This document shows, piece after piece, positions 1 through 64,000 of a DNA stretch of 64,000 bases (position 1 is its first letter; every line of letters begins with the position of its first letter). The DNA lies in NCBI GenBank assembly GCA_902774185.1, contig CACYHE010000010.1, forward strand, positions 1-64,000. Reading direction: 5' to 3'. The stretch comes from an uncultured Bacteroidales bacterium (GTDB lineage Bacteria > Bacteroidota > Bacteroidia > Bacteroidales > Paludibacteraceae). The notes beneath the pieces were generated by a model. That model was not told the origin of the DNA and ran no database searches. It was given only the letters and a program-made list of their open reading frames with translations. The position numbers and the translations under genes were made by a program.

Positions 1-42
1 TAGGTCATTGAATTTGGCACGTTGAATATCTAAACTTTCCAT
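1..42 (-). CDS. Start of an unidentified protein, cut by the window edge
   Basis: An ATG on the minus strand at 40-42 opens a frame without stops to the left edge (first residues MESLDIQRAKFNDL). It follows an A/T-rich stretch. With only 14 codons no family can be recognised, and it could be chance. Confidence 0.35.
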   Translation of the reverse strand, partial: MESLDIQRAKFNDL

Positions 43-47
43 AATTT

Positions 48-109
48 TAAATTTTGTCCTGTCCCGTCCTGTCTACTCTTAGCTGAATAGAATGGACAGA
101 ACAGACTTT
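48..109 (-). repeat. Imperfect inverted repeat with GTCCTGTC-type repeats, possible terminator
   Basis: Repeats of the form GTCCTGT at about 57-79 face GGACAGAACAGAC at about 94-106, and A/T-rich sequence lies on both sides. Read on the minus strand this imperfect stem follows the small gene ending at 141 and could end transcription. The repeat units also resemble the degenerate short arrays found elsewhere in the window, so the two readings cannot be separated. Confidence 0.3.
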
Positions 110-140
110 TTCTTTTTTAATTTTCTTTGGTTACTTTCTT

Positions 141-263
141 TTATCTCCTTTCTTTTTCTACGAAGGGGTCGTAGTACTTGGTGGGTTCGGAGGCGGCAAG
201 GTCATGGGGATCCACGACCTTAAACCGCTTGCGAAACTCCGTTAAGGGGATATACAGGTTCAT
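141..263 (-). CDS. Small 40-residue protein of unknown function
   Basis: A 40-codon ORF starts with ATG at 261-263 and ends with TAA at 141-143. Its ATG overlaps the TGA of the upstream gene (ATGA overlap), which is typical of translational coupling and is the main reason to believe it. The product begins MNLYIPLTEFRKRF, is charged, and has no signal peptide or membrane segment. I recognise no family. It may act with the preceding 137-residue protein. Confidence 0.45.
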   Translation of the reverse strand: MNLYIPLTEFRKRFKVVDPHDLAASEPTKYYDPFVEKERR

Positions 264-673
264 TTGCTAAGGAAGCCGATGATGAAACCATGAGAGATAC
301 ACTTGGGATGGGTTTCTGCGAGTTTTTGCTCGATTTCATCGGCCATTTTCTTCTTCTCATCGATCTCATTCATGAGCGTCAGATAGGCCTTATGATTGGG
401 GTCTTTGAGCCGTTTGGAACGCCAATCGCATGAGGCGGGTCGTTGTACGCGGATCTTGTACATTTGGTCATCATAGATGCACACGACGGTACCGGTGAAG
501 TCCTTGGTTTCAGGATCACTGTCGAGTTTCTTCTTTAACTCTTCGGTCGCTTTTACACGCAATGCCTCTGCTATTGCTTTGTGTTCTGCCGCTTCTTTGG
601 CTGCTTTGCAGTACGGCTTGAGATGTTTTTGACCTTCGTCTGACGAGAGGGTCAGTTTTTGCTTTGTTGCCAT
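260..673 (-). CDS. Hypothetical charged, partly coiled-coil protein (137 aa)
   Basis: I do not recognise this protein. It is highly charged and lysine-rich. Predicted helical segments at about residues 20-55 (rich in A, E and K) and 100-125 (EIDEKKKMADEIEQKL) flank a short central part, and there is no signal peptide. The frame is open to an ATG at 724, but 680-722 is a 10-bp-period array (units like ATCGTTTGAT). The ATG at 671-673 (MATKQKL) is therefore preferred, giving 137 rather than 154 residues. A -7 box TAATTTTG lies at 793-800 upstream. It is followed in ATGA overlap by a 40-residue gene. Confidence 0.55.
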   Translation of the reverse strand: MATKQKLTLSSDEGQKHLKPYCKAAKEAAEHKAIAEALRVKATEELKKKLDSDPETKDFTGTVVCIYDDQMYKIRVQRPASCDWRSKRLKDPNHKAYLTLMNEIDEKKKMADEIEQKLAETHPKCISHGFIIGFLSK

Positions 674-679
674 AATTGT

Positions 680-723
680 TAAATCGTTTGATGTCGTTGG
701 ATGTTGTTTGACATCGTTTGACA
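680..723. repeat. 10-bp degenerate tandem array
   Basis: Four to five units of about 10 bp (ATCGTTTGAT, GTCGTTGGAT, GTTGTTTGAC, ATCGTTTGAC) lie just before the preferred start of the 137-residue gene. It belongs to the class of short degenerate arrays scattered through this window. Confidence 0.7.
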
Positions 724-737
724 TAGTTAAAAATTAT

Positions 738-778
738 GGCTGGCGCCAGCCTAATAACTGTCTCCGGAGACTCTCCGG
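738..778. repeat. REP-like palindromic element
   Basis: A perfect 14-bp palindrome GGCTGGCGCCAGCC (738-751) is followed at 758-778 by CTGTCTCCGG-A-GACTC-T-CCGG. The latter 21-nt block recurs on the minus strand at 47955-47975 inside ilvE with two differences. Both copies sit near a GGCTGG block. This indicates a dispersed palindromic repeat family. Confidence 0.6.
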
Positions 779-792
779 TTGGAAATCCGGTG

Positions 793-800
793 CAAAATTA
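793..800 (-). promoter_or_regulatory. Candidate -7 box TAATTTTG
   Basis: The minus strand reads GCAGTAATTTTGC, matching the Bacteroidota -7 consensus TAnnTTTG. It lies about 120 bp upstream of the 137-residue gene. No clear -33 TTTG is present 20 bp further upstream. Confidence 0.4.
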
Positions 801-816
801 CTGCTTTTCAGCGATA

Positions 817-1029
817 CTATTGTGCGGATTTTCCGCACTTCTGTTTCCGCTGGGCTAAAATGTCACGAATTTGCCCGCCAGAGAGGTAAAAAACATAGCC
901 TACTGCTTCGTAAGCTTGCATGAAAGACATGTTTTCTTCGATGGTAAGTTGGTAGAAAAGTTGTTTGATGTCGTTGTCGCGACGTGCACGGCGTTCTGCC
1001 GTAGATTCTAATTCATAATGTATCATCAA
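817..1029 (-). CDS. Small HTH-like protein (70 aa)
   Basis: A 70-residue protein with no signal peptide. It has a basic start (ERRARRDNDIKQLF) followed by two short helices, where QAYEAVGYVF and SGGQIRDILAQRK resemble a sigma-region-4-like or transposase-like helix-turn-helix. Proteins of this layout are common as small putative DNA-binding proteins in Bacteroidales mobile or accessory regions. The family assignment is by resemblance only. The next gene in the same direction starts at 673, with a palindromic repeat and a promoter between. Confidence 0.5.
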   Translation of the reverse strand: MMIHYELESTAERRARRDNDIKQLFYQLTIEENMSFMQAYEAVGYVFYLSGGQIRDILAQRKQKCGKSAQ

Positions 1030-1068
1030 GTACGCCGGAGGCGGGAATGCTCATGGCGACGTGCCAAT

Positions 1069-1103
1069 GAGTGTGTCTCCGGCATACTTACGAAAAAAAT
1101 CCC
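1069..1103. repeat. Dispersed repeat copy 1
   Basis: This block (GAGTGTGTCTCCGGCATACT, then TACGAAAAAAATCCC) is nearly identical to 34005-34038; the differences are one T/C change and one A in the A-run. It lies in the 137-bp gap between the 70-residue gene and the beta-barrel gene. Confidence 0.7.
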
Positions 1104-1166
1104 ACTACACTCACGTGCGGAGGGATCCAACTAATACCATGAAAAAACGAAAAGGTTCAGGTTGTA

Positions 1167-1940
1167 TCAGAACAGACACCGACAGGGATAGTGGTGCGGG
1201 AAGCCGAACCAGACGGACAGGCGAATGCCGGCAGACCATGTATCGGCAGGATGGAAGGATGCATTGCTGCGCCATAGACCGATGTCGGTATAGAGAGCCA
1301 GTCTCCAGTCATGGGGGATGATATGCGGTTGATGCAGCGTCGGGGCATCGGAGGAGATTATCCATCCTATCTCCGCAGAAGCATCCATACCTGCTGACAC
1401 CGGCATAGAGGTCCATGGTTCGTCGATAAGGGTAGTGGTCAGGCCATGATTCGGCATGTTGACAAAAGGATCCATCAAAAAGTCATATTCTGCCGTTGAA
1501 GTTAGTTCAGCCCTCTGTTTGGAGTGTGCTATATGAATGGAAAAAGAAGGTCCTGCAGTAAAATAAAACGCATTCCATTGTCCACCGAAGCGCAAGGGTA
1601 TAGCGAGGCGGAATGAACGCATGGACGTATGGATATCATGATATGCCAAGCGAAGGAGATAAGGATCCTGCTGGGTATCTATGCTTGGGATCGAATCCGT
1701 ATAATCCACCGGAGAACCCATTCGGTATGCATATACCGCTTCGAGTCCGGTATGGAAAAGGAAATGCCGGTTTTGAAGAGCGTAGCCTACGGACAAACCG
1801 GCTTCGGGTCCTATATTCACCTGATACCCGGACGCACCTGCAGCGACACCCACCGTAGCATAATGGGAAATCTTTTGCGCCACCAAAGGGTTGGCGAACA
1901 GAAAGAGACATACTATAACAGATGCATATTTTCTCACCAT
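1167..1940 (-). CDS. Secreted outer-membrane beta-barrel-like protein (257 aa)
   Basis: An N-terminal signal peptide (hydrophobic core VIVCLFLFANPL, then AQ) is followed by alternating aromatic beta-strands typical of small 8-strand outer-membrane barrels in Bacteroidota. It shares the segment NMPNHGLTTT and the surrounding strand pattern with the barrel part of the OmpA-type protein at 3804-5093, so the two look paralogous. Its start overlaps the stop of the upstream gene by 7 bp, placing it last in the operon that begins at 11495. No OmpA peptidoglycan-binding domain is present. The function is unknown; a structural or accessory surface role is inferred. Confidence 0.6.
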   Translation of the reverse strand: MVRKYASVIVCLFLFANPLVAQKISHYATVGVAAGASGYQVNIGPEAGLSVGYALQNRHFLFHTGLEAVYAYRMGSPVDYTDSIPSIDTQQDPYLLRLAYHDIHTSMRSFRLAIPLRFGGQWNAFYFTAGPSFSIHIAHSKQRAELTSTAEYDFLMDPFVNMPNHGLTTTLIDEPWTSMPVSAGMDASAEIGWIISSDAPTLHQPHIIPHDWRLALYTDIGLWRSNASFHPADTWSAGIRLSVWFGFPHHYPCRCLF

Positions 1941-3769
1941 TTACGTCCTAAGACATCGTATAATTGTTCTCCCCGAATGATGAATAAGCGGCCATCGATG
2001 ATGAATTTGTGATTTGTGATTGGTGATTTGTGATTTATGATTTGGTCGAGGCCTTCTTGAGGATCGGGTTCGGGTTCCGGATCCGGTAGTGGTTGTATCT
2101 GCGGTTCCTCCACCACGGGCAAACCGGGTTGCGGGTCAGGTGTTGATTCTCCTTCATGGGAGAAATAGAGATAATCCATACTTACCTCCACTCCTGCCGT
2201 ACCTCCGTTATCGGAGTGGAAGGAGAAGATACGTGCGGTATAATTGATGAGCGTAGCCGATTCCGCAAGGAAAGCGGACATGGGGATATCCAGTTCAAAC
2301 CACTCTCCATTCTGCGCCACAGGAAGGAGTGCTTCGGTAAGTTGATAGCGCGCCAGTTGGGCATTGCTCTCCTTATAAAGGATGATGTTGATCGGTCGGT
2401 AGGTAGAGGTGGTTCGTACGCGTGTATGCATATGCCAAGTGGCATCAACAGCAGTCAGATCCACAGATGTTTTCGCCGCCACATCGGCAGACCACCATCC
2501 ATTGGTAGGCAAGAGGGTAAGGAAGGCATCGGCAGCCTTTCGAGAGGTGTTATTACCATAGGAGACGGACAGATAATTGGTCTGATCCAAGCGATAGTCG
2601 GTACAATTCATCATCTCGGGTAAAGGAGATCCGTCATTGAGGAGATATATACGCGATTCGTGAGAGGGGTCACCGGGAACCAGCGGAAGGGGGTCTGCAG
2701 CCGACGGATCATTGGTCAGCATGAGCGAAGCCATACTCCACTCTCCCGCAGTAGCATTTTCCAAGGACGAGAGGGAGAAGAGGACATCGGTCGTTCCTTC
2801 ATAGACGCCGGGTATCATCTCATAGAGCGGCAGGCAGAGCCTATTCCATGTCTTACCATCACGCATGAGTCGGTCAGCGGAAAGGGTATCGGTATAGGCT
2901 TTCCCGTCCGGCAGGTATAGGCGAAGGGCGAAGGCTCCTTGCACGGTGGTGCGTATCTGCGCGATGAGATACCAATCATCGTTCACTTCGGGCATAGGGC
3001 ATTCCGCTGCTTGCAGTATCTGCTGTGCCACCGGCATGTCCGTATCCATGGAATAGTACGGGAAGGGGACATAGGACCATTGCATCCATCCTTGGGCACG
3101 TATGTCCATCTGCGCCGAGTAATCGACGACGGTGTACGGCGTTCCGGAAAGAGGCGTCTTGCTATTGGTGACGGCATAATAGCGTTTTGGAGGCAGTACT
3201 GTTCCGGGATCCGTAGCGGAAGGATCGTCGGTGAGGTAGCAATAATCGATACCTACCACATCTCCTGCGTATCCCAGATCGGAATGAATCTGGAGCAGGC
3301 GTCCGGCATATTTATCCGAGAAGGCGGGCAAGGAGGGGAAGTCGGACAGGGGGATGGACAATTCGACCCATTCGCCATTGGCGGGAACGCGTGCGGTAGT
3401 AAGGGGATAAGCATTCGCTGTACCGGCACCGGCAAGCACAAGAGAGAGGGTATAGTTCACCGTTCTGCGTATCTTCAGTTTGACATACCAGGAGGCGTCC
3501 ACCTCACTCAGATCAACGGTTCTTCCTCTGGATGTCTCGACCATGATCTGCCACCAGCTGTCTGCTTTCTTATTGAAAAGGGCATAGCGTGCTTCGGCAT
3601 CGGCATAGATATTATTGAGTGTGAGTTGCGTGATGCCTTTATCGGGTCTAAGGTCCGTAGTCTGCACCTCCTCCGGCAAGTCTTGCGCCCGGAAGAAATA
3701 GTAACGCTTCTCCGCGAAGAGGGAGAGGGTGATGCAGAAGGTGATCATTAATATCCAGATGCGTTTCAT
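1934..3769 (-). CDS. Secreted protein with three beta-sandwich modules and short C-terminal tail (611 aa)
   Basis: A signal peptide (residues 1-19) is followed by three related modules of about 170 residues starting near residues 22, 195 and 372. Each opens with RYYF/RYYA/RIYL and closes with a Y-x-T/S segment, the first two before DPS. Inside each module W-Y-x-K/A-x-x-I-R is followed by a long polar beta pattern, which suggests a carbohydrate-binding-like beta-sandwich. After a P/E-rich linker comes an in-frame GTGATTT array (2003-2047) and then the tail FIIDGRLFIIRGEQLYDVLG. That tail is shared by six other proteins in the window and probably directs export or surface attachment. No catalytic motif is visible. 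The operon neighbours are an OmpA-like protein and a beta-barrel. Confidence 0.65.
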   Translation of the reverse strand: MKRIWILMITFCITLSLFAEKRYYFFRAQDLPEEVQTTDLRPDKGITQLTLNNIYADAEARYALFNKKADSWWQIMVETSRGRTVDLSEVDASWYVKLKIRRTVNYTLSLVLAGAGTANAYPLTTARVPANGEWVELSIPLSDFPSLPAFSDKYAGRLLQIHSDLGYAGDVVGIDYCYLTDDPSATDPGTVLPPKRYYAVTNSKTPLSGTPYTVVDYSAQMDIRAQGWMQWSYVPFPYYSMDTDMPVAQQILQAAECPMPEVNDDWYLIAQIRTTVQGAFALRLYLPDGKAYTDTLSADRLMRDGKTWNRLCLPLYEMIPGVYEGTTDVLFSLSSLENATAGEWSMASLMLTNDPSAADPLPLVPGDPSHESRIYLLNDGSPLPEMMNCTDYRLDQTNYLSVSYGNNTSRKAADAFLTLLPTNGWWSADVAAKTSVDLTAVDATWHMHTRVRTTSTYRPINIILYKESNAQLARYQLTEALLPVAQNGEWFELDIPMSAFLAESATLINYTARIFSFHSDNGGTAGVEVSMDYLYFSHEGESTPDPQPGLPVVEEPQIQPLPDPEPEPDPQEGLDQIINHKSPITNHKFIIDGRLFIIRGEQLYDVLGRKW

Positions 3770-3803
3770 TTTCGATTTATGATTTATGGTTTCAAATTTA
3801 TGG

Positions 3804-5093
3804 TTATAGTACTAACAGTTCGACCCTTCGGTTCTGCTGGCGTCCGGCTTCGGTATCGTTATCCGCAACAGGTTCCGACATGCCTTTGCCTACCGTTTCG
3901 ATACGCTGAGGATCTATGCCTCGTTGCACCATCTCCTGTTTGACCGCCTCTGCACGTCCTTTGGACAAACGAAGGTTATAGTCCTGCGAAGCGGTGTTAT
4001 CGGTATGTCCGGTGATGCGTATGCGTACGTCCGGGTTAGCCATAAGGAAGGAATAGAGTTCATCCAATGCGTTACGCGAAGAGGGCAGCACATCGGTCTT
4101 ATCGACGGCAAAATAGAGGTTATGGAGTACGATTGCTTCGCCCTTGGTGATGATCTTGTCGCCATAATGGATGGTATCAGGTGTCTGTGGCGGCGGAACG
4201 GGAGCAGGCGGAGGTGTCTGCTTGGGTTGCGGTTTGGGTTGGGGTTTGGGTTGAGGTTTATGCGTTGGTTTCTTCTTCCGTTTAGGATGATCGAACTCAT
4301 AGAAGACAGCAAACCGTCCTCCTACGAAGAGGGTGTTAAGCGGATCCTCCGTTGTGCCGGCATTGATGACTCCGACAGAAGCGAACAAAGAGGCTTCGTA
4401 ATGGAGCGATTCGCGGAAGGTTTTCTTACGTCTTCTTCCTCTTGCTCTTTTCTTGGGATGATACGCCAGATATTTATCCAGATTCCATACCAGTTCAGCT
4501 TCTACCGCCAGATCCATATTCATCGTATGGGCATAGGTCTGTTCGAAGGGGGTGGTTGTCAGTCCATGGTTAGGCATGTCCGTCAGTTCGTCAATGAGTT
4601 GTTCATCGGTGACGGTTGTAGTCACATTTCCGGTATGGTTTGTTCGTTGCCAAATAGGATAGCCGGCACGTACGCCCGCCATGATGGTCCAATCGCCCCA
4701 GCGATAACCGGCTTTGAGCGGAACGGATAGCGTCAATGCATGCCGTTTGTACCGCACATCCTGATAATGCTCATTAAGGGTCATCGTGGGATAAAAAGGC
4801 GCATAGGGTCGGGATGAGGTCCATTCTCCTTTGGACAGGGAATTGAGGGAGGTGATCGCCAGTCCTGTCTGGAATCGCCATGGACGATATTGCAGTTTAT
4901 AGACGATTCCTATTCCGCCCCCCACTCCGCCTATATCACGCAATCCGGATTGATGGGTGAACATATTATCATATCCGACATGCGCTTCCAAACCCAGATA
5001 ATGGGTAAGCAAAGAGTCTCTCATCTGCGCGTACGAAGAAGCAGTACCGAAGAGAGAAAGCACGAAGGCGATAATAGGGAAGATGCGTTTCAT
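3804..5093 (-). CDS. OmpA-family protein with N-terminal beta-barrel (429 aa)
   Basis: A signal peptide (1-22) leads into an outer-membrane barrel region (about 25-270), then a proline/lysine-rich linker with KPQP repeats (about 272-310). The C-terminal OmpA-like peptidoglycan-binding domain (about 315-429) carries the hallmark GHTDN and the LSKGRAEAVKQ helix. The protein would span the outer membrane and hold peptidoglycan. Its ATG overlaps the TGA of the upstream gene (ATGA), so the two are probably coupled. The barrel resembles the 257-residue protein at 1167-1940. Its placement among secreted modules suggests a surface anchoring role; this is inference. Confidence 0.8.
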   Translation of the reverse strand: MKRIFPIIAFVLSLFGTASSYAQMRDSLLTHYLGLEAHVGYDNMFTHQSGLRDIGGVGGGIGIVYKLQYRPWRFQTGLAITSLNSLSKGEWTSSRPYAPFYPTMTLNEHYQDVRYKRHALTLSVPLKAGYRWGDWTIMAGVRAGYPIWQRTNHTGNVTTTVTDEQLIDELTDMPNHGLTTTPFEQTYAHTMNMDLAVEAELVWNLDKYLAYHPKKRARGRRRKKTFRESLHYEASLFASVGVINAGTTEDPLNTLFVGGRFAVFYEFDHPKRKKKPTHKPQPKPQPKPQPKQTPPPAPVPPPQTPDTIHYGDKIITKGEAIVLHNLYFAVDKTDVLPSSRNALDELYSFLMANPDVRIRITGHTDNTASQDYNLRLSKGRAEAVKQEMVQRGIDPQRIETVGKGMSEPVADNDTEAGRQQNRRVELLVL

Positions 5094-7540
5094 TGCAGCG
5101 GAGCTCCTAAGATCGTATATTGTTTATTCTCCCGGATGATGATAAGGTGCCCGTTCTGTATCCGCTTGGATGCAGGTGCCTTATCCGGCACGTCGGTACG
5201 GACAGGTTGGTACTCGCAAGAGCGGATGGACACTCCGTCGTCCCGTGTCAGCTGGACAGAATAGAGGGCATTGAAATCGAGTTGTTGATCCGGTCCTGTG
5301 TAATAATAGGAACCGGTGGCTCCCGGTATAGGTGTTCCGTTCTTATACCACTGGAAAGCTGTGAAGCGATAGCCTTCCTTTCCTTCTCCTCTGTTATACC
5401 GCTCATTATAGACGGCCAGCACATCATTCCATTTCTGGGTAAAGACGGAAGATGGGTATCTCACTTGGAAAGCGATAGGGAAGTGCAAGGTGTCGCAGTC
5501 CGTTTCCGCAGGAGCGAAGGTGATGACTGCGGTGTAGGCATTCGCATAGACTGCATCGGGCACAGGGATGATAAGATCGGTAGCGGTAGCTGCCAGTGTT
5601 CCATCTTTGAATCCTGCCTGCAAAGCATGCGCATCGAATGCTGCCGTAACCGTATATTCGCCTGTTCCGGCGATGGTATAGGGCAAGAGGAGTTCCGTTT
5701 CATCTCCACACAGTTCATTCGGACATTGCACCGTAGCTTCAATACAGGAGCGAACGATGACATGTAGCGCCTCCGCCGTGTCGCATCCGGCGATGAGGAT
5801 GTCGTCATAGAAGACCGCCATCCAAGCCGTATCGCGTGAAGAGGTTGTGTAGGTGCGTCCGTTGACCGGCCATGTATAGGATTCTCCTTCATCGATGATC
5901 ACTTCGGTGAGAGGGATGCTCGTTTGGCGGGTTTGAACGAAGAAGGTGAACGCTTTATCTTCGATGGTACAATCCCTGCTGTCTCCTTCGACACGATAGT
6001 GTCCCGCAGAGGCAGCCGTCGCTTTGTCTATGGTCAATGTATCTCCATTATGCACGAGTCTGCCGTCGCAGTACCAGCGGAAATTCCCCACTCCGTCCGG
6101 AGCGGTAGCCACCATGGTGACCGGTTCTCCTTCGCATAGCGCGAAGACGGTATCCAAACATTGTTCATCGACTACCACATCGATAGCGGCACCGTTGGCA
6201 TAATTGGAGAAGAAGCCATAGGTGAGCGTCCCTTGCGGAATGGAAGCATGATCAACTACGCCGAGTTGGAAGACGCCGCGCTTGGACTCAATCTCCACCG
6301 GCATGTCCGCCGGTTTGGAAGTAACGTTATAGGATATATAGGACCACGCGTCATCGGTGCCCGGAATGGGTTTGAAATTCTCTGCCGGAATCTCATTACC
6401 ATTCATATAGAGATATGCGATGTTGGTTGTCTGTGTAAGGATGTTGAGGATGGTATAATCGCTATTGGGGATACGTTTGTAGGTCACTTGGTTCGATCCG
6501 GTGCATAGCATCTGCGGAAGGACGGTACCTCCGGACTCGCCGTTACGGTTAGTAAGTTGGAAGACCTGAATATCTGCATCGGCATGGATATAGGTGACAC
6601 CGGTTATGATCCGTGAGACGGACTGGAGCGAATCCAGCATGAGTGTCTCATCCCCTCCGGCATTATGAAGGGTGACCGAAGTAGCGGGATGCAAGGCAAG
6701 GATATACAAACTCTCGTAAGATGAACCGGCAAGAGGAATGACGGTATAATCCGTACCCGCCATATCGACCGGCACGAGTTGTTCTCCCACCGCATCTTGT
6801 CCCGTTCCTGCCGCCACCGAGTCATCGGAAGTGGTGACCGCAATGGGTTTGTCAGCAGTAACGCGTGTGCCGATGAGATGGGCAGCAGCAGCCGTAGAGG
6901 ACGCTTTGACGGCATAAGTCTCTCCTTTATTGAGCACCACGGTGATAGGTACCGTAGAGGACGATTGATCATCATGAATTACCGGTTGAGAAGGAGTGAT
7001 AGTGACGGTAGTACCATCTTCGGTAGCCACTATCTGGATGCTGTTGTTATGGCTCTTGTATCCGTTATATTCCGCCTGGTTGGCATACCGGTTTTGGGAC
7101 ATGATGACGAAGTCGAGTCCCAGTGCATTCTCTCCTTTGAGGGTATATGCTTCGCCGTTGGCATGGGTAATCTGGTAGTACGCACTGACAACTTGATCGG
7201 CTTCGATAAACAGACCGCGTTGCGAGATGACGTTATAGGGTACTTCGATCTGTGCCTCCGCATAGGTCTTATGATCCGATTTCGGTGCGATGATAACATC
7301 GCAATAACTATGCGCCATGACCACGGTGTCACACAGCACTCTGTTCCCGTCCGCAGGTTGCGAGATACGCACATGTGCGTCCTCGTCATAAGCGGAGAGG
7401 ATAAGGTGAAAATCAGCCTCTCCGGTATGATGCGAGTTCATCCAAGGCGGAGCAAACCAAAATTGCCGTGACACCTGCCCCTGCGCGCATAGAGCGCACA
7501 GGAGCAGCGTCATACAACCGATCCAACGGAGCCGTTTCAT
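5090..7540 (-). CDS. IgGFc-binding-like surface protein with short C-terminal tail (816 aa)
   Basis: The start is set at ATG 7538-7540 (MKRLRWIG), which begins a good signal peptide; an upstream in-frame ATG at 7579 would add 13 unlikely residues. Residues of about 25-450 resemble the IgGFc-binding N-terminal domain found in many Bacteroidota surface proteins (REFWFAPP-like opening, then long repeated beta pattern with AVTTSDD and QVFQLTNRNG). Ig/PKD-like segments follow. The protein ends with the shared tail RIQNGHLIIIRENKQYTILG. It likely acts at the cell surface; ligand binding is inferred from the domain name only and is not established in bacteria. The downstream ompA gene overlaps by 4 bp. 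Confidence 0.65.
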   Translation of the reverse strand: MKRLRWIGCMTLLLCALCAQGQVSRQFWFAPPWMNSHHTGEADFHLILSAYDEDAHVRISQPADGNRVLCDTVVMAHSYCDVIIAPKSDHKTYAEAQIEVPYNVISQRGLFIEADQVVSAYYQITHANGEAYTLKGENALGLDFVIMSQNRYANQAEYNGYKSHNNSIQIVATEDGTTVTITPSQPVIHDDQSSSTVPITVVLNKGETYAVKASSTAAAAHLIGTRVTADKPIAVTTSDDSVAAGTGQDAVGEQLVPVDMAGTDYTVIPLAGSSYESLYILALHPATSVTLHNAGGDETLMLDSLQSVSRIITGVTYIHADADIQVFQLTNRNGESGGTVLPQMLCTGSNQVTYKRIPNSDYTILNILTQTTNIAYLYMNGNEIPAENFKPIPGTDDAWSYISYNVTSKPADMPVEIESKRGVFQLGVVDHASIPQGTLTYGFFSNYANGAAIDVVVDEQCLDTVFALCEGEPVTMVATAPDGVGNFRWYCDGRLVHNGDTLTIDKATAASAGHYRVEGDSRDCTIEDKAFTFFVQTRQTSIPLTEVIIDEGESYTWPVNGRTYTTSSRDTAWMAVFYDDILIAGCDTAEALHVIVRSCIEATVQCPNELCGDETELLLPYTIAGTGEYTVTAAFDAHALQAGFKDGTLAATATDLIIPVPDAVYANAYTAVITFAPAETDCDTLHFPIAFQVRYPSSVFTQKWNDVLAVYNERYNRGEGKEGYRFTAFQWYKNGTPIPGATGSYYYTGPDQQLDFNALYSVQLTRDDGVSIRSCEYQPVRTDVPDKAPASKRIQNGHLIIIRENKQYTILGAPLQ

Positions 7541-7541
7541 A

Positions 7542-7667
7542 TTAGAATGCAACACTCGGGCTAGTACCACCGTTATCATATTCTAATCCGGCATTATTGC
7601 TCACCATGAGTAGCGACATCAACCGGATGTCAAGACTTGTTGTTTGCGGGCTAAGATATGCTTTCAT
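7542..7667 (-). CDS. Small 41-residue conserved-type peptide
   Basis: A 41-codon ORF (ATG 7665-7667, TAA 7542-7544) begins MKAYLSPQTTSLDIRLMSLL and ends one base before the start of the IgGFc-like gene. The pattern (M-K-x-Y-x-x-P-x-x, a hydrophobic run, then a G/D/S-rich tail) matches short conserved Bacteroidales proteins often found beside secreted proteins. It is also similar to the small ORF at 57498-57647. Its role is unknown. Confidence 0.55.
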   Translation of the reverse strand: MKAYLSPQTTSLDIRLMSLLMVSNNAGLEYDNGGTSPSVAF

Positions 7668-7704
7668 ACGATTTAAATATTTCAAAATAATGATTATGAT
7701 TTAC

Positions 7705-7724
7705 TGGTCGACTGGTCGACTGAT
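7705..7724. repeat. GACTGGTC tandem repeat
   Basis: About two and a half copies of an 8-bp unit (CTGGTCGA) lie between the stop of the 1256-residue gene and the small peptide gene. It is a member of the scattered short-array class. Confidence 0.6.
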
Positions 7725-10700
7725 TTATTGGAGTTTTGTGCCCATTACGTTGTAACGGACTCCGTCACGGATGATGATGAGTTGACCGTCTATAACGACC
7801 TTATTGGTAATTTGTGATTGGTCATTGGGAATTTGGTCGATGCCGGTAGCGGTCTGCTCGCTCTCAAATCCGAAGCGTGCGCGGCGTACGACAGAAGCAG
7901 CTTGTGGAGAGAGGTCGAAGTATGCACGCATACCCTTCATATCTTCGGCCGCATTCGGCCAAGAGAGTTTGTTCTCGGCTCCGAGAAGGAGAATCGTGTG
8001 ACTCTCGGCAGATTGTTGCGGGATTGGATACAGACTAAATACACCATTGAATGAGATAACACCGTCAATCACCTTCGGATGTGCATTTTTATCAATCGTC
8101 TTGGCAAACAAGAGCGGATTAGCCACATTGGCAAGTGGTTGAATGATATAGGGCACACCGGCTTCCAACGCATCGACGAACTCAAATCCGAGGTACAGTT
8201 CATCGTTTTCCTTGATACGGGCATTGCCTAACTTACCGATTACAACTCCGGCTCCGAAGGTCTCTTCCACCTCATCAGCGCTCATGTCGAACGGAACACA
8301 GAAGGTATTGAAACTTGCGGAAGACAAAGTGCGACGGAGATAGACATCTACCGTTTGTCCGTCGTTGGCAGCAAGGACAGAAGCATTGTCTGCTCCCTCT
8401 TTGATGACAATCTTTTTGCCGGTTTGCGTACCGGGATCCAGACTGGTGATATCATCGGTGAAATAGATATAATCTATATCGAAGTATTCGCCGGCAACAA
8501 GAGGACTGTTTTCGACATGCACTTGTGCGGCGACCTCACCTGCTGCCAAGTACGATGCGGGAACGTCCGTACCGGCTCTGCGGTCGCCAATCTTCTTGGT
8601 AAAGGTTACCCAGCCGTTGTCATTATAGTCATGTCCGAAGGGTTTGTCACTATCGCTATTATTGATATACCAGTTCTGTCCGTTGTTAACAAGGTTCAGA
8701 CGGAAGCGGTTAAAATCAAACGAATTGGTCAGACTGTTACGCATCCGTACCACTATATACCATTCATTGTTGATGGTATTGGCTACAGCGGCTGTCGGTT
8801 TGAAAGTAACCGCCATCCATGAGTTGCCTGTTACCAATGACACATAATCGCTTATACGGGCATCTCTTGCACTATTTCCAAATTCCACATTACAGTTGAC
8901 AAGCGTGCTGGTAAGTGAAGCGGAAGACGGGAGAGGTTCGCTATTATCGCCACGAACCAAGTAGAAACGGTGTTCGGATAGCGCATCGGTTGTTATATTG
9001 ATTGCATCAGAAGTCGTTGAGAGTGAAGCAGCATTCGTAACGCGCACTTTGAACGAGTATGCGGTTTCGGGCGTCAGGTCATGCAAGGTATATACAGTTT
9101 CGACCCCTGCAGTTCCTGCAATATTATCCACCAATACATTATCCGAACCATCCAAGATAGCGTAAACAAGCGAAGCATTGTCATCATCTGCCGACATGGT
9201 AAAGGTTACGGATTTGTATGTATTAGTGGTTGTTACTACAAGATTGGAAGGTGGAGCAACAGCTGCCGGCAATGTCACAGCAATGTTTTGTGAAGCCTCG
9301 TTTCCTGCTCCATCACGAGCGATGACGGTCAAGGTATGATTTTGACCTTCCAATTCGGATACGGTAATGGCGGTAGCCGCACCGGAAGTACCTGTAGCAG
9401 GAGCAGAAGTGAGCACTGCATCAGCTTCCTTGACAATATAGGTAATATCTTCTCCGCTATCATCGGAAGCCGTCACATTAAGTACCACGCTGCTCGTGGT
9501 CTTGTCTCCGTCAGAGAGGGAAGAAATAACAGGTGCTACATTATCTGCAAAATCATCTACATTGGCCACATTGTTGGTCAGGTAAGCGTAGGCAATGTCG
9601 AGATAACCACTTCCTCCATCTGCATGGAACTGGAATACTCTGCCGGTTTGTGAGGCGCTATAGTTCAGCGTATTTTTAGCATCAGCGAGCGCAAGAGTCA
9701 ATACATTCCATGAACCGTCTGACTCATATGTCAAGTTTTGTCCGTTTTGGTAACTTACTGCATCATTAAGGCGGATGTTAAAATTACTATATGAAATAGT
9801 TGTTCTAAATTTCACAACAAGATACCAATCTGCCTGTGAGATCTCAGACATATCTTTTGCGGAAGATAGATTTTGGTTGAAACTCCACCAGCCGGTGCCG
9901 CTATTTACAAATGCGGTATAGTATTTTTTCTGCGAGTGCGTACAACCGCCATCGTTAGCGACAGTCGAACCGACTCCTTCACGTAAATCGTAGGAAATAA
10001 CTCCTGTGGAAGGAAGGGTGACAGATGCCGGGTCTCCACGGAAGAAATAGTAACGTTTCTCTATGAGGGCTACAGTAGTGATATCCACCTCAACAGGCGA
10101 GGTCTCGTTACCATTCGGATCGGAAGCAATGACTGAGAACGTGTACGTCGTTTCCGGTGCAAGGCCGGTAATTTCTTTCTCCACCGTTGCACTTTGGCTT
10201 CCGTTGATAGAAGTCTCCATCGGTTCATCGGCAGAGCCTTTCACCTTATAACTAATCGTATAGGTAATCGGCGTATCATCATCCTCCGCATAAAGTTGGA
10301 GCGTAGTAGCGTTATGCGTTGTGGCACCTGCTTTCTCAGCTACGGAGAAGTTCGCCGGAGCCACATTGTCCACGATAGCGGGCTTTTCATCCGTGGTCGG
10401 GTCATTGGTCAGATAAGCATACTCTATATAGAAATAGGTACCGCTTAACGAACTATTCGCATGTAATTGGAAAGCAATATCATTTGCAGCAACCGGGAAA
10501 GAACGCAATGTGTTAGCTGCATCGGCTAAAGCAAATGTAACATCGTGCCATTCGCCGTCTCCATAATCATTGGTAAGGAAGAAATTTGCAGCACCATTAC
10601 TCAAATTGATACGCAGATTCTGGCCTGCCAGCGCAGTAGCATCGGTTCTGATTTTCATGCGTAGATACCAATCTGCCTTACGGACGTCAGCCATACATTG

Positions 10701-11495
10701 TGCGTTCGGTCTGAAATCTACTGCAAACCATTGATTAGGTAACGCAAACGCAGCATAATCTCCGCTCAGATTTGGAGCAACAGAACCCGGATTAGCAGAC
10801 CACGCGGCATGCTCGGTAGCGCGCAAATCTACACACTCTATGCCTGCAATAACCGGCAGGTCGCCACTACGGACGAAATAGTAACGTTTGGGGTCTTGGG
10901 GCTCCAAAGGCGCTACATATTCTGCTTCAATATAGATTTGAGAAATATAGACTGCTTCTCCGTTTGCGGCGGCTATTCTCAACAAATCACCATTTACGTT
11001 CCACGTGTGCGTGCCGACCAAACTGCCTTCACAATAGTATTGACCTCCTCCATTCGTCATTCGGCTGGAATGAGGAATGATTATCTCTTGGAAATCATCA
11101 TCCGGAACACTTGTTGTGCTAATCAAAAAACCAGCTCGTAAGCTATTCCAGTTATTATTGCAGAAAGAAAGTTGTACATCGTTGGATGTACCAGCCGCTT
11201 TTTTCATTTTGATGTGAATCGCGAAATCACTTGTTAATGTCATGTCAAAAGCAACGCTTGGCTTGATTTCCACACTCGTGCCTGCATTCTGGCAAATATG
11301 CGATGAATGCTGTGTACCAGATATGCTTACGACACCCTCGCTTTCTATTCCTGAAGGGATATTAATGCTTGCCCGCAAATCCGAGTAGCCGGAAGGTACA
11401 TCGCCATAGATGGCGTAACCAGGAGTTTGAGCCCAAAGGCTTGTTGTGAACAGCGTGCTGAGGAGCACTGCCAAAAAGAGAAATTTGTGTTTCAT
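7725..11495 (-). CDS. Large secreted multi-module protein with FN3-like domains and short C-terminal tail (1256 aa)
   Basis: Signal peptide (1-22). The modules in order are: YAIYGDVPSG (about 25-200; same as the protein at 16792-18075), RYYFVRSGDL (about 204-375), FN3-like (380-470), RYYFFRGDP (480-640), two FN3/Ig-like units (650-835), HRFYLVRGDN (840-1040), and a domain with FNTFCVPFDM and LEAGVPYIIQP (1050-1215) that is common in Bacteroidales surface proteins. The tail is VIDGQLIIIRDGVRYNVMG after an in-frame short array. No catalytic motif is visible; glycan binding or a surface scaffold role is inferred. It is the first gene of the operon running to 1167. Its promoter carries the same TTGAY direct repeat as rhaB. 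Confidence 0.65.
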   Translation of the reverse strand: MKHKFLFLAVLLSTLFTTSLWAQTPGYAIYGDVPSGYSDLRASINIPSGIESEGVVSISGTQHSSHICQNAGTSVEIKPSVAFDMTLTSDFAIHIKMKKAAGTSNDVQLSFCNNNWNSLRAGFLISTTSVPDDDFQEIIIPHSSRMTNGGGQYYCEGSLVGTHTWNVNGDLLRIAAANGEAVYISQIYIEAEYVAPLEPQDPKRYYFVRSGDLPVIAGIECVDLRATEHAAWSANPGSVAPNLSGDYAAFALPNQWFAVDFRPNAQCMADVRKADWYLRMKIRTDATALAGQNLRINLSNGAANFFLTNDYGDGEWHDVTFALADAANTLRSFPVAANDIAFQLHANSSLSGTYFYIEYAYLTNDPTTDEKPAIVDNVAPANFSVAEKAGATTHNATTLQLYAEDDDTPITYTISYKVKGSADEPMETSINGSQSATVEKEITGLAPETTYTFSVIASDPNGNETSPVEVDITTVALIEKRYYFFRGDPASVTLPSTGVISYDLREGVGSTVANDGGCTHSQKKYYTAFVNSGTGWWSFNQNLSSAKDMSEISQADWYLVVKFRTTISYSNFNIRLNDAVSYQNGQNLTYESDGSWNVLTLALADAKNTLNYSASQTGRVFQFHADGGSGYLDIAYAYLTNNVANVDDFADNVAPVISSLSDGDKTTSSVVLNVTASDDSGEDITYIVKEADAVLTSAPATGTSGAATAITVSELEGQNHTLTVIARDGAGNEASQNIAVTLPAAVAPPSNLVVTTTNTYKSVTFTMSADDDNASLVYAILDGSDNVLVDNIAGTAGVETVYTLHDLTPETAYSFKVRVTNAASLSTTSDAINITTDALSEHRFYLVRGDNSEPLPSSASLTSTLVNCNVEFGNSARDARISDYVSLVTGNSWMAVTFKPTAAVANTINNEWYIVVRMRNSLTNSFDFNRFRLNLVNNGQNWYINNSDSDKPFGHDYNDNGWVTFTKKIGDRRAGTDVPASYLAAGEVAAQVHVENSPLVAGEYFDIDYIYFTDDITSLDPGTQTGKKIVIKEGADNASVLAANDGQTVDVYLRRTLSSASFNTFCVPFDMSADEVEETFGAGVVIGKLGNARIKENDELYLGFEFVDALEAGVPYIIQPLANVANPLLFAKTIDKNAHPKVIDGVISFNGVFSLYPIPQQSAESHTILLLGAENKLSWPNAAEDMKGMRAYFDLSPQAASVVRRARFGFESEQTATGIDQIPNDQSQITNKVVIDGQLIIIRDGVRYNVMGTKLQ

Positions 11496-11554
11496 AACGG
11501 AATAAATTTATCAGTTAATATTGTGTTATTTTACCAGCATAGTAAAAGACGCTG

Positions 11555-11562
11555 CAAAATTA
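11555..11562 (-). promoter_or_regulatory. -7 box (TAATTTTG) of the 11495-1167 operon
   Basis: The minus strand reads CAG-TAATTTTG-CAGCGTC. The sequence from CAGTA to GCGTC is the same as at the rhaB promoter (CAG-TACTTTTG-CAGCGTC) except for one base in the box. No TTTG is found 20 bp upstream, where constitutive promoters in this window have one. That fits activator-dependent expression. Confidence 0.6.
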
Positions 11563-11592
11563 CTGAAAATATACAACACTAATATGCCTTAA

Positions 11593-11618
11593 TTGACAAA
11601 AAACTTTATTTTTTTGAC
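11593..11618 (-). promoter_or_regulatory. Candidate AraC-type operator: TTGAC direct repeats, 21 bp apart
   Basis: On the plus strand TTGACAAAAAACTTT begins at 11593 and a second TTGAC begins at 11614. The rhaB promoter has TTGATAAAAAAGTTT at 33900 and a second TTGAT at 33921. In both, the first repeat is 31 bp from the edge of the -7 box and the half-sites are 21 bp (two turns) apart. This suits an AraC-family dimer. The element also lies upstream of the regulator gene itself, so autoregulation is possible. Confidence 0.6.
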
Positions 11619-11645
11619 ACAATTTCTAAAAATTGCTATTTTTTT

Positions 11646-11677
11646 CTTGCTTATCTCAAAAAAATGCAGTAACTTTG
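11646..11677 (+). promoter_or_regulatory. Promoter of the AraC-family regulator
   Basis: CTTG at 11646-11649, a 20-bp spacer, then TAACTTTG at 11670-11677. It matches the extended motif YTTGCNTATNTCA seen upstream of dxs, the ORF6N gene, dapB and the small gene at 57647. The regulator's ATG is 20 bp downstream of the -7 box. Confidence 0.65.
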
Positions 11678-11697
11678 CCGCCAAATTCCGCATATCT

Positions 11698-12579
11698 ATG
11701 AAAAAGTTCACCGATTTGCATTATATGCCGGTTACTCCGCGCGATGAGCAATGGGGTATCATCTGCACGACGGCAGGTCACCAAACTATTTCACCCGGCG
11801 ATCCGTATCCTCCTCAAGAGAAGCACCCGAACGGTTATGTATTCAAGAAGACGGTAGGTCGTACGCTGCAGGAGTACCAATTGGTATATATCGTGGAGGG
11901 AGAGGGATGGTTTGAATCAACGCATTGTGCACGGACGAGTGTTCAGGCGGGTACGGTGATGATGCTTTTTCCCGGCGAATGGCACAACTATGCCCCGGAT
12001 CCGAAAACGGGTTGGAAGGAATATTGGATCGGTTTCAAGGGTCGCTATATCGACGAACGGGTGGAGAATGGTTTTTTCAGTCCGGAGCGTCCGTTGGTTG
12101 TGATCGGCAATGATATACAGGTAGAGGAGTTTTACTTGGAGGTGTTGCGTGAAGCGCAATTTGAGAAGAAAGGCTTTCAGTTATTAATCTCAAGTGTTGT
12201 ACTGCATCTATTAGGCACGATTGTTTTCCGGCAGAACATGACGCAGTACGAGAGTACCGATATAGCCGATAAGATAGAAGCCTCCAAACAATTCATGCGC
12301 AAGCATATAGAAGACGAATATCCGCCTGAGCGGGTAGCCCGAGAGTTAGGAATGGGGTACAGTTGGTTCCGTCGCATGTTTAAAGAGTATGTGGGTGTAT
12401 CTCCGGCGCAATACCAATTACAATTACGCTACCTCCGAGCACGTGATTTGCTCAAAGGTAGCGATATGACGATTACAGAGATTGCTTATGACTTGGGATT
12501 TAGTTCCGTCAATCAGTTCTCCACATTCTTCAGCAAGCATTCGGGTATGTCTCCCCGTCAGTTCAGGCAGCAGGTATAA
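11698..12579 (+). CDS. rhaR: AraC-family transcriptional regulator, probable rhamnose regulator (293 aa)
   Basis: An N-terminal AraC-binding cupin domain (about 30-160, with LVYIVEGEGWF and FPGEWHNYAP) is followed by a C-terminal double helix-turn-helix (about 195-293) ending in the classic SSVNQFSTFFSKHSGMSPRQF signature. The ATG at 11698 is chosen because the promoter lies at 11646-11677; the upstream open frame starts only at TTG. It sits between the two operons whose promoters share a TTGAY direct repeat and is the only regulator in the locus. It probably senses L-rhamnose and activates both; the ligand is inferred. Its 3' end overlaps the convergent GH78 gene by 22 bp. Confidence 0.8.
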   Translation: MKKFTDLHYMPVTPRDEQWGIICTTAGHQTISPGDPYPPQEKHPNGYVFKKTVGRTLQEYQLVYIVEGEGWFESTHCARTSVQAGTVMMLFPGEWHNYAPDPKTGWKEYWIGFKGRYIDERVENGFFSPERPLVVIGNDIQVEEFYLEVLREAQFEKKGFQLLISSVVLHLLGTIVFRQNMTQYESTDIADKIEASKQFMRKHIEDEYPPERVARELGMGYSWFRRMFKEYVGVSPAQYQLQLRYLRARDLLKGSDMTITEIAYDLGFSSVNQFSTFFSKHSGMSPRQFRQQV

Positions 12580-15107
12580 GTTCCCGTTGTATGTTCTTTC
12601 GTTTGTCCATTGGCAATAACAGTAGCTGTAGTGCCTTCCGGGATGGAGAACGTCCACACACAGGTATCTCCTTCGTAATGCCATTCGGAGCAGATGAGTC
12701 CGGCGGCAGACCGGTATTCGGCGTTGATAGCGCCAAGGCGTTTGTCCGGTACGGGAGCCAAGATGATATGTTTGAATCCGGGTTGTGCCGGATCGGATTG
12801 GATACCGGCCGCTGTTTGCCATAACCATTGGCATACGCATCCGTAGGCATAATGGTTAAAACTATTCATGCCGTTGGGTGCCATTCCTTTTTCTATGGTA
12901 TAACTGTTCCAGCGTTCCCAGATGGTAGTTGCCCCGTTATCGACCGAATAGAGCCAACTGGGGTTACGACGCTGAAAGAGCAGGTCGTAAGCGACATCGA
13001 CCATGCCGTTGTCAGTAAGGGTCTGCATGAGGATAGACGTACCGAGGAAACCGGTCTGGAGACATTGGTTATGCGCCTTAAAGTTCTCACGCAGGCGTAG
13101 GATCATATTCTCTTTGGCCTGTCCTTCCAGCAGGTTATTATGCAGAGCGAAGAGCGCCGGGGTCTGCATCGTATTGAGGATAGGTTGTTTGAAGGAACCG
13201 TCCGGCAACAGGAAACGTTTCTGCATATAGGTTTTAGCCTCAGCCACCATGCGGATATACTTGGTGGTATCTTGTCCGATGGCTCGCGCCATATCCAGCA
13301 TCATACGGGCATCTATCATCCAATAGGAACCATAGAGGAATGACCAGTACTCCGCTGCTTCGGGGCGCAAGCCGTTAGCGTCCCATGGTTGGCCGGTGAA
13401 GGACTCCAGTGCCTCATAACTGAGCCAATCCCCCCATTGGTAACCGCCGTTATCTTCGAAGAGCGCATTATGATCAAACCGCACCGCAGCGCCATGGTCT
13501 ATATAGCGCTCCATCGAAGCCCAATGTTCTTGAATGAGGGCGGTGTCGGCGAACTGCTTGTAGATAGTCCAAGGCACGATGATTCCGGCATCGGACCATC
13601 CGACACGTGCCATGTCCACATGGCTGGAACCGTACTGACCGAAAGGAGCCACGCCCGGGTAACCGCCGTTCTCTTTCTGTGTATCGCGCAGGTCACGTAA
13701 CCACTTGCGGAAGAAGGCGTCGGTATTGGCGAAATACGTACCGGTCTCGCAGAAGACCTGCGTATCGGCTGTCCACCCGAGGCGTTCGTTACGCTGCGGG
13801 CAGTCGGTAGGCACGGAGAGGTAGTTGGAGCGCATTCCCCAGACCGTATTTTGGATTAAGCGGTTGACATCCTCGTTACCGGTAGTGAGTTGACCTGTCT
13901 CCAGTTCCGGTGTCATAGAAGAGACGGGTATTGAGTGCACCGAACGGATATGTACTTCACCGGTAGCTGTTATGCTCATGAAGCGATAGCCGAAGAAAGT
14001 ACACTGCGGGTGGTAGGTAACCGGTTTGCTATCTTTAGCAAAAGTATAACGCAATGTGACACCGGTGTCGGGGATACGGAGGTTGGTACGATGTACCGAC
14101 CCTTCGGGTCCATCCATGCCGCGTTTGTGAGAGCCGAGACTATCATTAAGCAGTTCACCCGGAGCACAAGTAAGTGTTACTCCTTCCGCTGCTTCAAAAA
14201 CAAACTCCGGCACTGCGGCACAGTTCTGACCAAAGTCGAGCACAAGTGTCTCATGGGGGTGAAGGGTAATTGTTTGCTCTGCCGTATAGGAGCGGTCGAT
14301 GACCACTCGTCCGAAATGCGTATCGTCCGCCTGATCGACCTGATGATATACATAGGTTTGTTGCGGGGCAAGCGCCAAGTCACGACGCAAATAGACCTCC
14401 GCTCCGTCGGAGGGCAGTATCTCACCTTTGAACTCATGGTTTGTAACCGGAATAGTCAGTTTCTCCGGTGTGTCATAGCCCATCGGGATCCGTGCATCGT
14501 ATTCTTCCCCGTCGAAGATAGCAGCATGTGTGACGGGTCCCGCAATACCGGCACGCCAAAGGACGGTATCGGTTCCGATAAGTTGTTCCGATCCATCTTC
14601 GTACCGGAGTTTGAGCACTGCGCGGAAGGCACATTTATGTCCGTACATTCCTTTGGTACCGGCTGGGGTGATGATCTTATCCGCCCACCATCCGGGGGTC
14701 ACTTGTGCAGCAAGGGTGAACCGGGTTTGATTCTTCACCGCCGATGTGATATCGTAGGTAAAGGAACGTTTGGTTTTGGCATAATGGGTAAAACCGGGTT
14801 TGAGCACCTCATCGCCCACCTGCTTTTCGTTCACATAGAGCAGATAGACTCCGAGTCCAGCCGTCATCCATACGGCAGATTGAACCGGTTTTTCTGCATC
14901 GATGGACGCGACGAACCAGTTAGCCCCATCGGCGGCTCGGCTGCCGTCATAGACGGTATCGGTAACGACCGGTGCATCTGCCACGGATATCCATTCGGAT
15001 ACTTCCCATGCCTCGTCTGGAAGTGCGTCCGTACGATTGATACGCTGCTCCGTTCGGGAGCAAGAACAAGCAATGAATGGCAGGAGGAAAAAGAGGAGCT
15101 TTTTCAT
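12558..15107 (-). CDS. Alpha-L-rhamnosidase, GH78 lipoprotein (849 aa)
   Basis: A lipoprotein signal with lipidation Cys at about residue 14 (LLPFIAC) indicates a membrane-anchored enzyme. N-terminal beta-sandwich domains (about 35-400; FDGEEYDARIP, LDFGQNCAAVPEF) precede the (alpha/alpha)6 barrel. The barrel contains the GH78 signature DCPQRNERLGWTADTQVF (about 435-452), with the catalytic-acid candidate Glu441, and later GGYQWGDWLSYE. A C-terminal sandwich closes the protein. It hydrolyses terminal alpha-L-rhamnose, feeding RhaT/RhaA/RhaB/RhaD. It is separated from the main operon by 316 bp and overlaps the convergent regulator gene. No clear promoter box was found, so it may be read through from the operon. 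Confidence 0.9.
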   Translation of the reverse strand: MKKLLFFLLPFIACSCSRTEQRINRTDALPDEAWEVSEWISVADAPVVTDTVYDGSRAADGANWFVASIDAEKPVQSAVWMTAGLGVYLLYVNEKQVGDEVLKPGFTHYAKTKRSFTYDITSAVKNQTRFTLAAQVTPGWWADKIITPAGTKGMYGHKCAFRAVLKLRYEDGSEQLIGTDTVLWRAGIAGPVTHAAIFDGEEYDARIPMGYDTPEKLTIPVTNHEFKGEILPSDGAEVYLRRDLALAPQQTYVYHQVDQADDTHFGRVVIDRSYTAEQTITLHPHETLVLDFGQNCAAVPEFVFEAAEGVTLTCAPGELLNDSLGSHKRGMDGPEGSVHRTNLRIPDTGVTLRYTFAKDSKPVTYHPQCTFFGYRFMSITATGEVHIRSVHSIPVSSMTPELETGQLTTGNEDVNRLIQNTVWGMRSNYLSVPTDCPQRNERLGWTADTQVFCETGTYFANTDAFFRKWLRDLRDTQKENGGYPGVAPFGQYGSSHVDMARVGWSDAGIIVPWTIYKQFADTALIQEHWASMERYIDHGAAVRFDHNALFEDNGGYQWGDWLSYEALESFTGQPWDANGLRPEAAEYWSFLYGSYWMIDARMMLDMARAIGQDTTKYIRMVAEAKTYMQKRFLLPDGSFKQPILNTMQTPALFALHNNLLEGQAKENMILRLRENFKAHNQCLQTGFLGTSILMQTLTDNGMVDVAYDLLFQRRNPSWLYSVDNGATTIWERWNSYTIEKGMAPNGMNSFNHYAYGCVCQWLWQTAAGIQSDPAQPGFKHIILAPVPDKRLGAINAEYRSAAGLICSEWHYEGDTCVWTFSIPEGTTATVIANGQTKEHTTGTYTCCLN

Positions 15108-15248
15108 TGGTGATTGGTTATTTGTGATTGGTGATTATTAGTGTTGCGTTAATTTTGGCCAACATGTTTATATCTTATTGATATATAATTGTTTATGCGG
15201 ATAATTTAATTTTTCGATTTGAAAAAAATATGTTTTTTATGTTTATTT
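15108..15248. other. A/T-rich gap upstream of GH78 with a GTGATTG array
   Basis: Bases 15108-15139 contain short repeats (TTGGTGATTGGTT, TTTGTGATTGG) of the scattered-array class immediately before the GH78 start. The rest is A/T-rich. No convincing TAnnTTTG box or TTGAY pair at 21-bp spacing was seen. Confidence 0.5.
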
Positions 15249-15336
15249 CCTTTGTATGCTTTAACTCGGAGAGTTGCGGAGTTTGGGGATAAAAACTATC
15301 CGAAAGCTTGCTTGCGAGGACTAAAGCATACAAAGG
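15249..15336 (+). ncRNA. Stem-closed 88-nt element (possible small RNA or transcription stop)
   Basis: CCTTTGTATGCTTTA (15249-15263) and TAAAGCATACAAAGG (15322-15336) form a perfect 15-bp stem around 58 nt. Inside is a second perfect hairpin, GGATA-AAAAC-TATCC (15287-15301). On the plus strand the stem is followed by GGTTTTTATTGTTTTTTT, which resembles an intrinsic terminator. It lies between the GH128 gene and the GH78 gene of the same (minus) strand. It may be a small RNA, a bidirectional terminator or a miniature mobile element; no protein is likely. Confidence 0.4.
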
Positions 15337-15423
15337 GGTTTTTATTGTTTTTTTCTAATTTTATCGCATCAGTACTAATTGGTGATTTGTTATTTATTAG
15401 TTGGACTGGACGCTCTGGTCGGA

Positions 15424-16773
15424 CTATTTATTCCGGTCTATCAGTTGACCTTGTGCGTTGTACTTCACACCGTCACGGATGATGATGAGTTGGCCATCGA
15501 TAATCAATTTACGATTGGACGATTGACGATTTACGATTTGGTCGAGGGCTTCGGGATTAGTGTCAGATGCAAGCATGAGCCAGTTAAAATCACACGATCC
15601 GGCAGTGATGCGGAGCTCGATAGTCTGTTTCCCTTGAGGAAGAGTAACGGAGGTAGTATGGTTCTGCCACTGTGTCCAAGCACCGGTTGAGGAAATCCGG
15701 ATGGTTGCCAGATAAGTATCATTCGTATATAGATCACACCATGTATCTTGTTCTCCTGCGGTACGAAGCGTAAGGTCATATTCGCCGGCAGCAGGTACAT
15801 CGATCTGGTACGCGATGCGACTGCCTTGTCCCGTGTAGCCGACCGATAACTCGCCATCACTATCCGTAGAGGTGACAAGGGATATATTCTCCATTGAGAT
15901 ATAGTGTTCCGCTTCGATGCGATTGTTAACCGTATGATAGAAAGTATCATCATAAGAGGACATATTCGCATAAATCTTTCCCAACATGGTGAGAGATTGT
16001 TTGTCGGAATTTACCAAGTCGGTAAGGATACCGCCCCGTCCCAAGAACCAGGCATACCGATAGACATGTGGGTCACGCTCCATCCAGTCGATCATCTTCA
16101 CCATGAACGCACGTTGCTCATCGGCTGTACCGTTATCGCCCATGCCGTTCTTATCCATATTAAACTCCGTGAGCCAAACGGGTTTATGGAACTGCTCCCA
16201 TAGTTGGTCAATACTGCCTTTGACAGACTCCATGGCACCCATATAGAAATGAATTCCGATATAATCCACGCGACAGTTGGGACAAGCAGCAAAGAAATCA
16301 CGGAGCCAATCATAAGGTGAGTTATAGGTAGTTCCCCCTTCCTCTACGCACCATCCGCACCAGTTAGGGGCTGGCGAGACCAGTTTGAGGTTGTATTCAT
16401 CCGCGATAGCTTCCAATGCAGGCCAAGCCGCAGCTGCTTGGGAAGGTGTCATGTTGGCTTGATCCTTGAAGTTCGGTTCATTGAATGCCAACAGGTACTT
16501 GACATTCGGATGGGCAGCAAGGAACTGACGCAGTTGGTTGGCATTATAACCTCCGTTCCATGTCATCGGGACAAAGTCCACGCCGGCAGCTTCGAAATCG
16601 AGGTAGGTAGAATGACTCCAGTCATAGTACCATCCGGCTCCTTTGGAGAGGTTGGCAACGGCTTGGTTGGAGAACTTGGACTGGTCCACACCATAGCCGC
16701 GTTTATAACTCTGCGTCTGCGCAATAGCAAGTAAGGGGATGAGCATCAGAAGGCTCAAAACACTTCGTTTCAT
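15424..16773 (-). CDS. GH128-like glycosidase with CBM6-like domain and short C-terminal tail (449 aa)
   Basis: A signal peptide (1-18) precedes a Glyco_hydro_cc (GH128) TIM barrel at about 22-275. It has YYDW, VPMTWNG, the acid/base candidate Glu99 in LLAFNEPN, and the nucleophile candidate Glu203 in PVWLTEFN. A CBM6-like domain (about 288-410, IEAEHY opening, NWLMLAS close) follows, then an in-frame array (15508-15541) and the tail LIIDGQLIIIRDGVKYNAQG. GH128 enzymes are known as endo-beta-1,3-glucanases; the target here is inferred. It is paralogous to the gene at 18080 and is last in the long rhamnose operon before the 316-bp gap. Confidence 0.8.
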   Translation of the reverse strand: MKRSVLSLLMLIPLLAIAQTQSYKRGYGVDQSKFSNQAVANLSKGAGWYYDWSHSTYLDFEAAGVDFVPMTWNGGYNANQLRQFLAAHPNVKYLLAFNEPNFKDQANMTPSQAAAAWPALEAIADEYNLKLVSPAPNWCGWCVEEGGTTYNSPYDWLRDFFAACPNCRVDYIGIHFYMGAMESVKGSIDQLWEQFHKPVWLTEFNMDKNGMGDNGTADEQRAFMVKMIDWMERDPHVYRYAWFLGRGGILTDLVNSDKQSLTMLGKIYANMSSYDDTFYHTVNNRIEAEHYISMENISLVTSTDSDGELSVGYTGQGSRIAYQIDVPAAGEYDLTLRTAGEQDTWCDLYTNDTYLATIRISSTGAWTQWQNHTTSVTLPQGKQTIELRITAGSCDFNWLMLASDTNPEALDQIVNRQSSNRKLIIDGQLIIIRDGVKYNAQGQLIDRNK

Positions 16774-16791
16774 ATGGATTGAGTAATTGTA

Positions 16792-18075
16792 TTATTGCAC
16801 CAGGAAACAATTATCGCAGTTCATAGCAGCCACATGGAACGGGGCTGACATGTTACCATTGAAATCGACGGCATAGCATGTAAATATATCCCCTTCGGAT
16901 GCGCCGCTTAGCACAAATGAAGGCACAAAGGAAATCTGCTTGGTGCCGCGTGTCTCGTTGACTACATAGTAGAATAGTTCTCCGCTATTGTCGGAAGCGG
17001 TGAATGTGACGGTGTAGTTTGCTCCATCATAACGTGCCACTGCCGTAGCCGTTGGAGCGGTTTGATCGCCAGTAGGCGTACAGACATAGGTGCCACGGAA
17101 ATCCAGTCGCTCGGAAGACAAAAGACTGTGTCCCCACATTTTAGCTCTGGCACTCACATAGCATGCCACATTGTCACCAATACCCCATAGGCCGTTTTTC
17201 TCAGCAACCGAATAATCACTATAGGCATCTGTGCTCGTCATTACAGCACGGTTGATGCCTTTATTGAAAGATGGGGTAGATTTCCATGTTATCAAGCGGT
17301 TATTGTCATTAAACCCACCATCAAAAGAACCGGAAACAGCTACTTGACGGAAATATGTATCCTGCCCTACACTAACAACATAAAAATGAATACGCTCTTT
17401 TACGCCATTGCTAAGATTGGGGACATTATCACTCGACTCGTCATATAACGGCAGATTCTTCACGCAGAGAATGCCTAAGTTCGCAGATTGCTGAAAAGGA
17501 GTAAATACATTCTCGATGTATATTTGCGATATATGGATAACCTCATCATTGACTGCGCAGAAACGCATAAAATGTTTCCCGTCCCCGGCATTGAAAGTGG
17601 TTTCGTCACCGGTTCGGATAGAGCCCCATTCGTCTTCCGTCAATTCGGAATTGCTCAATACGATCTCCTGATAGGCATTTGAAAGTCTTGTATATGGAAT
17701 GGTTTTGCCTGCGCGATTGGAATTCCATCCATCCCGGCAAAGGGAAAACTGTACATTATTCTCTGAATCCACGGCCTTTTTCATCACGATATGGACACGG
17801 AAGGTCGTTGTCAGTTTCAGTATTTGAGCAGAACGGAAAGAAAGATGCAAATAATTACCAGCTCCCACGTTATCGCCCAAGCCTTTTCCTATATAGTCAA
17901 TATAGGATGTCTGGGAACCATTATATCCGCCTCCCCAATCTCCGATTGTGACAGATGATTTCAGGTCGGTGTATCCGGAAGGTACATCGCCATAGATGGC
18001 ATATCCGGCAGGGATATCTGCCATTGCGAAAACGCTAAACAAAAGCGCGGTGAATAATAAAGAAATGTGTTTCAT
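16792..18075 (-). CDS. Secreted module protein of unknown function (427 aa)
   Basis: The signal peptide (about 1-19) ends AMADIPAG. Residues of about 22-195 form the YAIYGDVPSGY module, closely matching the N-terminal module of the 1256-residue protein at 7725-11495. A region with beta-rich segments (about 200-330) follows, then an FN3/Ig-like part (TVTFTASDNSGELFYYV). It ends CDNCFLVQ and lacks the shared C-terminal tail, unlike its neighbours. No catalytic motif is visible. It lies 18 bp and 4 bp from two GH128 genes, so a role in binding or presenting the same glycan is inferred. Confidence 0.6.
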   Translation of the reverse strand: MKHISLLFTALLFSVFAMADIPAGYAIYGDVPSGYTDLKSSVTIGDWGGGYNGSQTSYIDYIGKGLGDNVGAGNYLHLSFRSAQILKLTTTFRVHIVMKKAVDSENNVQFSLCRDGWNSNRAGKTIPYTRLSNAYQEIVLSNSELTEDEWGSIRTGDETTFNAGDGKHFMRFCAVNDEVIHISQIYIENVFTPFQQSANLGILCVKNLPLYDESSDNVPNLSNGVKERIHFYVVSVGQDTYFRQVAVSGSFDGGFNDNNRLITWKSTPSFNKGINRAVMTSTDAYSDYSVAEKNGLWGIGDNVACYVSARAKMWGHSLLSSERLDFRGTYVCTPTGDQTAPTATAVARYDGANYTVTFTASDNSGELFYYVVNETRGTKQISFVPSFVLSGASEGDIFTCYAVDFNGNMSAPFHVAAMNCDNCFLVQ

Positions 18076-18079
18076 ATAT

Positions 18080-19456
18080 TTAATTTATTTTGGTTCCAAA
18101 AGCATTATAGGTACCCGTCGGGGTAGTAATGACAAGTTGATTATCAATGATGGATTTACGATTGGACGATTGACGATTGACGATTTGGTCGATGGCGGTT
18201 GGTTGTCCAATGCTGAGCCATTCGTAGTAATAGAGACGCGCTTTGGACAGCAGTTTGATGCGATGTTTGCCTGCAGTGAAGTTAACCGGGAAAGACTGGG
18301 TCTGCCAATGGTCGAAATCTTCTGACGAAGTAGCAGTCGGTTGAATGGTTGCTACGAGTACATCGTCTTCATAGACCTCAATCTTAGATCCGGATTTGCA
18401 TGCGATATGCATACATAGATCGTATTGTCCTGCAGCCGGCACCTCCACCAGATACTCCGCCCATGAACCGGTGGACATATCCTTAAGCATAAGAGTATTG
18501 GTATCATCCGTAGAGGGAAGGATGGTGAGCGCTTTGGCATTCTGATAATGCGCGGCAGGTATTTTTTCGTTGATGGGGTGGAAGTAAGTAGAGTCAAAAG
18601 AGGACATGCCCACATAGACCTTCCCCAGATCGGAGAGTTTACCTTCTCCCACATCCAGCAGGTTGATTTGCCAAACGCTGCTATAGGTCATGAACCACGC
18701 ATAACGAAAGACGTGCGGATGTTTCTCCAGCATCTCCAGTTCCGTTGTCAGGAACTTGATATGATCTTCCGGTGTGGACGAGCCTCCGGCATTGCGGTTA
18801 AACTCTGTAAGCCAAATAGGCCGATGGTATTTATTCCAGAACTGGTCAATGACTCCTTCCATAGCCCCATTCGGCATATAGAGATGGATAGCGATATGAT
18901 CGACCCGGCAGTCAGGACAATAAGAGAAGAACTTGTCGTACCAATCGTAGGGATCGGTATATTCATGCCCATCATCCTCATCACGCACGGAACCTCCTGC
19001 AGGTCCGAAATTCAGCGCCGGTCCGACAATTGTTAGATTGAACTCATCTGCTATCTGCTCGAGATATGGCCATTGTGCCGCAGCATATTTGGGTGTCATT
19101 CGGGACTGGGAAGTGAAATTCGGTTCATTAAACCCAAGGATATATTTGATAGAAGGATGTTGCTGCAGATACGTACGGATTCTATTACGTCCGGTTTCAT
19201 TATCCAATCCGCCACCCCAAACCATCGGGATATACTCCATGTTGAGGTTTTCCCAGTCAGCAGCAATCAGATTCGGCGCAGAGAAACTCCAGTTATAGAA
19301 CCAACTCATACCCGGCGCGAGCACTTCGTAGTTCGCCCGATAGCCCATATTATTGGTTCCGGCTCCCCGTTTAAAACTACGTGGTTGCTCCGCAAAGAGT
19401 GTTATTGCCAATGATGCGAAACATGCAAAGGCGAGGAATCGTTTTGTATTCATCAC
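18080..19456 (-). CDS. GH128-like glycosidase with CBM6-like domain and short C-terminal tail (458 aa)
   Basis: A signal peptide (1-22) precedes a GH128 barrel at about 28-290. Glu111 in YILGFNEPN and Glu218 in PIWLTEFN are the likely catalytic pair, and DHIAIHLYM and PMVWGGG are further family motifs. A CBM6-like domain (about 305-425) has AAHYQNA and YYEWLSIGQP. The tail KSIIDNQLVITTPTGTYNAF follows an in-frame array (18153-18188). It is closely related to the gene at 15424, a tandem duplication separated by one module gene. An endo-beta-1,3-glucanase activity is known for the family; the substrate here is not shown. Confidence 0.8.
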   Translation of the reverse strand: MMNTKRFLAFACFASLAITLFAEQPRSFKRGAGTNNMGYRANYEVLAPGMSWFYNWSFSAPNLIAADWENLNMEYIPMVWGGGLDNETGRNRIRTYLQQHPSIKYILGFNEPNFTSQSRMTPKYAAAQWPYLEQIADEFNLTIVGPALNFGPAGGSVRDEDDGHEYTDPYDWYDKFFSYCPDCRVDHIAIHLYMPNGAMEGVIDQFWNKYHRPIWLTEFNRNAGGSSTPEDHIKFLTTELEMLEKHPHVFRYAWFMTYSSVWQINLLDVGEGKLSDLGKVYVGMSSFDSTYFHPINEKIPAAHYQNAKALTILPSTDDTNTLMLKDMSTGSWAEYLVEVPAAGQYDLCMHIACKSGSKIEVYEDDVLVATIQPTATSSEDFDHWQTQSFPVNFTAGKHRIKLLSKARLYYYEWLSIGQPTAIDQIVNRQSSNRKSIIDNQLVITTPTGTYNAFGTKIN

Positions 19457-19479
19457 ATTGTCTTTTTATAGTAAGCATA

Positions 19480-19496
19480 GGCGGTAATCAGCCGCC
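19480..19496. repeat. Intercistronic hairpin GGCGG-N7-CCGCC
   Basis: GGCGG at 19480-19484 pairs with CCGCC at 19492-19496 across a 7-nt loop, in the 54-bp gap between two minus-strand genes. There is no U-run, so it is more likely a processing or stabilising hairpin than a terminator. Confidence 0.4.
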
Positions 19497-19510
19497 CATG
19501 CCTGAAGGGA

Positions 19511-20230
19511 TCAGAGTTGTGCTCCTAAAGCGTTATAACGGATACCGTTTTTGATAATTACGATATTGCCGTTCTCGATCACTTTGCGAGTTTTGATCTC
19601 ATCCGAAACCATCTCAAGAGCCTCTTCTTCTACGTCGCCCTCGAAATACCATGCATCGATACAGAGTTGGGTCTGGTCGGTATTGTCATTCGTAAGCAAG
19701 TTGAACAGATAGCCCTCCGTAAGCGGTTCAGCAAACGAGATACCCTTATCGAAGATATCATACATCGGTATCACGATGGTTTGCCAAGTCTGGTTATCTT
19801 TTACTTCAACCATAGCCGCCAAGTCGAGCGTGCAAGCGTCTTTGATAACGGTGAGTGTCCAGTACGGAACATCGGTTTTGCATACGATAACCATTTTCCA
19901 GTCTTCCTTGACAGCGGAAAGATCCAGTGGCTCTTTGACCGCCCATGTTGCACCATAGTAACCGGAAGCTGGTGCTCCGCTATTATCCGAATGGCACATG
20001 AAATAGAGATAGCTGAAACCGGAAGGTCCCGGATCCGAGCTGGACTCCAGAGAGCATGTAAGGGATTGATCACCCCAATCACGAATCCAGAGCATGAGGT
20101 CCGTTTTCTCCATGATGGAGGTGTTGGCGTCATCGGGTAATGCGCGTTCGTCACCCATTACATAGTAACGCGTTGCAAACATTGAACCTGCTACAAGGAG
20201 CATGAGTCCCAAAAAGATAGATTTTTTCAT
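19511..20230 (-). CDS. Single-module secreted protein with short C-terminal tail (239 aa)
   Basis: A signal peptide (1-19) is followed by one RYYVMGDE-type beta-sandwich module (about 20-205), related to the repeated modules in the proteins at 1934 and 7725. The tail VIENGNIVIIKNGIRYNALG follows directly. It is the shortest member of the family and so shows the minimal unit: signal, one module, tail. No catalytic motif is visible. It sits in the rhamnose operon between a GH78-like enzyme and a GH128 enzyme, so a glycan-binding role is plausible but inferred. Confidence 0.65.
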   Translation of the reverse strand: MKKSIFLGLMLLVAGSMFATRYYVMGDERALPDDANTSIMEKTDLMLWIRDWGDQSLTCSLESSSDPGPSGFSYLYFMCHSDNSGAPASGYYGATWAVKEPLDLSAVKEDWKMVIVCKTDVPYWTLTVIKDACTLDLAAMVEVKDNQTWQTIVIPMYDIFDKGISFAEPLTEGYLFNLLTNDNTDQTQLCIDAWYFEGDVEEEALEMVSDEIKTRKVIENGNIVIIKNGIRYNALGAQL

Positions 20231-20284
20231 ACATTTAACATTTAATCGGTTAATAAAATTGTTTATACAGATCCCATAGGATTG

Positions 20285-21877
20285 TCATCGAAACACATCC
20301 GGATATTTCTGCATGAAATAGACGGGGGTACAACTCCATGCATGGCATGCAGAGTTGACGGGGAAAAAGTCATATGGCGAGAGGTAATCGTCTTTGGGAT
20401 CATACGCTTCCCAGAAGGTATCCGCCCCTCTTTGGATCATTCCGCCCCAGTATGTCATAAGGTAATTTCTTGCCTCATCTTTCATATCACACAAGAGCAT
20501 TGCCTCGATTAGATAATGCGTACCGTAGGGTGTACCGGGCATGAGGGCATCGGGCATAGCGAGTGCCGCAGTGATTGCTTTTCTTCCCTGCTTGGGTGTC
20601 AGCACTTTGCTTTTCACCGCCCATGTCTGCGCCAAAATGGAGATTTGTTTATCCGGTCCGCTGACCATGACTCCGCGTTGGGTATCATACATAGTACGCA
20701 GCGCTGTTTTTCGCATCTTTTTTGCCATTAGAGGATAGTGCTTCACCTCGCTCTCAACGCCTAACATCTTCGCCAGTTCGTAGGTCTCTTCGAGTGCAAA
20801 AATAGTGGCGCATTGCATCGGTGTAGCGATATCCAGTCCATCCCGCCAGTCGAAGAAGATCCATACATCTCGTTTATGGATGTCAAAGAGCCCGTTTGAG
20901 CCGACATAGGAGAGCGCGTCCTCCACTTGTCGTTTAGCCACCGGCCAGAGGTCACGTGCCGTTTCGAAGTCCTGCGTATCGATGAGATATTCCTTAAGCG
21001 TGGAGTTCCACAAAAGGCAATAGGTAAGCATATACGAGCTGTCTTGCGGATGCGGATAGGGTTGCTCAAAGATATTGCTGACGATCGTTCCATCATCTGC
21101 CGCCAAAGCTGCAAACAAATAGAGGCAGCGGCGTGTCAAATCCATATTCCGGAAGCTATACCTGTTAGCGAGTGATTCCAGATAAAGATCTCCCGCCCAT
21201 AGTCTTCTGTCGCGTTTCGGGCCATCTTCATAGACCGTCTGCATACATTCTCTTAGTGTCTCAATACCGACGCGATAGATAGCATGTCCTGCGGGCGAGA
21301 GTCCGTCAGGTTCCGGTACTACTTCTTCGGCTGCTGAGGAAACGGCATCGAACGACACCTTATTGAGCGCGCAGTCGAAGTCTTTACTGGCACCCAGCAC
21401 CTCCACTTTGAGATACCTTCCTGCCATTCGCCTCGGCAAGGTGATAACTTGGTCCACTTCGGTGATATTGATCACTTCATCCTGCATCCAAGCCCGGCTG
21501 AGCCATGCGCCCCATGGGTCTAAGGGAGTATTCATCTCTGCCGGCAGTTCGCCCATGAAGAGTCGCAGCCGGATCGGTGCGTCCTGACAACGGCGTAATG
21601 TTTGTGTAGAGAATGAGAGATAACCCACCATATGCCGTCCAAAATCGAACGTAAACGACTGACCGGGAGCAAGGGGGCGCTGATATATATGTTGAGGTGT
21701 CAAGTCCGACTCCTCATACCGCCATCCCTGGAACGCTGCGGTGTCTTGCACCGGTTCCACCATGCGAACAGGCACATATCGGGTATGATACAGCACAGGT
21801 TTAGCCTGTTCTGCTTTATGCAGCCATTCTTCCTGTTGCGGGAAGAAGAGCGCCAGAATGATCCAAAGCGTTTTCAT
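20285..21877 (-). CDS. GH78-like (alpha-L-rhamnosidase clade) protein (530 aa)
   Basis: The first about 16 residues form a short hydrophobic signal-like stretch. A beta-sandwich (about 30-185) precedes an (alpha/alpha)6 barrel. The motif EDGPKRDRRLWAGDLYLES (about 217-235) is the counterpart of the GH78 DCPQRNERLGW block, but with Asp in place of the catalytic-acid Glu. WIFFDWRDGLD and TFWEAYDP are further barrel motifs. At 530 residues it is shorter than classical GH78 enzymes (over 800) and lacks extra sandwich domains. It probably acts on a rhamnoside or a related deoxyhexoside. It starts 3 bp after the GH3 gene. Confidence 0.7.
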   Translation of the reverse strand: MKTLWIILALFFPQQEEWLHKAEQAKPVLYHTRYVPVRMVEPVQDTAAFQGWRYEESDLTPQHIYQRPLAPGQSFTFDFGRHMVGYLSFSTQTLRRCQDAPIRLRLFMGELPAEMNTPLDPWGAWLSRAWMQDEVINITEVDQVITLPRRMAGRYLKVEVLGASKDFDCALNKVSFDAVSSAAEEVVPEPDGLSPAGHAIYRVGIETLRECMQTVYEDGPKRDRRLWAGDLYLESLANRYSFRNMDLTRRCLYLFAALAADDGTIVSNIFEQPYPHPQDSSYMLTYCLLWNSTLKEYLIDTQDFETARDLWPVAKRQVEDALSYVGSNGLFDIHKRDVWIFFDWRDGLDIATPMQCATIFALEETYELAKMLGVESEVKHYPLMAKKMRKTALRTMYDTQRGVMVSGPDKQISILAQTWAVKSKVLTPKQGRKAITAALAMPDALMPGTPYGTHYLIEAMLLCDMKDEARNYLMTYWGGMIQRGADTFWEAYDPKDDYLSPYDFFPVNSACHAWSCTPVYFMQKYPDVFR

Positions 21878-21880
21878 ATA

Positions 21881-23755
21881 TCAGTATGTTAATCCATATC
21901 CGACATCAAACAGTGTACGCGCAGGTTTAGTTAACCCTTCACGATAACACACTTTATTAGGATCCCCATCAGAAGAGGGGAAGTTATTTGCACTCGGTAC
22001 ATCCTCATAACGGACATAGAATGGCATAGGCAGTTTCCCCTGCGGCGCCACTTGTCCTGTCAGCACGTCAAGGATAGCATGTCCTGCTTCTTGTCCGGGT
22101 AGCCATGCCATAAGTATTGCATCCGGATAGGAGACGATGTCTGTGATTTCGACCGCAGATCCCATATTAAGGATGAGTATCATGGGTTTGTTGAGACGAT
22201 GGAATGCTTCCGACGCATCGCGTATCAGTTGTTTTTCCACGGAAGTAAGGTAATAATCGCCTTCGGTAAGATGACGGTCTCCGCCCTCCCCTGCCATCCG
22301 CTGGATAGTGAGGATACACAAGTCATTGTTTTGCGCCATCTGTTGCAGCTCCTGCTTGGTCCAAGTCAGTTCGCTCACATAGGGCATAAACCATGCCGAT
22401 TCTTGTGGTTGCACACTGCGTGATAGATGGATATGATCGGTATATCGTTCCTGCGCCATTGTATCCAGTATGTATCCTGCTTCGGCAAGCGCATCACTAA
22501 GCATGACGCTATAGGGTCGTGTCACACGTCCCGAGCCGGTCCCTCCGACATAGGTATCGTATGATGCTTTACCCAGCAGAGCCACCGATTTATCATACGA
22601 TGCGAGCGGTAGTGCTTGCTCATTACGAAGCAAGACCATTCCTTTGGCAGCTGCCTCTCGTGCAAGAGCGGCATGGTTTTCCAGCAGATCCGGCAGATTC
22701 TTATTCTCGGGATTGCTTTTTCCTTTATTACGAAAGGCGGGAGTACGACGGATGATGCGCAGCACGTTCATCAGGTTCCTATCCAGTACGCGTTCATCCA
22801 GTCTGCCGTCTTTGACCGCTGCAATCAGGGTATCTATCTGTTCCTGCGTACCGGGCATGAGCATATCGTTTCCAGCCAGTTGCATCCGAACAGGATCTTC
22901 TTCCGCCCACCAGTCTGTCATCACAAAGCCTTCAAAGCCCCATTCGCCCCGCAGGATATCGGTAAGCAGATAGGTGTTTTCCGAAGCATAGACCCCGTTG
23001 ATTTTGTTGTAGGCAGACATGACCGTCCACGGTTGTGCCTGTTTGACTATCTGTTCGAATGCGCTGAGGTAGCGTGTGCGCAGTACGGTATCACTAACCC
23101 GGACATCAATACCGTTCCGATAGGTCTCCTGGTTATTGGCGGCAAAATGCTTGATGCATGCTCCTACGCCTTGTGACTGCACCCCGCGCACGTACGCCGA
23201 AGCCATTGCACCGGCTATATCGGGTTCGGAAGACATATACTCATAATTACGTCCGCATAGAGGATTACGCATGATATTAATACCCGGCGCGAGTAATATA
23301 TCCACTCCGTAGTAGTTCATCTCTTCCCCGATAGCTTGTCCGACGCGATAGACGAGGTCGGTGTCTCGTGTAGCGGCCAGTGCGACCGTTGACGGGAAGG
23401 CGGTACAGACGCTATCGATACGCAGGCCTACGGGTCCGTCCGCCAAGACGATACCGGGTATTCCCAAACGTGGAATGGCATAACTGACTCCGGCTGCTCC
23501 GCTCACTTTGCCTTTCATGGCCGCGGTATTGCCTTGATAGGTATCCCAGTACCCCTCCGGTACGGGTTCGCGATGCCGCGTAGCAGGAGCTGCCTCCGGC
23601 ACCAGATTCCAGTCTTTGCAGGTACCCACGAGCAGTGACACTTTCTCTTCCAGTGTCATTGCAGCGATGACTTGTTCGTCATCCGCCTGTCCCAAACGGG
23701 GAGTACATGAGGCGATACAAGCTGCCATTACTATGCCACAAAATATTTTTCTCAT
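21881..23755 (-). CDS. GH3 beta-glycosidase lipoprotein lacking the C-terminal FN3-like domain (624 aa)
   Basis: Lipobox with Cys at about 17 (ACIASC). The N-terminal GH3 barrel has GIVLADGPVGLR, KHFAANNQE, and the nucleophile candidate Asp281 in GFVMTDWW. The (alpha/beta)6 sandwich domain has LLRNEQALPL, and MAGEGGDR carries a likely acid/base Glu. The protein stops at FDVGYGLTY, where most bacterial GH3 enzymes continue for about 120 residues into an FN3-like domain. It overlaps the upstream lipoprotein gene by ATGA. It would remove beta-linked sugars (commonly glucose) from oligosaccharides; exact specificity is unknown. Confidence 0.85.
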   Translation of the reverse strand: MRKIFCGIVMAACIASCTPRLGQADDEQVIAAMTLEEKVSLLVGTCKDWNLVPEAAPATRHREPVPEGYWDTYQGNTAAMKGKVSGAAGVSYAIPRLGIPGIVLADGPVGLRIDSVCTAFPSTVALAATRDTDLVYRVGQAIGEEMNYYGVDILLAPGINIMRNPLCGRNYEYMSSEPDIAGAMASAYVRGVQSQGVGACIKHFAANNQETYRNGIDVRVSDTVLRTRYLSAFEQIVKQAQPWTVMSAYNKINGVYASENTYLLTDILRGEWGFEGFVMTDWWAEEDPVRMQLAGNDMLMPGTQEQIDTLIAAVKDGRLDERVLDRNLMNVLRIIRRTPAFRNKGKSNPENKNLPDLLENHAALAREAAAKGMVLLRNEQALPLASYDKSVALLGKASYDTYVGGTGSGRVTRPYSVMLSDALAEAGYILDTMAQERYTDHIHLSRSVQPQESAWFMPYVSELTWTKQELQQMAQNNDLCILTIQRMAGEGGDRHLTEGDYYLTSVEKQLIRDASEAFHRLNKPMILILNMGSAVEITDIVSYPDAILMAWLPGQEAGHAILDVLTGQVAPQGKLPMPFYVRYEDVPSANNFPSSDGDPNKVCYREGLTKPARTLFDVGYGLTY

Positions 23756-24624
23756 TCGGCAGGAACAAACTTATGCACCCAAGCCTGGTTGCTTCCTTCT
23801 TTATATATTTTGGTCATGAGCACGGTATCGTTGAGTGTAAGGATGGTGAAGTCGTGTTGTCCTTGACACTCGCTTGGAATAGGCGGTAGGAATCCGTCGC
23901 CTGTGAGGACGAGATGATACCGTCCGTCTCTGCTATCCATCGGAGTGACCAGTTCCCAACTCTCCGTATAATCCGGGCAATCGAAAGGGTCACTATCGAT
24001 GCCGGAAGTGCCGTTGGTGACATGCCGGAAGGTCTTATCGGCATTGAGAACAAAGGTGATGCGGTCATCATAAACGCCGTTATGACTACCGCGTTCAGCT
24101 GCCCACCAATAGTCCGTTGCATACTCAATGAGCCAAGTCTTGATGTCAATAAGTCCATAGTAACCGGTCTCTTCCGCCAACATCCATGTCTTACCGTTCT
24201 CTGCCTCGCATCCGCCGGTTAAGGCAGTGTAGCGTTCATTCGTACAAACCGTTTCATCCATCACGTCGATGGTAAACGTCACCTCTACGCCCGGAGCCAT
24301 ACCATTCTTATTATATGCCTCAGCCATAACGGTATAGTCTCCCATGAATTCGAAACGGCGGTCCACTTGCTGACGTGTATAGCGTTTGGTACCGATCGTC
24401 CAGACAGCCACCCATCCATCGACCTCATCCATGATAAAATGGACGAGATTCGGATCCTCCGAGTCCACAATAGCACGCGGATTCATAGATTTCACTACTT
24501 GCGCATCGGTGTTGGGTGTAAGTTCGGGTAAATCCCCCATGTAGCTTTTGGGTTTACAACCCATGAAAGCGATTAGAACTGCCGCTATACAGCAACTTAT
24601 TATTACACGATTATTCATATGCAT
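23752..24624 (-). CDS. PUL lipoprotein, SusE-position, PKD-like (290 aa)
   Basis: The lipoprotein signal has lipidation Cys at about 23 (LIAFMGC). Residues of about 35-120 look like a PKD/Ig-like domain (HFIMDEVDGWVAVW, GDYTVMAEAYNKNGMAPG), followed by a lipocalin-like beta-rich half (GKTWMLAEETGYYG to the end). It follows susD directly, the usual position of a surface glycan-binding protein in polysaccharide utilisation loci. A second ATG two codons in (MNNRVI) is an equal start candidate. It is followed in ATGA overlap by the GH3 gene. The glycan-binding role is inferred from context. Confidence 0.65.
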   Translation of the reverse strand: MHMNNRVIISCCIAAVLIAFMGCKPKSYMGDLPELTPNTDAQVVKSMNPRAIVDSEDPNLVHFIMDEVDGWVAVWTIGTKRYTRQQVDRRFEFMGDYTVMAEAYNKNGMAPGVEVTFTIDVMDETVCTNERYTALTGGCEAENGKTWMLAEETGYYGLIDIKTWLIEYATDYWWAAERGSHNGVYDDRITFVLNADKTFRHVTNGTSGIDSDPFDCPDYTESWELVTPMDSRDGRYHLVLTGDGFLPPIPSECQGQHDFTILTLNDTVLMTKIYKEGSNQAWVHKFVPAE

Positions 24625-24631
24625 CTATGAT

Positions 24632-26260
24632 TTAATATCCAGGATTTTGAATTAGTTTATCCGCTCCTTCCGTACGGTCGATCTCCAGTGCCGGGATAGG
24701 CAGATATTTCCAGTTATCATTCCATATACGGGAATAGTTTCCTATCTCGTCCGTACCGCTGAGGATAGCTGCTATATCACAAGGTGCGACATCCGTGGCA
24801 TGACTCCAGCGGACGAGATCCCAGAAGCGATGCCCTTCCGCCATAAACTCCAGCCTTCTCTCTTCCATAATAGCCTCCATAGATACCGTCACATAATGTG
24901 CACTACCCGCCTTGTAGTCTTCTTCCGGGAAAGCCCGTTTGCGTACCAGATTGAGGTTGGTTTGTGCCACATTTTTCCATCCTTTGCGCCAACTGACCTC
25001 AGCCAGATTAAGCAAGCATTCCGAATAGCGGAAGACCCGTACGTTATTATTGAAGTTCAATTCCGGATCGTAGGGACAATCGTTATATCCTTTGCGTGCC
25101 GTATATTTCTTGTTATAATAGCCGGTATGGTTTGCTCTCTCCGCCCAAGTAATGGTGACTCCTAAAGAGTCCTGAAGCATTTGTTTGCGAGCTGCTATAT
25201 CAATGATACTACCCTCCCTACGTTGGTCTTTCTCGTCATAAAGGAGGTATGCCTGTTTACGTATCGGTCCGAACCCCCAACCGTCCGCGAACTCAGGATC
25301 TCCATCCAAACCGTTGATGCCGATAAACTTCGGATAGATTGTGCCTTCACCGCCCTGCGGCCACGACCAAGAACCTGATTCGGAACGATGGTTGATTTCC
25401 CATATGCTCTCTGATTTATTCATCATATCGGGATTGGTAACAAACTCATACTCCCCTAACCAGATACGGTTGTAATCCTCACAGAGCATGAACTGCTGTG
25501 ATTTTTTGATGGCATCCATATCGTTGTACACCTGTTCGAAGCGCGCTTCATCATTCTGATAGAGCACAACCCGAGCGCGTAGCATTCGTGCTGCGAAGAT
25601 GGTGACGCGTCCCCATTCGTTCTCCGCCGGACGATCCATCAGGCGATAGGTCCCGCTCAGATTGCTTTTCTCACAGCAATAATCGAGGTCTGCCAGGATA
25701 TGCACATAGATCGAATCGGCAGGTTGTTGCTTGGCATGATACGGTGCTTCGAGTACATGGTCATAATAGGGTATGTTTCCCCAGAATTTCCACAACCAGT
25801 GATAATACCAGGCTCTCAGATAACGTGCTTCCGCTTCGTAGCGTTCTGCCAGAGCGGGATCGATGTCCGTCGCTTTCGGCAAATTGTCTATGACCGTATT
25901 ACAGCGTTGTACACCGGTGTACATACATTCCCATAAGGACTGCGGAGCATCAATCGCCATCATCTGATAGCGCTGCATCTGATGGAAAAAGTTATCCGAT
26001 CCTTTGTCACCTCCTACATAGATATCATCGCCGCGAAGATCGCTGAGGAACATGAATTGATTATATCCACCGTAATAATCCGTCCACTGAAGAGGGTCAT
26101 ATGCTCCGACGAGGGTTTTGAATATTTGCTCTTCTGACACATAATAATCTTCCAGCAAGTCCGCCGAGGTGGATTTGACATCCAGAAAACTATTGTCACA
26201 CGCGGTCAGGCCCATCATTCCGATGAGCAGCCAACCCATATATATACCTTTCGCTTTCAT
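24632..26260 (-). CDS. susD: SusD-family glycan-binding lipoprotein (542 aa)
   Basis: The lipoprotein signal has Cys21 (GLTACDN). Helical TPR-like SusD/RagB fold features are visible: TALYTGVQRCNTVID-type helices near 110-125, AEARYLRAWYYHWLWKFWG near 145-165, and a C-terminal part with EERRLEFMAEGHRFWDLVRW. It sits on the cell surface as the lid of the SusC transporter and binds the oligosaccharide. The gene starts immediately after susC (TGATATG junction) and is followed by the SusE-position lipoprotein. The ligand is probably a rhamnose-containing glycan, inferred from the operon. Confidence 0.92.
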   Translation of the reverse strand: MKAKGIYMGWLLIGMMGLTACDNSFLDVKSTSADLLEDYYVSEEQIFKTLVGAYDPLQWTDYYGGYNQFMFLSDLRGDDIYVGGDKGSDNFFHQMQRYQMMAIDAPQSLWECMYTGVQRCNTVIDNLPKATDIDPALAERYEAEARYLRAWYYHWLWKFWGNIPYYDHVLEAPYHAKQQPADSIYVHILADLDYCCEKSNLSGTYRLMDRPAENEWGRVTIFAARMLRARVVLYQNDEARFEQVYNDMDAIKKSQQFMLCEDYNRIWLGEYEFVTNPDMMNKSESIWEINHRSESGSWSWPQGGEGTIYPKFIGINGLDGDPEFADGWGFGPIRKQAYLLYDEKDQRREGSIIDIAARKQMLQDSLGVTITWAERANHTGYYNKKYTARKGYNDCPYDPELNFNNNVRVFRYSECLLNLAEVSWRKGWKNVAQTNLNLVRKRAFPEEDYKAGSAHYVTVSMEAIMEERRLEFMAEGHRFWDLVRWSHATDVAPCDIAAILSGTDEIGNYSRIWNDNWKYLPIPALEIDRTEGADKLIQNPGY

Positions 26261-26261
26261 A

Positions 26262-29200
26262 TCAGAATACTATATTTGCGCCGATGCTGAGTGTACGGCT
26301 TTGTGGATAACAACCTGCATCAATACCTATACTGGTACCTCCTGAACCGATTTCGGGATCGTAGCCGTCATAGGACGCGAAGGTAAGCAGATTTTCTGCA
26401 GAGAAATAAAGACGTATTTTCTGGAAATGGATTGTCTGCATCCATTTCTTAGGCAAGGAGTAACCGAGTTGCAAGGCTTTCAGTCGCAGATAACTGCCGT
26501 TTTTGATATACAGATCACTGGATCTCCAGTTATCATTGGGATCTTGCTCCGTAACACGCGGGATGCGGTCGCTGGTATTAGGACCTGTCCATCGGTTGAG
26601 TATCCAAGCCGGTTGATTGGACAAAGAGAGGTCGGGACGGCGAGTTGCATCGTATATATTATTACCGGCGATGCCGCTGAAGAAGACATTGAGATCCAGC
26701 CCTTGCCACTCTACATTGATGGTGAAGGCATAGGTGATATCAGGCATACCTTTACCAATCTTGGTACGGTCATCGTCATTGATTTTTCCGTCTCCGTTAC
26801 AATCGACGAATCGCACGTCACCGGGTCGGGCATTGGGTTGTAACAGTTCGCCCTTGTTGTTGACGTAACTATCCACTTCCGCCTGCGTTTGAAACAATCC
26901 GTCGGTTTTATAGCCATAGAAGAAAGGATATACTTCTCCATTCAGTGCGCGGCTTACCACACCTACTCCTTGTACGTTATCCAAGTTACTGGAGCCGGTC
27001 TCGTTGCCGTAGTCAATAAGCTTGTTTTTGAGATAGGTGATATTCCCGGACAAAGCGAAGTTCACCGGTCCCGCATGGAACTTGTAACTCAAGTCCGCCT
27101 CAATGCCCCAGTTGAGCATCTTACCGCCATTGGTCCAAGGCTGTTCAATGCCCACATAACTGGGTAGCAACGCCGGCATAAGCATATCTTCCGTTGTCTT
27201 ATAGAACCAATCCAGATTGAAGGTTAGAGCATTGCGCAAGAAGCCTAACTCGATACCGACATCCGTCTGCCGGCTGGTTTCCCATTTGAGGTCGGCGTTT
27301 GCCAAACGTCCCTGACGCACACCGGTGACGATAGCTTCTCCTTCTCCGCGTCCAAAGGTATAGTTACTACCGCTTACGATGAGTGAAGTATAGGCAAAAT
27401 CGCTGATACGGTCATTACCGTTCATACCCCATGAGGCACGGATCTTAAGTCCTGAGAAGGCATCCGGCACGTTCTGCCAAAACTCTTCCCGTGCCACGTT
27501 CCAACCGAGGGAGAAAGAGGGGAAAAGACCCCATCTGTTATTACTACCGAACTTATCGGATCCGTCGCAGCGGAGGGAACCTTGGAAGATATAACGCTCC
27601 TTATAATTGTAATTCACACGCGCGAAGTAAGAAGCTCCTGCGCTATAACTGCGTCCACCGCTTGTGCGCTGGTCGTTCACACTTCCTTGTGCATAATCGA
27701 TGGTAGCTTTGTACGGATCGTTACTCGGCAGGTCGTACGCCGTTCCGCTGACATAACTATAACTTGTTTTCGTAGCGGACTGACCTAACAGGACACCTAT
27801 CTCATGACCGGAAAAATCGTGATTATAGGACAACACATTCTCCACTTGCCATGTGAAGGTACGACTCTGAGAAGAAGATACAGAACTGGTGGTTGAACTA
27901 CCCGCGCCACCCGAACTTAAGTAATAAGGATAACTATATCCGTCATAACGGCCGAAATTGAAATCGGTATTAAAACTGGACTTGAATTTCAAACCGTCGT
28001 ATATCTCCAGTTCTGCAGTGAGGTTACCGGTGAACCGGTCGCTTTTATTCCATCCGGCAGGCAATTCGAGACTGGCTATCGGATTGATCACTTCGCTCAT
28101 TGTGATGTCAGGGACAGAATAGACCTTCCCGTCCTTATCTTTGACTGCCGTGGGATATTTCTCCAATACGGCATCCGGGTCCGCAGCATAAACAGGTTGT
28201 GTAGGCGCAATCAATAGTGCAGAGCCCAGAGGCGAATAGAAGGCGGAGTTCTCGGTAATACCGGTTGCCTCTACATAAGAATAGTTGATATTACTGGTAA
28301 GCGTAAGATGGTTGAGCCAGTTGCGCTCATCGGTATCGATGATCTTGTACACATTATTATCCCGCACGCTATAACGGGTGTAGTTACTGCGTTTGAAGTT
28401 ACCGCCTACAATACCTTGCTGATCAAAATAACCGAAGCTGACGAAATAGGTCACTTTGTCGCCACCTCCATTGACACTGACCTGATGGCTTTGCACCGGT
28501 GCATTATAGTTGAATAACGCATCTTGCCAATTTGTACCGGGTTCGGTAGTGATATTGGCAAAATAGGGTGTAGATCCGTCGTTGATACGTGCTTCATTGA
28601 GGATGACCTGATACCATGGTCCGTTCAGGACGGCTTTTTGTTTCCAAGGATTCTGCCATCCCATAGTCATGTCATAACTGACGCTCACTCTTTTTCCGAA
28701 GGCTCCGTTCTTCGTTGTCACGAGGATGACACCGTTCGCACCTTTGGTTCCATATATCGCAGCAGAGGCAGCATCCTTAAGGACCTCGATAGACTCAATG
28801 TCCGTTGGATTGAGGTAGTCGATATTACCCATCGGCATTCCGTCCACCACATAAAGCGGACTGGCATCGTTGATGGTACCGATACCACGAATATGTACGC
28901 GTGTGCCGGCACCGGGTTGACCGGACGAAGAGGTGACGGTGACACCGGAGGCTTTACCTTTGAGCATGTTATCTATACGTGAAGGAAGCGTCTTCTCCAG
29001 ATCCTCCGCCGTCACTTTGCTGATAGCCGCCGTGACAACGGATTTCTTCTGGGTGCCATAACCGACAACCACCACTTCTTCCAATGCCTGCGTATCCTCG
29101 GACAACTGCACACGGCCTGCCTGCTTGGCAGGAACAGAGCGGGTGACATAGCCCATATAGGATATCTCCAGCACGGCTTCCTCGGAAGGTACTGACAAGT

Positions 29201-29375
29201 CGTAGTTACCGTCGAAATCCGTTACCGTTCCTGTCGTAGTACCTCGCAGCAGTACGGCAGCACCGATGATGGGTTCTCCTGTTTTGGCATCAACCACGAC
29301 ACCTGATACTTGCATCTGCGCCGCCAATGGAAGGGCGAGCAACAGAATGCCAAGGATAATCATTATACGTTTCAT
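26262..29375 (-). CDS. susC: SusC-family TonB-dependent outer-membrane transporter (1037 aa)
   Basis: The start is taken at ATG 29373-29375 (MKRIMIILGIL), which begins a signal peptide; the open frame upstream to 29459 lies inside rhaD. A carboxypeptidase-D-regulatory-like domain (about 22-95, VSGVVVDAKTGEPIIGAAV) precedes the TonB box region (EEVVVVGYGTQKK), the plug (about 115-230, LYVVDGMP, IESIEVLKDAASAAIYG) and the beta-barrel to a C-terminal Phe. It imports oligosaccharides with energy from TonB-ExbBD. It lies 25 bp after rhaD, so uptake and sugar catabolism are co-transcribed. Confidence 0.95.
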   Translation of the reverse strand: MKRIMIILGILLLALPLAAQMQVSGVVVDAKTGEPIIGAAVLLRGTTTGTVTDFDGNYDLSVPSEEAVLEISYMGYVTRSVPAKQAGRVQLSEDTQALEEVVVVGYGTQKKSVVTAAISKVTAEDLEKTLPSRIDNMLKGKASGVTVTSSSGQPGAGTRVHIRGIGTINDASPLYVVDGMPMGNIDYLNPTDIESIEVLKDAASAAIYGTKGANGVILVTTKNGAFGKRVSVSYDMTMGWQNPWKQKAVLNGPWYQVILNEARINDGSTPYFANITTEPGTNWQDALFNYNAPVQSHQVSVNGGGDKVTYFVSFGYFDQQGIVGGNFKRSNYTRYSVRDNNVYKIIDTDERNWLNHLTLTSNINYSYVEATGITENSAFYSPLGSALLIAPTQPVYAADPDAVLEKYPTAVKDKDGKVYSVPDITMSEVINPIASLELPAGWNKSDRFTGNLTAELEIYDGLKFKSSFNTDFNFGRYDGYSYPYYLSSGGAGSSTTSSVSSSQSRTFTWQVENVLSYNHDFSGHEIGVLLGQSATKTSYSYVSGTAYDLPSNDPYKATIDYAQGSVNDQRTSGGRSYSAGASYFARVNYNYKERYIFQGSLRCDGSDKFGSNNRWGLFPSFSLGWNVAREEFWQNVPDAFSGLKIRASWGMNGNDRISDFAYTSLIVSGSNYTFGRGEGEAIVTGVRQGRLANADLKWETSRQTDVGIELGFLRNALTFNLDWFYKTTEDMLMPALLPSYVGIEQPWTNGGKMLNWGIEADLSYKFHAGPVNFALSGNITYLKNKLIDYGNETGSSNLDNVQGVGVVSRALNGEVYPFFYGYKTDGLFQTQAEVDSYVNNKGELLQPNARPGDVRFVDCNGDGKINDDDRTKIGKGMPDITYAFTINVEWQGLDLNVFFSGIAGNNIYDATRRPDLSLSNQPAWILNRWTGPNTSDRIPRVTEQDPNDNWRSSDLYIKNGSYLRLKALQLGYSLPKKWMQTIHFQKIRLYFSAENLLTFASYDGYDPEIGSGGTSIGIDAGCYPQSRTLSIGANIVF

Positions 29376-29400
29376 TTCTTTGATGATTAGTATTCCAAAC

Positions 29401-30225
29401 TTAACACGGACGCGTTTTAGGGAGATTAAATATCCGTTGCACATCTTGCATTGCGGCATCTGTGAGCCCTTCGGGTTCTCCTCCCATCATCCGTGCATCT
29501 TTATAGATGACTGCCGCCTTATTGAGCACGTCCACTTGGTCGAAGGCATCCATGATATCCTGCCCGACAGCGAACACCCCGTGTTTCTCCCACATGGTCA
29601 CATCGAAGCGCTGTATCTGAGCGAGAGTAGCCTGTGCCAGTTGCAAAGAACCAGGTACCTCGTATGGCACCCATCCGATGCCAAGAGGAGCAAAAGCGAG
29701 TGTTTCCGGAATCATTGACCAAAGTGTGCGCGTCATCTGATCACTATCTTTAAAACGGGTGAGATGCGACATTGCCACCAACTCTATAGGGTGCGTATGC
29801 AGCGTAGCTTTATACCTGCTGCCCGACTCGAGCAGATAGTTCTGTACCATCAGATGCGACGGTAATTCCGAAGTAGGCATAATCAGACTATCGGCAATTA
29901 TCTCATAATGCGCGCAGTCCTCCGTGATACGGATGATGGAACCGTTTGCCATCGGGTCTCGAGCCAAGTCCCGCATGCGTTTCTGCGTTCCCTTAGCATA
30001 GAAATAATGCCCCTTCAACATCGGCAGTGTGACACCGATAGACACCGGTTCGCACAAGGCGGGCATGGTCGCCCATTGGGGCGTAGCAAACTCCGTCACC
30101 CGCACGGTGATGTTTCCTCCGTTACGTTCACCCCAACCTTTTTGCCAGATATAACCGGCCACCTCCGCCACCTCGGAGATGACGTTTGCCAAATCGCTAT
30201 TTGTATCAATTATACTCATATCCAT
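29401..30225 (-). CDS. rhaD: L-rhamnulose-1-phosphate aldolase (274 aa)
   Basis: Class II aldolase of the RhaD type, cleaving L-rhamnulose 1-phosphate to dihydroxyacetone phosphate and L-lactaldehyde in the cytoplasm. Zinc ligands are His143 and His145 in TLHTHP and His215 in MWEKHGVFA; the catalytic Glu120 is in PTSELPSH. GERNGGNIT near 33 is the phosphate-binding region. Its length equals the E. coli enzyme. Its start overlaps the rhaT stop by 10 bp; an internal ATG two codons in (MSIIDT) is equally possible. No lactaldehyde reductase gene is in the window. Confidence 0.95.
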   Translation of the reverse strand: MDMSIIDTNSDLANVISEVAEVAGYIWQKGWGERNGGNITVRVTEFATPQWATMPALCEPVSIGVTLPMLKGHYFYAKGTQKRMRDLARDPMANGSIIRITEDCAHYEIIADSLIMPTSELPSHLMVQNYLLESGSRYKATLHTHPIELVAMSHLTRFKDSDQMTRTLWSMIPETLAFAPLGIGWVPYEVPGSLQLAQATLAQIQRFDVTMWEKHGVFAVGQDIMDAFDQVDVLNKAAVIYKDARMMGGEPEGLTDAAMQDVQRIFNLPKTRPC

Positions 30226-31250
30226 TGAGGAATAAAACTGCTAATTATCAAAATGATGATACCTGCAACAAGAACCGCAATCGTACGTTTGGAGCACCCC
30301 TTCCATTCGCGCAGAATAATGCCCCACACATTGGAGAACACTACGTTCAGTGCCATAAGGATGCAGAAAGAGAGCGTCATCAGTTGTGGACTATCAGCGA
30401 GGAATCCTTTGCCCAACGAGAGACCGAAAAACTGGCTGTACCATAAGGCTCCCGCCAGAATGCAATACATCAGGTTATGCCCCCATACGCGTCCGTTACG
30501 ATAATCGCCGAACGTATGATTCTTGGCATTTTGGTATAGGCAATAAAACATATTCGTTACGAATCCGCCTAAAGTGACCAGCAGAGTCGCAGGCAAAGTG
30601 GCAAACATAGGATTGGTTCCTTCAAAATGTATATCCGCACCAAAGGTAAGTCCCACATTGAAACATCCGGACATAAAGCCTGCCAATAAGGCGATCGCTA
30701 TACCTTTACCAAAATTAAACTCGGATTGAGAGGACTGTTTTTCTTCCGCAGCGCTCTGCTCCTTGCTCTTCATGCCACCGGCTATACCGATGACAGCTAT
30801 ACCGAGCAGTGTGACAACCACGCCAATGATAACAGAGCCGGTTAACTGCGCCAGAGCATTCATCTTGGGGAAGAAGATATGCAGTAAAACGGGTCCCATG
30901 ATTGTACCCAGTCCGGCACAAGTGCCTAACGCGATACTCTGCCCGAGTGCTACTCCCAGATAGCGCATGGACAAGCCGAACGTCAGGCCGCCTACTCCCC
31001 AAAGGACACCAAAGAGAATAGTCATCCAGAGATTAAAAGCCGGAGCATCCGTAAACAAACCTACCAGACTCTCACCCGCAGGAACTGCCATCAACGCACC
31101 GCAGAGCGGAAAGACTACCCATGCGAAGATTCCCTGAATCAGCCAGTAGGATTCCCATGACCAATCACGAATACGCTTGATGGGAACATAACAACTGGAC
31201 TGACAGAAGGCGCCTATGGCAATAATTAACAATCCGATAATAATCTTCAT
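30216..31250 (-). CDS. rhaT: L-rhamnose/proton symporter (344 aa)
   Basis: A polytopic inner-membrane protein of about ten segments with the RhaT family start (GLLIIAIGAFCQSSCYVPIKR) and typical motifs VLWGVGGLTFGLSMRYLG and GIILREWKG. A charged loop rich in E, Q and S (about 160-178) separates the two halves. It imports L-rhamnose with protons. It lies 6 bp after rhaA and overlaps rhaD by 10 bp, so the catabolic genes form one transcript. Confidence 0.95.
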   Translation of the reverse strand: MKIIIGLLIIAIGAFCQSSCYVPIKRIRDWSWESYWLIQGIFAWVVFPLCGALMAVPAGESLVGLFTDAPAFNLWMTILFGVLWGVGGLTFGLSMRYLGVALGQSIALGTCAGLGTIMGPVLLHIFFPKMNALAQLTGSVIIGVVVTLLGIAVIGIAGGMKSKEQSAAEEKQSSQSEFNFGKGIAIALLAGFMSGCFNVGLTFGADIHFEGTNPMFATLPATLLVTLGGFVTNMFYCLYQNAKNHTFGDYRNGRVWGHNLMYCILAGALWYSQFFGLSLGKGFLADSPQLMTLSFCILMALNVVFSNVWGIILREWKGCSKRTIAVLVAGIIILIISSFIPQWI

Positions 31251-31256
31251 ACCTGT

Positions 31257-32513
31257 TTATACACGTTTAGCGGTTACCTCACGCTCGTATTGCTCCACAT
31301 CTGCGATGAAATCCAATCCAACAGGCACATTGTTGCGCACGCAGAACTCATCATAAACAGCCTGCCACGGCAAACTCTTCTCTTCCTCCAACCATGCCAG
31401 TTTTTGGAATCCCTGCTCAGCCAACTCATGGGTATGGATGGTACGAACGGGTTCAAGCAGGGCACGCAACATGCAGCGTTGTGCGGCACGCGATCCGATG
31501 ACGTACGCACCGATACGGTTAATGCTACCGTCAAAATAATCCAATCCGTAATGTACGCGATCGGTGGCACCGGCACGGACGATCTCTTGGAACAGCTCCA
31601 AGGTCGGGTCATCCATAATCGTTACATGGTCCGAATCCCAACGAACAGGACGGCTGACATGCAGCATCAGTTCCGGTACAAAAAGCAGCATACTGGATAC
31701 TTTGTCAGCTACGGACTCCGTCGGATGGAAGTGACCGGTATCCAAAGTGATCATCACGTTGTTTTTCGCCGCATAAGCCGTGTAGAAGTCATTGCTTCCT
31801 ACCGTCATGGTCTCCAGTCCTATACCAAACACCTTACTCTCCAGACTCGGTTTCTCCCATTTGTATTTCTCCTTGAGTATCTCATCCAGACTCTCCTTGA
31901 GCAGACTGCGGTATAACAAACGATCAACGGTTAGGTCCTTGGAACCGTCATGAATCCACAGATTGATGATACAGGGATCCTGCTGCGCTTCGCCGATAGC
32001 GTTAGCGATAGCACGGCAGCGTTTCATATGCTCGATCCAGAACTCACGGATAGCTTTATCCGGATGCGAGATAGTGAGACTGCCCGACTTGGGATGGGAG
32101 AAATTGGTACTGTTAAAATCCAATTTCGTATCATGCTCTCGTGCCCACTCTATCCAACCACGGAATAGGTTGACGTCACATTCATTGCGGTCGATGATCT
32201 TGCCATTAAACTCACCGTATATCTCATGCAAATTCAAACGATGGCTGCCCGGAATAAGACTTTTTGCCTTCAATATATCCGCACGCAATTCATCAATGTT
32301 ACGTGCTTTACCGGGATAGTTACCGGTTGATTGTATTCCACCGGAGATAGCTCCAGCCTGGGGTTCAAAACCGCATACGTCATCTGCCTGCCAACAATGC
32401 ATTGAAAGATGGAAGTCCTGCATTTGACGAAGCACCTGCTCCGTATCGATACCTAATTCGGCATAGCGCTCTTTGGCTATCTCATATGCCGCATGAATGA
32501 CCTGATTTTTCAT
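31257..32513 (-). CDS. rhaA: L-rhamnose isomerase (418 aa)
   Basis: Interconverts L-rhamnose and L-rhamnulose in the cytoplasm. The TIM-barrel metal-binding residues are recognisable: Glu234 in GIGLETMTVG, Asp258 and His261 in ITLDTGHFHPTE, and the HVSRPVRWDSDH stretch near 285-296. The start HAAYEIAKERYAELGID is typical and the length matches the family (about 420). It lies 8 bp after rhaB and 6 bp before rhaT. Confidence 0.96.
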   Translation of the reverse strand: MKNQVIHAAYEIAKERYAELGIDTEQVLRQMQDFHLSMHCWQADDVCGFEPQAGAISGGIQSTGNYPGKARNIDELRADILKAKSLIPGSHRLNLHEIYGEFNGKIIDRNECDVNLFRGWIEWAREHDTKLDFNSTNFSHPKSGSLTISHPDKAIREFWIEHMKRCRAIANAIGEAQQDPCIINLWIHDGSKDLTVDRLLYRSLLKESLDEILKEKYKWEKPSLESKVFGIGLETMTVGSNDFYTAYAAKNNVMITLDTGHFHPTESVADKVSSMLLFVPELMLHVSRPVRWDSDHVTIMDDPTLELFQEIVRAGATDRVHYGLDYFDGSINRIGAYVIGSRAAQRCMLRALLEPVRTIHTHELAEQGFQKLAWLEEEKSLPWQAVYDEFCVRNNVPVGLDFIADVEQYEREVTAKRV

Positions 32514-32521
32514 ATTTATTC

Positions 32522-33841
32522 TTATTTTTGTGAATGCATTTGTATTTGTATATTACCTACGGCCGTTGCCTCGATGAAGCCCGGGATAACAGGTACTCCT
32601 ATCGCTTTTTGCGTTAATCGGTTGAGGTAGGAATTGCGAGCGCCTCCTCCAATAATATACAGTGCCCCGATCTCCCACGGTGCCAGTTTCTGCAACATTC
32701 GAAATACTTCCCCGTACCGATGTGCCAAAGAGTGGAAGATACAAGCAACCACCTCGGCATCCGTTAACAAGCGGCCATTGCGCACCTCAGATAACATACT
32801 GCTCGGATTAGCAAAACGTCCTTCGTCCGGATTGAACAACTCCGGTATGTTTGTCACGCTCTCCGCCATCGTTATCAGTTCCGCATGCGCGTACGTTTTC
32901 CCTTGGCTCACCCACTCCTTGCGACATTGCTCCAGAATCCACATACCGGTTATATTTTTTAACACGCGTATTGTTCCATCTACTCCGCCTTCATTCGTAA
33001 AGTTCATTTGCGAACTTAGTTCATTAATGATGGGTTCGTCAGCAACGATACCCATTAGGCTCCATGTACCGCTGGATAAGTATGCCACATGTTTGCCGTC
33101 TTTCATCCGCGGAACAGCAGCAACTGCACTAGCGGTATCATGACCGGCAACCGCAATCACAGGGACATCATAACCAAAATCAACTATCTGCTTCTTCAGC
33201 AGACCTATTTGCTCACCCGGCATCACCCGTTTCGGGAAACAGGCCATCTGTGCGCCACAAGCCTTAACCAGGTCCGCATCCAACTCGCGTTCTTGCGCAT
33301 TTAACAACTGCGATGTAGATAGAATCGTATATTCACATACCATGTTTCCCGTCAGCATATAACTAATATAATCCGGGATGAAGAGGTATTTGTCCGCCTG
33401 CTCAAACGGAGCATAATATTGGGTATGACATGCGTAGAATTGAAATATCGTGTTAAAATTAAGGAATTGGATACCGGTCTTCTTATATACATATTCACGA
33501 GGTATGACTTGGAAAAAGGCATCCATCACTCCTTCTGTATAAGGATCTCTATATGCACGCGGATGCGCAAGCACTTGCCCGTCCTTATTTAGAAACACCA
33601 CATCCACTCCCCATGTATCCACCCCGATACTGCAAACATGGAGATCTTGACGCGTAGCCAAGAGACGCAAACCTGCTATGATTTCCTGTACCAGATTGTC
33701 CGTATTCCAGAAATACTTCCCGTCCTGCTCATATATTTGGTTTGAGAAACGATGGATCTCCTCCAATTCTATCCCATCATTTGAAATGATAATCCGACCA
33801 CTGGTCGCTCCCAAATCTATGGCACAATATACGTTTTTCAT
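32522..33841 (-). CDS. rhaB: L-rhamnulokinase, C-terminally shortened (439 aa)
   Basis: FGGY-family kinase phosphorylating L-rhamnulose. The ATP/phosphate motif is DLGATSGR (9-16), GVDTWGVD is at 73-80, the catalytic base Asp235 is in AGHDTASAV, and YLSSGTWSLMG and GGGARNSYLNRL mark the second domain. The protein stops at EATAVGNIQIQMHSQK, whereas most RhaB proteins run about 40-50 residues further after EATA-GN. The DNA there is ATACAAATACAAATGCATTC, a short repeat, suggesting truncation by a repeat array. It is the first gene of the rhamnose operon, with its promoter at 33862 and operator at 33900. Confidence 0.92.
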   Translation of the reverse strand: MKNVYCAIDLGATSGRIIISNDGIELEEIHRFSNQIYEQDGKYFWNTDNLVQEIIAGLRLLATRQDLHVCSIGVDTWGVDVVFLNKDGQVLAHPRAYRDPYTEGVMDAFFQVIPREYVYKKTGIQFLNFNTIFQFYACHTQYYAPFEQADKYLFIPDYISYMLTGNMVCEYTILSTSQLLNAQERELDADLVKACGAQMACFPKRVMPGEQIGLLKKQIVDFGYDVPVIAVAGHDTASAVAAVPRMKDGKHVAYLSSGTWSLMGIVADEPIINELSSQMNFTNEGGVDGTIRVLKNITGMWILEQCRKEWVSQGKTYAHAELITMAESVTNIPELFNPDEGRFANPSSMLSEVRNGRLLTDAEVVACIFHSLAHRYGEVFRMLQKLAPWEIGALYIIGGGARNSYLNRLTQKAIGVPVIPGFIEATAVGNIQIQMHSQK

Positions 33842-33861
33842 GTGTTATAAAATTGACGCTG

Positions 33862-33869
33862 CAAAAGTA
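33862..33869 (-). promoter_or_regulatory. -7 box (TACTTTTG) of the rhamnose operon
   Basis: The minus strand reads GCAG-TACTTTTG-CAGCGTC, 20 bp before the rhaB ATG. No -33 TTTG is found at the 20-bp spacing seen in other promoters of the window. This fits dependence on an activator bound at 33900-33925. Confidence 0.65.
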
Positions 33870-33899
33870 CTGCTAAAATTTCAATTAGATATTGTCTTG

Positions 33900-33925
33900 T
33901 TGATAAAAAAGTTTCTATTTTTGAT
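33900..33925 (-). promoter_or_regulatory. Candidate AraC-type operator: TTGAT direct repeats, 21 bp apart
   Basis: On the plus strand TTGATAAAAAAGTTT starts at 33900 and a second TTGAT starts at 33921. The element and its distance to the -7 box (31 bp) are matched at 11593-11618. It is the likely binding site of the AraC-family regulator encoded at 11698. Confidence 0.6.
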
Positions 33926-33982
33926 ATTCTTTCGATTTTTGCCATTTACTAAACTATTCGACCCTAAACAAATTATCCGACT

Positions 33983-34038
33983 ACCACTCGTGGTACTCAT
34001 CTTTGAGTGTGCCTCCGGCATACTTACGAAAAAATCCC
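33983..34038. repeat. Dispersed repeat copy 2 with adjoining palindrome
   Basis: ACCAC-TC-GTGGT (33983-33994) is followed at 34005-34038 by a block (GAGTGTGCCTCCGGCATACT, then TACGAAAAAATCCC) nearly identical to 1069-1103. It lies in the 376-bp divergent gap between rhaB and dxs. The rest of that gap holds the two promoters, a TGCGC-TTAT-GCGCA hairpin and a GATTGAA array before dxs. Confidence 0.7.
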
Positions 34039-34097
34039 GCATAAAATATTTCATATACGCAAATAAATCAAGAAAAATGCACAATATTGCAAATAAA

Positions 34098-34129
34098 TTT
34101 GCATATATCAAAAAAAAGCAGTACTTTTG
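34098..34129 (+). promoter_or_regulatory. Promoter of dxs
   Basis: TTTG at 34098-34101, a 20-bp spacer, then TACTTTTG at 34122-34129. The -33 side reads TTTGCATATATCA, almost identical to the promoter at 42893. A hairpin TGCGC-TTAT-GCGCA follows in the leader. Confidence 0.75.
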
Positions 34130-34177
34130 TGCGCTAAATTGCGTTCGTGTGCGCTTATGCGCATGAGAAAGAAGACA

Positions 34178-34217
34178 ATTGGAGATTGAAAATTGAAGAT
34201 TGAAGATTGAAAATTTA
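34178..34217. repeat. GATTGAA heptamer array upstream of dxs
   Basis: Five or so degenerate copies of a 7-bp unit (GATTGAA / AATTGAA) run up to the dxs start codon. The same unit occurs before ilvE (47230-47272), before the POT gene (48365-48388) and inside dapB and dxs. Confidence 0.75.
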
Positions 34218-36233
34218 ATGGAATATAAGTATATCAATAGGATTGATTCGCCGGCAGATTTGAAGAAGCTGAACGTGGAAGAACTGCCGGAGGTTTGTGC
34301 GGAGTTGCGGCATTTCATCATCGAGGCGCTGAGCACGAATCCGGGGCATCTGGGTTCGTCGTTAGGAACGATCGAGTTGACGGTTGCCTTACATTATGTA
34401 TTCGATACGCCGAACGACAAGTTGGTATGGGATGTGGGTCATCAGGCTTATGCCCACAAGATACTGACCGGCAGGCGGGACCGTTTTCACACGAATCGGC
34501 AATTCAAGGGTCTGTCCCCTTTCACGAACCCGATGGAGAGTGAATACGATGCGTTTATTGCAGGACATGCGAGTAATAGCATATCTGCGGCTTTAGGCCT
34601 TGATATTGCTGAAAAGTTTAGAGTTGAGAGTTCAGAGTTGAGAGAAGTTGAGAGTTCAGAGTTGAGAGAAGTTGAGAGTAGAAAGCCTCGCAATGTGGTA
34701 GCCATCATCGGCGATGGCGCAATGACGGGCGGTTTGGCTTTTGAGGGATTGAACAACACGTCGATGGACAAAAACAATCTGCTCATTGTGCTGAACGATA
34801 ACAACATGGCCATCGACCCGCTCAAAGGCGGTATCACGCAGTACTTGGTTGATCTGACGACGAGCGAAACCTATAACAAATGGCGTTGGCGGCTCTATCA
34901 ATTAGGGGTGAAGTTACACCTGATGAACGAAGAGAAACGGCAACGGATCTTACGGCGTAACAACAACTGGAAAGCGGCTCTGAGCAAACAAGCCAATAAT
35001 ATCTTCACGGGACTTAACATTCGTTATTTCGGTCCTACGGACGGTCACGACGTGATAAGTCTGGTTCGTATCCTGAGTGAGATCAAGAACCACCGCGGTC
35101 CCAAAGTGCTGCATATCATCACGAAAAAAGGCAAAGGTTACGCCCCTGCGGAAAACGACCAGACCGTTTGGCATGCGCCGGGTGAGTTTGACGTTGCCAC
35201 GGGGCAACGATCAGTTGAGAGTTCAAAGTTGAGAGTTGAGAGAAGTGGAGAAGTTAATAGTAGCGAGTTAATAGTTCCTCCCCTTTGGCAAGAGGTGTTT
35301 GGGGAGACGCTGTTGGAGTTGGCGAAGAAGAATGAGAAGATCGTAGGTATCACGCCGGCAATGCCGTCGGGTTGTTCGATGAGTATCATGCAAAAGGAGT
35401 TCCCTGACCGGGTGTTCGATGTGGGTATCGCCGAAGGACATGCCGTAACGTTCAGTGCCGGTTTGGCAAAAGCAGGTATGCTGCCTTACTGCAATGAATA
35501 TTCCACATTCCTCCAGCGTGCTTACGACAATATCGTACATGACGTGGCGCTGCAGAACCTGCATGTCGTGTTCTGTATCGACCGCGCCGGTATCGTAGGT
35601 AACGACGGTGCCACCCACCATGGTCTGTTGGATCTGGCATACTTGAGACCGATCCCGAACATGCAGATATGTGCCCCGCGTACGGCAGAGGACTTACGGC
35701 AGATGATGATACTGGCTGAGAAGTTGGATGGTCCTGTGGCTATACGGTATCCGCGAGGAAGGACACCTCAAGTTGAGAGTTTAGAGTTGAAAGTTGAGAG
35801 AAGTTCTCAAGAAGAAAGTTTAAAGTACGGGAAAGGCGTTAAGTTGCGGGACGGAAAGGATTTTGCGGTATTGACGATAGGGGCGATCGGGAACGTCGTC
35901 GCTGACGCGATTGAAGATTTAAGATTGAAGAATGAAGATTTGAGTATCGCGCATTACGACATGCGGTGGTTAAAACCGCTGGATGAAGAGATACTGCACG
36001 AAGTGGGTAAGAAATACAAGACCATCGTCACTGCCGAAGACGGAATGATCGCCGGTGGTTTGGGCAGTGCCGTCTTGGAATGGATGGCGGATCATGGTTA
36101 TAATCCACGTGTCATTCGTTTGGGTATCAACGATCAGTTTGTCGAACACGGCTCTACCAAAGAGCTTTACCATATGCTTAAATTAGATAAGGAGGGTTTA
36201 TGCGAATCGTTATTGCAGGTGCCGGAGAAGTAG
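34218..36233 (+). CDS. dxs: 1-deoxy-D-xylulose-5-phosphate synthase with four repeat-derived insertions (671 aa)
   Basis: A TPP enzyme condensing pyruvate and glyceraldehyde 3-phosphate, the first step of the MEP isoprenoid pathway. Recognisable are VWDVGHQAYAHKILTGRRD, the TPP motif GDGAMTGG with NDNNMAIDP, and DRAGIVGNDGATHHG. The start is ATG 34218 (MEYKYINRI) after the repeat array. The protein is about 50 residues longer than E. coli DXS. The extra length is four in-frame repeat arrays (34614-34685, 35211-35275, 35770-35825, 35909-35943), which encode runs such as VESSELRE between conserved blocks. Its 3' end overlaps trkA by 34 bp. Confidence 0.95.
   Translation: MEYKYINRIDSPADLKKLNVEELPEVCAELRHFIIEALSTNPGHLGSSLGTIELTVALHYVFDTPNDKLVWDVGHQAYAHKILTGRRDRFHTNRQFKGLSPFTNPMESEYDAFIAGHASNSISAALGLDIAEKFRVESSELREVESSELREVESRKPRNVVAIIGDGAMTGGLAFEGLNNTSMDKNNLLIVLNDNNMAIDPLKGGITQYLVDLTTSETYNKWRWRLYQLGVKLHLMNEEKRQRILRRNNNWKAALSKQANNIFTGLNIRYFGPTDGHDVISLVRILSEIKNHRGPKVLHIITKKGKGYAPAENDQTVWHAPGEFDVATGQRSVESSKLRVERSGEVNSSELIVPPLWQEVFGETLLELAKKNEKIVGITPAMPSGCSMSIMQKEFPDRVFDVGIAEGHAVTFSAGLAKAGMLPYCNEYSTFLQRAYDNIVHDVALQNLHVVFCIDRAGIVGNDGATHHGLLDLAYLRPIPNMQICAPRTAEDLRQMMILAEKLDGPVAIRYPRGRTPQVESLELKVERSSQEESLKYGKGVKLRDGKDFAVLTIGAIGNVVADAIEDLRLKNEDLSIAHYDMRWLKPLDEEILHEVGKKYKTIVTAEDGMIAGGLGSAVLEWMADHGYNPRVIRLGINDQFVEHGSTKELYHMLKLDKEGLCESLLQVPEK
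34614..34685 (+). repeat. AGTTGAGAG array inside dxs
   Basis: Degenerate units GAGTTGAGAGTTCA repeat in frame just before the TPP-binding motif and encode VESSELRE-type repeats. Three more arrays lie at 35211-35275, 35770-35825 and 35909-35943. Confidence 0.8.
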
Positions 36234-37534
36234 GAACACACTTGGCGAAATTGCTGAGTCGTGAAGATATGGAGATCAGTCTGTTGGACGAGCGTCAAGA
36301 CCGTTTAGGGGACTTGAGCGCCAACTACGACATGTTGACCAAGGTAGGCAATCCGACCTCTATTCATGACTTACGGGACGTAGGCGTGAACGGTTGTGAC
36401 CTGTTCATCAGCGTTACGCCGCATGAGACGGAGAACATGACAGCTTGTCTGATTGCCAACAGTCTGGGTGCCAAGCGTACCTTGGCGCGTATTGACAACT
36501 ATGAGTACCTGTTGCCGGAGAATAAGAAGTTCTTCGAGCAGATGGGTCTTAACCATCTGATCTATCCGGAGGTATTAGCCGCCAATGAGATCGAAGAGAG
36601 TCTGCGAACCAACTGGATGCGTTACCACCTGCACCTGGCACAAGGCGCGTTGGAGTTATGCGTGATCAAAGTGCGGACAGGTGCCAAAGTGATCGGTAAG
36701 ACTTTTGCCTCGGGTATCTATAATCATGGCAAATACCGTATCGTCGCCATCAAACGGGATCAGGACACGATTATCCCACGCGGTCAGGACACGGTGGAAG
36801 TAGGCGACATGGTGTATTGCATGTGTCCGAAAGAGAACATGGAGTTTATGCGGGAAGAGTTGGGCAAGTCCAAACGGGAGATCAAGAATGTGATCTTCTT
36901 AGGCGGCGGTCGTATTGCCCGTAAAGCGGCTACCGAACTGATGGACGAGATGAATATCAAGATCATTGAGACGGACCGAGAGTTATGCAATATACTGAGC
37001 GAGAAAGTGCCGAACGCATTGATCATCAATGACGATGGTACGGACATGTCCGTTCTCAAGGAAGAAGGTATCCAAGATGCGGACGCTTTTGTAGCCGTAA
37101 CGGATAGTAGCGAAGCGAATATCTTCGCCTGCCTGGCAGCCAAACGTTTTGGTGTGCGCAAGACCATTGCCGAGGTGGAGAACCTCGATTATATCCCGAT
37201 GGCGGAAGGATTGGATATCGGAACGGTACTTAACAAGAAGACCATTGCGGCCAGTTATATCTACCAGATGTTACTGGATGCCAGCGTACGCGGCGTACAT
37301 AACCTGACGAGTGCGGACGCCGAGATCGTGGAGTTCGAAGCCAAAGAAGGCAGTATGATCACCCGTCGCAAGGTCAAAGAGATGAATCTGCCGAGCGAAG
37401 CCAACATAGGCGGAATCGTTCGTGCAAACGAAGGTATATTAGTCAATGGTGACACGCAGATCATCCCCGGGGATTTGGTGGTATTGTTCTGCAAGAGTCA
37501 TGTGATACGTAACTTAGAGCGGTTCTTCAAATGA
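36200..37534 (+). CDS. trkA: Trk potassium uptake regulator TrkA (444 aa)
   Basis: Peripheral cytoplasmic NAD(H)-binding subunit that gates the TrkH potassium channel. There are two RCK units: Rossmann motif IAGAGEVGTHLA (about 5-16) followed by a TrkA-C region, and a second FLGGGRIARKAA (about 232-243) followed by a second TrkA-C (to 444). DERQDRL and ETDRELC contain the acidic nucleotide-binding ends. It overlaps dxs by 34 bp and trkH by 4 bp (ATGA), so dxs-trkA-trkH form one unit. Confidence 0.95.
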   Translation: MRIVIAGAGEVGTHLAKLLSREDMEISLLDERQDRLGDLSANYDMLTKVGNPTSIHDLRDVGVNGCDLFISVTPHETENMTACLIANSLGAKRTLARIDNYEYLLPENKKFFEQMGLNHLIYPEVLAANEIEESLRTNWMRYHLHLAQGALELCVIKVRTGAKVIGKTFASGIYNHGKYRIVAIKRDQDTIIPRGQDTVEVGDMVYCMCPKENMEFMREELGKSKREIKNVIFLGGGRIARKAATELMDEMNIKIIETDRELCNILSEKVPNALIINDDGTDMSVLKEEGIQDADAFVAVTDSSEANIFACLAAKRFGVRKTIAEVENLDYIPMAEGLDIGTVLNKKTIAASYIYQMLLDASVRGVHNLTSADAEIVEFEAKEGSMITRRKVKEMNLPSEANIGGIVRANEGILVNGDTQIIPGDLVVLFCKSHVIRNLERFFK

Positions 37535-38979
37535 CACGGACGTTTAACTGGCGCATAGTCTTCAAGACCATAGGCGTACTGACAACGCTGGAAGCACTAT
37601 TCATGTTAGTGCCCACTTTTGCTGCGTGGTGGTATCACGAACCCGATTTCGGTGCGTGGGTAGCAGCCAGTGCGATCACATGGATCAGCAGTTGGTGGAT
37701 GGTAGGCGCCGGTCGCAAAGCGGAGAGAAGGGTTGGTGAACGGGAAGGCTACGTGATCGTGGCAACCGTATGGCTTGTCTATTCGCTCTTCGGTATGTTA
37801 CCTTTCTGGTTAAGCGGCACCTTACCGAGTTTCACCGATGCCTGGTACGAGACGATGGCAGGATTCACCACCACCGGTTCGACCGTCTTCACCGACGTAG
37901 CGGCACAGACCCATTCGACACTTCTCTGGCGGTCCATGGCACAATGGATAGGGGGTATGGGTATCATCGTGCTGAGTGTCGCCATCCTGCCGATGTTCGG
38001 TTTAGGCGGCATGCAGCTCTATAGCGCCGAAGTGACGGGTGTCAGTTACGAGAAACTCAGTCCCCGTATCGCCGACACCGCCAAGCATATGTGGTTAACC
38101 TATATCGGTTTGACGATCGCGGAAGGCATCTTACTTTGGGTCTTCGGAATGGGTAAGTTCGACGCTATCTGTCATTCGATGGCGACTATCTCGACGGGTG
38201 GTTTTGCCACGCATAACGACAGTGTGATTGCGTACGGACCATCTATCCAATGGACGATAGCGGTCTTTATGTTGCTGTCCGGTATTAACTTCACGCAGTT
38301 GATCTACCTGTTCCGTGGCAAACCGGAACGGTTGGTGAAAGACGAAGAGACACGGTGGTATGTGAGTGCCTGTATCGTAGCCGGTATCGTGCTGGCGACA
38401 GGTCTGCTGATTCATACCCATATGCTGTCGAGTATCCGAATCGGTCTGTTCACCGCTATCGCGACCATCACCAGTACGGGATTTGTGGCTTCCGACTATA
38501 TGATCTGGCCTCCGGTACTATGGATGTTAGTCTTCTTCCTGATGTTCACCGGCGGTGCGTCGGGTTCGACATCAGGAGGTATGAAATGGGTTCGAATCGC
38601 TATCTTTGCCAAGTCGGCTTTAGCGGAGATCAAACGCCGTATTCACCCCAATGCCGTTATTCCGGTTCGTTTCAACGGCGTGACCATGCGGGAACAGACC
38701 ACCAGTAATATTGTGGCGTTTATGTTCTTCTACGTCATGATCATCGTACTGGCGTCGATCTGTTTCTGTGCTTGCGGAATCGGTTTTGACGAGTCGATCG
38801 GTATCGCGGTGTCGATGATCGGAAACGTAGGCGTGTCGATCGGTCAATGGGGTTCGAGTGGTTGCTATGCAGCCCTACCGGACGTTGCCAAATGGGTAGC
38901 TACGTTTGTGATGTTGATCGGTCGTCTGGAGATTTTCACCGTCTTACTGTTGTTCAGCAAATCGCTTTGGAGGAAATAA
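37531..38979 (+). CDS. trkH: Trk potassium transporter membrane subunit TrkH (482 aa)
   Basis: An integral membrane potassium channel subunit with the four-fold repeat typical of TrkH. Filter-region motifs include AGFTTTGSTVF, MATISTGGFATHN, TITSTGFVASDY and SMIGNVGVSIGQWG. FTGGASGSTSGGMKW is a further family signature. Its length fits the family. The ATG overlaps the trkA stop. Confidence 0.95.
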   Translation: MTRTFNWRIVFKTIGVLTTLEALFMLVPTFAAWWYHEPDFGAWVAASAITWISSWWMVGAGRKAERRVGEREGYVIVATVWLVYSLFGMLPFWLSGTLPSFTDAWYETMAGFTTTGSTVFTDVAAQTHSTLLWRSMAQWIGGMGIIVLSVAILPMFGLGGMQLYSAEVTGVSYEKLSPRIADTAKHMWLTYIGLTIAEGILLWVFGMGKFDAICHSMATISTGGFATHNDSVIAYGPSIQWTIAVFMLLSGINFTQLIYLFRGKPERLVKDEETRWYVSACIVAGIVLATGLLIHTHMLSSIRIGLFTAIATITSTGFVASDYMIWPPVLWMLVFFLMFTGGASGSTSGGMKWVRIAIFAKSALAEIKRRIHPNAVIPVRFNGVTMREQTTSNIVAFMFFYVMIIVLASICFCACGIGFDESIGIAVSMIGNVGVSIGQWGSSGCYAALPDVAKWVATFVMLIGRLEIFTVLLLFSKSLWRK

Positions 38980-39011
38980 AAGTGATTGGTGATATGTGAT
39001 TTGTAAATGTT

Positions 39012-40328
39012 ATGAGGCCGTATAAAGTTCTTCTGTTTTTTGCTTGCGTGTTAGCATGTCTGGCAGCCCTGTGTCTGGTGTTGCCGGGACGTGTTGCGTT
39101 CGCCGGAACGGAAGTACGGTGGCCGACTTTGGCGGAGGTAATGGGGAGCACAGAACACGGGACAGAGGGGATAGAGCTACTAGATACTCTAGATACTCTA
39201 GAGAGACTAGATACGCTAGAGACTCTAGAGACCGCCGATACCGTTGTACCGGAGAAACCAAAACCGGTTGTGCCGCCCAAAGTGGTGGTGGATTCGACGA
39301 TGGATAGTAGGATTTTCTTGCAGTCTTTCTATGCTTCTTTGTCGCAGACAGGCGAACGTCGTGTGCGGGTGTTGCATTACGGAGACAGTCAGATAGAAGA
39401 AGACCGAATGACCATGCAGATCCGTGAAACGCTGCAGAAACGGTACGGTGGGCAGGGGGTTGGTCTGATGCCCTTAGCCCAAACGATCCCTACCCGCACA
39501 ACACGTCAGGAGTTGCAGATGAACGGAAAGATCATCACACCGCAGAACGGTCCCAAACGATATTTGGTCTATGGACCCAAACGCGACCAGCGCAAAGACG
39601 GTTTGTACGGTGTGATGGGTCAGGTAGCTATCATGGCGGACAGCCTGGTAAGCGGTAGTGAGGATATCATAGCCGTTTGCAAACCGCAGATGGAGAGTGC
39701 CCATTATGAACGATGGAAGATCTTTGCGGACAGTACGATTTACTACGAGACGAACGGCGACACGGTGCACTTAAGCGGCAAAGGAGCGGTGTACGGTCTT
39801 TCGCAGGAGAGCGACACGGGTGTGATCGTGGATAACATCCCTATGCGAGGATGTCTCGGGTTGGTGTTCACGAAGATGGACAGCACGCAGTTGGCAACGT
39901 TCTACGCGGAGGAGAATGTGAAATTGATCATTATGCAGTTCGGCGGCAACGCGATACCGTTTAACGAACAACCGAGTACGATCAAAAGCATCGTGAAAGG
40001 ATTACGCGACCAAGTAAGGTACGTACAACGTTGTGCGCCCGAAGCCAGTATCCTGTTTATCGGTCCGAGTGACATGATACGAAAGAAAGACGGCGAATGG
40101 CAGACCTATCCGATGGTTCCGTACATGGATAAATTATTGCGTAAGATGGCGTTGGAAGAGAATATCGCCTATTTCAGTCTGTATAATTGGATGGGAGGAA
40201 GCGGCAGTATGCTGCGTTGGCAAGAAGCAGGTCTGGCAGGCAGTGACGGTGTGCATTTCTACCGTAACGGCGCCAAGAAAGCCGGTAACGCCGTAGTGGA
40301 GTGGATACTGGGAGAAATTAAAAATTAA
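39012..40328 (+). CDS. Membrane-anchored or secreted SGNH/GDSL hydrolase-like protein (438 aa)
   Basis: An N-terminal hydrophobic segment (about 5-30) is a signal or anchor. A repetitive stretch (LLDTLDTLERLDTLETLET, DNA 39176-39232, units CTAGATACT) and a proline linker precede the SGNH domain. Block I is HYGDSQIEED, block III MQFGGNAIP and block V GSDGVHFY, with Ser and Asp/His as the likely triad. It pairs with the downstream MBOAT gene, as in systems that O-acetylate cell-surface polysaccharide or peptidoglycan. The last residues EIKN are encoded by an AATTAAAA array. Confidence 0.8.
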   Translation: MRPYKVLLFFACVLACLAALCLVLPGRVAFAGTEVRWPTLAEVMGSTEHGTEGIELLDTLDTLERLDTLETLETADTVVPEKPKPVVPPKVVVDSTMDSRIFLQSFYASLSQTGERRVRVLHYGDSQIEEDRMTMQIRETLQKRYGGQGVGLMPLAQTIPTRTTRQELQMNGKIITPQNGPKRYLVYGPKRDQRKDGLYGVMGQVAIMADSLVSGSEDIIAVCKPQMESAHYERWKIFADSTIYYETNGDTVHLSGKGAVYGLSQESDTGVIVDNIPMRGCLGLVFTKMDSTQLATFYAEENVKLIIMQFGGNAIPFNEQPSTIKSIVKGLRDQVRYVQRCAPEASILFIGPSDMIRKKDGEWQTYPMVPYMDKLLRKMALEENIAYFSLYNWMGGSGSMLRWQEAGLAGSDGVHFYRNGAKKAGNAVVEWILGEIKN

Positions 40329-40345
40329 AAATTAAAAATTAAGAA

Positions 40346-42241
40346 TTGGATTTCCTATCCCACATATTTGCGTTTGATGCGGATAGTCCGTTGCTATTTA
40401 CTCAGTTCTATTTCTGGGGGTTCTTCGCGTTGGTGTTTGCGCTCTTTGCGCTGATACTAAGTGGTCAGCAATCAGCTATCAGTAATCAGAGAATGCATCT
40501 TCGCAATGTGTACTTGATGTTCGTCAGTTGGTTCTTTTACTACAAGACCAGCGGACTGTTCCTGCTTATTCTGCTTTTCGTCACGCTGAGCGACTGGCTC
40601 ATCGCGCGAGGAATTAAGAATTCAGAATTAAGGATTAAGAAATTTTGGCTTTGCTTGTCGATAATCATCGATTTGGGTTTATTGGCCTATTTCAAGTACG
40701 CCTATTTCTTCACCAACATGATCAATGACCTGTTCGGTACAGGTTTTCGGGTGTTTGATGTGTTTGCTTATGTCGGTAACGGTTTTGCCGAGACAGGTCG
40801 TTTCAGTGTCGATACGATCGTGTTGCCGGTAGGCATCTCGTTCTATATCTTCCAAGTGATCTCCTATACGGCCGATGTGTATCGGGGACGCATCCAACCG
40901 GTGAGGAACATTCTCGATTTTGGTTTCTACGTCAGTTTCTTTCCGCAGCTGGTAGCGGGACCTATCGTGCGCGCCGAAGAGTTCATTCCGCAGTTATACA
41001 AACCGTATCACTTAAGTCGCAGGGCATTCGGTATAGCGGTCTTCTGGATACTGAACGGTTTGGCGAAGAAGATCATCATGTCCGATTATCTGGCGGTGAA
41101 CCTTATTGACCGCGTCTTCGATAATCCGCTTTTGTTTTCGGGATTTGAGAACCTGTTTGCGCTGTTTGCGTACTCGCTGCAGGTTTATGCCGATTTCTCC
41201 GGTTACACGGATATCGCCATCGGTATCGCGATGCTGATGGGATTCTATCTGCCGATGAACTTCAACAGTCCGTACAAGAGTCAGAATCCGCAAGAGTTCT
41301 GGAGACGCTGGCATATGTCGTTGGGCAGATGGCTAAAGACCTATCTCTATATTCCGTTGGGAGGAAACCGCAAGATCGGGTTTGGCACCTATTTCTGGTT
41401 GTCGGTTATTGCCTTGGTCTCTGCCGCATTGACGGGTTGGTGGATATGGATACTGGTTCCGTTTGCCGTGTTTATGGTTGGAGTGTTTGTGTGGGACAAG
41501 ATTATAAGCCATCGGTCATCCGTAATCAGTAATCAGCAGAAACTTCTTTACTCGAACTTGAACTCGTTTATCACGCAGGTGATGGGTGGTTTATGGCATG
41601 GTGCGAGTTGGAACTTTATCATTTGGGGCGGTATCAACGGCATCGGAATGATCATCAATAAGATCTGGCGCGAGACGGGTTGGCATTTACGGTTCGGGGC
41701 GATGACTTTGCTGACCGCAGGTCTGTGCGTACTGGATTACACGACGAACCTTCCGGCATGGCGTCTGTTTGCCGTTTGGGCAGCTATCGTATGGATCGGT
41801 ACGGCAATACGGTATATCTATTTCTTATGCGAAGGTGCCGATAATAAGTTCACCAAGGCGATAGGTACGGCATGGGCGATACTCCAGACTTTTACATTTA
41901 TTACCTTCACGCGTCTGTTCTTCCGGTCCAGCAGCAATCTTGATCCGGCAAGCGCGAATGAGGTAGCATGGTCAACGGCGAAGAATATGGTCAACCAGAT
42001 AGGCGGGGCATGGAATAGTGCGATTATTCCGGATTTCCTTTGGGAGTACCGCTGGGTAGTAGCGATGTTCGTTGCCGGAATGATCATTCACTGGTTACCG
42101 ACGAACTGGAAAAGACGCTATCGGTTATGGTTCGCCAAGATGCCGCTCTGGTTGATGGTGATAGCCGTTTGTATCGCCATCGTGGTCATCTATCAGTTCG
42201 TCACAGCTGACATGCAACCGTTTATTTATTTCCAGTTTTAG
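40346..42241 (+). CDS. MBOAT-family membrane O-acyltransferase (631 aa)
   Basis: A multi-pass membrane protein with the MBOAT signature: FVSFFPQLVAGPIVRAEEF, NSPYKSQNPQEFWRRWHMSL, and the catalytic His in MGGLWHGASWNFIIWGG. It probably moves acetyl groups across the inner membrane for the adjacent SGNH protein. No ATG fits the N-terminus. TTG at 40346-40348, just after an AATTAAAA array, gives the expected start DFLSHIFAFDADSPLLF. Three in-frame arrays (40461-40490, 40611-40644, 41506-41540) insert residues such as QQSAISNQ in loops. Confidence 0.9.
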   Translation: MDFLSHIFAFDADSPLLFTQFYFWGFFALVFALFALILSGQQSAISNQRMHLRNVYLMFVSWFFYYKTSGLFLLILLFVTLSDWLIARGIKNSELRIKKFWLCLSIIIDLGLLAYFKYAYFFTNMINDLFGTGFRVFDVFAYVGNGFAETGRFSVDTIVLPVGISFYIFQVISYTADVYRGRIQPVRNILDFGFYVSFFPQLVAGPIVRAEEFIPQLYKPYHLSRRAFGIAVFWILNGLAKKIIMSDYLAVNLIDRVFDNPLLFSGFENLFALFAYSLQVYADFSGYTDIAIGIAMLMGFYLPMNFNSPYKSQNPQEFWRRWHMSLGRWLKTYLYIPLGGNRKIGFGTYFWLSVIALVSAALTGWWIWILVPFAVFMVGVFVWDKIISHRSSVISNQQKLLYSNLNSFITQVMGGLWHGASWNFIIWGGINGIGMIINKIWRETGWHLRFGAMTLLTAGLCVLDYTTNLPAWRLFAVWAAIVWIGTAIRYIYFLCEGADNKFTKAIGTAWAILQTFTFITFTRLFFRSSSNLDPASANEVAWSTAKNMVNQIGGAWNSAIIPDFLWEYRWVVAMFVAGMIIHWLPTNWKRRYRLWFAKMPLWLMVIAVCIAIVVIYQFVTADMQPFIYFQF

Positions 42242-42242
42242 A

Positions 42243-42288
42243 CCGCCCTACGGGCTGACAGAATACAGAGTACAGAATACAGACCTAT
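42243..42288. repeat. ACAGAATAC array upstream of coaE
   Basis: About three copies of an 8-bp unit (ACAGAATA / ACAGAGTA) lie between the MBOAT stop and the coaE start. It is part of the scattered short-array class. Confidence 0.65.
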
Positions 42289-42289
42289 A

Positions 42290-42886
42290 ATGATTATCGG
42301 AATCACAGGAGGTATTGGCAGTGGGAAATCCACGATCGCGCAGGAGTTGGCAAGGCGAGACTTTGCGGTCTATGACTGTGACCGGGAGGCGAAACGGATT
42401 ATCGCAGAGGATAGCGAGGTAAGGAAGGCGATTGTTGCGTTATTGGGCGAAGAAGCATTTACGGACGGAATGTATAACACGGCATATGTGAGTCAACGGG
42501 TGTTTGCGGATAAGGCGTTATTGGAAAAATTGAATCAGATTGTTCACCCTGCGGTATTAAACGACATCAAACGATTTCAAACAATCTCAAACAATCTCAA
42601 ACCTCTCTTCGTGGAGTCGGCTATCTTATATGAGGCGGGATTGGATACCCTATGCGATAAAGTGATTGTAGTGGACGCGCCGGAAGAGGTTCGTATTGCG
42701 CGCACTATTGCAAGGGATTATGGAAATGATGCTTCCCCCGACAATATAGATAAGGTACGCGCGCGTGTAAAGGCACAGCGAGTTTTCAGTAATCAGTCTT
42801 CAGCAGTCAGTTTTGTAGTAAAAAACGACGGAAAGGTATCTGTTAAGGATTTAGTGGAAAACGTACTGAATTGGCTGAAAAAGTAA
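42290..42886 (+). CDS. coaE: Dephospho-CoA kinase (198 aa)
   Basis: Phosphorylates dephospho-CoA in the last step of coenzyme A synthesis. The P-loop GITGGIGSGKS (4-14) and DCDREAKRI, HPAV and FVESAILYEAG are family motifs. Two in-frame arrays are inserted: 42566-42602 (CAAACAATCT units) after HPAVLND, and 42782-42813 (CAGTAATCAGT type) near the C-terminus. Bases 42721-42779 recur at 44144-44202, where an alternative coaE 3' end follows. The present C-terminus therefore appears to have been exchanged when the 42.8-44.1 kb islet came in. Confidence 0.93.
   Translation: MIIGITGGIGSGKSTIAQELARRDFAVYDCDREAKRIIAEDSEVRKAIVALLGEEAFTDGMYNTAYVSQRVFADKALLEKLNQIVHPAVLNDIKRFQTISNNLKPLFVESAILYEAGLDTLCDKVIVVDAPEEVRIARTIARDYGNDASPDNIDKVRARVKAQRVFSNQSSAVSFVVKNDGKVSVKDLVENVLNWLKK
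42721..42779 (+). repeat. 59-bp direct repeat, copy 1 (inside coaE)
   Basis: It matches 44144-44202 at 57 of 59 positions. The two copies bound a 1.4-kb islet holding the coaE 3' end, the ORF6N gene and a lipoprotein gene fragment. Confidence 0.85.
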
Positions 42887-42892
42887 AATAAA

Positions 42893-42924
42893 TTTGCATA
42901 TATCAGAAAAAAGCAGTACCTTTG
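42893..42924 (+). promoter_or_regulatory. Promoter of the ORF6N gene
   Basis: TTTG at 42893-42896, a 20-bp spacer, then TACCTTTG at 42917-42924. The whole box is almost identical to the dxs promoter. A leader of about 145 nt with direct repeats and a hairpin follows before the ATG at 43075. Confidence 0.75.
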
Positions 42925-42976
42925 CAACGCAAAGTTTGTTTAATGCAAACGTGCCCTCAGAGCAGGACAAGTTTTA

Positions 42977-43064
42977 AGGTGCCAAAATGGCATCACAAAC
43001 TAAGAGAAAAATGCTCTTATTTAATTGATTATGAATTTTGAGGTGCCAAAATGGCATCACAAAC
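42977..43064 (+). promoter_or_regulatory. Direct repeats with TGCCAAAATGGCA palindrome flanking a hairpin
   Basis: Identical 24-bp repeats at 42977-43000 and 43041-43064 each contain the palindrome TGCCA-AAA-TGGCA. Between them is the hairpin TAAGAG-N7-CTCTTA (43001-43019). They lie in the leader of the ORF6N gene and are good candidates for an autoregulatory binding site of its product. Confidence 0.6.
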
Positions 43065-43074
43065 ATGAAATAGT

Positions 43075-43647
43075 ATGGACGAATTAGTACAAATTCAACA
43101 ACAAATCTATTTTGTAAATGGAGAACGTGTGATGTTTGACGATGATCTCGCCAAACTATACGGTGTTGAAACGGCGCAACTCAAACGAGCCGTAAAACGT
43201 AATATAGAACGTTTCCCATCAGATTTTATGTTTGTTGTCAAAAACGCGGACATACAGCATTTAAAGTCTCAGTTAGGCACCGTCAAACGTGGAGGTAGCC
43301 GCTATGACGCATTCGCTTTTACTGAATTGGGCGTGGCTATGCTTAGTTCTGTCCTAAATTCACAGACAGCAATAGATATTAATATCAACATTATGCGCGC
43401 TTTTGTAGAACTGCGCCGTCTGACACAACTCGCGACTACCAGTTATCAAACATTACAACGCGAGATTGATGAGGTAAAAGATTATATTGAAGATATTTTG
43501 AGAGATCAGAATGATATAAATGAAGAACACGGCGCACAACTAGAAGCAATCAGCATCGCTTTATCTGAATTACAAACTAAAAAACGAAAAGAGAAGCCCA
43601 TAAGATCTATTGGTTTTAATGCACCTCAATACAAAGAGGATAAGTAA
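43075..43647 (+). CDS. ORF6N-domain DNA-binding protein (190 aa)
   Basis: An N-terminal ORF6N domain (about 5-95: IYFVNGERVMFDDDLAKLYGVETAQLKRAVKRN to FTELGVAMLSSVLNS in separate blocks) is followed by a C-terminal coiled-coil-like helix (about 110-170) and a basic end. ORF6N proteins are relatives of phage Bro/KilA-N DNA-binding proteins and are widespread in Bacteroidota accessory regions; their roles are mostly unknown. Two palindromic direct repeats precede the gene. It sits in a 1.4-kb islet between duplicated coaE ends, so horizontal acquisition is likely. Confidence 0.85.
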   Translation: MDELVQIQQQIYFVNGERVMFDDDLAKLYGVETAQLKRAVKRNIERFPSDFMFVVKNADIQHLKSQLGTVKRGGSRYDAFAFTELGVAMLSSVLNSQTAIDININIMRAFVELRRLTQLATTSYQTLQREIDEVKDYIEDILRDQNDINEEHGAQLEAISIALSELQTKKRKEKPIRSIGFNAPQYKEDK

Positions 43648-43920
43648 TATACCCCTCGTCGCTTACCGACGTTAAACAGAAGGACAAGCGCAAGTGTGCG
43701 CAGACATATTAAATTTCGCGTTTGCGATTTATTGGAATCCTTGGAATGTAGGAAGTTCGAAAGATATACCAATAATAAGTCAGCAAGCGTCCATAGTATA
43801 TATGGGCGTGACTTATCGGTATATGGGCGTTTCCTACAGCCTCAAGGATGATAAGGAACGTCCATTTTTATATATGCCAATCCCTGAAGGCGTTAGAGGG
43901 GGGTAATAAACTTTTATAGT
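43648..43920. other. Gap in the islet without a convincing gene
   Basis: This 273-bp stretch begins with CCTCGTCGCTTACCGACG and contains a repeated TATATGGGCGT (about 43798-43828). A 70-codon open frame is present, but its composition is not protein-like and it has no promoter. It looks like decayed sequence. Confidence 0.45.
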
Positions 43921-44172
43921 ATGAAAAAAATTAATCTTATTCTTTTATCACTGTTATCCGTCTTAGTCGTATCATGTACGTCTAAAGAAGAAAAGGCTAA
44001 CAAACTTATCAAGCAGTACATGTATGAAAACTTGTATGATTTTGAAAGTTATGAACCAACAAAAACCGTATTAGACACATTGTATGCTGACATTCGTTTT
44101 GACAAAGAAGCATATAAAGCAGCACGTCGCGGGCAAGAGAGTTTGGAAATGATGCTTCCCCTGACAATATAG
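43921..44172 (+). pseudogene. Truncated lipoprotein gene fused out of frame to coaE DNA
   Basis: The product begins with a clear lipoprotein signal (LLSVLVVSC, Cys19) and about 55 charged residues. From 44144 it reads through the duplicated coaE DNA in a wrong frame (SLEMMLPLTI) and stops. The original gene was therefore probably cut by the recombination that formed the 59-bp repeat. I do not recognise the family. Confidence 0.65.
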
Positions 44173-44297
44173 ATAAGGTACGCGCGCGTGTAAACGCACA
44201 GCACATACCACAAGTAGATTTATTGATTCACAATGATGGAAAAACAAGTATCGCAGAATTAGTGGATAAAATTATGTGTTATATGTGTAAAAATTGA
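44144..44297 (+). pseudogene. Orphan 3' end of a coaE allele
   Basis: Bases 44144-44202 are a 59-bp copy of coaE with two differences. The coaE frame continues for 51 codons (from GNDASPDNID) to TGA at 44295-44297, with a plausible CoaE end (VDLLIHNDGKTSIAELVDKI) that differs from the end of the intact gene and lacks its short array. It has no start and cannot be functional. Confidence 0.85.
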
Positions 44298-44334
44298 CGG
44301 AATTTACACATTTATATGAAAATAATGGCATATG

Positions 44335-44366
44335 CTTGCATATGTCATTTATTTTTTGTAATTTTG
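44335..44366 (+). promoter_or_regulatory. Promoter of dapB
   Basis: CTTG at 44335-44338, a 20-bp spacer, then TAATTTTG at 44359-44366. The -33 side CTTGCATATGTCA matches the extended motif of the other constitutive promoters. Confidence 0.65.
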
Positions 44367-44396
44367 CGCTCGCTTACGTTAAGGCTCGTGTGAGTC

Positions 44397-44480
44397 GCTA
44401 CCTCGTAGCTCCTATAACACTCCGCCTTACGCTACGCTCTCCCCATAGCAAACAGCCTACGGCTTGGTTTACTCCGGGGA
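44397..44480 (+). promoter_or_regulatory. Structured dapB leader
   Basis: Between the promoter and the dapB ATG are hairpins GCTAC-CTC-GTAGC (44397-44409) and AGCC-TAC-GGCT (44454-44464), then CCGGGGACCCC near 44475-44485. No known riboswitch class is recognised. The leader may regulate dapB or be a dispersed repeat. Confidence 0.35.
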
Positions 44481-44501
44481 CCCCAATAAAAGAAAAAAGT
44501 T

Positions 44502-45236
44502 ATGAAAATAGCACTTATCGGATACGGGAAGATGGGGCATATGATTGAGGAAATCGCCCTGAGTAGAGGCCATGACGTTGTTTGCGCAATAGACGCAAAC
44601 AACGATTTGAAGATTGAAGATTTAAGATTGAAGATTTTTTCTCCGGAAGAAGGTTTTCAAAGTGAGGCTTTTCGGAGTGCAGATGTGGCGATTGAGTTCA
44701 CGACACCGGGCACTGCTGAAACGAATGTGCGCAAAGCCTGGGAACAAGGTGTGCCGGTGATCTCCGGTTCCACGGGGTGGAAACCGGAAGAGTTGAGTGT
44801 TGAGAGTTTAGAGTTGAGAGAAGTTAATAGTAAAAAGTTGATAGTTGACAAAAAGACGGGCAAAACGATGCTCGTTTGGAGCAGTAATTTCTCGGTGGGG
44901 GTGAATATTTTCTTTGAACTGAATAAGTGGCTGGCGGAAAAGATGGTAAACCAACCGCAGTACATGCCGTCTATTACGGAGATACACCATATTCATAAAT
45001 TGGACAAGCCAAGCGGGACGGCAAAGACGCTGAGTAATGATATAATGAGTGCGGTTTCACCGCTCAATGATGCAAATGGTGTACCGATTGAGAGTATTCG
45101 AGAAGGGGAAGTGCCGGGAACGCACGAGGTGAAATGGGATAGCGAAGAAGATACGATTATTATCACGCATATTGCGAAAGGAAGACGGGGTTTTGCATTA
45201 GGAGCAGTACTGGCTGCGGAATCGTTAAAACAGTAA
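44502..45236 (+). CDS. dapB: 4-hydroxy-tetrahydrodipicolinate reductase (244 aa)
   Basis: NAD(P)H-dependent step of lysine/meso-diaminopimelate synthesis. The Rossmann motif IGYGKMGHMIEE (about 5-16), IEFTTPG, ISGSTGW and the signature EIHHIHKLDKPSGTA with the catalytic His-Lys region are visible. Two in-frame arrays are inserted: 44602-44639 (GATTGAA type, after IDANN) and 44789-44849 (AGTTGAGAG type, after GWKPE), encoding LKIEDLRLKI and SVESLELREVNSKKL. It heads the run dapB-lepB-WbqC, an order common in Bacteroidales. Confidence 0.94.
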   Translation: MKIALIGYGKMGHMIEEIALSRGHDVVCAIDANNDLKIEDLRLKIFSPEEGFQSEAFRSADVAIEFTTPGTAETNVRKAWEQGVPVISGSTGWKPEELSVESLELREVNSKKLIVDKKTGKTMLVWSSNFSVGVNIFFELNKWLAEKMVNQPQYMPSITEIHHIHKLDKPSGTAKTLSNDIMSAVSPLNDANGVPIESIREGEVPGTHEVKWDSEEDTIIITHIAKGRRGFALGAVLAAESLKQ

Positions 45237-45254
45237 AAGAATCAAAATCACGGG

Positions 45255-45334
45255 ATAATATACATAGTATATTATAGGTATGGGTAGGATACGTGATACC
45301 CACGATGAGACCCCTAGATGCATAGGAGACGAGT
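45255..45334 (+). promoter_or_regulatory. dapB-lepB spacer with three consecutive hairpins
   Basis: ATAATATAC-ATA-GTATATTAT (45255-45275, 9-bp stem), TGGGTA-N10-TACCCA (45281-45302) and CCTA-N6-TAGG (45313-45326) follow each other before the lepB start. None is a classical terminator. It could be a leader structure of lepB. Confidence 0.35.
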
Positions 45335-46735
45335 ATGACAATGAAGACTTTTCAAGATAGAATAAAAGAAGTGCCGCGTGGAGGATGGATTCGCGCGGGA
45401 GTATGGGGCGCGCTCTATGTAGCGTTCGTTATTTGGGTCGCATGGGGCGACTGGAAGAGTCTGGGTTGGCTGGTATTGTTACCGCTGATCGTGGACGCTT
45501 TCACAACGAAGTATATCAACTATAGTTGGTGGCGGAAATACAAAAACACGAAGCCGGCTCTGTACACCCTGTGCAGTTGGATTGACGCGATTGTATTTGC
45601 GTTGGTAGCGGTTTATTTCATTAACTTGTACATCTTCCAAAACTACCAGATTCCGAGTTCCAGTTTGGAGAAGAGTTTGCTGGTTGGTGACTTTCTGTAC
45701 GTCGATAAGATGGCGTACGGAGCGCGTGTTCCGATGACGCCATTATCGATGCCGTTGATGCAACACACCGCTCCGAAATGGTTAGGCGGCGGTAAGAGTT
45801 ACATCGATAAACCGCATTGGGCGTACAAGCGCCTGAAGGGTTGGACGAGTCCGAAGAAGGGCGATATCGTGGTGTTTAACTTCCCGGCAGGAGATACGGT
45901 TCTGGCAAAAGTGGAAAGTCCGGACTACTACACGGTTCGTTATAAGTTAGAGCAACAGGGAATGATGGAGATGAGTATTCCTACGGATCGCGGATTGGTT
46001 CAGATCACGAAGAAAGATTTGAAGGATGTGAAGGTACGACCGGTGGATCGGCGTGAGAACTACGTGAAACGCTGCGTAGGCGAGCCGGGAGATTCGTTGA
46101 AAATCACGGATAATGTAATTTTCACGAAGAGCACAGAACCCAGAACACAGAACACAGACTGGATTCAAGAGCCGGAACGGGAAGGCGTGCAATTGAATTA
46201 TCTGGTTTATACCGACGGCCATATCTTAACCGCAAAATACATGGATAAGTTAGGTATCAGTATGGCAGACCGGATTCAGAACCGCAAAGGAGATGTGTAT
46301 CATTTCCCGTTAACGAAGGAGGCCAAAGAGACCCTGGAAAAGAATCCGCATGTGATTGCCGTTGAGGTCGAGCAAGACCTGGAAGGCGAGGTTTATCCGT
46401 TGGGTCATAACGAGTGGACGAGAGATAACTACGGTCCGATTTATATTCCGAAGAAAGGCGATAAGATCTTGATCACGGAGGAGAACTACCGGATCTACAA
46501 GCGTATCGCAGATGCCTATGAGTTCAAGTCCATGAAGATAGGCGAGGAGTATGCATTCGAGATGGATTATTACTGGATGATGGGCGATAACCGTCATAAC
46601 AGTGCGGATAGTCGATACTGGGGTTTTGTACCTGAAGATCATATCGTCGGACGACCTGTGTTCGTTTGGTTGAGTATTGACAAAGACCATCATAAGATCC
46701 GCTGGAACCGAATCGGCAAACGAGCTAAACAATGA
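45335..46735 (+). CDS. lepB: Signal peptidase I (466 aa)
   Basis: Inner-membrane peptidase removing signal peptides. Two or three N-terminal membrane segments (about 18-100) precede the catalytic domain with nucleophile Ser110 in IPSSSLEKSL and general base Lys245 in NYVKRCVGEPGDSL. The YWMMGDNRHNSADSRYWGFV box lies near the end. The large size is usual for Bacteroidota signal peptidases. A repeat array GAACACA (46130-46159) inserts the residues TEPRTQNT after VIFTKS in a loop following the Lys box. A second ATG (MKTF, 45341) is possible. The stop overlaps the next gene (ATGA). Confidence 0.94.
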   Translation: MTMKTFQDRIKEVPRGGWIRAGVWGALYVAFVIWVAWGDWKSLGWLVLLPLIVDAFTTKYINYSWWRKYKNTKPALYTLCSWIDAIVFALVAVYFINLYIFQNYQIPSSSLEKSLLVGDFLYVDKMAYGARVPMTPLSMPLMQHTAPKWLGGGKSYIDKPHWAYKRLKGWTSPKKGDIVVFNFPAGDTVLAKVESPDYYTVRYKLEQQGMMEMSIPTDRGLVQITKKDLKDVKVRPVDRRENYVKRCVGEPGDSLKITDNVIFTKSTEPRTQNTDWIQEPEREGVQLNYLVYTDGHILTAKYMDKLGISMADRIQNRKGDVYHFPLTKEAKETLEKNPHVIAVEVEQDLEGEVYPLGHNEWTRDNYGPIYIPKKGDKILITEENYRIYKRIADAYEFKSMKIGEEYAFEMDYYWMMGDNRHNSADSRYWGFVPEDHIVGRPVFVWLSIDKDHHKIRWNRIGKRAKQ

Positions 46736-47241
46736 TTTTGCCTACGGCATATTTACCTCCGCTGTCGTACATGCAGGCACTGATGAGCGAACCTGCCACG
46801 ATTGAGCAGATGGAGACGTTTGAAAAACAGACGTTCAGAAATCGATGCTTGCTACGCGACGCGAAAGGAGAATTGGTGAGACTAACCGTTCCAGTAGGTA
46901 AAGTGGAACACAAACAGTTGACGCGAGACATACAGATCAGTTATCAGAGCAGATGGCAACACCAGCACTGGATAACACTGGTCAGTGCTTACCAACACAC
47001 ACCGTACTTTATGTACTTCGCAGACTACTTGCGACCGTTCTACGAAAAAGAGTACAAATGGTTGATCGACCTGAATGACGAGATGAACGCAACGCTGGTC
47101 TCGCTGCTAAAAAGAGAAAAGCCAATAGCTAATAACCGACAGCCAAAATTCCGTACAACGGACTGGAGTGGAGAGATTTGGACAGATAAACATCCGTGGC
47201 AAACGGAATTGAGTATATTAGATACATTGTTTGAAGATTGA
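46732..47241 (+). CDS. WbqC-like family protein (169 aa)
   Basis: The start ILPTAYLPPLSYMQALM and the blocks FRNRCLLRDAKGELVRLTVPV and HWITLVSAYQHTPYF are typical of the WbqC-like family, which commonly follows lepB in Bacteroidales. Family members have been linked to surface polysaccharide or sugar-nucleotide pathways, but the reaction is not known. It is shorter than many relatives (about 200-230). An array at 47110-47142 (CAATAGCTAATAACC type) encodes PIANNRQP in frame. It overlaps lepB by 4 bp. Confidence 0.8.
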   Translation: MILPTAYLPPLSYMQALMSEPATIEQMETFEKQTFRNRCLLRDAKGELVRLTVPVGKVEHKQLTRDIQISYQSRWQHQHWITLVSAYQHTPYFMYFADYLRPFYEKEYKWLIDLNDEMNATLVSLLKREKPIANNRQPKFRTTDWSGEIWTDKHPWQTELSILDTLFED

Positions 47242-47272
47242 AGAATGAAGATTGAAGAATGAAGATTTGAAA
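47230..47272. repeat. GATTGAA array upstream of ilvE
   Basis: Five or so copies of GATTGAAGA / GAATGAAGA lie between the WbqC-like gene and ilvE. The same unit recurs before dxs and the POT gene. Confidence 0.75.
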
Positions 47273-47273
47273 G

Positions 47274-48323
47274 ATGAAAGATATCGATTGGAGTAGTTTG
47301 GGATTTCATTATACCGAGCCGGAATATATTGTTCGGGCAGGGTATCATGATGGCGCGTGGGAGGAACCGTACGCCACGAAAGACAAGTTTCTGCACTTAC
47401 ACGTGTCGGCAACTTGTCTGCAATATGGGCAAGAGGCATTTGAAGGGTTGAAGGCTTTTCGAGGAATAGATGGGAAGATACGTATTTTCCGTTGGAGGGA
47501 GAATGCGAAACGAATGGCGCAGAGCGCGAAGGGATTGTATATGGAACCTGTTCCTGAGGAGTTGTTTGGACGCGCGATACGGTTGGCTTTGGAGAAAAAC
47601 ATGGAGTTGTTACCGCCGTACGGGACGGGTGCCACTTTGTATTTCCGACCTTTATTGATTGGTACGACACCGCGTTTGGGTGTGGGTCCGGGTAGAGATT
47701 TTGAGTTCATCGTGATCCCTTCGCCTATCGGTCCGTACTACCCGGGGAAGTTCCATTGCACGACGTTCATCGTGAACCGCCATATTGACAGAGCGGCTCC
47801 GTTCGGAACGGGTCAGTTTAAGGTTGGCGGTAACTACGCGTCTTCATTCCGGGCTACCGAACCGGCTCACGCGATGGGAATGGATTGCTTGTTCTTGGAC
47901 GCGAAGTATCATCGGTATATTGATGAATGCTCGGCAGCGAATTTCATTGGCATCCGGCGAGTCGCCGGAGACAGCCAGCCATGCGGCGAGTATGAGTACC
48001 TGACGCCGAGAAGTAGTGCGATTTTGCCGAGTATCACGAATGACAGTCTGATGACCTTGGCGAAAGAGCGAGGAATGAAAGTGACGCGGCGACATATCCG
48101 GTTGGAGGAATTGAGTGAGATGAGCGAAGTGGCTGCTTGCGGAACGGCATGTGTCATCAGTCCGATGGATAAAGTGGTGGATCCGGAGAAGGGGGTTACC
48201 TACTCTTTCGGTAATGAACCGGGTCCGGTTCTGACGGAGTTGTACCACGCATTGCGAGATATCCAATTCGGCAGAAGCCCTGATACTCACAAGTGGTGTG
48301 AAATAGTAACCCCTTCCGTCTAG
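47274..48323 (+). CDS. ilvE: Branched-chain amino acid aminotransferase with REP insertion (349 aa)
   Basis: Class IV PLP transaminase for the last step of Val/Leu/Ile synthesis. PLP-binding Lys183 lies in QFKVGGNYASS; YGQEAFEGLKAF, YIDECSAANFIGI and ILPSITNDSL are family motifs. Residues of about 228-240 (RRVAGDSQPCGEY) replace the short loop usual here (FIGIK-N-TYITP in relatives). The DNA is a palindromic REP-like unit (47954-47975) whose other copy is at 758-778. The C-terminus (IVTPSV) is also atypical and runs into another palindrome. Confidence 0.92.
   Translation: MKDIDWSSLGFHYTEPEYIVRAGYHDGAWEEPYATKDKFLHLHVSATCLQYGQEAFEGLKAFRGIDGKIRIFRWRENAKRMAQSAKGLYMEPVPEELFGRAIRLALEKNMELLPPYGTGATLYFRPLLIGTTPRLGVGPGRDFEFIVIPSPIGPYYPGKFHCTTFIVNRHIDRAAPFGTGQFKVGGNYASSFRATEPAHAMGMDCLFLDAKYHRYIDECSAANFIGIRRVAGDSQPCGEYEYLTPRSSAILPSITNDSLMTLAKERGMKVTRRHIRLEELSEMSEVAACGTACVISPMDKVVDPEKGVTYSFGNEPGPVLTELYHALRDIQFGRSPDTHKWCEIVTPSV
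47954..47984 (+). repeat. REP-like palindrome inside ilvE
   Basis: TCCGGCGA-G-TCGCCGGA (47954-47970) is a near-perfect palindrome. On the minus strand 47955-47975 reads CTGTCTCCGG-C-GACTC-G-CCGG, matching 758-778 at 19 of 21 positions. It is translated in frame as part of IlvE. Confidence 0.7.
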
Positions 48324-48328
48324 GGTTT

Positions 48329-48346
48329 CCCCGATTAACGGGGACA
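48329..48346. repeat. Hairpin after ilvE, CCCCG-ATTAA-CGGGG
   Basis: A 5-bp G/C stem just after the ilvE stop, without a U-run, in sequence resembling a dispersed palindromic repeat (ACCGTCAGGTGCACC follows). It is a weak terminator candidate. A GATTGAA array follows at 48365-48388. Confidence 0.4.
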
Positions 48347-48403
48347 CCGTCAGGTGCACCATCATTGAAGATTGAAGATTGAAGATTTAAAATTTTATAG
48401 TTT

Positions 48404-49933
48404 ATGTTTGAAAACCAACCCAAAGGGCTTTATGCTTTAGCTCTCGCCAATACGGGAGAGCGTTTCGGCTACTACACAATGATAGCCGTGTTTTCACTCT
48501 TCCTACGTGCCAATTATGGACTGAGTGCATCGTGGGCAGGAGAGATTTACAGTGATTTCTTAATGCTTGTTTATTTCCTTCCTATTGTGGGAGGTTGGCT
48601 TGCTGATCGTTTCGGCTTTGGTCGAATGGTAACTACCGGTATTTTGGTAATGTTCGGAGGTTATCTTTTATTATCCGTTCCTCTTGGAGGCGATACCGTC
48701 GCATTAGTTGTTATGTTGGCGGCATTAGTTCTAATTGGCTTAGGAACAGGTTTGTTTAAGGGTAATCTACAAGTAATGGTAGGAGACTTATACAATGATT
48801 CTCGCTATGCCGCTCAACGTGATACGGGTTTCTCCATTTTCTACATGGCTATCAATATCGGTGCTTTATTTGCTCCGACAGCAGCTATTAAGATTATGGA
48901 GTGGGCTCAAAACAGTTTAGGTGTTTCGGAAAATGATTCCTATCACTTTGCTTTTGCTGTAGCATGTGTATCGTTGATTCTTTCTATTGCAATCTATTAT
49001 GCGTTCAGACGTACATTCCGTCATGTAGAAGGAGGAACAAAGAAAGAGCAAGCGAAGAGTGAAGTGGTTGAACTTTCCAAAGAAGAAACTAAAAAACGTA
49101 TTGTCGCATTATGCTTGGTATTCGGCGTTGTTATCTTCTTCTGGATGGCTTTCCATCAAAACGGTTTGTCGTTAACCTATTTTGCAGATGAGTTCACCGC
49201 TCAGAGTAGTTCGGGTATAGAAAGCATGGCGTTCGATGTATGGAACTTAGTACTCATTATCGTTGGTGTTTATGCCGGATTCTCTATCTTCCAAAGCAAG
49301 ACTGCCAAAGCGAAGATTATATCTGCTTTTGTATTGGTTGCCGCATTAGGTGTTATTGTATGGAAGTATTACCAGTTAACCGGTGAAGTTAGTATTACTG
49401 CTCCTATTTTCCAACAGTTTAATCCATTCTATGTCGTAGCACTTACACCGGTTAGTTTGGCTATTTTCGGCGCGTTGAATAAAAAAGGCAAAGAGCCCAG
49501 CGCACCTCGTAAGATTGCTTATGGTATGTTAGTTGCCGCTTTGGCTTACTGTTTCATGGCGGTTGGTTCGATCGGTTTGCCTATGCCGGGAACAGAGCTT
49601 AACGAAGCAGGTGAAGTTGTAGCTACTCATGTAGCAGACGTTTCTCCGCAATTATTGATTTACACCTATTTAATTTTGACATTTGCTGAGTTATTATTAA
49701 GTCCTATGGGTATTTCGTTTGTAAGTAAAGTAGCTCCTCCGAAATACAAAGGCTTGATGATGGGTGGTTGGTTCGTTGCCACAGCTATCGGTAATAAATT
49801 GGTAGGCGTAGGCGGTTATCTTTGGGGAAATATTCCTGTATGGGCAGTATGGTGTGTATTCTTAGGAGTATGTCTTGTAGCTGCAATTTTCATGTTCTCT
49901 ATTATGAAAAAGTTGGAGAGCGCAACTAAATAA
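48404..49933 (+). CDS. POT-family proton-dependent oligopeptide transporter (509 aa)
   Basis: MFS fold with about 12-14 membrane segments. The POT signature ExxER is present near the N-terminus as NTGERFGYYTM (about residues 16-26), FKGNLQVMVGDLY is the second family motif, and FWMAFHQNGLSL follows the central loop. It imports di- and tripeptides with protons. A charged cytoplasmic loop (about 205-235) joins the halves. It follows a GATTGAA array and precedes an 8-bp gap to the next gene. Confidence 0.9.
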   Translation: MFENQPKGLYALALANTGERFGYYTMIAVFSLFLRANYGLSASWAGEIYSDFLMLVYFLPIVGGWLADRFGFGRMVTTGILVMFGGYLLLSVPLGGDTVALVVMLAALVLIGLGTGLFKGNLQVMVGDLYNDSRYAAQRDTGFSIFYMAINIGALFAPTAAIKIMEWAQNSLGVSENDSYHFAFAVACVSLILSIAIYYAFRRTFRHVEGGTKKEQAKSEVVELSKEETKKRIVALCLVFGVVIFFWMAFHQNGLSLTYFADEFTAQSSSGIESMAFDVWNLVLIIVGVYAGFSIFQSKTAKAKIISAFVLVAALGVIVWKYYQLTGEVSITAPIFQQFNPFYVVALTPVSLAIFGALNKKGKEPSAPRKIAYGMLVAALAYCFMAVGSIGLPMPGTELNEAGEVVATHVADVSPQLLIYTYLILTFAELLLSPMGISFVSKVAPPKYKGLMMGGWFVATAIGNKLVGVGGYLWGNIPVWAVWCVFLGVCLVAAIFMFSIMKKLESATK

Positions 49934-49940
49934 GTAAATT

Positions 49941-50519
49941 ATGGAAGAACTTATTAAATATTTTGAGTCCCTCGAGGCGCGGATAGCTGCGCTCGAGGAG
50001 GCTCAGCAAACGAATGAAGCCGTTATCGCTTCGCTGGAGGCGGAGTTGGAGGACTTGAAGAATCGTCCGGAGCCGGAACCGCAGGTGGTAGAGAAAGTGG
50101 TTGAGAAGATTGTGGAGGTTGAAAAGCCATCCGTAGAGCCTGAGCCGGAACCAATCGTTGAGCCGGAACCAGTTGTGGAACCCGAACCGGTGGTAGAACC
50201 GGAACCCGTTGTTGAGCCTGATCCGGTTGTAGAAACAAAAACCGAACCGGAGTTATTCGAAGAACCGGTTGCTCCGAAAGCAGTGTTGTATGGTAAACCG
50301 GTAGATGACATCCGTTTGGCTATCTCATTAGGCGACCGATTCTTGTACCAACGTGAGTTGTTCGGTCAGAATGCCGAATTGATGCAACGCACATTGACGG
50401 AATTGAACGAACTGGGTTCGTTTGACGAAGCCATGAACTATATAGCTAAGTTCGGCTGGGATACGGAGAGCAACACGTACCAGCAGTTTATTGTCACCCT
50501 GCACAGACGTTTTGGATAA
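49941..50519 (+). CDS. Coiled-coil/PEPV-repeat protein with conserved Bacteroidota C-terminal domain (192 aa)
   Basis: Residues 1-45 form a coiled coil ([19 protein letters not shown]). Residues of about 47-110 are a proline/glutamate/valine linker with PEPVVE repeats. Residues of about 120-192 ([34 protein letters not shown]) match a conserved C-terminal domain seen in Bacteroidota hypothetical proteins near rsmI. There is no signal peptide, so it is probably cytoplasmic. The next gene, rsmI, starts right after its TAA. Function is unknown. Confidence 0.75.
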
Positions 50520-51215
50520 ATGCTTTATATTGTTCCGACACCGGTAGGCAATCTGCAAGACATGACGTTCCGCGCCATTGAGGTGCTGAAGTCTGTGGAT
50601 TTGATTTTGGCGGAAGATACCCGCACAAGCGGAGTGTTGATGCAGCATTTCGATATCCACACGCCGCTCAAGAGTCATCATAAGTTCAACGAACATGAGA
50701 CCTCCGCGGATATTGTAGAGCGTCTGAAAGCCGGAGCGAATATCGCACTTATCTCCGATGCCGGTACACCGGCTATCAGCGACCCCGGATTCTTCTTGGT
50801 TAGAGCAGCGGCAGAAGCGGATATTGAGATTCAATGTCTTCCCGGAGCAACTGCTTTTGTACCGGCACTGGTCGATAGCGGTTTGCCGAACAACCACTTC
50901 TATTTTGAAGGTTTTTTGCCGCAAAAGAAAGGTAGGCAGACACGCTTGCAATACTTGGCTGCTTTGGATCAGACCTTCATTATCTACGAGTCTCCGTTCC
51001 GGTTGGTGAAGACGCTGGAGCAGTTGGCACAAGTATGCGGAGAGGAACGCAAAGCGAGTGTGAGTCGGGAGATATCCAAGAAGTTCGAAGACACGCAACG
51101 TGGAACGCTGGCAGAGTTGATTAGTCATTACAAACAAATTCCACCGAAAGGGGAAATAGTGGTCTGCGTGGCAGGAGTCGAAAGTCAAAAGTCGAAAGTC
51201 GAAAGCGATGAATGA
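50520..51215 (+). CDS. rsmI: 16S rRNA (cytidine-1402-2'-O)-methyltransferase (231 aa)
   Basis: SAM-dependent tetrapyrrole-methylase-fold enzyme. YIVPTPVGNLQDMTFRAIEVL (start), AEDTRTSGVL and ISDAGTPAISDPGF are diagnostic, as is the SREISKKFEDTQRGTL block. It methylates the ribose of C1402 in 16S rRNA. The last residues (ESQKSKVESDE) are encoded by an AAGTCGAAAGTC array (51178-51206), so the C-terminus is repeat-derived. It overlaps the following flippase gene by 8 bp. Confidence 0.94.
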   Translation: MLYIVPTPVGNLQDMTFRAIEVLKSVDLILAEDTRTSGVLMQHFDIHTPLKSHHKFNEHETSADIVERLKAGANIALISDAGTPAISDPGFFLVRAAAEADIEIQCLPGATAFVPALVDSGLPNNHFYFEGFLPQKKGRQTRLQYLAALDQTFIIYESPFRLVKTLEQLAQVCGEERKASVSREISKKFEDTQRGTLAELISHYKQIPPKGEIVVCVAGVESQKSKVESDE

Positions 51216-52656
51216 GATGAAATCCTTGGCGAAGGACACCGCCATCTATGGGTTAAGTTCGATCATAGGTAAGTTTTTGAACTATCTGTTGGTTCCGCTA
51301 TATACTTACGTATTGGAGCGTGAAGCGGATTATGGTATCGTGACGAACCTGTACGCTTGGACCGCTTTATTGTTGGTATTGCTGACCTACGGTATGGAGA
51401 CGGGTTTCTTCCGTTTCGCCAACCGCGAAGACTACGATGCCAAGAGCGTGTATAAGACGGCATACCTGACTTTATTCAGTACGAGTGCGCTCTTTGCGCT
51501 ATTGGTGATTGTTTTCCAACATCCTCTGGCTACCGGTTTGGGTTATCCGGACCATTCGGAGTTTGTAGCGATGATGTTCGCAACAGTGGCTATCGATGCT
51601 TTCGCTTGTATCCCGTTCGCTTACCTACGTTACCGGAAACGACCGATCCTATTTGCGGCACTAAAACTATTGTTTGTCGTACTGAATATCGGCTTTAATG
51701 TATTGTTCCTGGTTGTGCTGGGTAAGAACGATGTGTTCTACGTGTTCTTAAGCAATATCTTAGCCACCACCATCCAGACACTTTGCCTGTTGCCGTTCAC
51801 CTTACCCAAAGGCGGTCGGTTCTCCATGCCTACTTTGGGTGCGATGTTACGGTACTCCTTACCGCTGTTGGTATTGGGCGTAGCAGGAATCATGAACCAG
51901 ACGCTGGATCGTATCTTATTCCCTTATTTATATACCGGCGAAGACGCACAGACGCAGTTAGGTATCTACGGGGCGTGCTTTAAGGTAGCGATGGTGATGA
52001 TGATGTTCACCCAGGCCTTCAGGTATGCGTACGAACCGTTTGTGTTTGCGAAACACAAAGACCGACAGAGTGTAGAGGCTTACGCAGATGCGATGAAATA
52101 CTATGTCATCTTCTCGTATCTGATCTTGTTAGGCGTGATCTTCTATCTGGACATCTTCAAGTTCATCATCTCCCGCAACTATTGGGAGGGTTTGCTCATC
52201 GTGCCGGTAGTGCTATGGACTTATGTGTTCCAAGGCATCTATTTTAATCTCAGTTTCTGGTATAAGTTGACGGACGAGACCAAGTGGGGAGCTTATTTCT
52301 CGCTGATCGGTCTGGTGATTACCTTACTGATACAGGTTATCGGAGTGCCGATTATCGGTTATTGGGCAAGTTGCGGTAGTAGTTTGGTTTGTTACTTCGT
52401 GATTATGCTGCTTTCGTATTTTATCGGGCAGAAGAAGGCACCGATACCATACGACTTGAAACGGATAGGACTTTATACCATCCTGACCCTCGTCTTACTG
52501 GCTGTATATTATACATGTCGGTTCGCACTGGGTCTGCATATGCGGCATTTAATGCTGATCGGTACGGCATTGATCGGAATCTATCTGCTTGTGCTCACGC
52601 GCAAAGACTTCCCTTTATCTGCCATTTTACATCGTAAAATAAATCGTACATCGTAA
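51208..52656 (+). CDS. Polysaccharide flippase, MATE/PST superfamily (482 aa)
   Basis: About 12-14 membrane segments with the Wzx/PST start (SLAKDTAIYGLSSIIGKFLNY) and a typical ETGFFRFANRE loop. Such proteins flip lipid-linked oligosaccharides across the inner membrane. A second, different flippase lies at 55286, so the region may supply more than one surface glycan. The C-terminal KINRTS is encoded in a CGTAAAT-type array that continues to the ribE start. Confidence 0.85.
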   Translation: MNEMKSLAKDTAIYGLSSIIGKFLNYLLVPLYTYVLEREADYGIVTNLYAWTALLLVLLTYGMETGFFRFANREDYDAKSVYKTAYLTLFSTSALFALLVIVFQHPLATGLGYPDHSEFVAMMFATVAIDAFACIPFAYLRYRKRPILFAALKLLFVVLNIGFNVLFLVVLGKNDVFYVFLSNILATTIQTLCLLPFTLPKGGRFSMPTLGAMLRYSLPLLVLGVAGIMNQTLDRILFPYLYTGEDAQTQLGIYGACFKVAMVMMMFTQAFRYAYEPFVFAKHKDRQSVEAYADAMKYYVIFSYLILLGVIFYLDIFKFIISRNYWEGLLIVPVVLWTYVFQGIYFNLSFWYKLTDETKWGAYFSLIGLVITLLIQVIGVPIIGYWASCGSSLVCYFVIMLLSYFIGQKKAPIPYDLKRIGLYTILTLVLLAVYYTCRFALGLHMRHLMLIGTALIGIYLLVLTRKDFPLSAILHRKINRTS

Positions 52657-52679
52657 ATTTGTAAATCGTACATCATATT

Positions 52680-53300
52680 ATGTTCTCAGGAATCGTAGAA
52701 ACAATGGCTCAGGTCGTTAAGATCGAGACCGAGCAGACCAATAAACATTTCACCCTTCGCAACCCGTTTGGCGAAGCACTGAGTATCGATCAGTCGATCG
52801 CGCATAACGGCGTGTGCCTGACGGTGGTGAAGATGGAAGGAGATTTATATACTGTCACCGCTATGCAAGAGACCTTGCGTCTGACCAATTTGGATGGTCT
52901 GAAGGTAGGCGATTTCGTCAATGTAGAGCGCTCGATGCTGATGGGCGGTCGGCTGGACGGACATATCGTGCAGGGTCATGTGGATCAGAAAGCGGTGTGT
53001 ATCGAAGCCAAAGAGACCGACGGCAGTTGGTATTACCGCTTCGCCTATGATTCGTCACGCGAGATGATTGAACGCGGTTATTTCTGCGTAGATAAGGGTT
53101 CGGTAACCATCAACGGTGTGAGCCTGACCGTTTGTGAACCGGATATAAAGGAGGATAAGGGCTATGTGTCCGTTTGTATCATCCCTTATACACACGAGAA
53201 TACGAACTTCAAATATATCGAAGTGGGCACAGTGGTGAATATCGAGTTTGATATATTGGGTAAGTATCTCAGCCGGTATGCGGCAATACTTAAAAGTTGA
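52680..53300 (+). CDS. ribE: Riboflavin synthase alpha chain (206 aa)
   Basis: Catalyses dismutation of 6,7-dimethyl-8-ribityllumazine to riboflavin. The duplicated lumazine-binding barrels are visible: MFSGIVETMAQV with NGVCLTVV (about 1-90) and GRLDGHIVQGHVDQ with INGVSLTV (about 95-200). The length is normal. An AAAGTTG array follows the stop codon (53295-53330), before the FKBP gene. Confidence 0.95.
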   Translation: MFSGIVETMAQVVKIETEQTNKHFTLRNPFGEALSIDQSIAHNGVCLTVVKMEGDLYTVTAMQETLRLTNLDGLKVGDFVNVERSMLMGGRLDGHIVQGHVDQKAVCIEAKETDGSWYYRFAYDSSREMIERGYFCVDKGSVTINGVSLTVCEPDIKEDKGYVSVCIIPYTHENTNFKYIEVGTVVNIEFDILGKYLSRYAAILKS

Positions 53301-53330
53301 AAGTTGAAAGTTGAAAGTTTAAAGTTTTAA
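53296..53330. repeat. GAAAGTT heptamer array downstream of ribE
   Basis: Five near-identical 7-bp units (GAAAGTT / AAAAGTT) span the end of ribE and the gap to the FKBP gene. It is one of the cleanest heptamer arrays in the window. Confidence 0.8.
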
Positions 53331-53340
53331 TATTTATATT

Positions 53341-53925
53341 ATGGACAAAATCAGTTATGCATTAGGCCTTTCTATGGGTCAAAATTTAATGGGTAGCGGT
53401 GTGGAGAAACTGAACTATCAGGATCTGGCGCTGGGTATCGAAGATGTACTCAGTCACAACCAACCCAAAATCAGTTATCAAGAGGCACAGCAGGTGTTGA
53501 ATACCTTCTTCCAAGAGTTGGAGGCGAAGGTTGCAGGTGCTGCTAAGGCTGACGGAGAGAAATTCTTGGCAGAGAACGCCAAACGTGAAGGCGTCAAGGT
53601 TACGGCTAGCGGTTTGCAGTACGAGATACTGGAGCCTTCGTTGGGTCAGAAACCGAAAGCAACTGACACCGTACGTGTGCATTATGAGGGAACACTGATT
53701 GACGGTACCGTCTTCGACAGCAGTTATAAACGCGGTGAGTCGATCACCTTCCCGTTGAACGGTGTAATCAAAGGTTGGACCGAAGGTCTGCAGTTAATGT
53801 CGATCGGTTCGAAGTATAAATTCTTCATCCCGTACCAACTGGCTTACGGTGAGCGCGGCGCAGGTGCCTCTATCCCACCCTATGCAGCATTGATCTTCAC
53901 GGTAGAATTATTAGGAATTGAATAA
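53341..53925 (+). CDS. FKBP-type peptidyl-prolyl isomerase (194 aa)
   Basis: An N-terminal FkpA-like dimerisation helix region (about 1-80, [14 protein letters not shown]) precedes the FKBP catalytic domain (about 90-194, [39 protein letters not shown]). No signal peptide is present, so it should be cytoplasmic. Its catalytic part is about 80 percent identical by eye to that of the next gene, pointing to a recent duplication. An ATTACAA array separates the two. Confidence 0.9.
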
Positions 53926-53954
53926 CAAAAAAAATAACAAATTACAAATTACAA

Positions 53955-55247
53955 ATGAGAAAGATAACTATCTTTTTGTTGGCTGCAATTGCGTTGATCT
54001 CTTGCGGCAACAGTTACAAAGCACAAGACGTGAAGTTAAAGAGCGAGAATGACTCAGTGAACTTCGCATTAGGCGTACTCAACGGTCTGCAATTACGCAC
54101 GTATGTACTGCGTGGGGATACCAGCGATGAAACGATCGCTGAGTTCATCGATGCTTTGGAGAACGCTTACCTCAACAAGGAGGAAGAAGAACAACGGAGT
54201 GAGATCGCAGAACTGGGTCATAACTTAGGTGTTTCCGCAAAGATCTTTGAGAAGGACGGTCTGCGTGGAGTAGACGCATGGACGCTGAACGAGGAGGCAT
54301 TTTTCCAAGGTGTCATCAATGGTCTGTATGAAGATACGACGGTAATGAGTTTGGAAGAGGCTTCTGAAGTAATGCGCAATGCTCGTACGCTTGAGAAAGA
54401 CGAGAAAGCCGAAGTGGTCTATGCCAAATGTCCGAAGAAAGCAAAGACTATTACGCTTGAGAGCCGGCTTGATTCCATTAATTATGCGTTCGGTTTGACC
54501 TTCAGTACGCAGATCAGAGCGTATATCATCGCTAATGCAGAAGAGGCAGAAGAGGGCTTCGATGAGTTTGCAGAGTATGTGAACAAAGGTTTGAAGTCTG
54601 ACGTACGCAATCCGCAACTCATAGAGGCAGGTAAGAATATTGGTAAAGCCATTCGCGAGCAAGAGCCTATCGGTCTGATGGGTGTTGCAGGTGTTGAGAC
54701 CAATTATGATTTGATCAAACAAGGTTTCATCAACGGTCTGTATAATCGCACGACCCAATTTGATGTGATGTCTGCAGATATGTATATCCGTAATACGTTC
54801 ATGCGTATCGAAGCGGAGAATGCAGCTGCAGAAGCCGCTAAGGCGGAAGAGTTCGGAGCCAAAACCAAAGAAGAGGGCGAAGCTTTCTTGGAAGAAAATG
54901 CCAAACGTGAGGAAGTGAAGGTGACGGAAAGCGGTTTGCAGTACGAAGTACTGGAAGCCGGTAATGGTCCGAAGCCGACGGCTGAATCGTTTGTGAAGGT
55001 GCACTATGAAGGTACCCTCATCGATGGTACGGTCTTCGACAGCAGTTACCGACGCGGTGAACCGGCTGAGTTCCCGTTGAACGGTGTAATCAAAGGTTGG
55101 ACGGAAGGTTTGCAGTTAATGCCGAAGGGTGCGAAATACAAATTCTTCATCCCGTACCAATTGGCTTACGGTGAGCGTGGCGCAGGCGCGTCCATTCCTC
55201 CGTACGCTGCTCTGATCTTCACGGTCGAACTGCTGGACTTCAAATAA
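53955..55247 (+). CDS. Lipoprotein FKBP-type isomerase with duplicated N-terminal domain (430 aa)
   Basis: The lipoprotein signal has Cys17 (AAIALISC). Two FkpA-like N-terminal helical units occur in tandem (about 30-150 starting [10 protein letters not shown], and 170-300 starting [10 protein letters not shown]). An A/E-rich helix and a C-terminal FKBP domain (about 325-430) nearly the same as in the upstream gene follow. It would act as a chaperone or prolyl isomerase in the periplasm or at the outer membrane. The doubled N-terminal unit is larger than in usual FkpA proteins (about 270 residues). Confidence 0.88.
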
Positions 55248-55285
55248 ATGAATAAATCGTAAATCGTCCAATCGTAAATCATAAG

Positions 55286-56773
55286 ATGGGCGTCATCGCT
55301 AAGCAATCGATACGTGGTACGATCGTTACCTATCTGGGCATTGCCGTAGGCATTGTCACCACGTTCTTCGTGTTAACCCGTTTCCTCACCACCGAGGAAA
55401 TCGGGTTGGCACGCGTGCTTATCGATGCAGCAACCTTGTTTATAGGTCTGGCACAACTGGGCTCCAACGCCAGCATCATTCGTTTCTTCCCGTATTTCAA
55501 GGAGAAAGACAGCGATGAGGACCATGGATTCTTCTTCTGGGCGTTGGTTGTTCCGTTTGTCGGATTCTTGATTTTCGCAATTGTTTTCTGGGCTTGCCGC
55601 GTACCGTTATGTGCATGGTTCGGAGATAAATCGTCATTATTTGTTGATCACTACTATTTCGTATTGCCCTTGGCATTTTTTATGCTCTACCAAGCGATTT
55701 GCGAATCGACTTGTAACGTGCTCATGCGAATCGTAGTACCACGCGGTGTACGTGAATTATGGGTACGTGTCGGATTGTTGGCGATTTATTTACTGAAGGC
55801 GTATAATGTGATTTCCATTGACGGTTTGGTCATCGGTATCTGCGTCAACTATGCTATTGCTGCGATTATCAACCTTTGTTACTTCTTCTCGCTCAAGAAG
55901 ATTAGTCTTCGTCCAGATTGGTCCTTCCTGCGCGCCAATAAGAGTCTCGTGCGTCGGTATCTTACCTATACGGGCTTTTTGATTATCTCTGCCGTCACTT
56001 CGGTATTGGCGCCTACCCTCTCTTCGTTCTTCGTAACCGCCAAGATGGGTTTGGATAGTACCGGTATCTTTGCTATTGCTACCTATATGGCGGTGATGGT
56101 GAGTGTTCCGAACCGTTCGGTAGCAGCTATTGCTTCGCCGCAGTTGGCGCGTGCTATCAAAGAGCAGAATATAGACGAGTGTTCATTCCTTGTGCGCCAA
56201 GTGACGCGAAACATGCTGCTGGTAGGCGGACTGATTTTACTGACGATGTGGGTGAATATAGACCTTATCTTCCACATCTTACCTAATGGCGCGACCTTTG
56301 CAACGGCAAAGTACATCGTGCTCATCCTGGGCGTAAGCCAATTGATCATGGCTACGTTCTCTATATGCCTAAACACTTTAAACTATTCGCGCTTTTATGC
56401 CTTCAGCCTCTTGCTTTCGCTGATACTGACGGTAAGTGCCTTGCTGCTCAATAACTACCTCATTCCGATTTTCGGCATGGAAGGAGCAGCGGCAAGTAAC
56501 CTACTCTCCTATGGATTGTACTACTTGTTAGGCATCGCTTTTGTGGCGTTGCTGTGCCGTATCCGCATTGTGGATGGCAGATGGTGGATGATACTGGCGT
56601 TGCTGGTAGCGCTCTTTGCAATGAACTGGGCATGGCGCACTTACCTGCCTTCGTTCGGTCTATGGACCGATAGTCTGCTTCGCAGCCTTGTGCTAATCGG
56701 CGGAGGAATGTTCATCGCCTATAAGGCAAAGCTCTCTCCTGAAATAAATGACCAAATATGCGCTATTTTATAA
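55286..56773 (+). CDS. Second polysaccharide flippase (495 aa)
   Basis: About 12-14 membrane segments; the opening GVIAKQSIRGTIVTYLGIAVG and LAQLGSNASIIRFFPYF are typical of Bacteroidota MATE/PST flippases. It probably exports a lipid-linked surface glycan. It follows a CGTAAATC array (55251-55283) and overlaps truA by 16 bp. Confidence 0.85.
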   Translation: MGVIAKQSIRGTIVTYLGIAVGIVTTFFVLTRFLTTEEIGLARVLIDAATLFIGLAQLGSNASIIRFFPYFKEKDSDEDHGFFFWALVVPFVGFLIFAIVFWACRVPLCAWFGDKSSLFVDHYYFVLPLAFFMLYQAICESTCNVLMRIVVPRGVRELWVRVGLLAIYLLKAYNVISIDGLVIGICVNYAIAAIINLCYFFSLKKISLRPDWSFLRANKSLVRRYLTYTGFLIISAVTSVLAPTLSSFFVTAKMGLDSTGIFAIATYMAVMVSVPNRSVAAIASPQLARAIKEQNIDECSFLVRQVTRNMLLVGGLILLTMWVNIDLIFHILPNGATFATAKYIVLILGVSQLIMATFSICLNTLNYSRFYAFSLLLSLILTVSALLLNNYLIPIFGMEGAAASNLLSYGLYYLLGIAFVALLCRIRIVDGRWWMILALLVALFAMNWAWRTYLPSFGLWTDSLLRSLVLIGGGMFIAYKAKLSPEINDQICAIL

Positions 56774-57501
56774 CCTTCTCATATAACGGTACGGATTTCC
56801 ATGGTTCGCAGATACAGCCGAACGGAAACACGGTACAGTCAGAGATGGAAACGGCTTTTGCTACCATCTTACGGCAAGCCGTGCCGTTGACCTTTGCCGG
56901 TCGTACTGACGCAGGGGTGCATGCTGATAAGATGGTTGCGCATTTTGATGTAGAGCAAACCTTGCCGACTAATTTTGACGCACGGTTGAATAATCTGTTG
57001 CCGGCATCTATTGCCGTACGTGATATCTGTCGTGTTAAAGATATTGCGCACGCGCGTTTTGATGCTATAGCACGCACGTATCACTATCGGATTACGACTC
57101 GCAAAGATCCGTTCTTACAGGTTACACATGCACGTGTAGCAGCAGGATTGGATTTCGAGGCGATGAATAATGCGGCACAGTTGCTGCTTGGCAAACAGGA
57201 CTTCGCTTCTTTCTGTCGCGTCCATACGGACGTGAAGACCACTATCTGCGATGTACGGGAAGCGAGATGGGTTCGGGTGAATGAGACCGAAGCCTATTTT
57301 GTGATTACGGCGGACCGCTTTTTGCGGAATATGGTTCGTGCGGTAGTAGGTACGCTGTTTGAGATCGGTAAAGGACGAATGACTGAGGCGCAATTAGCAG
57401 AAGTCATTGCCGCTCATAATAGATGCAAAGCAGGCCATTCTGCACCTGCAGAAGGCCTGTCTTTAGTCGATATTCAGTATCCTGATTTTCTCTTTCTTTA
57501 G
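56758..57501 (+). CDS. truA: tRNA pseudouridine(38-40) synthase (247 aa)
   Basis: Isomerises U38-U40 in the tRNA anticodon arm. The catalytic Asp51 lies in AGRTDAGVHADK; FSYNGTDFHG, ARTYHYRI and FLRNMVRAVVG are family motifs. The length is normal. Its stop overlaps the convergent small gene by 3 bp. Confidence 0.95.
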   Translation: MRYFITFSYNGTDFHGSQIQPNGNTVQSEMETAFATILRQAVPLTFAGRTDAGVHADKMVAHFDVEQTLPTNFDARLNNLLPASIAVRDICRVKDIAHARFDAIARTYHYRITTRKDPFLQVTHARVAAGLDFEAMNNAAQLLLGKQDFASFCRVHTDVKTTICDVREARWVRVNETEAYFVITADRFLRNMVRAVVGTLFEIGKGRMTEAQLAEVIAAHNRCKAGHSAPAEGLSLVDIQYPDFLFL

Positions 57502-57647
57502 AATACCTTATTCCCCGAACGCTGAAGAACATGACGCGCAGGAGCGTTATCACCCATAGTGTTACTTCCAGCTAATCCCCACATCAACTCTGCGGTTTTT
57601 AAGAAGGTAACTTCTGTCGTCGGTATGTAATACGTTCTTTTAAGCAT
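57498..57647 (-). CDS. Small conserved-type peptide (49 aa)
   Basis: The start ATG 57645-57647 (MLKRTYYIPTTEVTFLK) is chosen because a strong promoter lies at 57656-57687; an upstream frame start at 57686 would lie inside the promoter. The pattern (Y-x-x-P-T-T, a hydrophobic run ending ELM, then a G/S/N-rich tail) resembles the 41-residue peptide at 7542-7667. It follows the giant surface-protein gene, and its stop overlaps truA's. Function is unknown. The transcript would be almost leaderless. Confidence 0.55.
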   Translation of the reverse strand: MLKRTYYIPTTEVTFLKTAELMWGLAGSNTMGDNAPARHVLQRSGNKVF

Positions 57648-57655
57648 ATCGAGCA

Positions 57656-57687
57656 CAAAGGTACTGCTTTTTTTTGAGATACGCAAA
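57656..57687 (-). promoter_or_regulatory. Promoter of the small peptide gene
   Basis: On the minus strand: TTTG (57684-57687), a 20-bp spacer, then TACCTTTG (57656-57663). The -33 side TTTGCGTATCTCA matches the dxs, ORF6N, dapB and regulator promoters. Confidence 0.65.
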
Positions 57688-57693
57688 TATTTC

Positions 57694-60600
57694 TTAATAT
57701 TTCACACTTTTTCCTACGATATCGTACATCTTTCCTTCCGGAGTAATGATATATAGCGTATTATCGATGATCACTTTGCGTACTGAAGACTGATCATTAA
57801 ATTCTGATTGCTCAACTCCCGTTGCTACTTGCGGAGCACGTGCCTTCACGCACAGACCATAACCATTCGTGGTACCCTTTGTTAAGTCAAATACATACGG
57901 ATTTTCCGTCAAGTTCCAAATGATATTGTCATTATACGTCAGATAGAGTTCTGCATCTTCCGGAGCCCTCTTGATGGACAAGGTATATTTTCCCGCCTTT
58001 GGAGCGAACATGCCAAGCGTGCAGTTTGCATTCCCGTTATTCAGCAACATGTCGATATCGCAGATTTGCAATCCATACGCATTCGCCCATATTTGAGCAG
58101 TCTTCGCATCAGTAGGAGTAGCAAACTTCGTCAATTCACGACCGGCTTCAAAGGTATTTAATGCATCTTCAGAAGCTCCTACATACAGACGATCTGTTAC
58201 TTGATTGCTTTCATTTGTCAACGACAATGCAAACTCAGAAATAGTTTCTACCGAGCGCTTGGGTGCACGAAGCGTATGATTAGCTCCGCTATGCGTATAG
58301 GTAATTTCCGAATTCATCTCTATCGCTTTAACAAAATACGTAGAACCAACCACATACGTATATTCGTCCATATATACAGGAGTATAGGAATTCGTACCAT
58401 GACTATATACATGAACCTTATCTATACCGCTTGCACTCAAATCCGCATAAGCTAACGTTCCGTTACCCAAACCATTCCAACCATTATGCTCACTTTCCAC
58501 ATCGGTATAAGCCAATACCGCATTCATTTGGTTATTGAAAGTACCATCCTTAACCATCTTGAAGCGATATACATTATCCACATCATCAATTGTCATCGTA
58601 TAGCACTGACCCGGCTGCATTACAGAGCGATATTTCTTCCAACCATAACCGCTTACTACACGACGATTCTCCGAATAGTCCATGATAGCATAGTTCACTT
58701 CATTTTTGATAGCCTTCTCCAGATGGGTCGTATTGTCAAAACGCGTTACACCATTCAATGCATCTACAGGGAACGGTACTGTAAAGGTATACCAACCCGG
58801 TGAGCACTCACCCGAAGGATCCAAAGCCAAGTCAAAGTAAGCGTTGCCATTAACCTTCAAGGTTGCCGGATTACTTACCTGACCGGAGTTACCCAAGTTA
58901 TTGAGGTCACCCAACTTCGCCTCTAATACGAAGTCATTTACCTTCAACTCTCCAGAACCCAAGATCACTTGACCTCCGTTCTCTACATGCAAGTTACCGT
59001 AGTGTTCGCGGATATACGAATCGCTGTTTCCTATCGTCAGAACTGCGCCATCTTTTACCGTCACGGTCACACCTTCCTTGATTGTCATGGCATCTACAGT
59101 AATCTCACCGGTAACATCCACATTTGCCAAAATCACCACTTTCTCATTATTCATCGGAGTCTCGTTACCTTGCCAGTTCTCATTAAGATTCCATACCGTA
59201 CTTTCACCATTGTTACCATCGAACACATAACCTGCCTCTACTGTCAATACCGCTTTTCCTGCTATTTCAATCGGCTCATAGTTAGGATCGGTCGGTGTGA
59301 AACGAATCAGCAGACCAGGATGAGTACCCTCTGTATAGTATTCCATCATATCCAACGAAGAATCCCAAGTTACCGTTCCTGCAACAACACCCATCGTGCC
59401 ATTCACAATACCTTGCGTGGTATTTGTCAATACAGCATCGCCCAATACCTGACCATAGAACATCGTCGCCGTGGCTGTTGCGTTGACAATAGCTGCCTTT
59501 GTAATAGTGATAGGCACTTCAATCTCTACATCGTCATACCATTCCGTATGCGTCGGGTGGAATACCATAATTGCTTTCTCCTCCGATACAGATGGAATAT
59601 AATTCTCATCCTTCCATGCAAACGTACCTTCAATCTCATAATGAGCAGGGTCGGTATAGTCATAACCCTTACCGCTACCATTCAGTGTAAACTCACTCAA
59701 CTGCGTTCCAAACACTTTGGTCTCCGTCGTGAAGTTATGAATGATGGTCGGAGCAAAACGCTGTACTTCTACATCAATCACAGCACTTACCTCTTGGTAG
59801 AAATCCGAATTGTACGGATGGAATACCACGGTACGCTGATTTGTACCAGGAAAGTCCATTAATTCCGAACCATCAGACCAGTTAAATACACCTGTAACCG
59901 TATTTTCACCTGCTTTCACAACACCACCTTGAGGAGTTGAGTTGCTCAGGAAATGGTGAACAAACATATCCGTTGCCGTAGGCAGGGTTTCAATGGTCGG
60001 AAGTACACGAATGAGCGTAATTGTTTTTGCTACATCCGGTGCAGCTGCATAGGTCTCATCACCCGGTTGAACAGCCGTAATAGTCACATCACCACCTTTG
60101 AGGATATACAACTTCTTAACAGCCACCTCATTGATTACTGCATCTATCGCATAAGCTTTCGTACTATCCGAAGAGTGATACGTAATAGGCAGACCGCTCG
60201 ATGCCGTTGCATCTAAGATCACTACATTCGAACAACCTTCTTCGCTCACATTTGCACGATTCCATGTGATCGTCTGCGGAGTCTTCAATATCTCAATCTC
60301 CAAAGCGTGCGATACGGTTTCATAGTAATTAGTATTGTTCGGCACAAATACTACATTGAACGTGTGCGCCTCACGCGTTACGGTCTGAGACTCATCCTCC
60401 CATTGGAACGAACCCGCGATACCTTCCGGAGCGACACCACCGTTTAGTGTTGCACCGCCTACCGTATTCGGCAGAATAACCTGTGCAGTCGGCCAAGTAG
60501 TCACTTCCGGTACAACACGGCTAATATGGAACGTCAGCGTCTTATCCGTTGCAGCACTCCAGTTCTCGTTTCCTGCCTGATGCGCTGTAATCTCCACATC

Positions 60601-63600
60601 ACCGTATTTCTTAATATCCAGCGAATAAACACCCGCCTCATAAACTACCTCGGCAATATCCGTATTACCCGAAGTGAAGCTTACCGGCAATTCACTTGTA
60701 GCCGTTGCGCTTAACACCACATGATCGGTCGTAAAGATATCGGTTTCCTGCTCCCATGTAATTGTCTGAGAAGGCAGAACGACTGTTGCCGATACCGGAA
60801 TACGGAGACTTTGGTCATTGTTATGAACGATGATAGCATTTTCCTCTGTTCCTAATGTACTTCCCGTACAACTGATATCAATACGTACATTCTGAGCTAT
60901 ATCACCGCAGTCCTCACCAACTGTAGTAGTAACTACCGTAAACTGCATATTCTCCTTATTCTCCATCTCTACCTCCAACACACCACTTAGGTTCGAATAG
61001 TTGATGTAGAAACTCTGCGTCTTGGTCGAGCCCTTATCCACCTGCGAGAAATTCATCGTATTCTCTGCCAACTCCAGATACTTAGCCAGCGGGATCTCCA
61101 CATTCTTGAACGTACGAGTCATAGTGGCACCCGTCTTGGTATAGAGTTTAACAGCAGTAGCATTACGATGCAACGGGAAACTATAGTGCTGATAGTTCGA
61201 TGTGATGTTGGGGTCTCCCAAACGGGATATCTCTTGTACATCGTGGTAAGAGCCATCGTATTCTTCTGCTACCCACATTCCCCACAATGCAGACGCATCA
61301 CACTTAGCCCAGAATGTTACCGAATCCGGTTCGCCATAAATAGGTATTTCCTTTACGGCAAGGGTATGCAAAGTGTACTCATCTTTGTATTCACCTACTA
61401 ACGGACGGCATTTAGCATTCGGGTTTCTCGATACCAAACTCTTCGATGCCTGAACAGCCACATACTCCGCGTCACCTACTTGCTTGGCAATCACCTGACC
61501 GTTACCCCAACCTGTCAACGACAGCACATTACCGCTGATGGAAGCGAATGCTTGTGCATCCCCATCCAGCTCATACGTAATAGGCAGACCTGCCGACGAA
61601 GTAGCCGTTAGAGTGATATTTACCGTCTGACCTTCTTCGCATTTTCTATTGGATAAGTTATCCGTCCAGGTGATATATTGTACTTTCAAGGTCGTTACCT
61701 CTATATCCATGTAGTCCGTTGTCTCTGCCCATTTGGTACTACCCGCCGCAGTCGCTGTCACACGTGCAGTACCTGCAGATACCGGTTCCAAAGTAGTATT
61801 GTCCACTACGCGTACAATCTCCGGATGATCCGATACCAGCGTCACACTCTGACCCGTGGCTACCATCGCTGCATTCTGGAACGAACCTTCTATCGGCATC
61901 GGCGTCAAGTCATTACGCCAGATAATAGTCTGCGGAGCAGGAGTCGTCTGACCATTCAGCGTAACATCGGCATAATTACCATCCACATCCTCGATATGTA
62001 ACGTAGCGGTATGCGTGGTCTCAGAATTGGTCTCGTGTTTGTACGACACCATCAAGTTTACCGTTCCTGAGTGATCCAACTGCGAATTAATCGTCTTACT
62101 ACCCTCGTCCAGCACAAACTTATCTGCATCCGTTCCGGTAATAGTTACCGTACACGGCTTCACGTTGTACCAATCTACCGTGATCGCACGCATGGTTGGA
62201 TCGTTTCCATTATAGCCCAGACCAAAGTCCTTCGTAGCATCTCGCGGCGTAATCTCCTTACGCTCCGTAACATGCACATTCTTAAATCGGCCACCATAGT
62301 TACCATGATACTCCAATTTGATATACTGCGTAGCCGGATCCAACTGTAGATTACTCTCGCTGCCCTCGGATGTACCACCGGTAGAATTCATTAAAGCATC
62401 TTGATACTCCTTGATCAAATTCCAATCAGAACCATTACTGCTCTGATAGAAATGCCAGCCGTATTGGGTAGCGATACCTGACGTATTTTCGAAATCAAAA
62501 CTCAATTTATCTGGTACACCTACGAATTTGAGAATGATAGATTTGGCTTCCCATCCTCCAGGGCCTGCCAAAGTACTTGTACTTCCAACAACTACACCTC
62601 CACCGTTCCATGAAATACTACCGGATCCTCCGCCCTGATAATCCTCCAGGTTGCCACTCGTCAACGTCATCGGCAAACGGTTGCTCGGCTGGAAGATGGT
62701 AAACGTCTTCTGGTAGTTCACTACCGCATTGTATTTGTAGTTTTCCTCTTGATTTACCGTAAACGTCACATTGCCGGATGTTCCATATACATAAATCTTA
62801 TCTTCCTCTTTGATGTATTTCGCCAGAGTCTCGTTGCTGGATTCAATGGTAAACGGTTTCTCTGTATTCAGCGACTTGAACGGATGCTCGATAATCGAGT
62901 ACCATGCGTGACGATTACTCAACTCAGTCGTCAGATTCGGATTGCGTTTGCTTACCGTGATGGTCTTGCTCTCACTGATTCCTGTCCAGTATTCGGTAGC
63001 CGGCTGCGAAAAAGTAACGGTACTCGTTCCTGCCTGCAAGGCGATCAACTTACCATCCTCATATTTCATACTGCCTTCCAGCGAGCAGGAGAACAGAACA
63101 TCCTCAGCCGTATTTACCAAACCGGTATAAGGCGCAGCCACCGTATCCTCTACATTCATCGTGGTGGTCAGACCGTCCAGCGAAAGCGCAGACACATTCT
63201 TCTTTACGGTAAACGTATAAGTGATATTTCGCGGGAACAGATAATCATTACCCGGTTGGTTTACTATTATTTCCTGTACGCCATCACCTACTACCGTTCC
63301 CTTAACTGCTGTAACAATAACACGATGGTTTGCCGGTTCATGAACATAAGACACGTATTCGTGCTCTGCCGCGGTACCAACCGTCAGGTTGGCATCGGTA
63401 TTCTCGTTATACGTAATAATGGCCTGCTCGCCGATGTTCAGTGTCTTGGTACCATTCTCATTCACATAACTATCCATCGTGAATATCGGCGAACGTTTTG
63501 CACGCACCGCATAGTTGTGCGATACCGTCTCTTCCGCTTCCTCATACAAGGCATCGGCTGTCGTCAATGCCGTAATGGTCACTTGCACAGCACTTCCTTC

Positions 63601-64000
63601 CGGAGCCGTTACGTTACGAGCCGTAAGCGTAGTACCGCCTACGTAAATAGCACCTTGATCACTCGGATCGCTGGATACATAGTTCACAACGCGGTCAACA
63701 AACTTCCCGTTGTACATTCTGTATGCCGGTTGCTCAATCACATCACCTGAATATACAATCTCCGGATCATCCGTATTGTCAAACACGATCGTCGGAGTCA
63801 GTTTATTCACCGTTACCGTAAACTCATCCGTTGCCGATACATAATAATCCGTCTGTGCTTGCGTAGCACGTATCGTATAGATACCCACTTGCGTAGCAGA
63901 GAACATATTCTCGCCATCTATCGCTGCATTCGCTTTATTATCACCAATAACCTCAAACGAAATAGTACCCGCACGGCTGGCTTCTATTGCATCCTCTATC
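57694..64000 (-). CDS. Giant Ig-repeat surface protein with short C-terminal tail, N-terminus outside the window (at least 2101 aa)
   Basis: The frame stays open from the stop at 57694 to the right edge (first residues seen IEDAIEASRAGTISFEV), so the ATG at 63906 is internal. The visible part is a string of Ig-like/Big-type and MBG-like units, several opening with PQTITW and containing A-T-A-S-S-G-L-P-I-T-Y. Two discoidin-like sandwiches are also present (about residues 405-545 and 845-960 of the part after 63906). A beta-helix-like stretch (VTVKDGAVLTIGN) and a C-terminal region lead to the tail VIIDNTLYIITPEGKMYDIV. It is probably exported to the cell surface as an adhesin-like protein. No catalytic site was recognised. 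Confidence 0.8.
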   Translation of the reverse strand, partial: IEDAIEASRAGTISFEVIGDNKANAAIDGENMFSATQVGIYTIRATQAQTDYYVSATDEFTVTVNKLTPTIVFDNTDDPEIVYSGDVIEQPAYRMYNGKFVDRVVNYVSSDPSDQGAIYVGGTTLTARNVTAPEGSAVQVTITALTTADALYEEAEETVSHNYAVRAKRSPIFTMDSYVNENGTKTLNIGEQAIITYNENTDANLTVGTAAEHEYVSYVHEPANHRVIVTAVKGTVVGDGVQEIIVNQPGNDYLFPRNITYTFTVKKNVSALSLDGLTTTMNVEDTVAAPYTGLVNTAEDVLFSCSLEGSMKYEDGKLIALQAGTSTVTFSQPATEYWTGISESKTITVSKRNPNLTTELSNRHAWYSIIEHPFKSLNTEKPFTIESSNETLAKYIKEEDKIYVYGTSGNVTFTVNQEENYKYNAVVNYQKTFTIFQPSNRLPMTLTSGNLEDYQGGGSGSISWNGGGVVVGSTSTLAGPGGWEAKSIILKFVGVPDKLSFDFENTSGIATQYGWHFYQSSNGSDWNLIKEYQDALMNSTGGTSEGSESNLQLDPATQYIKLEYHGNYGGRFKNVHVTERKEITPRDATKDFGLGYNGNDPTMRAITVDWYNVKPCTVTITGTDADKFVLDEGSKTINSQLDHSGTVNLMVSYKHETNSETTHTATLHIEDVDGNYADVTLNGQTTPAPQTIIWRNDLTPMPIEGSFQNAAMVATGQSVTLVSDHPEIVRVVDNTTLEPVSAGTARVTATAAGSTKWAETTDYMDIEVTTLKVQYITWTDNLSNRKCEEGQTVNITLTATSSAGLPITYELDGDAQAFASISGNVLSLTGWGNGQVIAKQVGDAEYVAVQASKSLVSRNPNAKCRPLVGEYKDEYTLHTLAVKEIPIYGEPDSVTFWAKCDASALWGMWVAEEYDGSYHDVQEISRLGDPNITSNYQHYSFPLHRNATAVKLYTKTGATMTRTFKNVEIPLAKYLELAENTMNFSQVDKGSTKTQSFYINYSNLSGVLEVEMENKENMQFTVVTTTVGEDCGDIAQNVRIDISCTGSTLGTEENAIIVHNNDQSLRIPVSATVVLPSQTITWEQETDIFTTDHVVLSATATSELPVSFTSGNTDIAEVVYEAGVYSLDIKKYGDVEITAHQAGNENWSAATDKTLTFHISRVVPEVTTWPTAQVILPNTVGGATLNGGVAPEGIAGSFQWEDESQTVTREAHTFNVVFVPNNTNYYETVSHALEIEILKTPQTITWNRANVSEEGCSNVVILDATASSGLPITYHSSDSTKAYAIDAVINEVAVKKLYILKGGDVTITAVQPGDETYAAAPDVAKTITLIRVLPTIETLPTATDMFVHHFLSNSTPQGGVVKAGENTVTGVFNWSDGSELMDFPGTNQRTVVFHPYNSDFYQEVSAVIDVEVQRFAPTIIHNFTTETKVFGTQLSEFTLNGSGKGYDYTDPAHYEIEGTFAWKDENYIPSVSEEKAIMVFHPTHTEWYDDVEIEVPITITKAAIVNATATATMFYGQVLGDAVLTNTTQGIVNGTMGVVAGTVTWDSSLDMMEYYTEGTHPGLLIRFTPTDPNYEPIEIAGKAVLTVEAGYVFDGNNGESTVWNLNENWQGNETPMNNEKVVILANVDVTGEITVDAMTIKEGVTVTVKDGAVLTIGNSDSYIREHYGNLHVENGGQVILGSGELKVNDFVLEAKLGDLNNLGNSGQVSNPATLKVNGNAYFDLALDPSGECSPGWYTFTVPFPVDALNGVTRFDNTTHLEKAIKNEVNYAIMDYSENRRVVSGYGWKKYRSVMQPGQCYTMTIDDVDNVYRFKMVKDGTFNNQMNAVLAYTDVESEHNGWNGLGNGTLAYADLSASGIDKVHVYSHGTNSYTPVYMDEYTYVVGSTYFVKAIEMNSEITYTHSGANHTLRAPKRSVETISEFALSLTNESNQVTDRLYVGASEDALNTFEAGRELTKFATPTDAKTAQIWANAYGLQICDIDMLLNNGNANCTLGMFAPKAGKYTLSIKRAPEDAELYLTYNDNIIWNLTENPYVFDLTKGTTNGYGLCVKARAPQVATGVEQSEFNDQSSVRKVIIDNTLYIITPEGKMYDIVGKSVKY

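What the first reader, a model, noticed from the sequence alone, without database searches (positions are those of the whole stretch)
34178..55283. Genome-wide degenerate heptamer-like arrays, between and inside genes
More than twenty short arrays with 7-10 bp units occur: GATTGAA, AGTTGAGA, AATTAAAA, CAGTAATCAG, GAACACA, ACAGAATA, GAAAGTT, ATTACAA, CGTAAATC, GTGATTT, CTGGTCGA. Units differ between sites but length, degeneracy and A/T-rich style are similar. They sit in most intergenic gaps of the 34-57 kb region and also in frame inside conserved enzymes. Replication slippage alone does not explain so many unrelated seeds; a spreading or template-driven process is possible.
Basis: seen in the sequence. 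Interest (0 to 1): 0.75.

Follow-up and report, generated by a model that had tools for sequence, protein, structure and literature searches.

The report
Seven-base repeat arrays across gut-bacterium genomes
In a group of gut bacteria, short blocks of about four repeated seven-letter DNA words sit between genes and inside conserved enzymes, and many seem to come from a stock of words that differs from species to species rather than from the neighbouring DNA, which hints at an unknown copying process.

Summary
The arrays are real. In 464 kb of this genome (window plus 20 stretches) 126 period-7 arrays were found against 0.0 in shuffled DNA. Relatives are uncultured Paludibacteraceae of gut and rumen. 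One genome from each of two other genera of the family had none in 388 kb, apart from a poly-A run.

New here: (1) lengths jump at 30 bp, four units plus two bases, in genes and gaps alike; (2) starts and ends prefer one position in the unit; (3) 20 of 1172 possible unit classes hold half of 570 arrays, and sharing is higher within a genome than between species; (4) orthologous sites often lack the array or carry another unit, and 59 of 65 empty alleles hold no exact copy of the unit.

Against pure import: near-copies (6 of 7 bases) in empty alleles exceed chance, 28 of 65 against 16. Mixed-unit phrases failed a direction control. No enzyme was found. My best reading is non-local copying of blocks plus local slippage and removal of in-frame stops. 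Heptamer repeats are known: a new variant of a known kind.

The parts
34178..34215 (+). ATTGAAG/GATTGAA array in the dxs leader, just before the likely ATG at 34218
34218..36233 (+). dxs (1-deoxy-D-xylulose-5-phosphate synthase); four variable loops hold arrays. The ORF list starts it at TTG 34200; ATG 34218 is my choice
34615..34679 (+). AGTTGAG array in dxs loop 1; a 24-bp block (three heptamers plus AGA) repeats 2.4 times from 34622
35213..35242 (+). 30-bp AGTTGAG block in dxs loop 2
35771..35800 (+). 30-bp AGTTGAG block in dxs loop 3
35909..35940 (+). GATTGAA array in dxs loop 4; the second unit is GATTTAA, which avoids an in-frame TGA
40315..40347 (+). AAATTAA array at the GDSL/MBOAT gene junction; at what looks like the same junction L037 and L039 carry this unit and L058 carries AAAGGTG (window matched by sequence resemblance only)
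40465..40489 (+). weak, degenerate TCAGCAA array inside the MBOAT gene
   Evidence: score 36
40611..40641 (+). GAATTAA array inside the MBOAT gene
41510..41536 (+). CATCAGT/ATCAGTA array inside the MBOAT gene
42258..42283 (+). ACAGAAT array in the gap before coaE
44604..44637 (+). GATTGAA array inside dapB
44789..44820 (+). AGTTGAG array inside dapB
46128..46158 (+). AGAACAC array inside the S26 signal-peptidase gene; net +30 nt against a homologue in L062
47231..47267 (+). GATTGAA array at the end of the WbqC-like gene and in the gap after it
48364..48387 (+). GATTGAA array in the gap before the POT transporter gene
51176..51205 (+). 30-bp AGTCGAA block near the end of the tetrapyrrole-methylase-family gene; the same 30-mer occurs at three other places of the sampled 864 kb (L121, L172, L173)
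52640..52674 (+). TAAATCG array at the end of the MatE-like gene and in the gap before the lumazine-binding-domain gene
53293..53326 (+). AAAGTTG array in the gap before the first FKBP gene
53932..53956 (+). AAATTAC array between the two FKBP genes
55253..55284 (+). TAAATCG array in the gap before the polysaccharide-biosynthesis gene
2005..2044 (+). ATTTGTG array at a gene end; same phenomenon outside the stated range
15106..15136 (+). ATTGGTG array in a gap; same phenomenon outside the stated range

Best explanation
The arrays are the product of a process in this Paludibacteraceae genus that places blocks of about 30 bp (four heptamers, starting and ending on the same 2-4 bases, most often AG or AAT) into gaps and tolerant enzyme loops. 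Shown: the period, the length step, the preferred ends, the partly genome-specific stock of units, and the site-by-site turnover. Inferred: many blocks are copied from arrays elsewhere in the same genome, most simply by a nascent strand that switches template, anchored by 2-4 matching bases, copies about four units and returns; sites that already resemble a unit are favoured. After that, unit-wise slippage (changes of 7 bp) and point mutation vary the array, and selection keeps versions without an in-frame stop. The enzyme is unknown.
For: Period lock: 126 lag-7 arrays in 464 kb against 0.0 in shuffles. Length: 29 bp 18 arrays, 30 bp 75; one shuffle of each sequence gives 0 at 30-31 bp; the step stays at 30 for thresholds 8-13 (penalty -1) and 8, 9, 11 (penalty -2) and is seen in genes (7 to 48) and gaps (6 to 16). 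Ends: 49% in the modal start phase and 50% in the modal end phase of their class (321 of 749 arrays, the 20 classes with at least 8) against a uniform null mean of 28%, maximum 33%; AG at the ends in 32 of 64 arrays of length 7n+2 with identical ends, against 14.7% of dinucleotides in arrays of that length type. Units: Simpson 0.0282 against 0.0010 (flank units, max 0.0022) and 0.0038 (letters shuffled, max 0.0065), 200 trials each. Genome-specific: pairs in the same locus share a class in 61 of 1150 against 745 of 53704 between loci, permuted maximum 2.7%; in this genome pairs on different stretches 186 of 7338 against 546 of 41832 to other species, ratio 1.94, permuted maximum 1.59. Sharing by distance in one locus: 28/236 at 0.5-2 kb, 11/298 at 2-5 kb, 22/616 beyond. 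Turnover in 18 pairs of related species: 124 mapped comparisons of 84 arrays, 45 filled in both, 68 empty, 11 between; of the 45, 21 keep the unit class, 4 differ by one base, 20 by two to four. 6 of 65 empty alleles hold the exact unit; 0 of 10 polarised gains. One 34-bp stretch with mixed units lies in two dxs loops of L069.
Against: A unit with at most one mismatch is in 28 of 65 empty alleles, against a swapped null of 16 (max 24, 0 of 300 reach it), and the exact unit in 6 against 1.2 (max 5): local seeding, or remnants of lost arrays, contributes. In one search, 4 of 10 gains have a 6-of-7 match. Identical order of variant units at distant sites exceeds unit permutation (24-mers: 68 pairs against mean 29, max 49), but a control that keeps clustering and flips direction nearly removes it (36 forward against 23 reversed pairs, 24 of 500 flips reach 36; 6 against 6 in gaps). 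So copying of mixed phrases is not established. Flanks are not shared beyond neighbouring arrays. Net insertion in genes is broad, not a clean 30 nt. In dxs loop 2 many species extend a conserved GGCGAACGG with 7-spaced GG. No polymerase or transposase was linked. Phase and class counts treat orthologous arrays of related species as separate.
Confidence: 0.4

Rival explanations
1. Plain replication slippage with a 7-nt preference (Mrazek's idea, as reported in PMC4679880 and PMC4692102), started from local near-repeats spaced 7 nt apart and boosted in this genus by a polymerase or repair defect. Shared units then reflect mutational bias.
For: Near-copies of the unit in empty alleles exceed chance: 28 of 65 against 16, max 24. 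Lengths of 7n+2 or more fit a microhomology-seeded start (lengths 7n and 7n+1: 83 and 61 of 749, against 110-138 for each other remainder). Pairs filled in both species differ by 0 (27 of 45) or by 7 (6 of 45). The L086/L089 pair differs by one unit. GG-anchored units in dxs loop 2 extend conserved codons.
Against: Unit repertoire 27-fold more concentrated than flank units predict, partly genome-specific; exact unit absent from 59 of 65 empty alleles. In dxs, presumably essential, single 7-bp steps would shift the frame (inference).
Confidence: 0.32
2. Convergent selection: arrays are binding sites or translation-leader elements with a 7-bp pitch, kept where useful.
For: Gaps are enriched (188 arrays in 0.145 Mb against 356 in 1.808 Mb of coding DNA); many lie just before start codons; a regulatory role was proposed for TAACTGA repeats upstream of starts (PMC4679880).
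Against: The same blocks sit inside variable loops of enzymes; units differ at the same site by two or more bases in 20 of 45 filled comparisons; arrays are absent from many orthologous sites.
Confidence: 0.12
3. An enzyme with intrinsic sequence taste synthesises heptamer tracts without a DNA donor.
For: Fixed pitch, length step, preferred ends, limited vocabulary.
Against: The vocabulary differs between species of one genus and sharing is highest between near sites; RVT_1 has no match in this assembly.
Confidence: 0.11
4. Assembly artefact of metagenomes.
For: The loci compared in this genus are, by their titles, metagenome-assembled or uncultured.
Against: An orthologous array is identical in assemblies of different projects (L039 and L058), and arrays in dxs keep the frame open.
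Confidence: 0.02

Closest known systems
Heptanucleotide long simple sequence repeats (Mrazek 2007; known to me only as summarised in PMC4679880 section 3 and passages of PMC4692102)
   Same: Heptamers are the commonest long repeats in most genomes; slippage over a 7-nt polymerase contact was proposed.
   Different: Here many degenerate unit families share one genome, enter conserved genes although 7 is not a multiple of 3, and recur between sites.
GGGNATC heptamer repeats of Xanthomonas and Nostoc (PMC4692102, passages read)
   Same: Period 7, preference for four units, over-represented in non-coding DNA, same gaps with varied sequence between related species.
   Different: Their four-unit preference was tied to G-quadruplexes. 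Here 8 of 570 arrays have four GGG or CCC tracts, and arrays below 40% GC show the rise at 30-33 bp too, so quadruplexes are not the reason in this genus.
TAACTGA repeats of Beggiatoaceae, Cyanobacteria and some Bacteroidetes (PMC4679880; abstract, passages and introduction read)
   Same: Heptamer direct repeats before start codons; sporadic distribution; mixed with other heptamers in some hosts; Paludibacter propionicigenes has two sets.
   Different: One dominant unit in the main host there; the TAACTGA class has 0 of 570 arrays here.
Tandem repeats of constant size but variable sequence (20-21 or 52 nt; Bacillus, PMC8161180, abstract and passages read)
   Same: Constant size with different sequences in one genome.
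   Different: Much longer units; the 52-nt ones are said not to encode amino acid repeats.
Borg tandem repeats (PMC9879509, passages read)
   Same: Many arrays in gaps and genes, fast turnover, A-rich.
   Different: Borg arrays are generally perfect, unique to each locus and inferred to arise from local sequence; in genes their unit length is divisible by three. Here units are degenerate, shared between loci and 7 bp long.

Membership tests
Heptanucleotide simple sequence repeats | Period 7 exceeds other periods and chance | tested here: met
   126 against 0.0 shuffled; other lags from 4 to 30 give 0-19 except 14 (84) and 21 (37)
Heptanucleotide simple sequence repeats | Enriched outside genes | tested here: met
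   188 in 0.145 Mb non-coding against 356 in 1.808 Mb coding, with crude gene calls; 59 arrays at gene edges left out of 603
Heptanucleotide simple sequence repeats | Arise by slippage on the local sequence | tested here: inconclusive
   7-bp length changes and near-units in 28 of 65 empty alleles (null 16) speak for it; no exact unit in 59 of 65 or 10 of 10 polarised gains speaks against
GGGNATC quadruplex repeats | Four G-tracts explain the four-unit preference | tested here: not met
   8 of 570 arrays have four GGG or CCC tracts; the GGGAATC class has 2 of 570
TAACTGA repeats | Unit TAACTGA | tested here: not met
   0 of 570 arrays
Borg-type tandem repeats | Unit unique to each locus, perfect, divisible by 3 in genes | tested here: not met
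   Classes recur, 22% of 511 arrays have identical whole units, unit is 7 bp inside genes
Transposon or REP-like mobile element | Shared ends or flanks beyond the repeat, linked transposase | tested here: not met
   Of 42 flank alignment rows all but about 6 are the same site or neighbouring array sequence, 8 rows in the random control; Y1_Tnp, the one transposase family sought, has no match in this assembly. Preferred ends are the one feature in favour
Phase-variation repeats | Copy number switches expression within a strain | not testable with these tools
   one genome per species held

The most novel reading that the evidence does not exclude
A dedicated, still unidentified copying system of this genus writes 30-bp heptamer blocks (four units plus a shared AG or AAT end) from donor arrays into new sites, so that short repeats behave as a transposase-free mobile element that edits loops of essential enzymes.
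Probability: 0.22. Interest if true: 0.86.

Novelty: new variant of a known kind. Interest (0 to 1): 0.63.

Why it matters
Why heptamers are the favoured long repeat in many bacteria is an old question; the explanation I met in the papers read is polymerase slippage. This genus offers on the order of 600 arrays per genome (extrapolated) and dozens of related species, so gains, losses and unit changes can be read site by site. The 30-bp length step, the preferred ends and the genome-specific vocabulary are measurable constraints that a slippage model must meet or fail. If blocks are copied between sites, short repeats would be a way to spread DNA and remodel enzyme loops without a transposase.

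Tried and rejected
Shared flanks as ends of a mobile element: 42 alignment rows among 252 flanks, all but about 6 (my count) from the same site or neighbouring array sequence; 8 rows among random pieces. Reverse transcriptase link: RVT_1 in 10 of 41 genus genomes, not in this one. Y-family polymerase: in 33 of 41, not compared formally with array density. Y1 transposase: 16 of 41 (12 over the cut-off), not in this one. Clean 30-nt insertion in genes: 201 genes with arrays, 180 with homologues, 275 arrays scored; net insertion is broad, 265 above 0, but I took the largest value over up to 25 homologues, which favours positive values (that script stopped with an error while saving, after printing). 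Phrase copying: positive against unit permutation (in the genic subset 3 and 2 of 200 permutations reach it for 24- and 27-mers, and in the gaps 1 of 200 for 16-mers), largely lost against the direction-flip control; I do not claim it. Frame preservation as the cause of the four-unit mode: rejected because gaps show it too. Rfam: no match at gathering score in the window. Same vocabulary in cyanobacteria: 7 lag-7 arrays in 200 kb of one Trichormus plasmid, one class (ACTCCTG) also in the genus list, 0 in 50 kb each of two other plasmids: too few to judge. The first dxs translation misread loci on the minus strand and was redone.

It favours local seeding in part, so I lowered the best explanation from 0.45 to 0.40 and the novel case from 0.25 to 0.22, and raised slippage from 0.27 to 0.32.

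Limits: gene calls in my scripts are crude longest-ORF calls (the window array at 51176 was put in an antisense ORF, although Pfam supports the plus-strand gene). The seed test looks at the same strand only. Comparisons use both directions of each pair and some species in several pairs, so sites filled in both count twice (124 comparisons, 84 arrays; 65 empty-allele tests, 50 arrays). Gains number 10. No strains of one species are held, so within-species change was not tested.
Full report
What was checked. The window is contig 10, bases 1-64000, of a 2.19 Mb, 35-contig assembly. Its dxs protein finds relatives of which the best 80 loci were kept; their titles name mostly Paludibacteraceae or Bacteroidales, many from gut or rumen samples. 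TRF and a lag scan confirm the arrays. In 464 kb of the same genome there are 126 period-7 arrays against 0.0 in shuffles; of the other lags from 4 to 30 only 14 and 21 give more than 19. Weaker excesses at periods 8 to 11 exist.

Who has them. Across 80 dxs loci of relatives the density is 30.1 per 100 kb in 44 loci near the window by dxs identity and 12.5 in the other 36. One genome from each of two other genera of the family has 0 arrays in 388 kb, leaving aside one poly-A run, and stretches of 16 genomes of other families (one all N) have 2 in 195 kb. The pattern (AAAGTCG)3 with up to 2 mismatches has 40 overlapping hits in this genome, and 7 of 197 other genomes of the order have any. The same call warns against calling heptamer arrays unique to this genus: the backward control pattern, itself a heptamer repeat, has 21 hits in G158 and 10 in G164 of other families.

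Anatomy. Array lengths jump at 30 bp (29: 18, 30: 75, 31: 63) for every threshold tried, with no array at 30 or 31 in one shuffle of each sequence. The step is present in genes (356 arrays) and gaps (188 arrays); 59 arrays at gene edges were left out. For the 20 classes with at least 8 members (321 of 749 arrays) about half of the arrays start, and half end, at the class's favourite position; a uniform null gives 28%, at most 33%. AG is the shared end in 32 of 64 arrays of length 7n+2 with identical ends. In one relative a 2.3-kb region shows successive blocks, several of them 30 bp, separated by single bases (L047; my reading of the sequence).

Inside genes. The variable loops of dxs hold arrays in many species, with different units at the same loop. 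In the window several in-gene units lose TGA where it would be in frame (TTGA to TTCA or TTTA; sequence). Net insertion against the emptiest homologue is positive for 265 of 275 scored arrays, by a method that favours positive values, and broad in size, so arrays replace as well as add sequence.

Units. Of 1172 possible classes 157 are used, and 20 hold 287 of 570 arrays. The Simpson index of this genome's units is 0.028, against 0.0010 for units drawn from flanks and 0.0038 for letter-shuffled units. Pairs within one locus share a class in 5.3% against 1.4% between loci of different species. In this genome pairs on different stretches share a class 1.94 times as often as this genome does with other species; permuted maximum 1.59. 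Sharing is highest at 0.5-2 kb (28 of 236) and stays near 3.6% beyond.

Turnover. In 18 pairs of related species (79.6 to 95.9% identity) 124 comparisons of 84 arrays could be mapped: 45 filled in both, 68 empty in the other, 11 in between. Of the 45, 21 keep the unit class, 4 differ by one base and 20 by two to four; 27 have equal length and 6 differ by 7. Of 65 empty alleles tested (50 arrays), 6 hold the exact unit (null mean 1.2, max 5) and 28 hold it with at most one mismatch (null mean 16, max 24). With an outgroup, 10 gains could be polarised; none has the exact unit in an empty allele, 4 have a 6-of-7 match. One site changed its units at constant length (L068 16179 against L074).

What it most likely is. 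Local slippage accounts for 7-bp steps and for sites with a near-unit. It does not account well for a shared, partly genome-specific vocabulary or for the many arrays at sites without a seed. I favour non-local copying of blocks, most simply by template switching anchored by 2-4 bases, at 0.40. The strongest results against me are once clustering of variants is kept, the order of mixed units is not clearly shared in one direction; near-units in empty alleles exceed chance.

Comparison with the literature. Heptamer excess and the slippage idea are known (Mrazek 2007, seen only through PMC4679880 and PMC4692102). The four-unit preference was reported for GGGNATC and tied to quadruplexes (PMC4692102, passages); the same preference here in AT-rich arrays shows that quadruplexes are not needed. 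Borg repeats are inferred to be local and unique per locus (PMC9879509, passages), unlike what is seen here. I found no report of these arrays in Paludibacteraceae or of non-local units; searches, open-licence papers only.

Noticed in passing
dxs loops of L009, L010, L015, L019, L042, L044, L047, L050, L054, L085: The same loops that take heptamer arrays also take other short repeats in other species: palindromes such as CTCCCCGACCCTCTCCCAAGGAGAGGGAG and repeats such as GACCGGCTTCGCCTGACAGA, so several repeat types share insertion sites.
   Followed up: partly
dxs loop 2 of L047 and L083; window about 35194-35209 (also L012): Snap-back palindromes lie directly before arrays (GTCACTACCGGCGAGCGCCGTAGTGAC in L047 and L083; GTTGCCACGGGGCAAC in the window), as if the strand had folded back and copied itself.
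   Followed up: no
L128 8561 and L136 17781 (own genome): An identical 45-bp period-11 array (TATTGGGTGATT...) occurs at two sampled places of this genome; periods 8 to 11 show a smaller excess.
   Followed up: no
L161 5447, 6367, 15610; L173 14600 and L174 18459, 18994: Sites with a shared flank, perhaps paralogous genes, carry different or varied heptamer arrays at the same position, a possible record of array change after duplication.
   Followed up: no
G158 and G164 (other families of the order): The backward control pattern, itself a heptamer repeat, has 21 and 10 hits there, so other heptamer families may be abundant elsewhere in the order.
   Followed up: no
window 43075-43647: An ORF6N-domain gene sits among housekeeping genes in an array-poor part of the region.
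   Followed up: no
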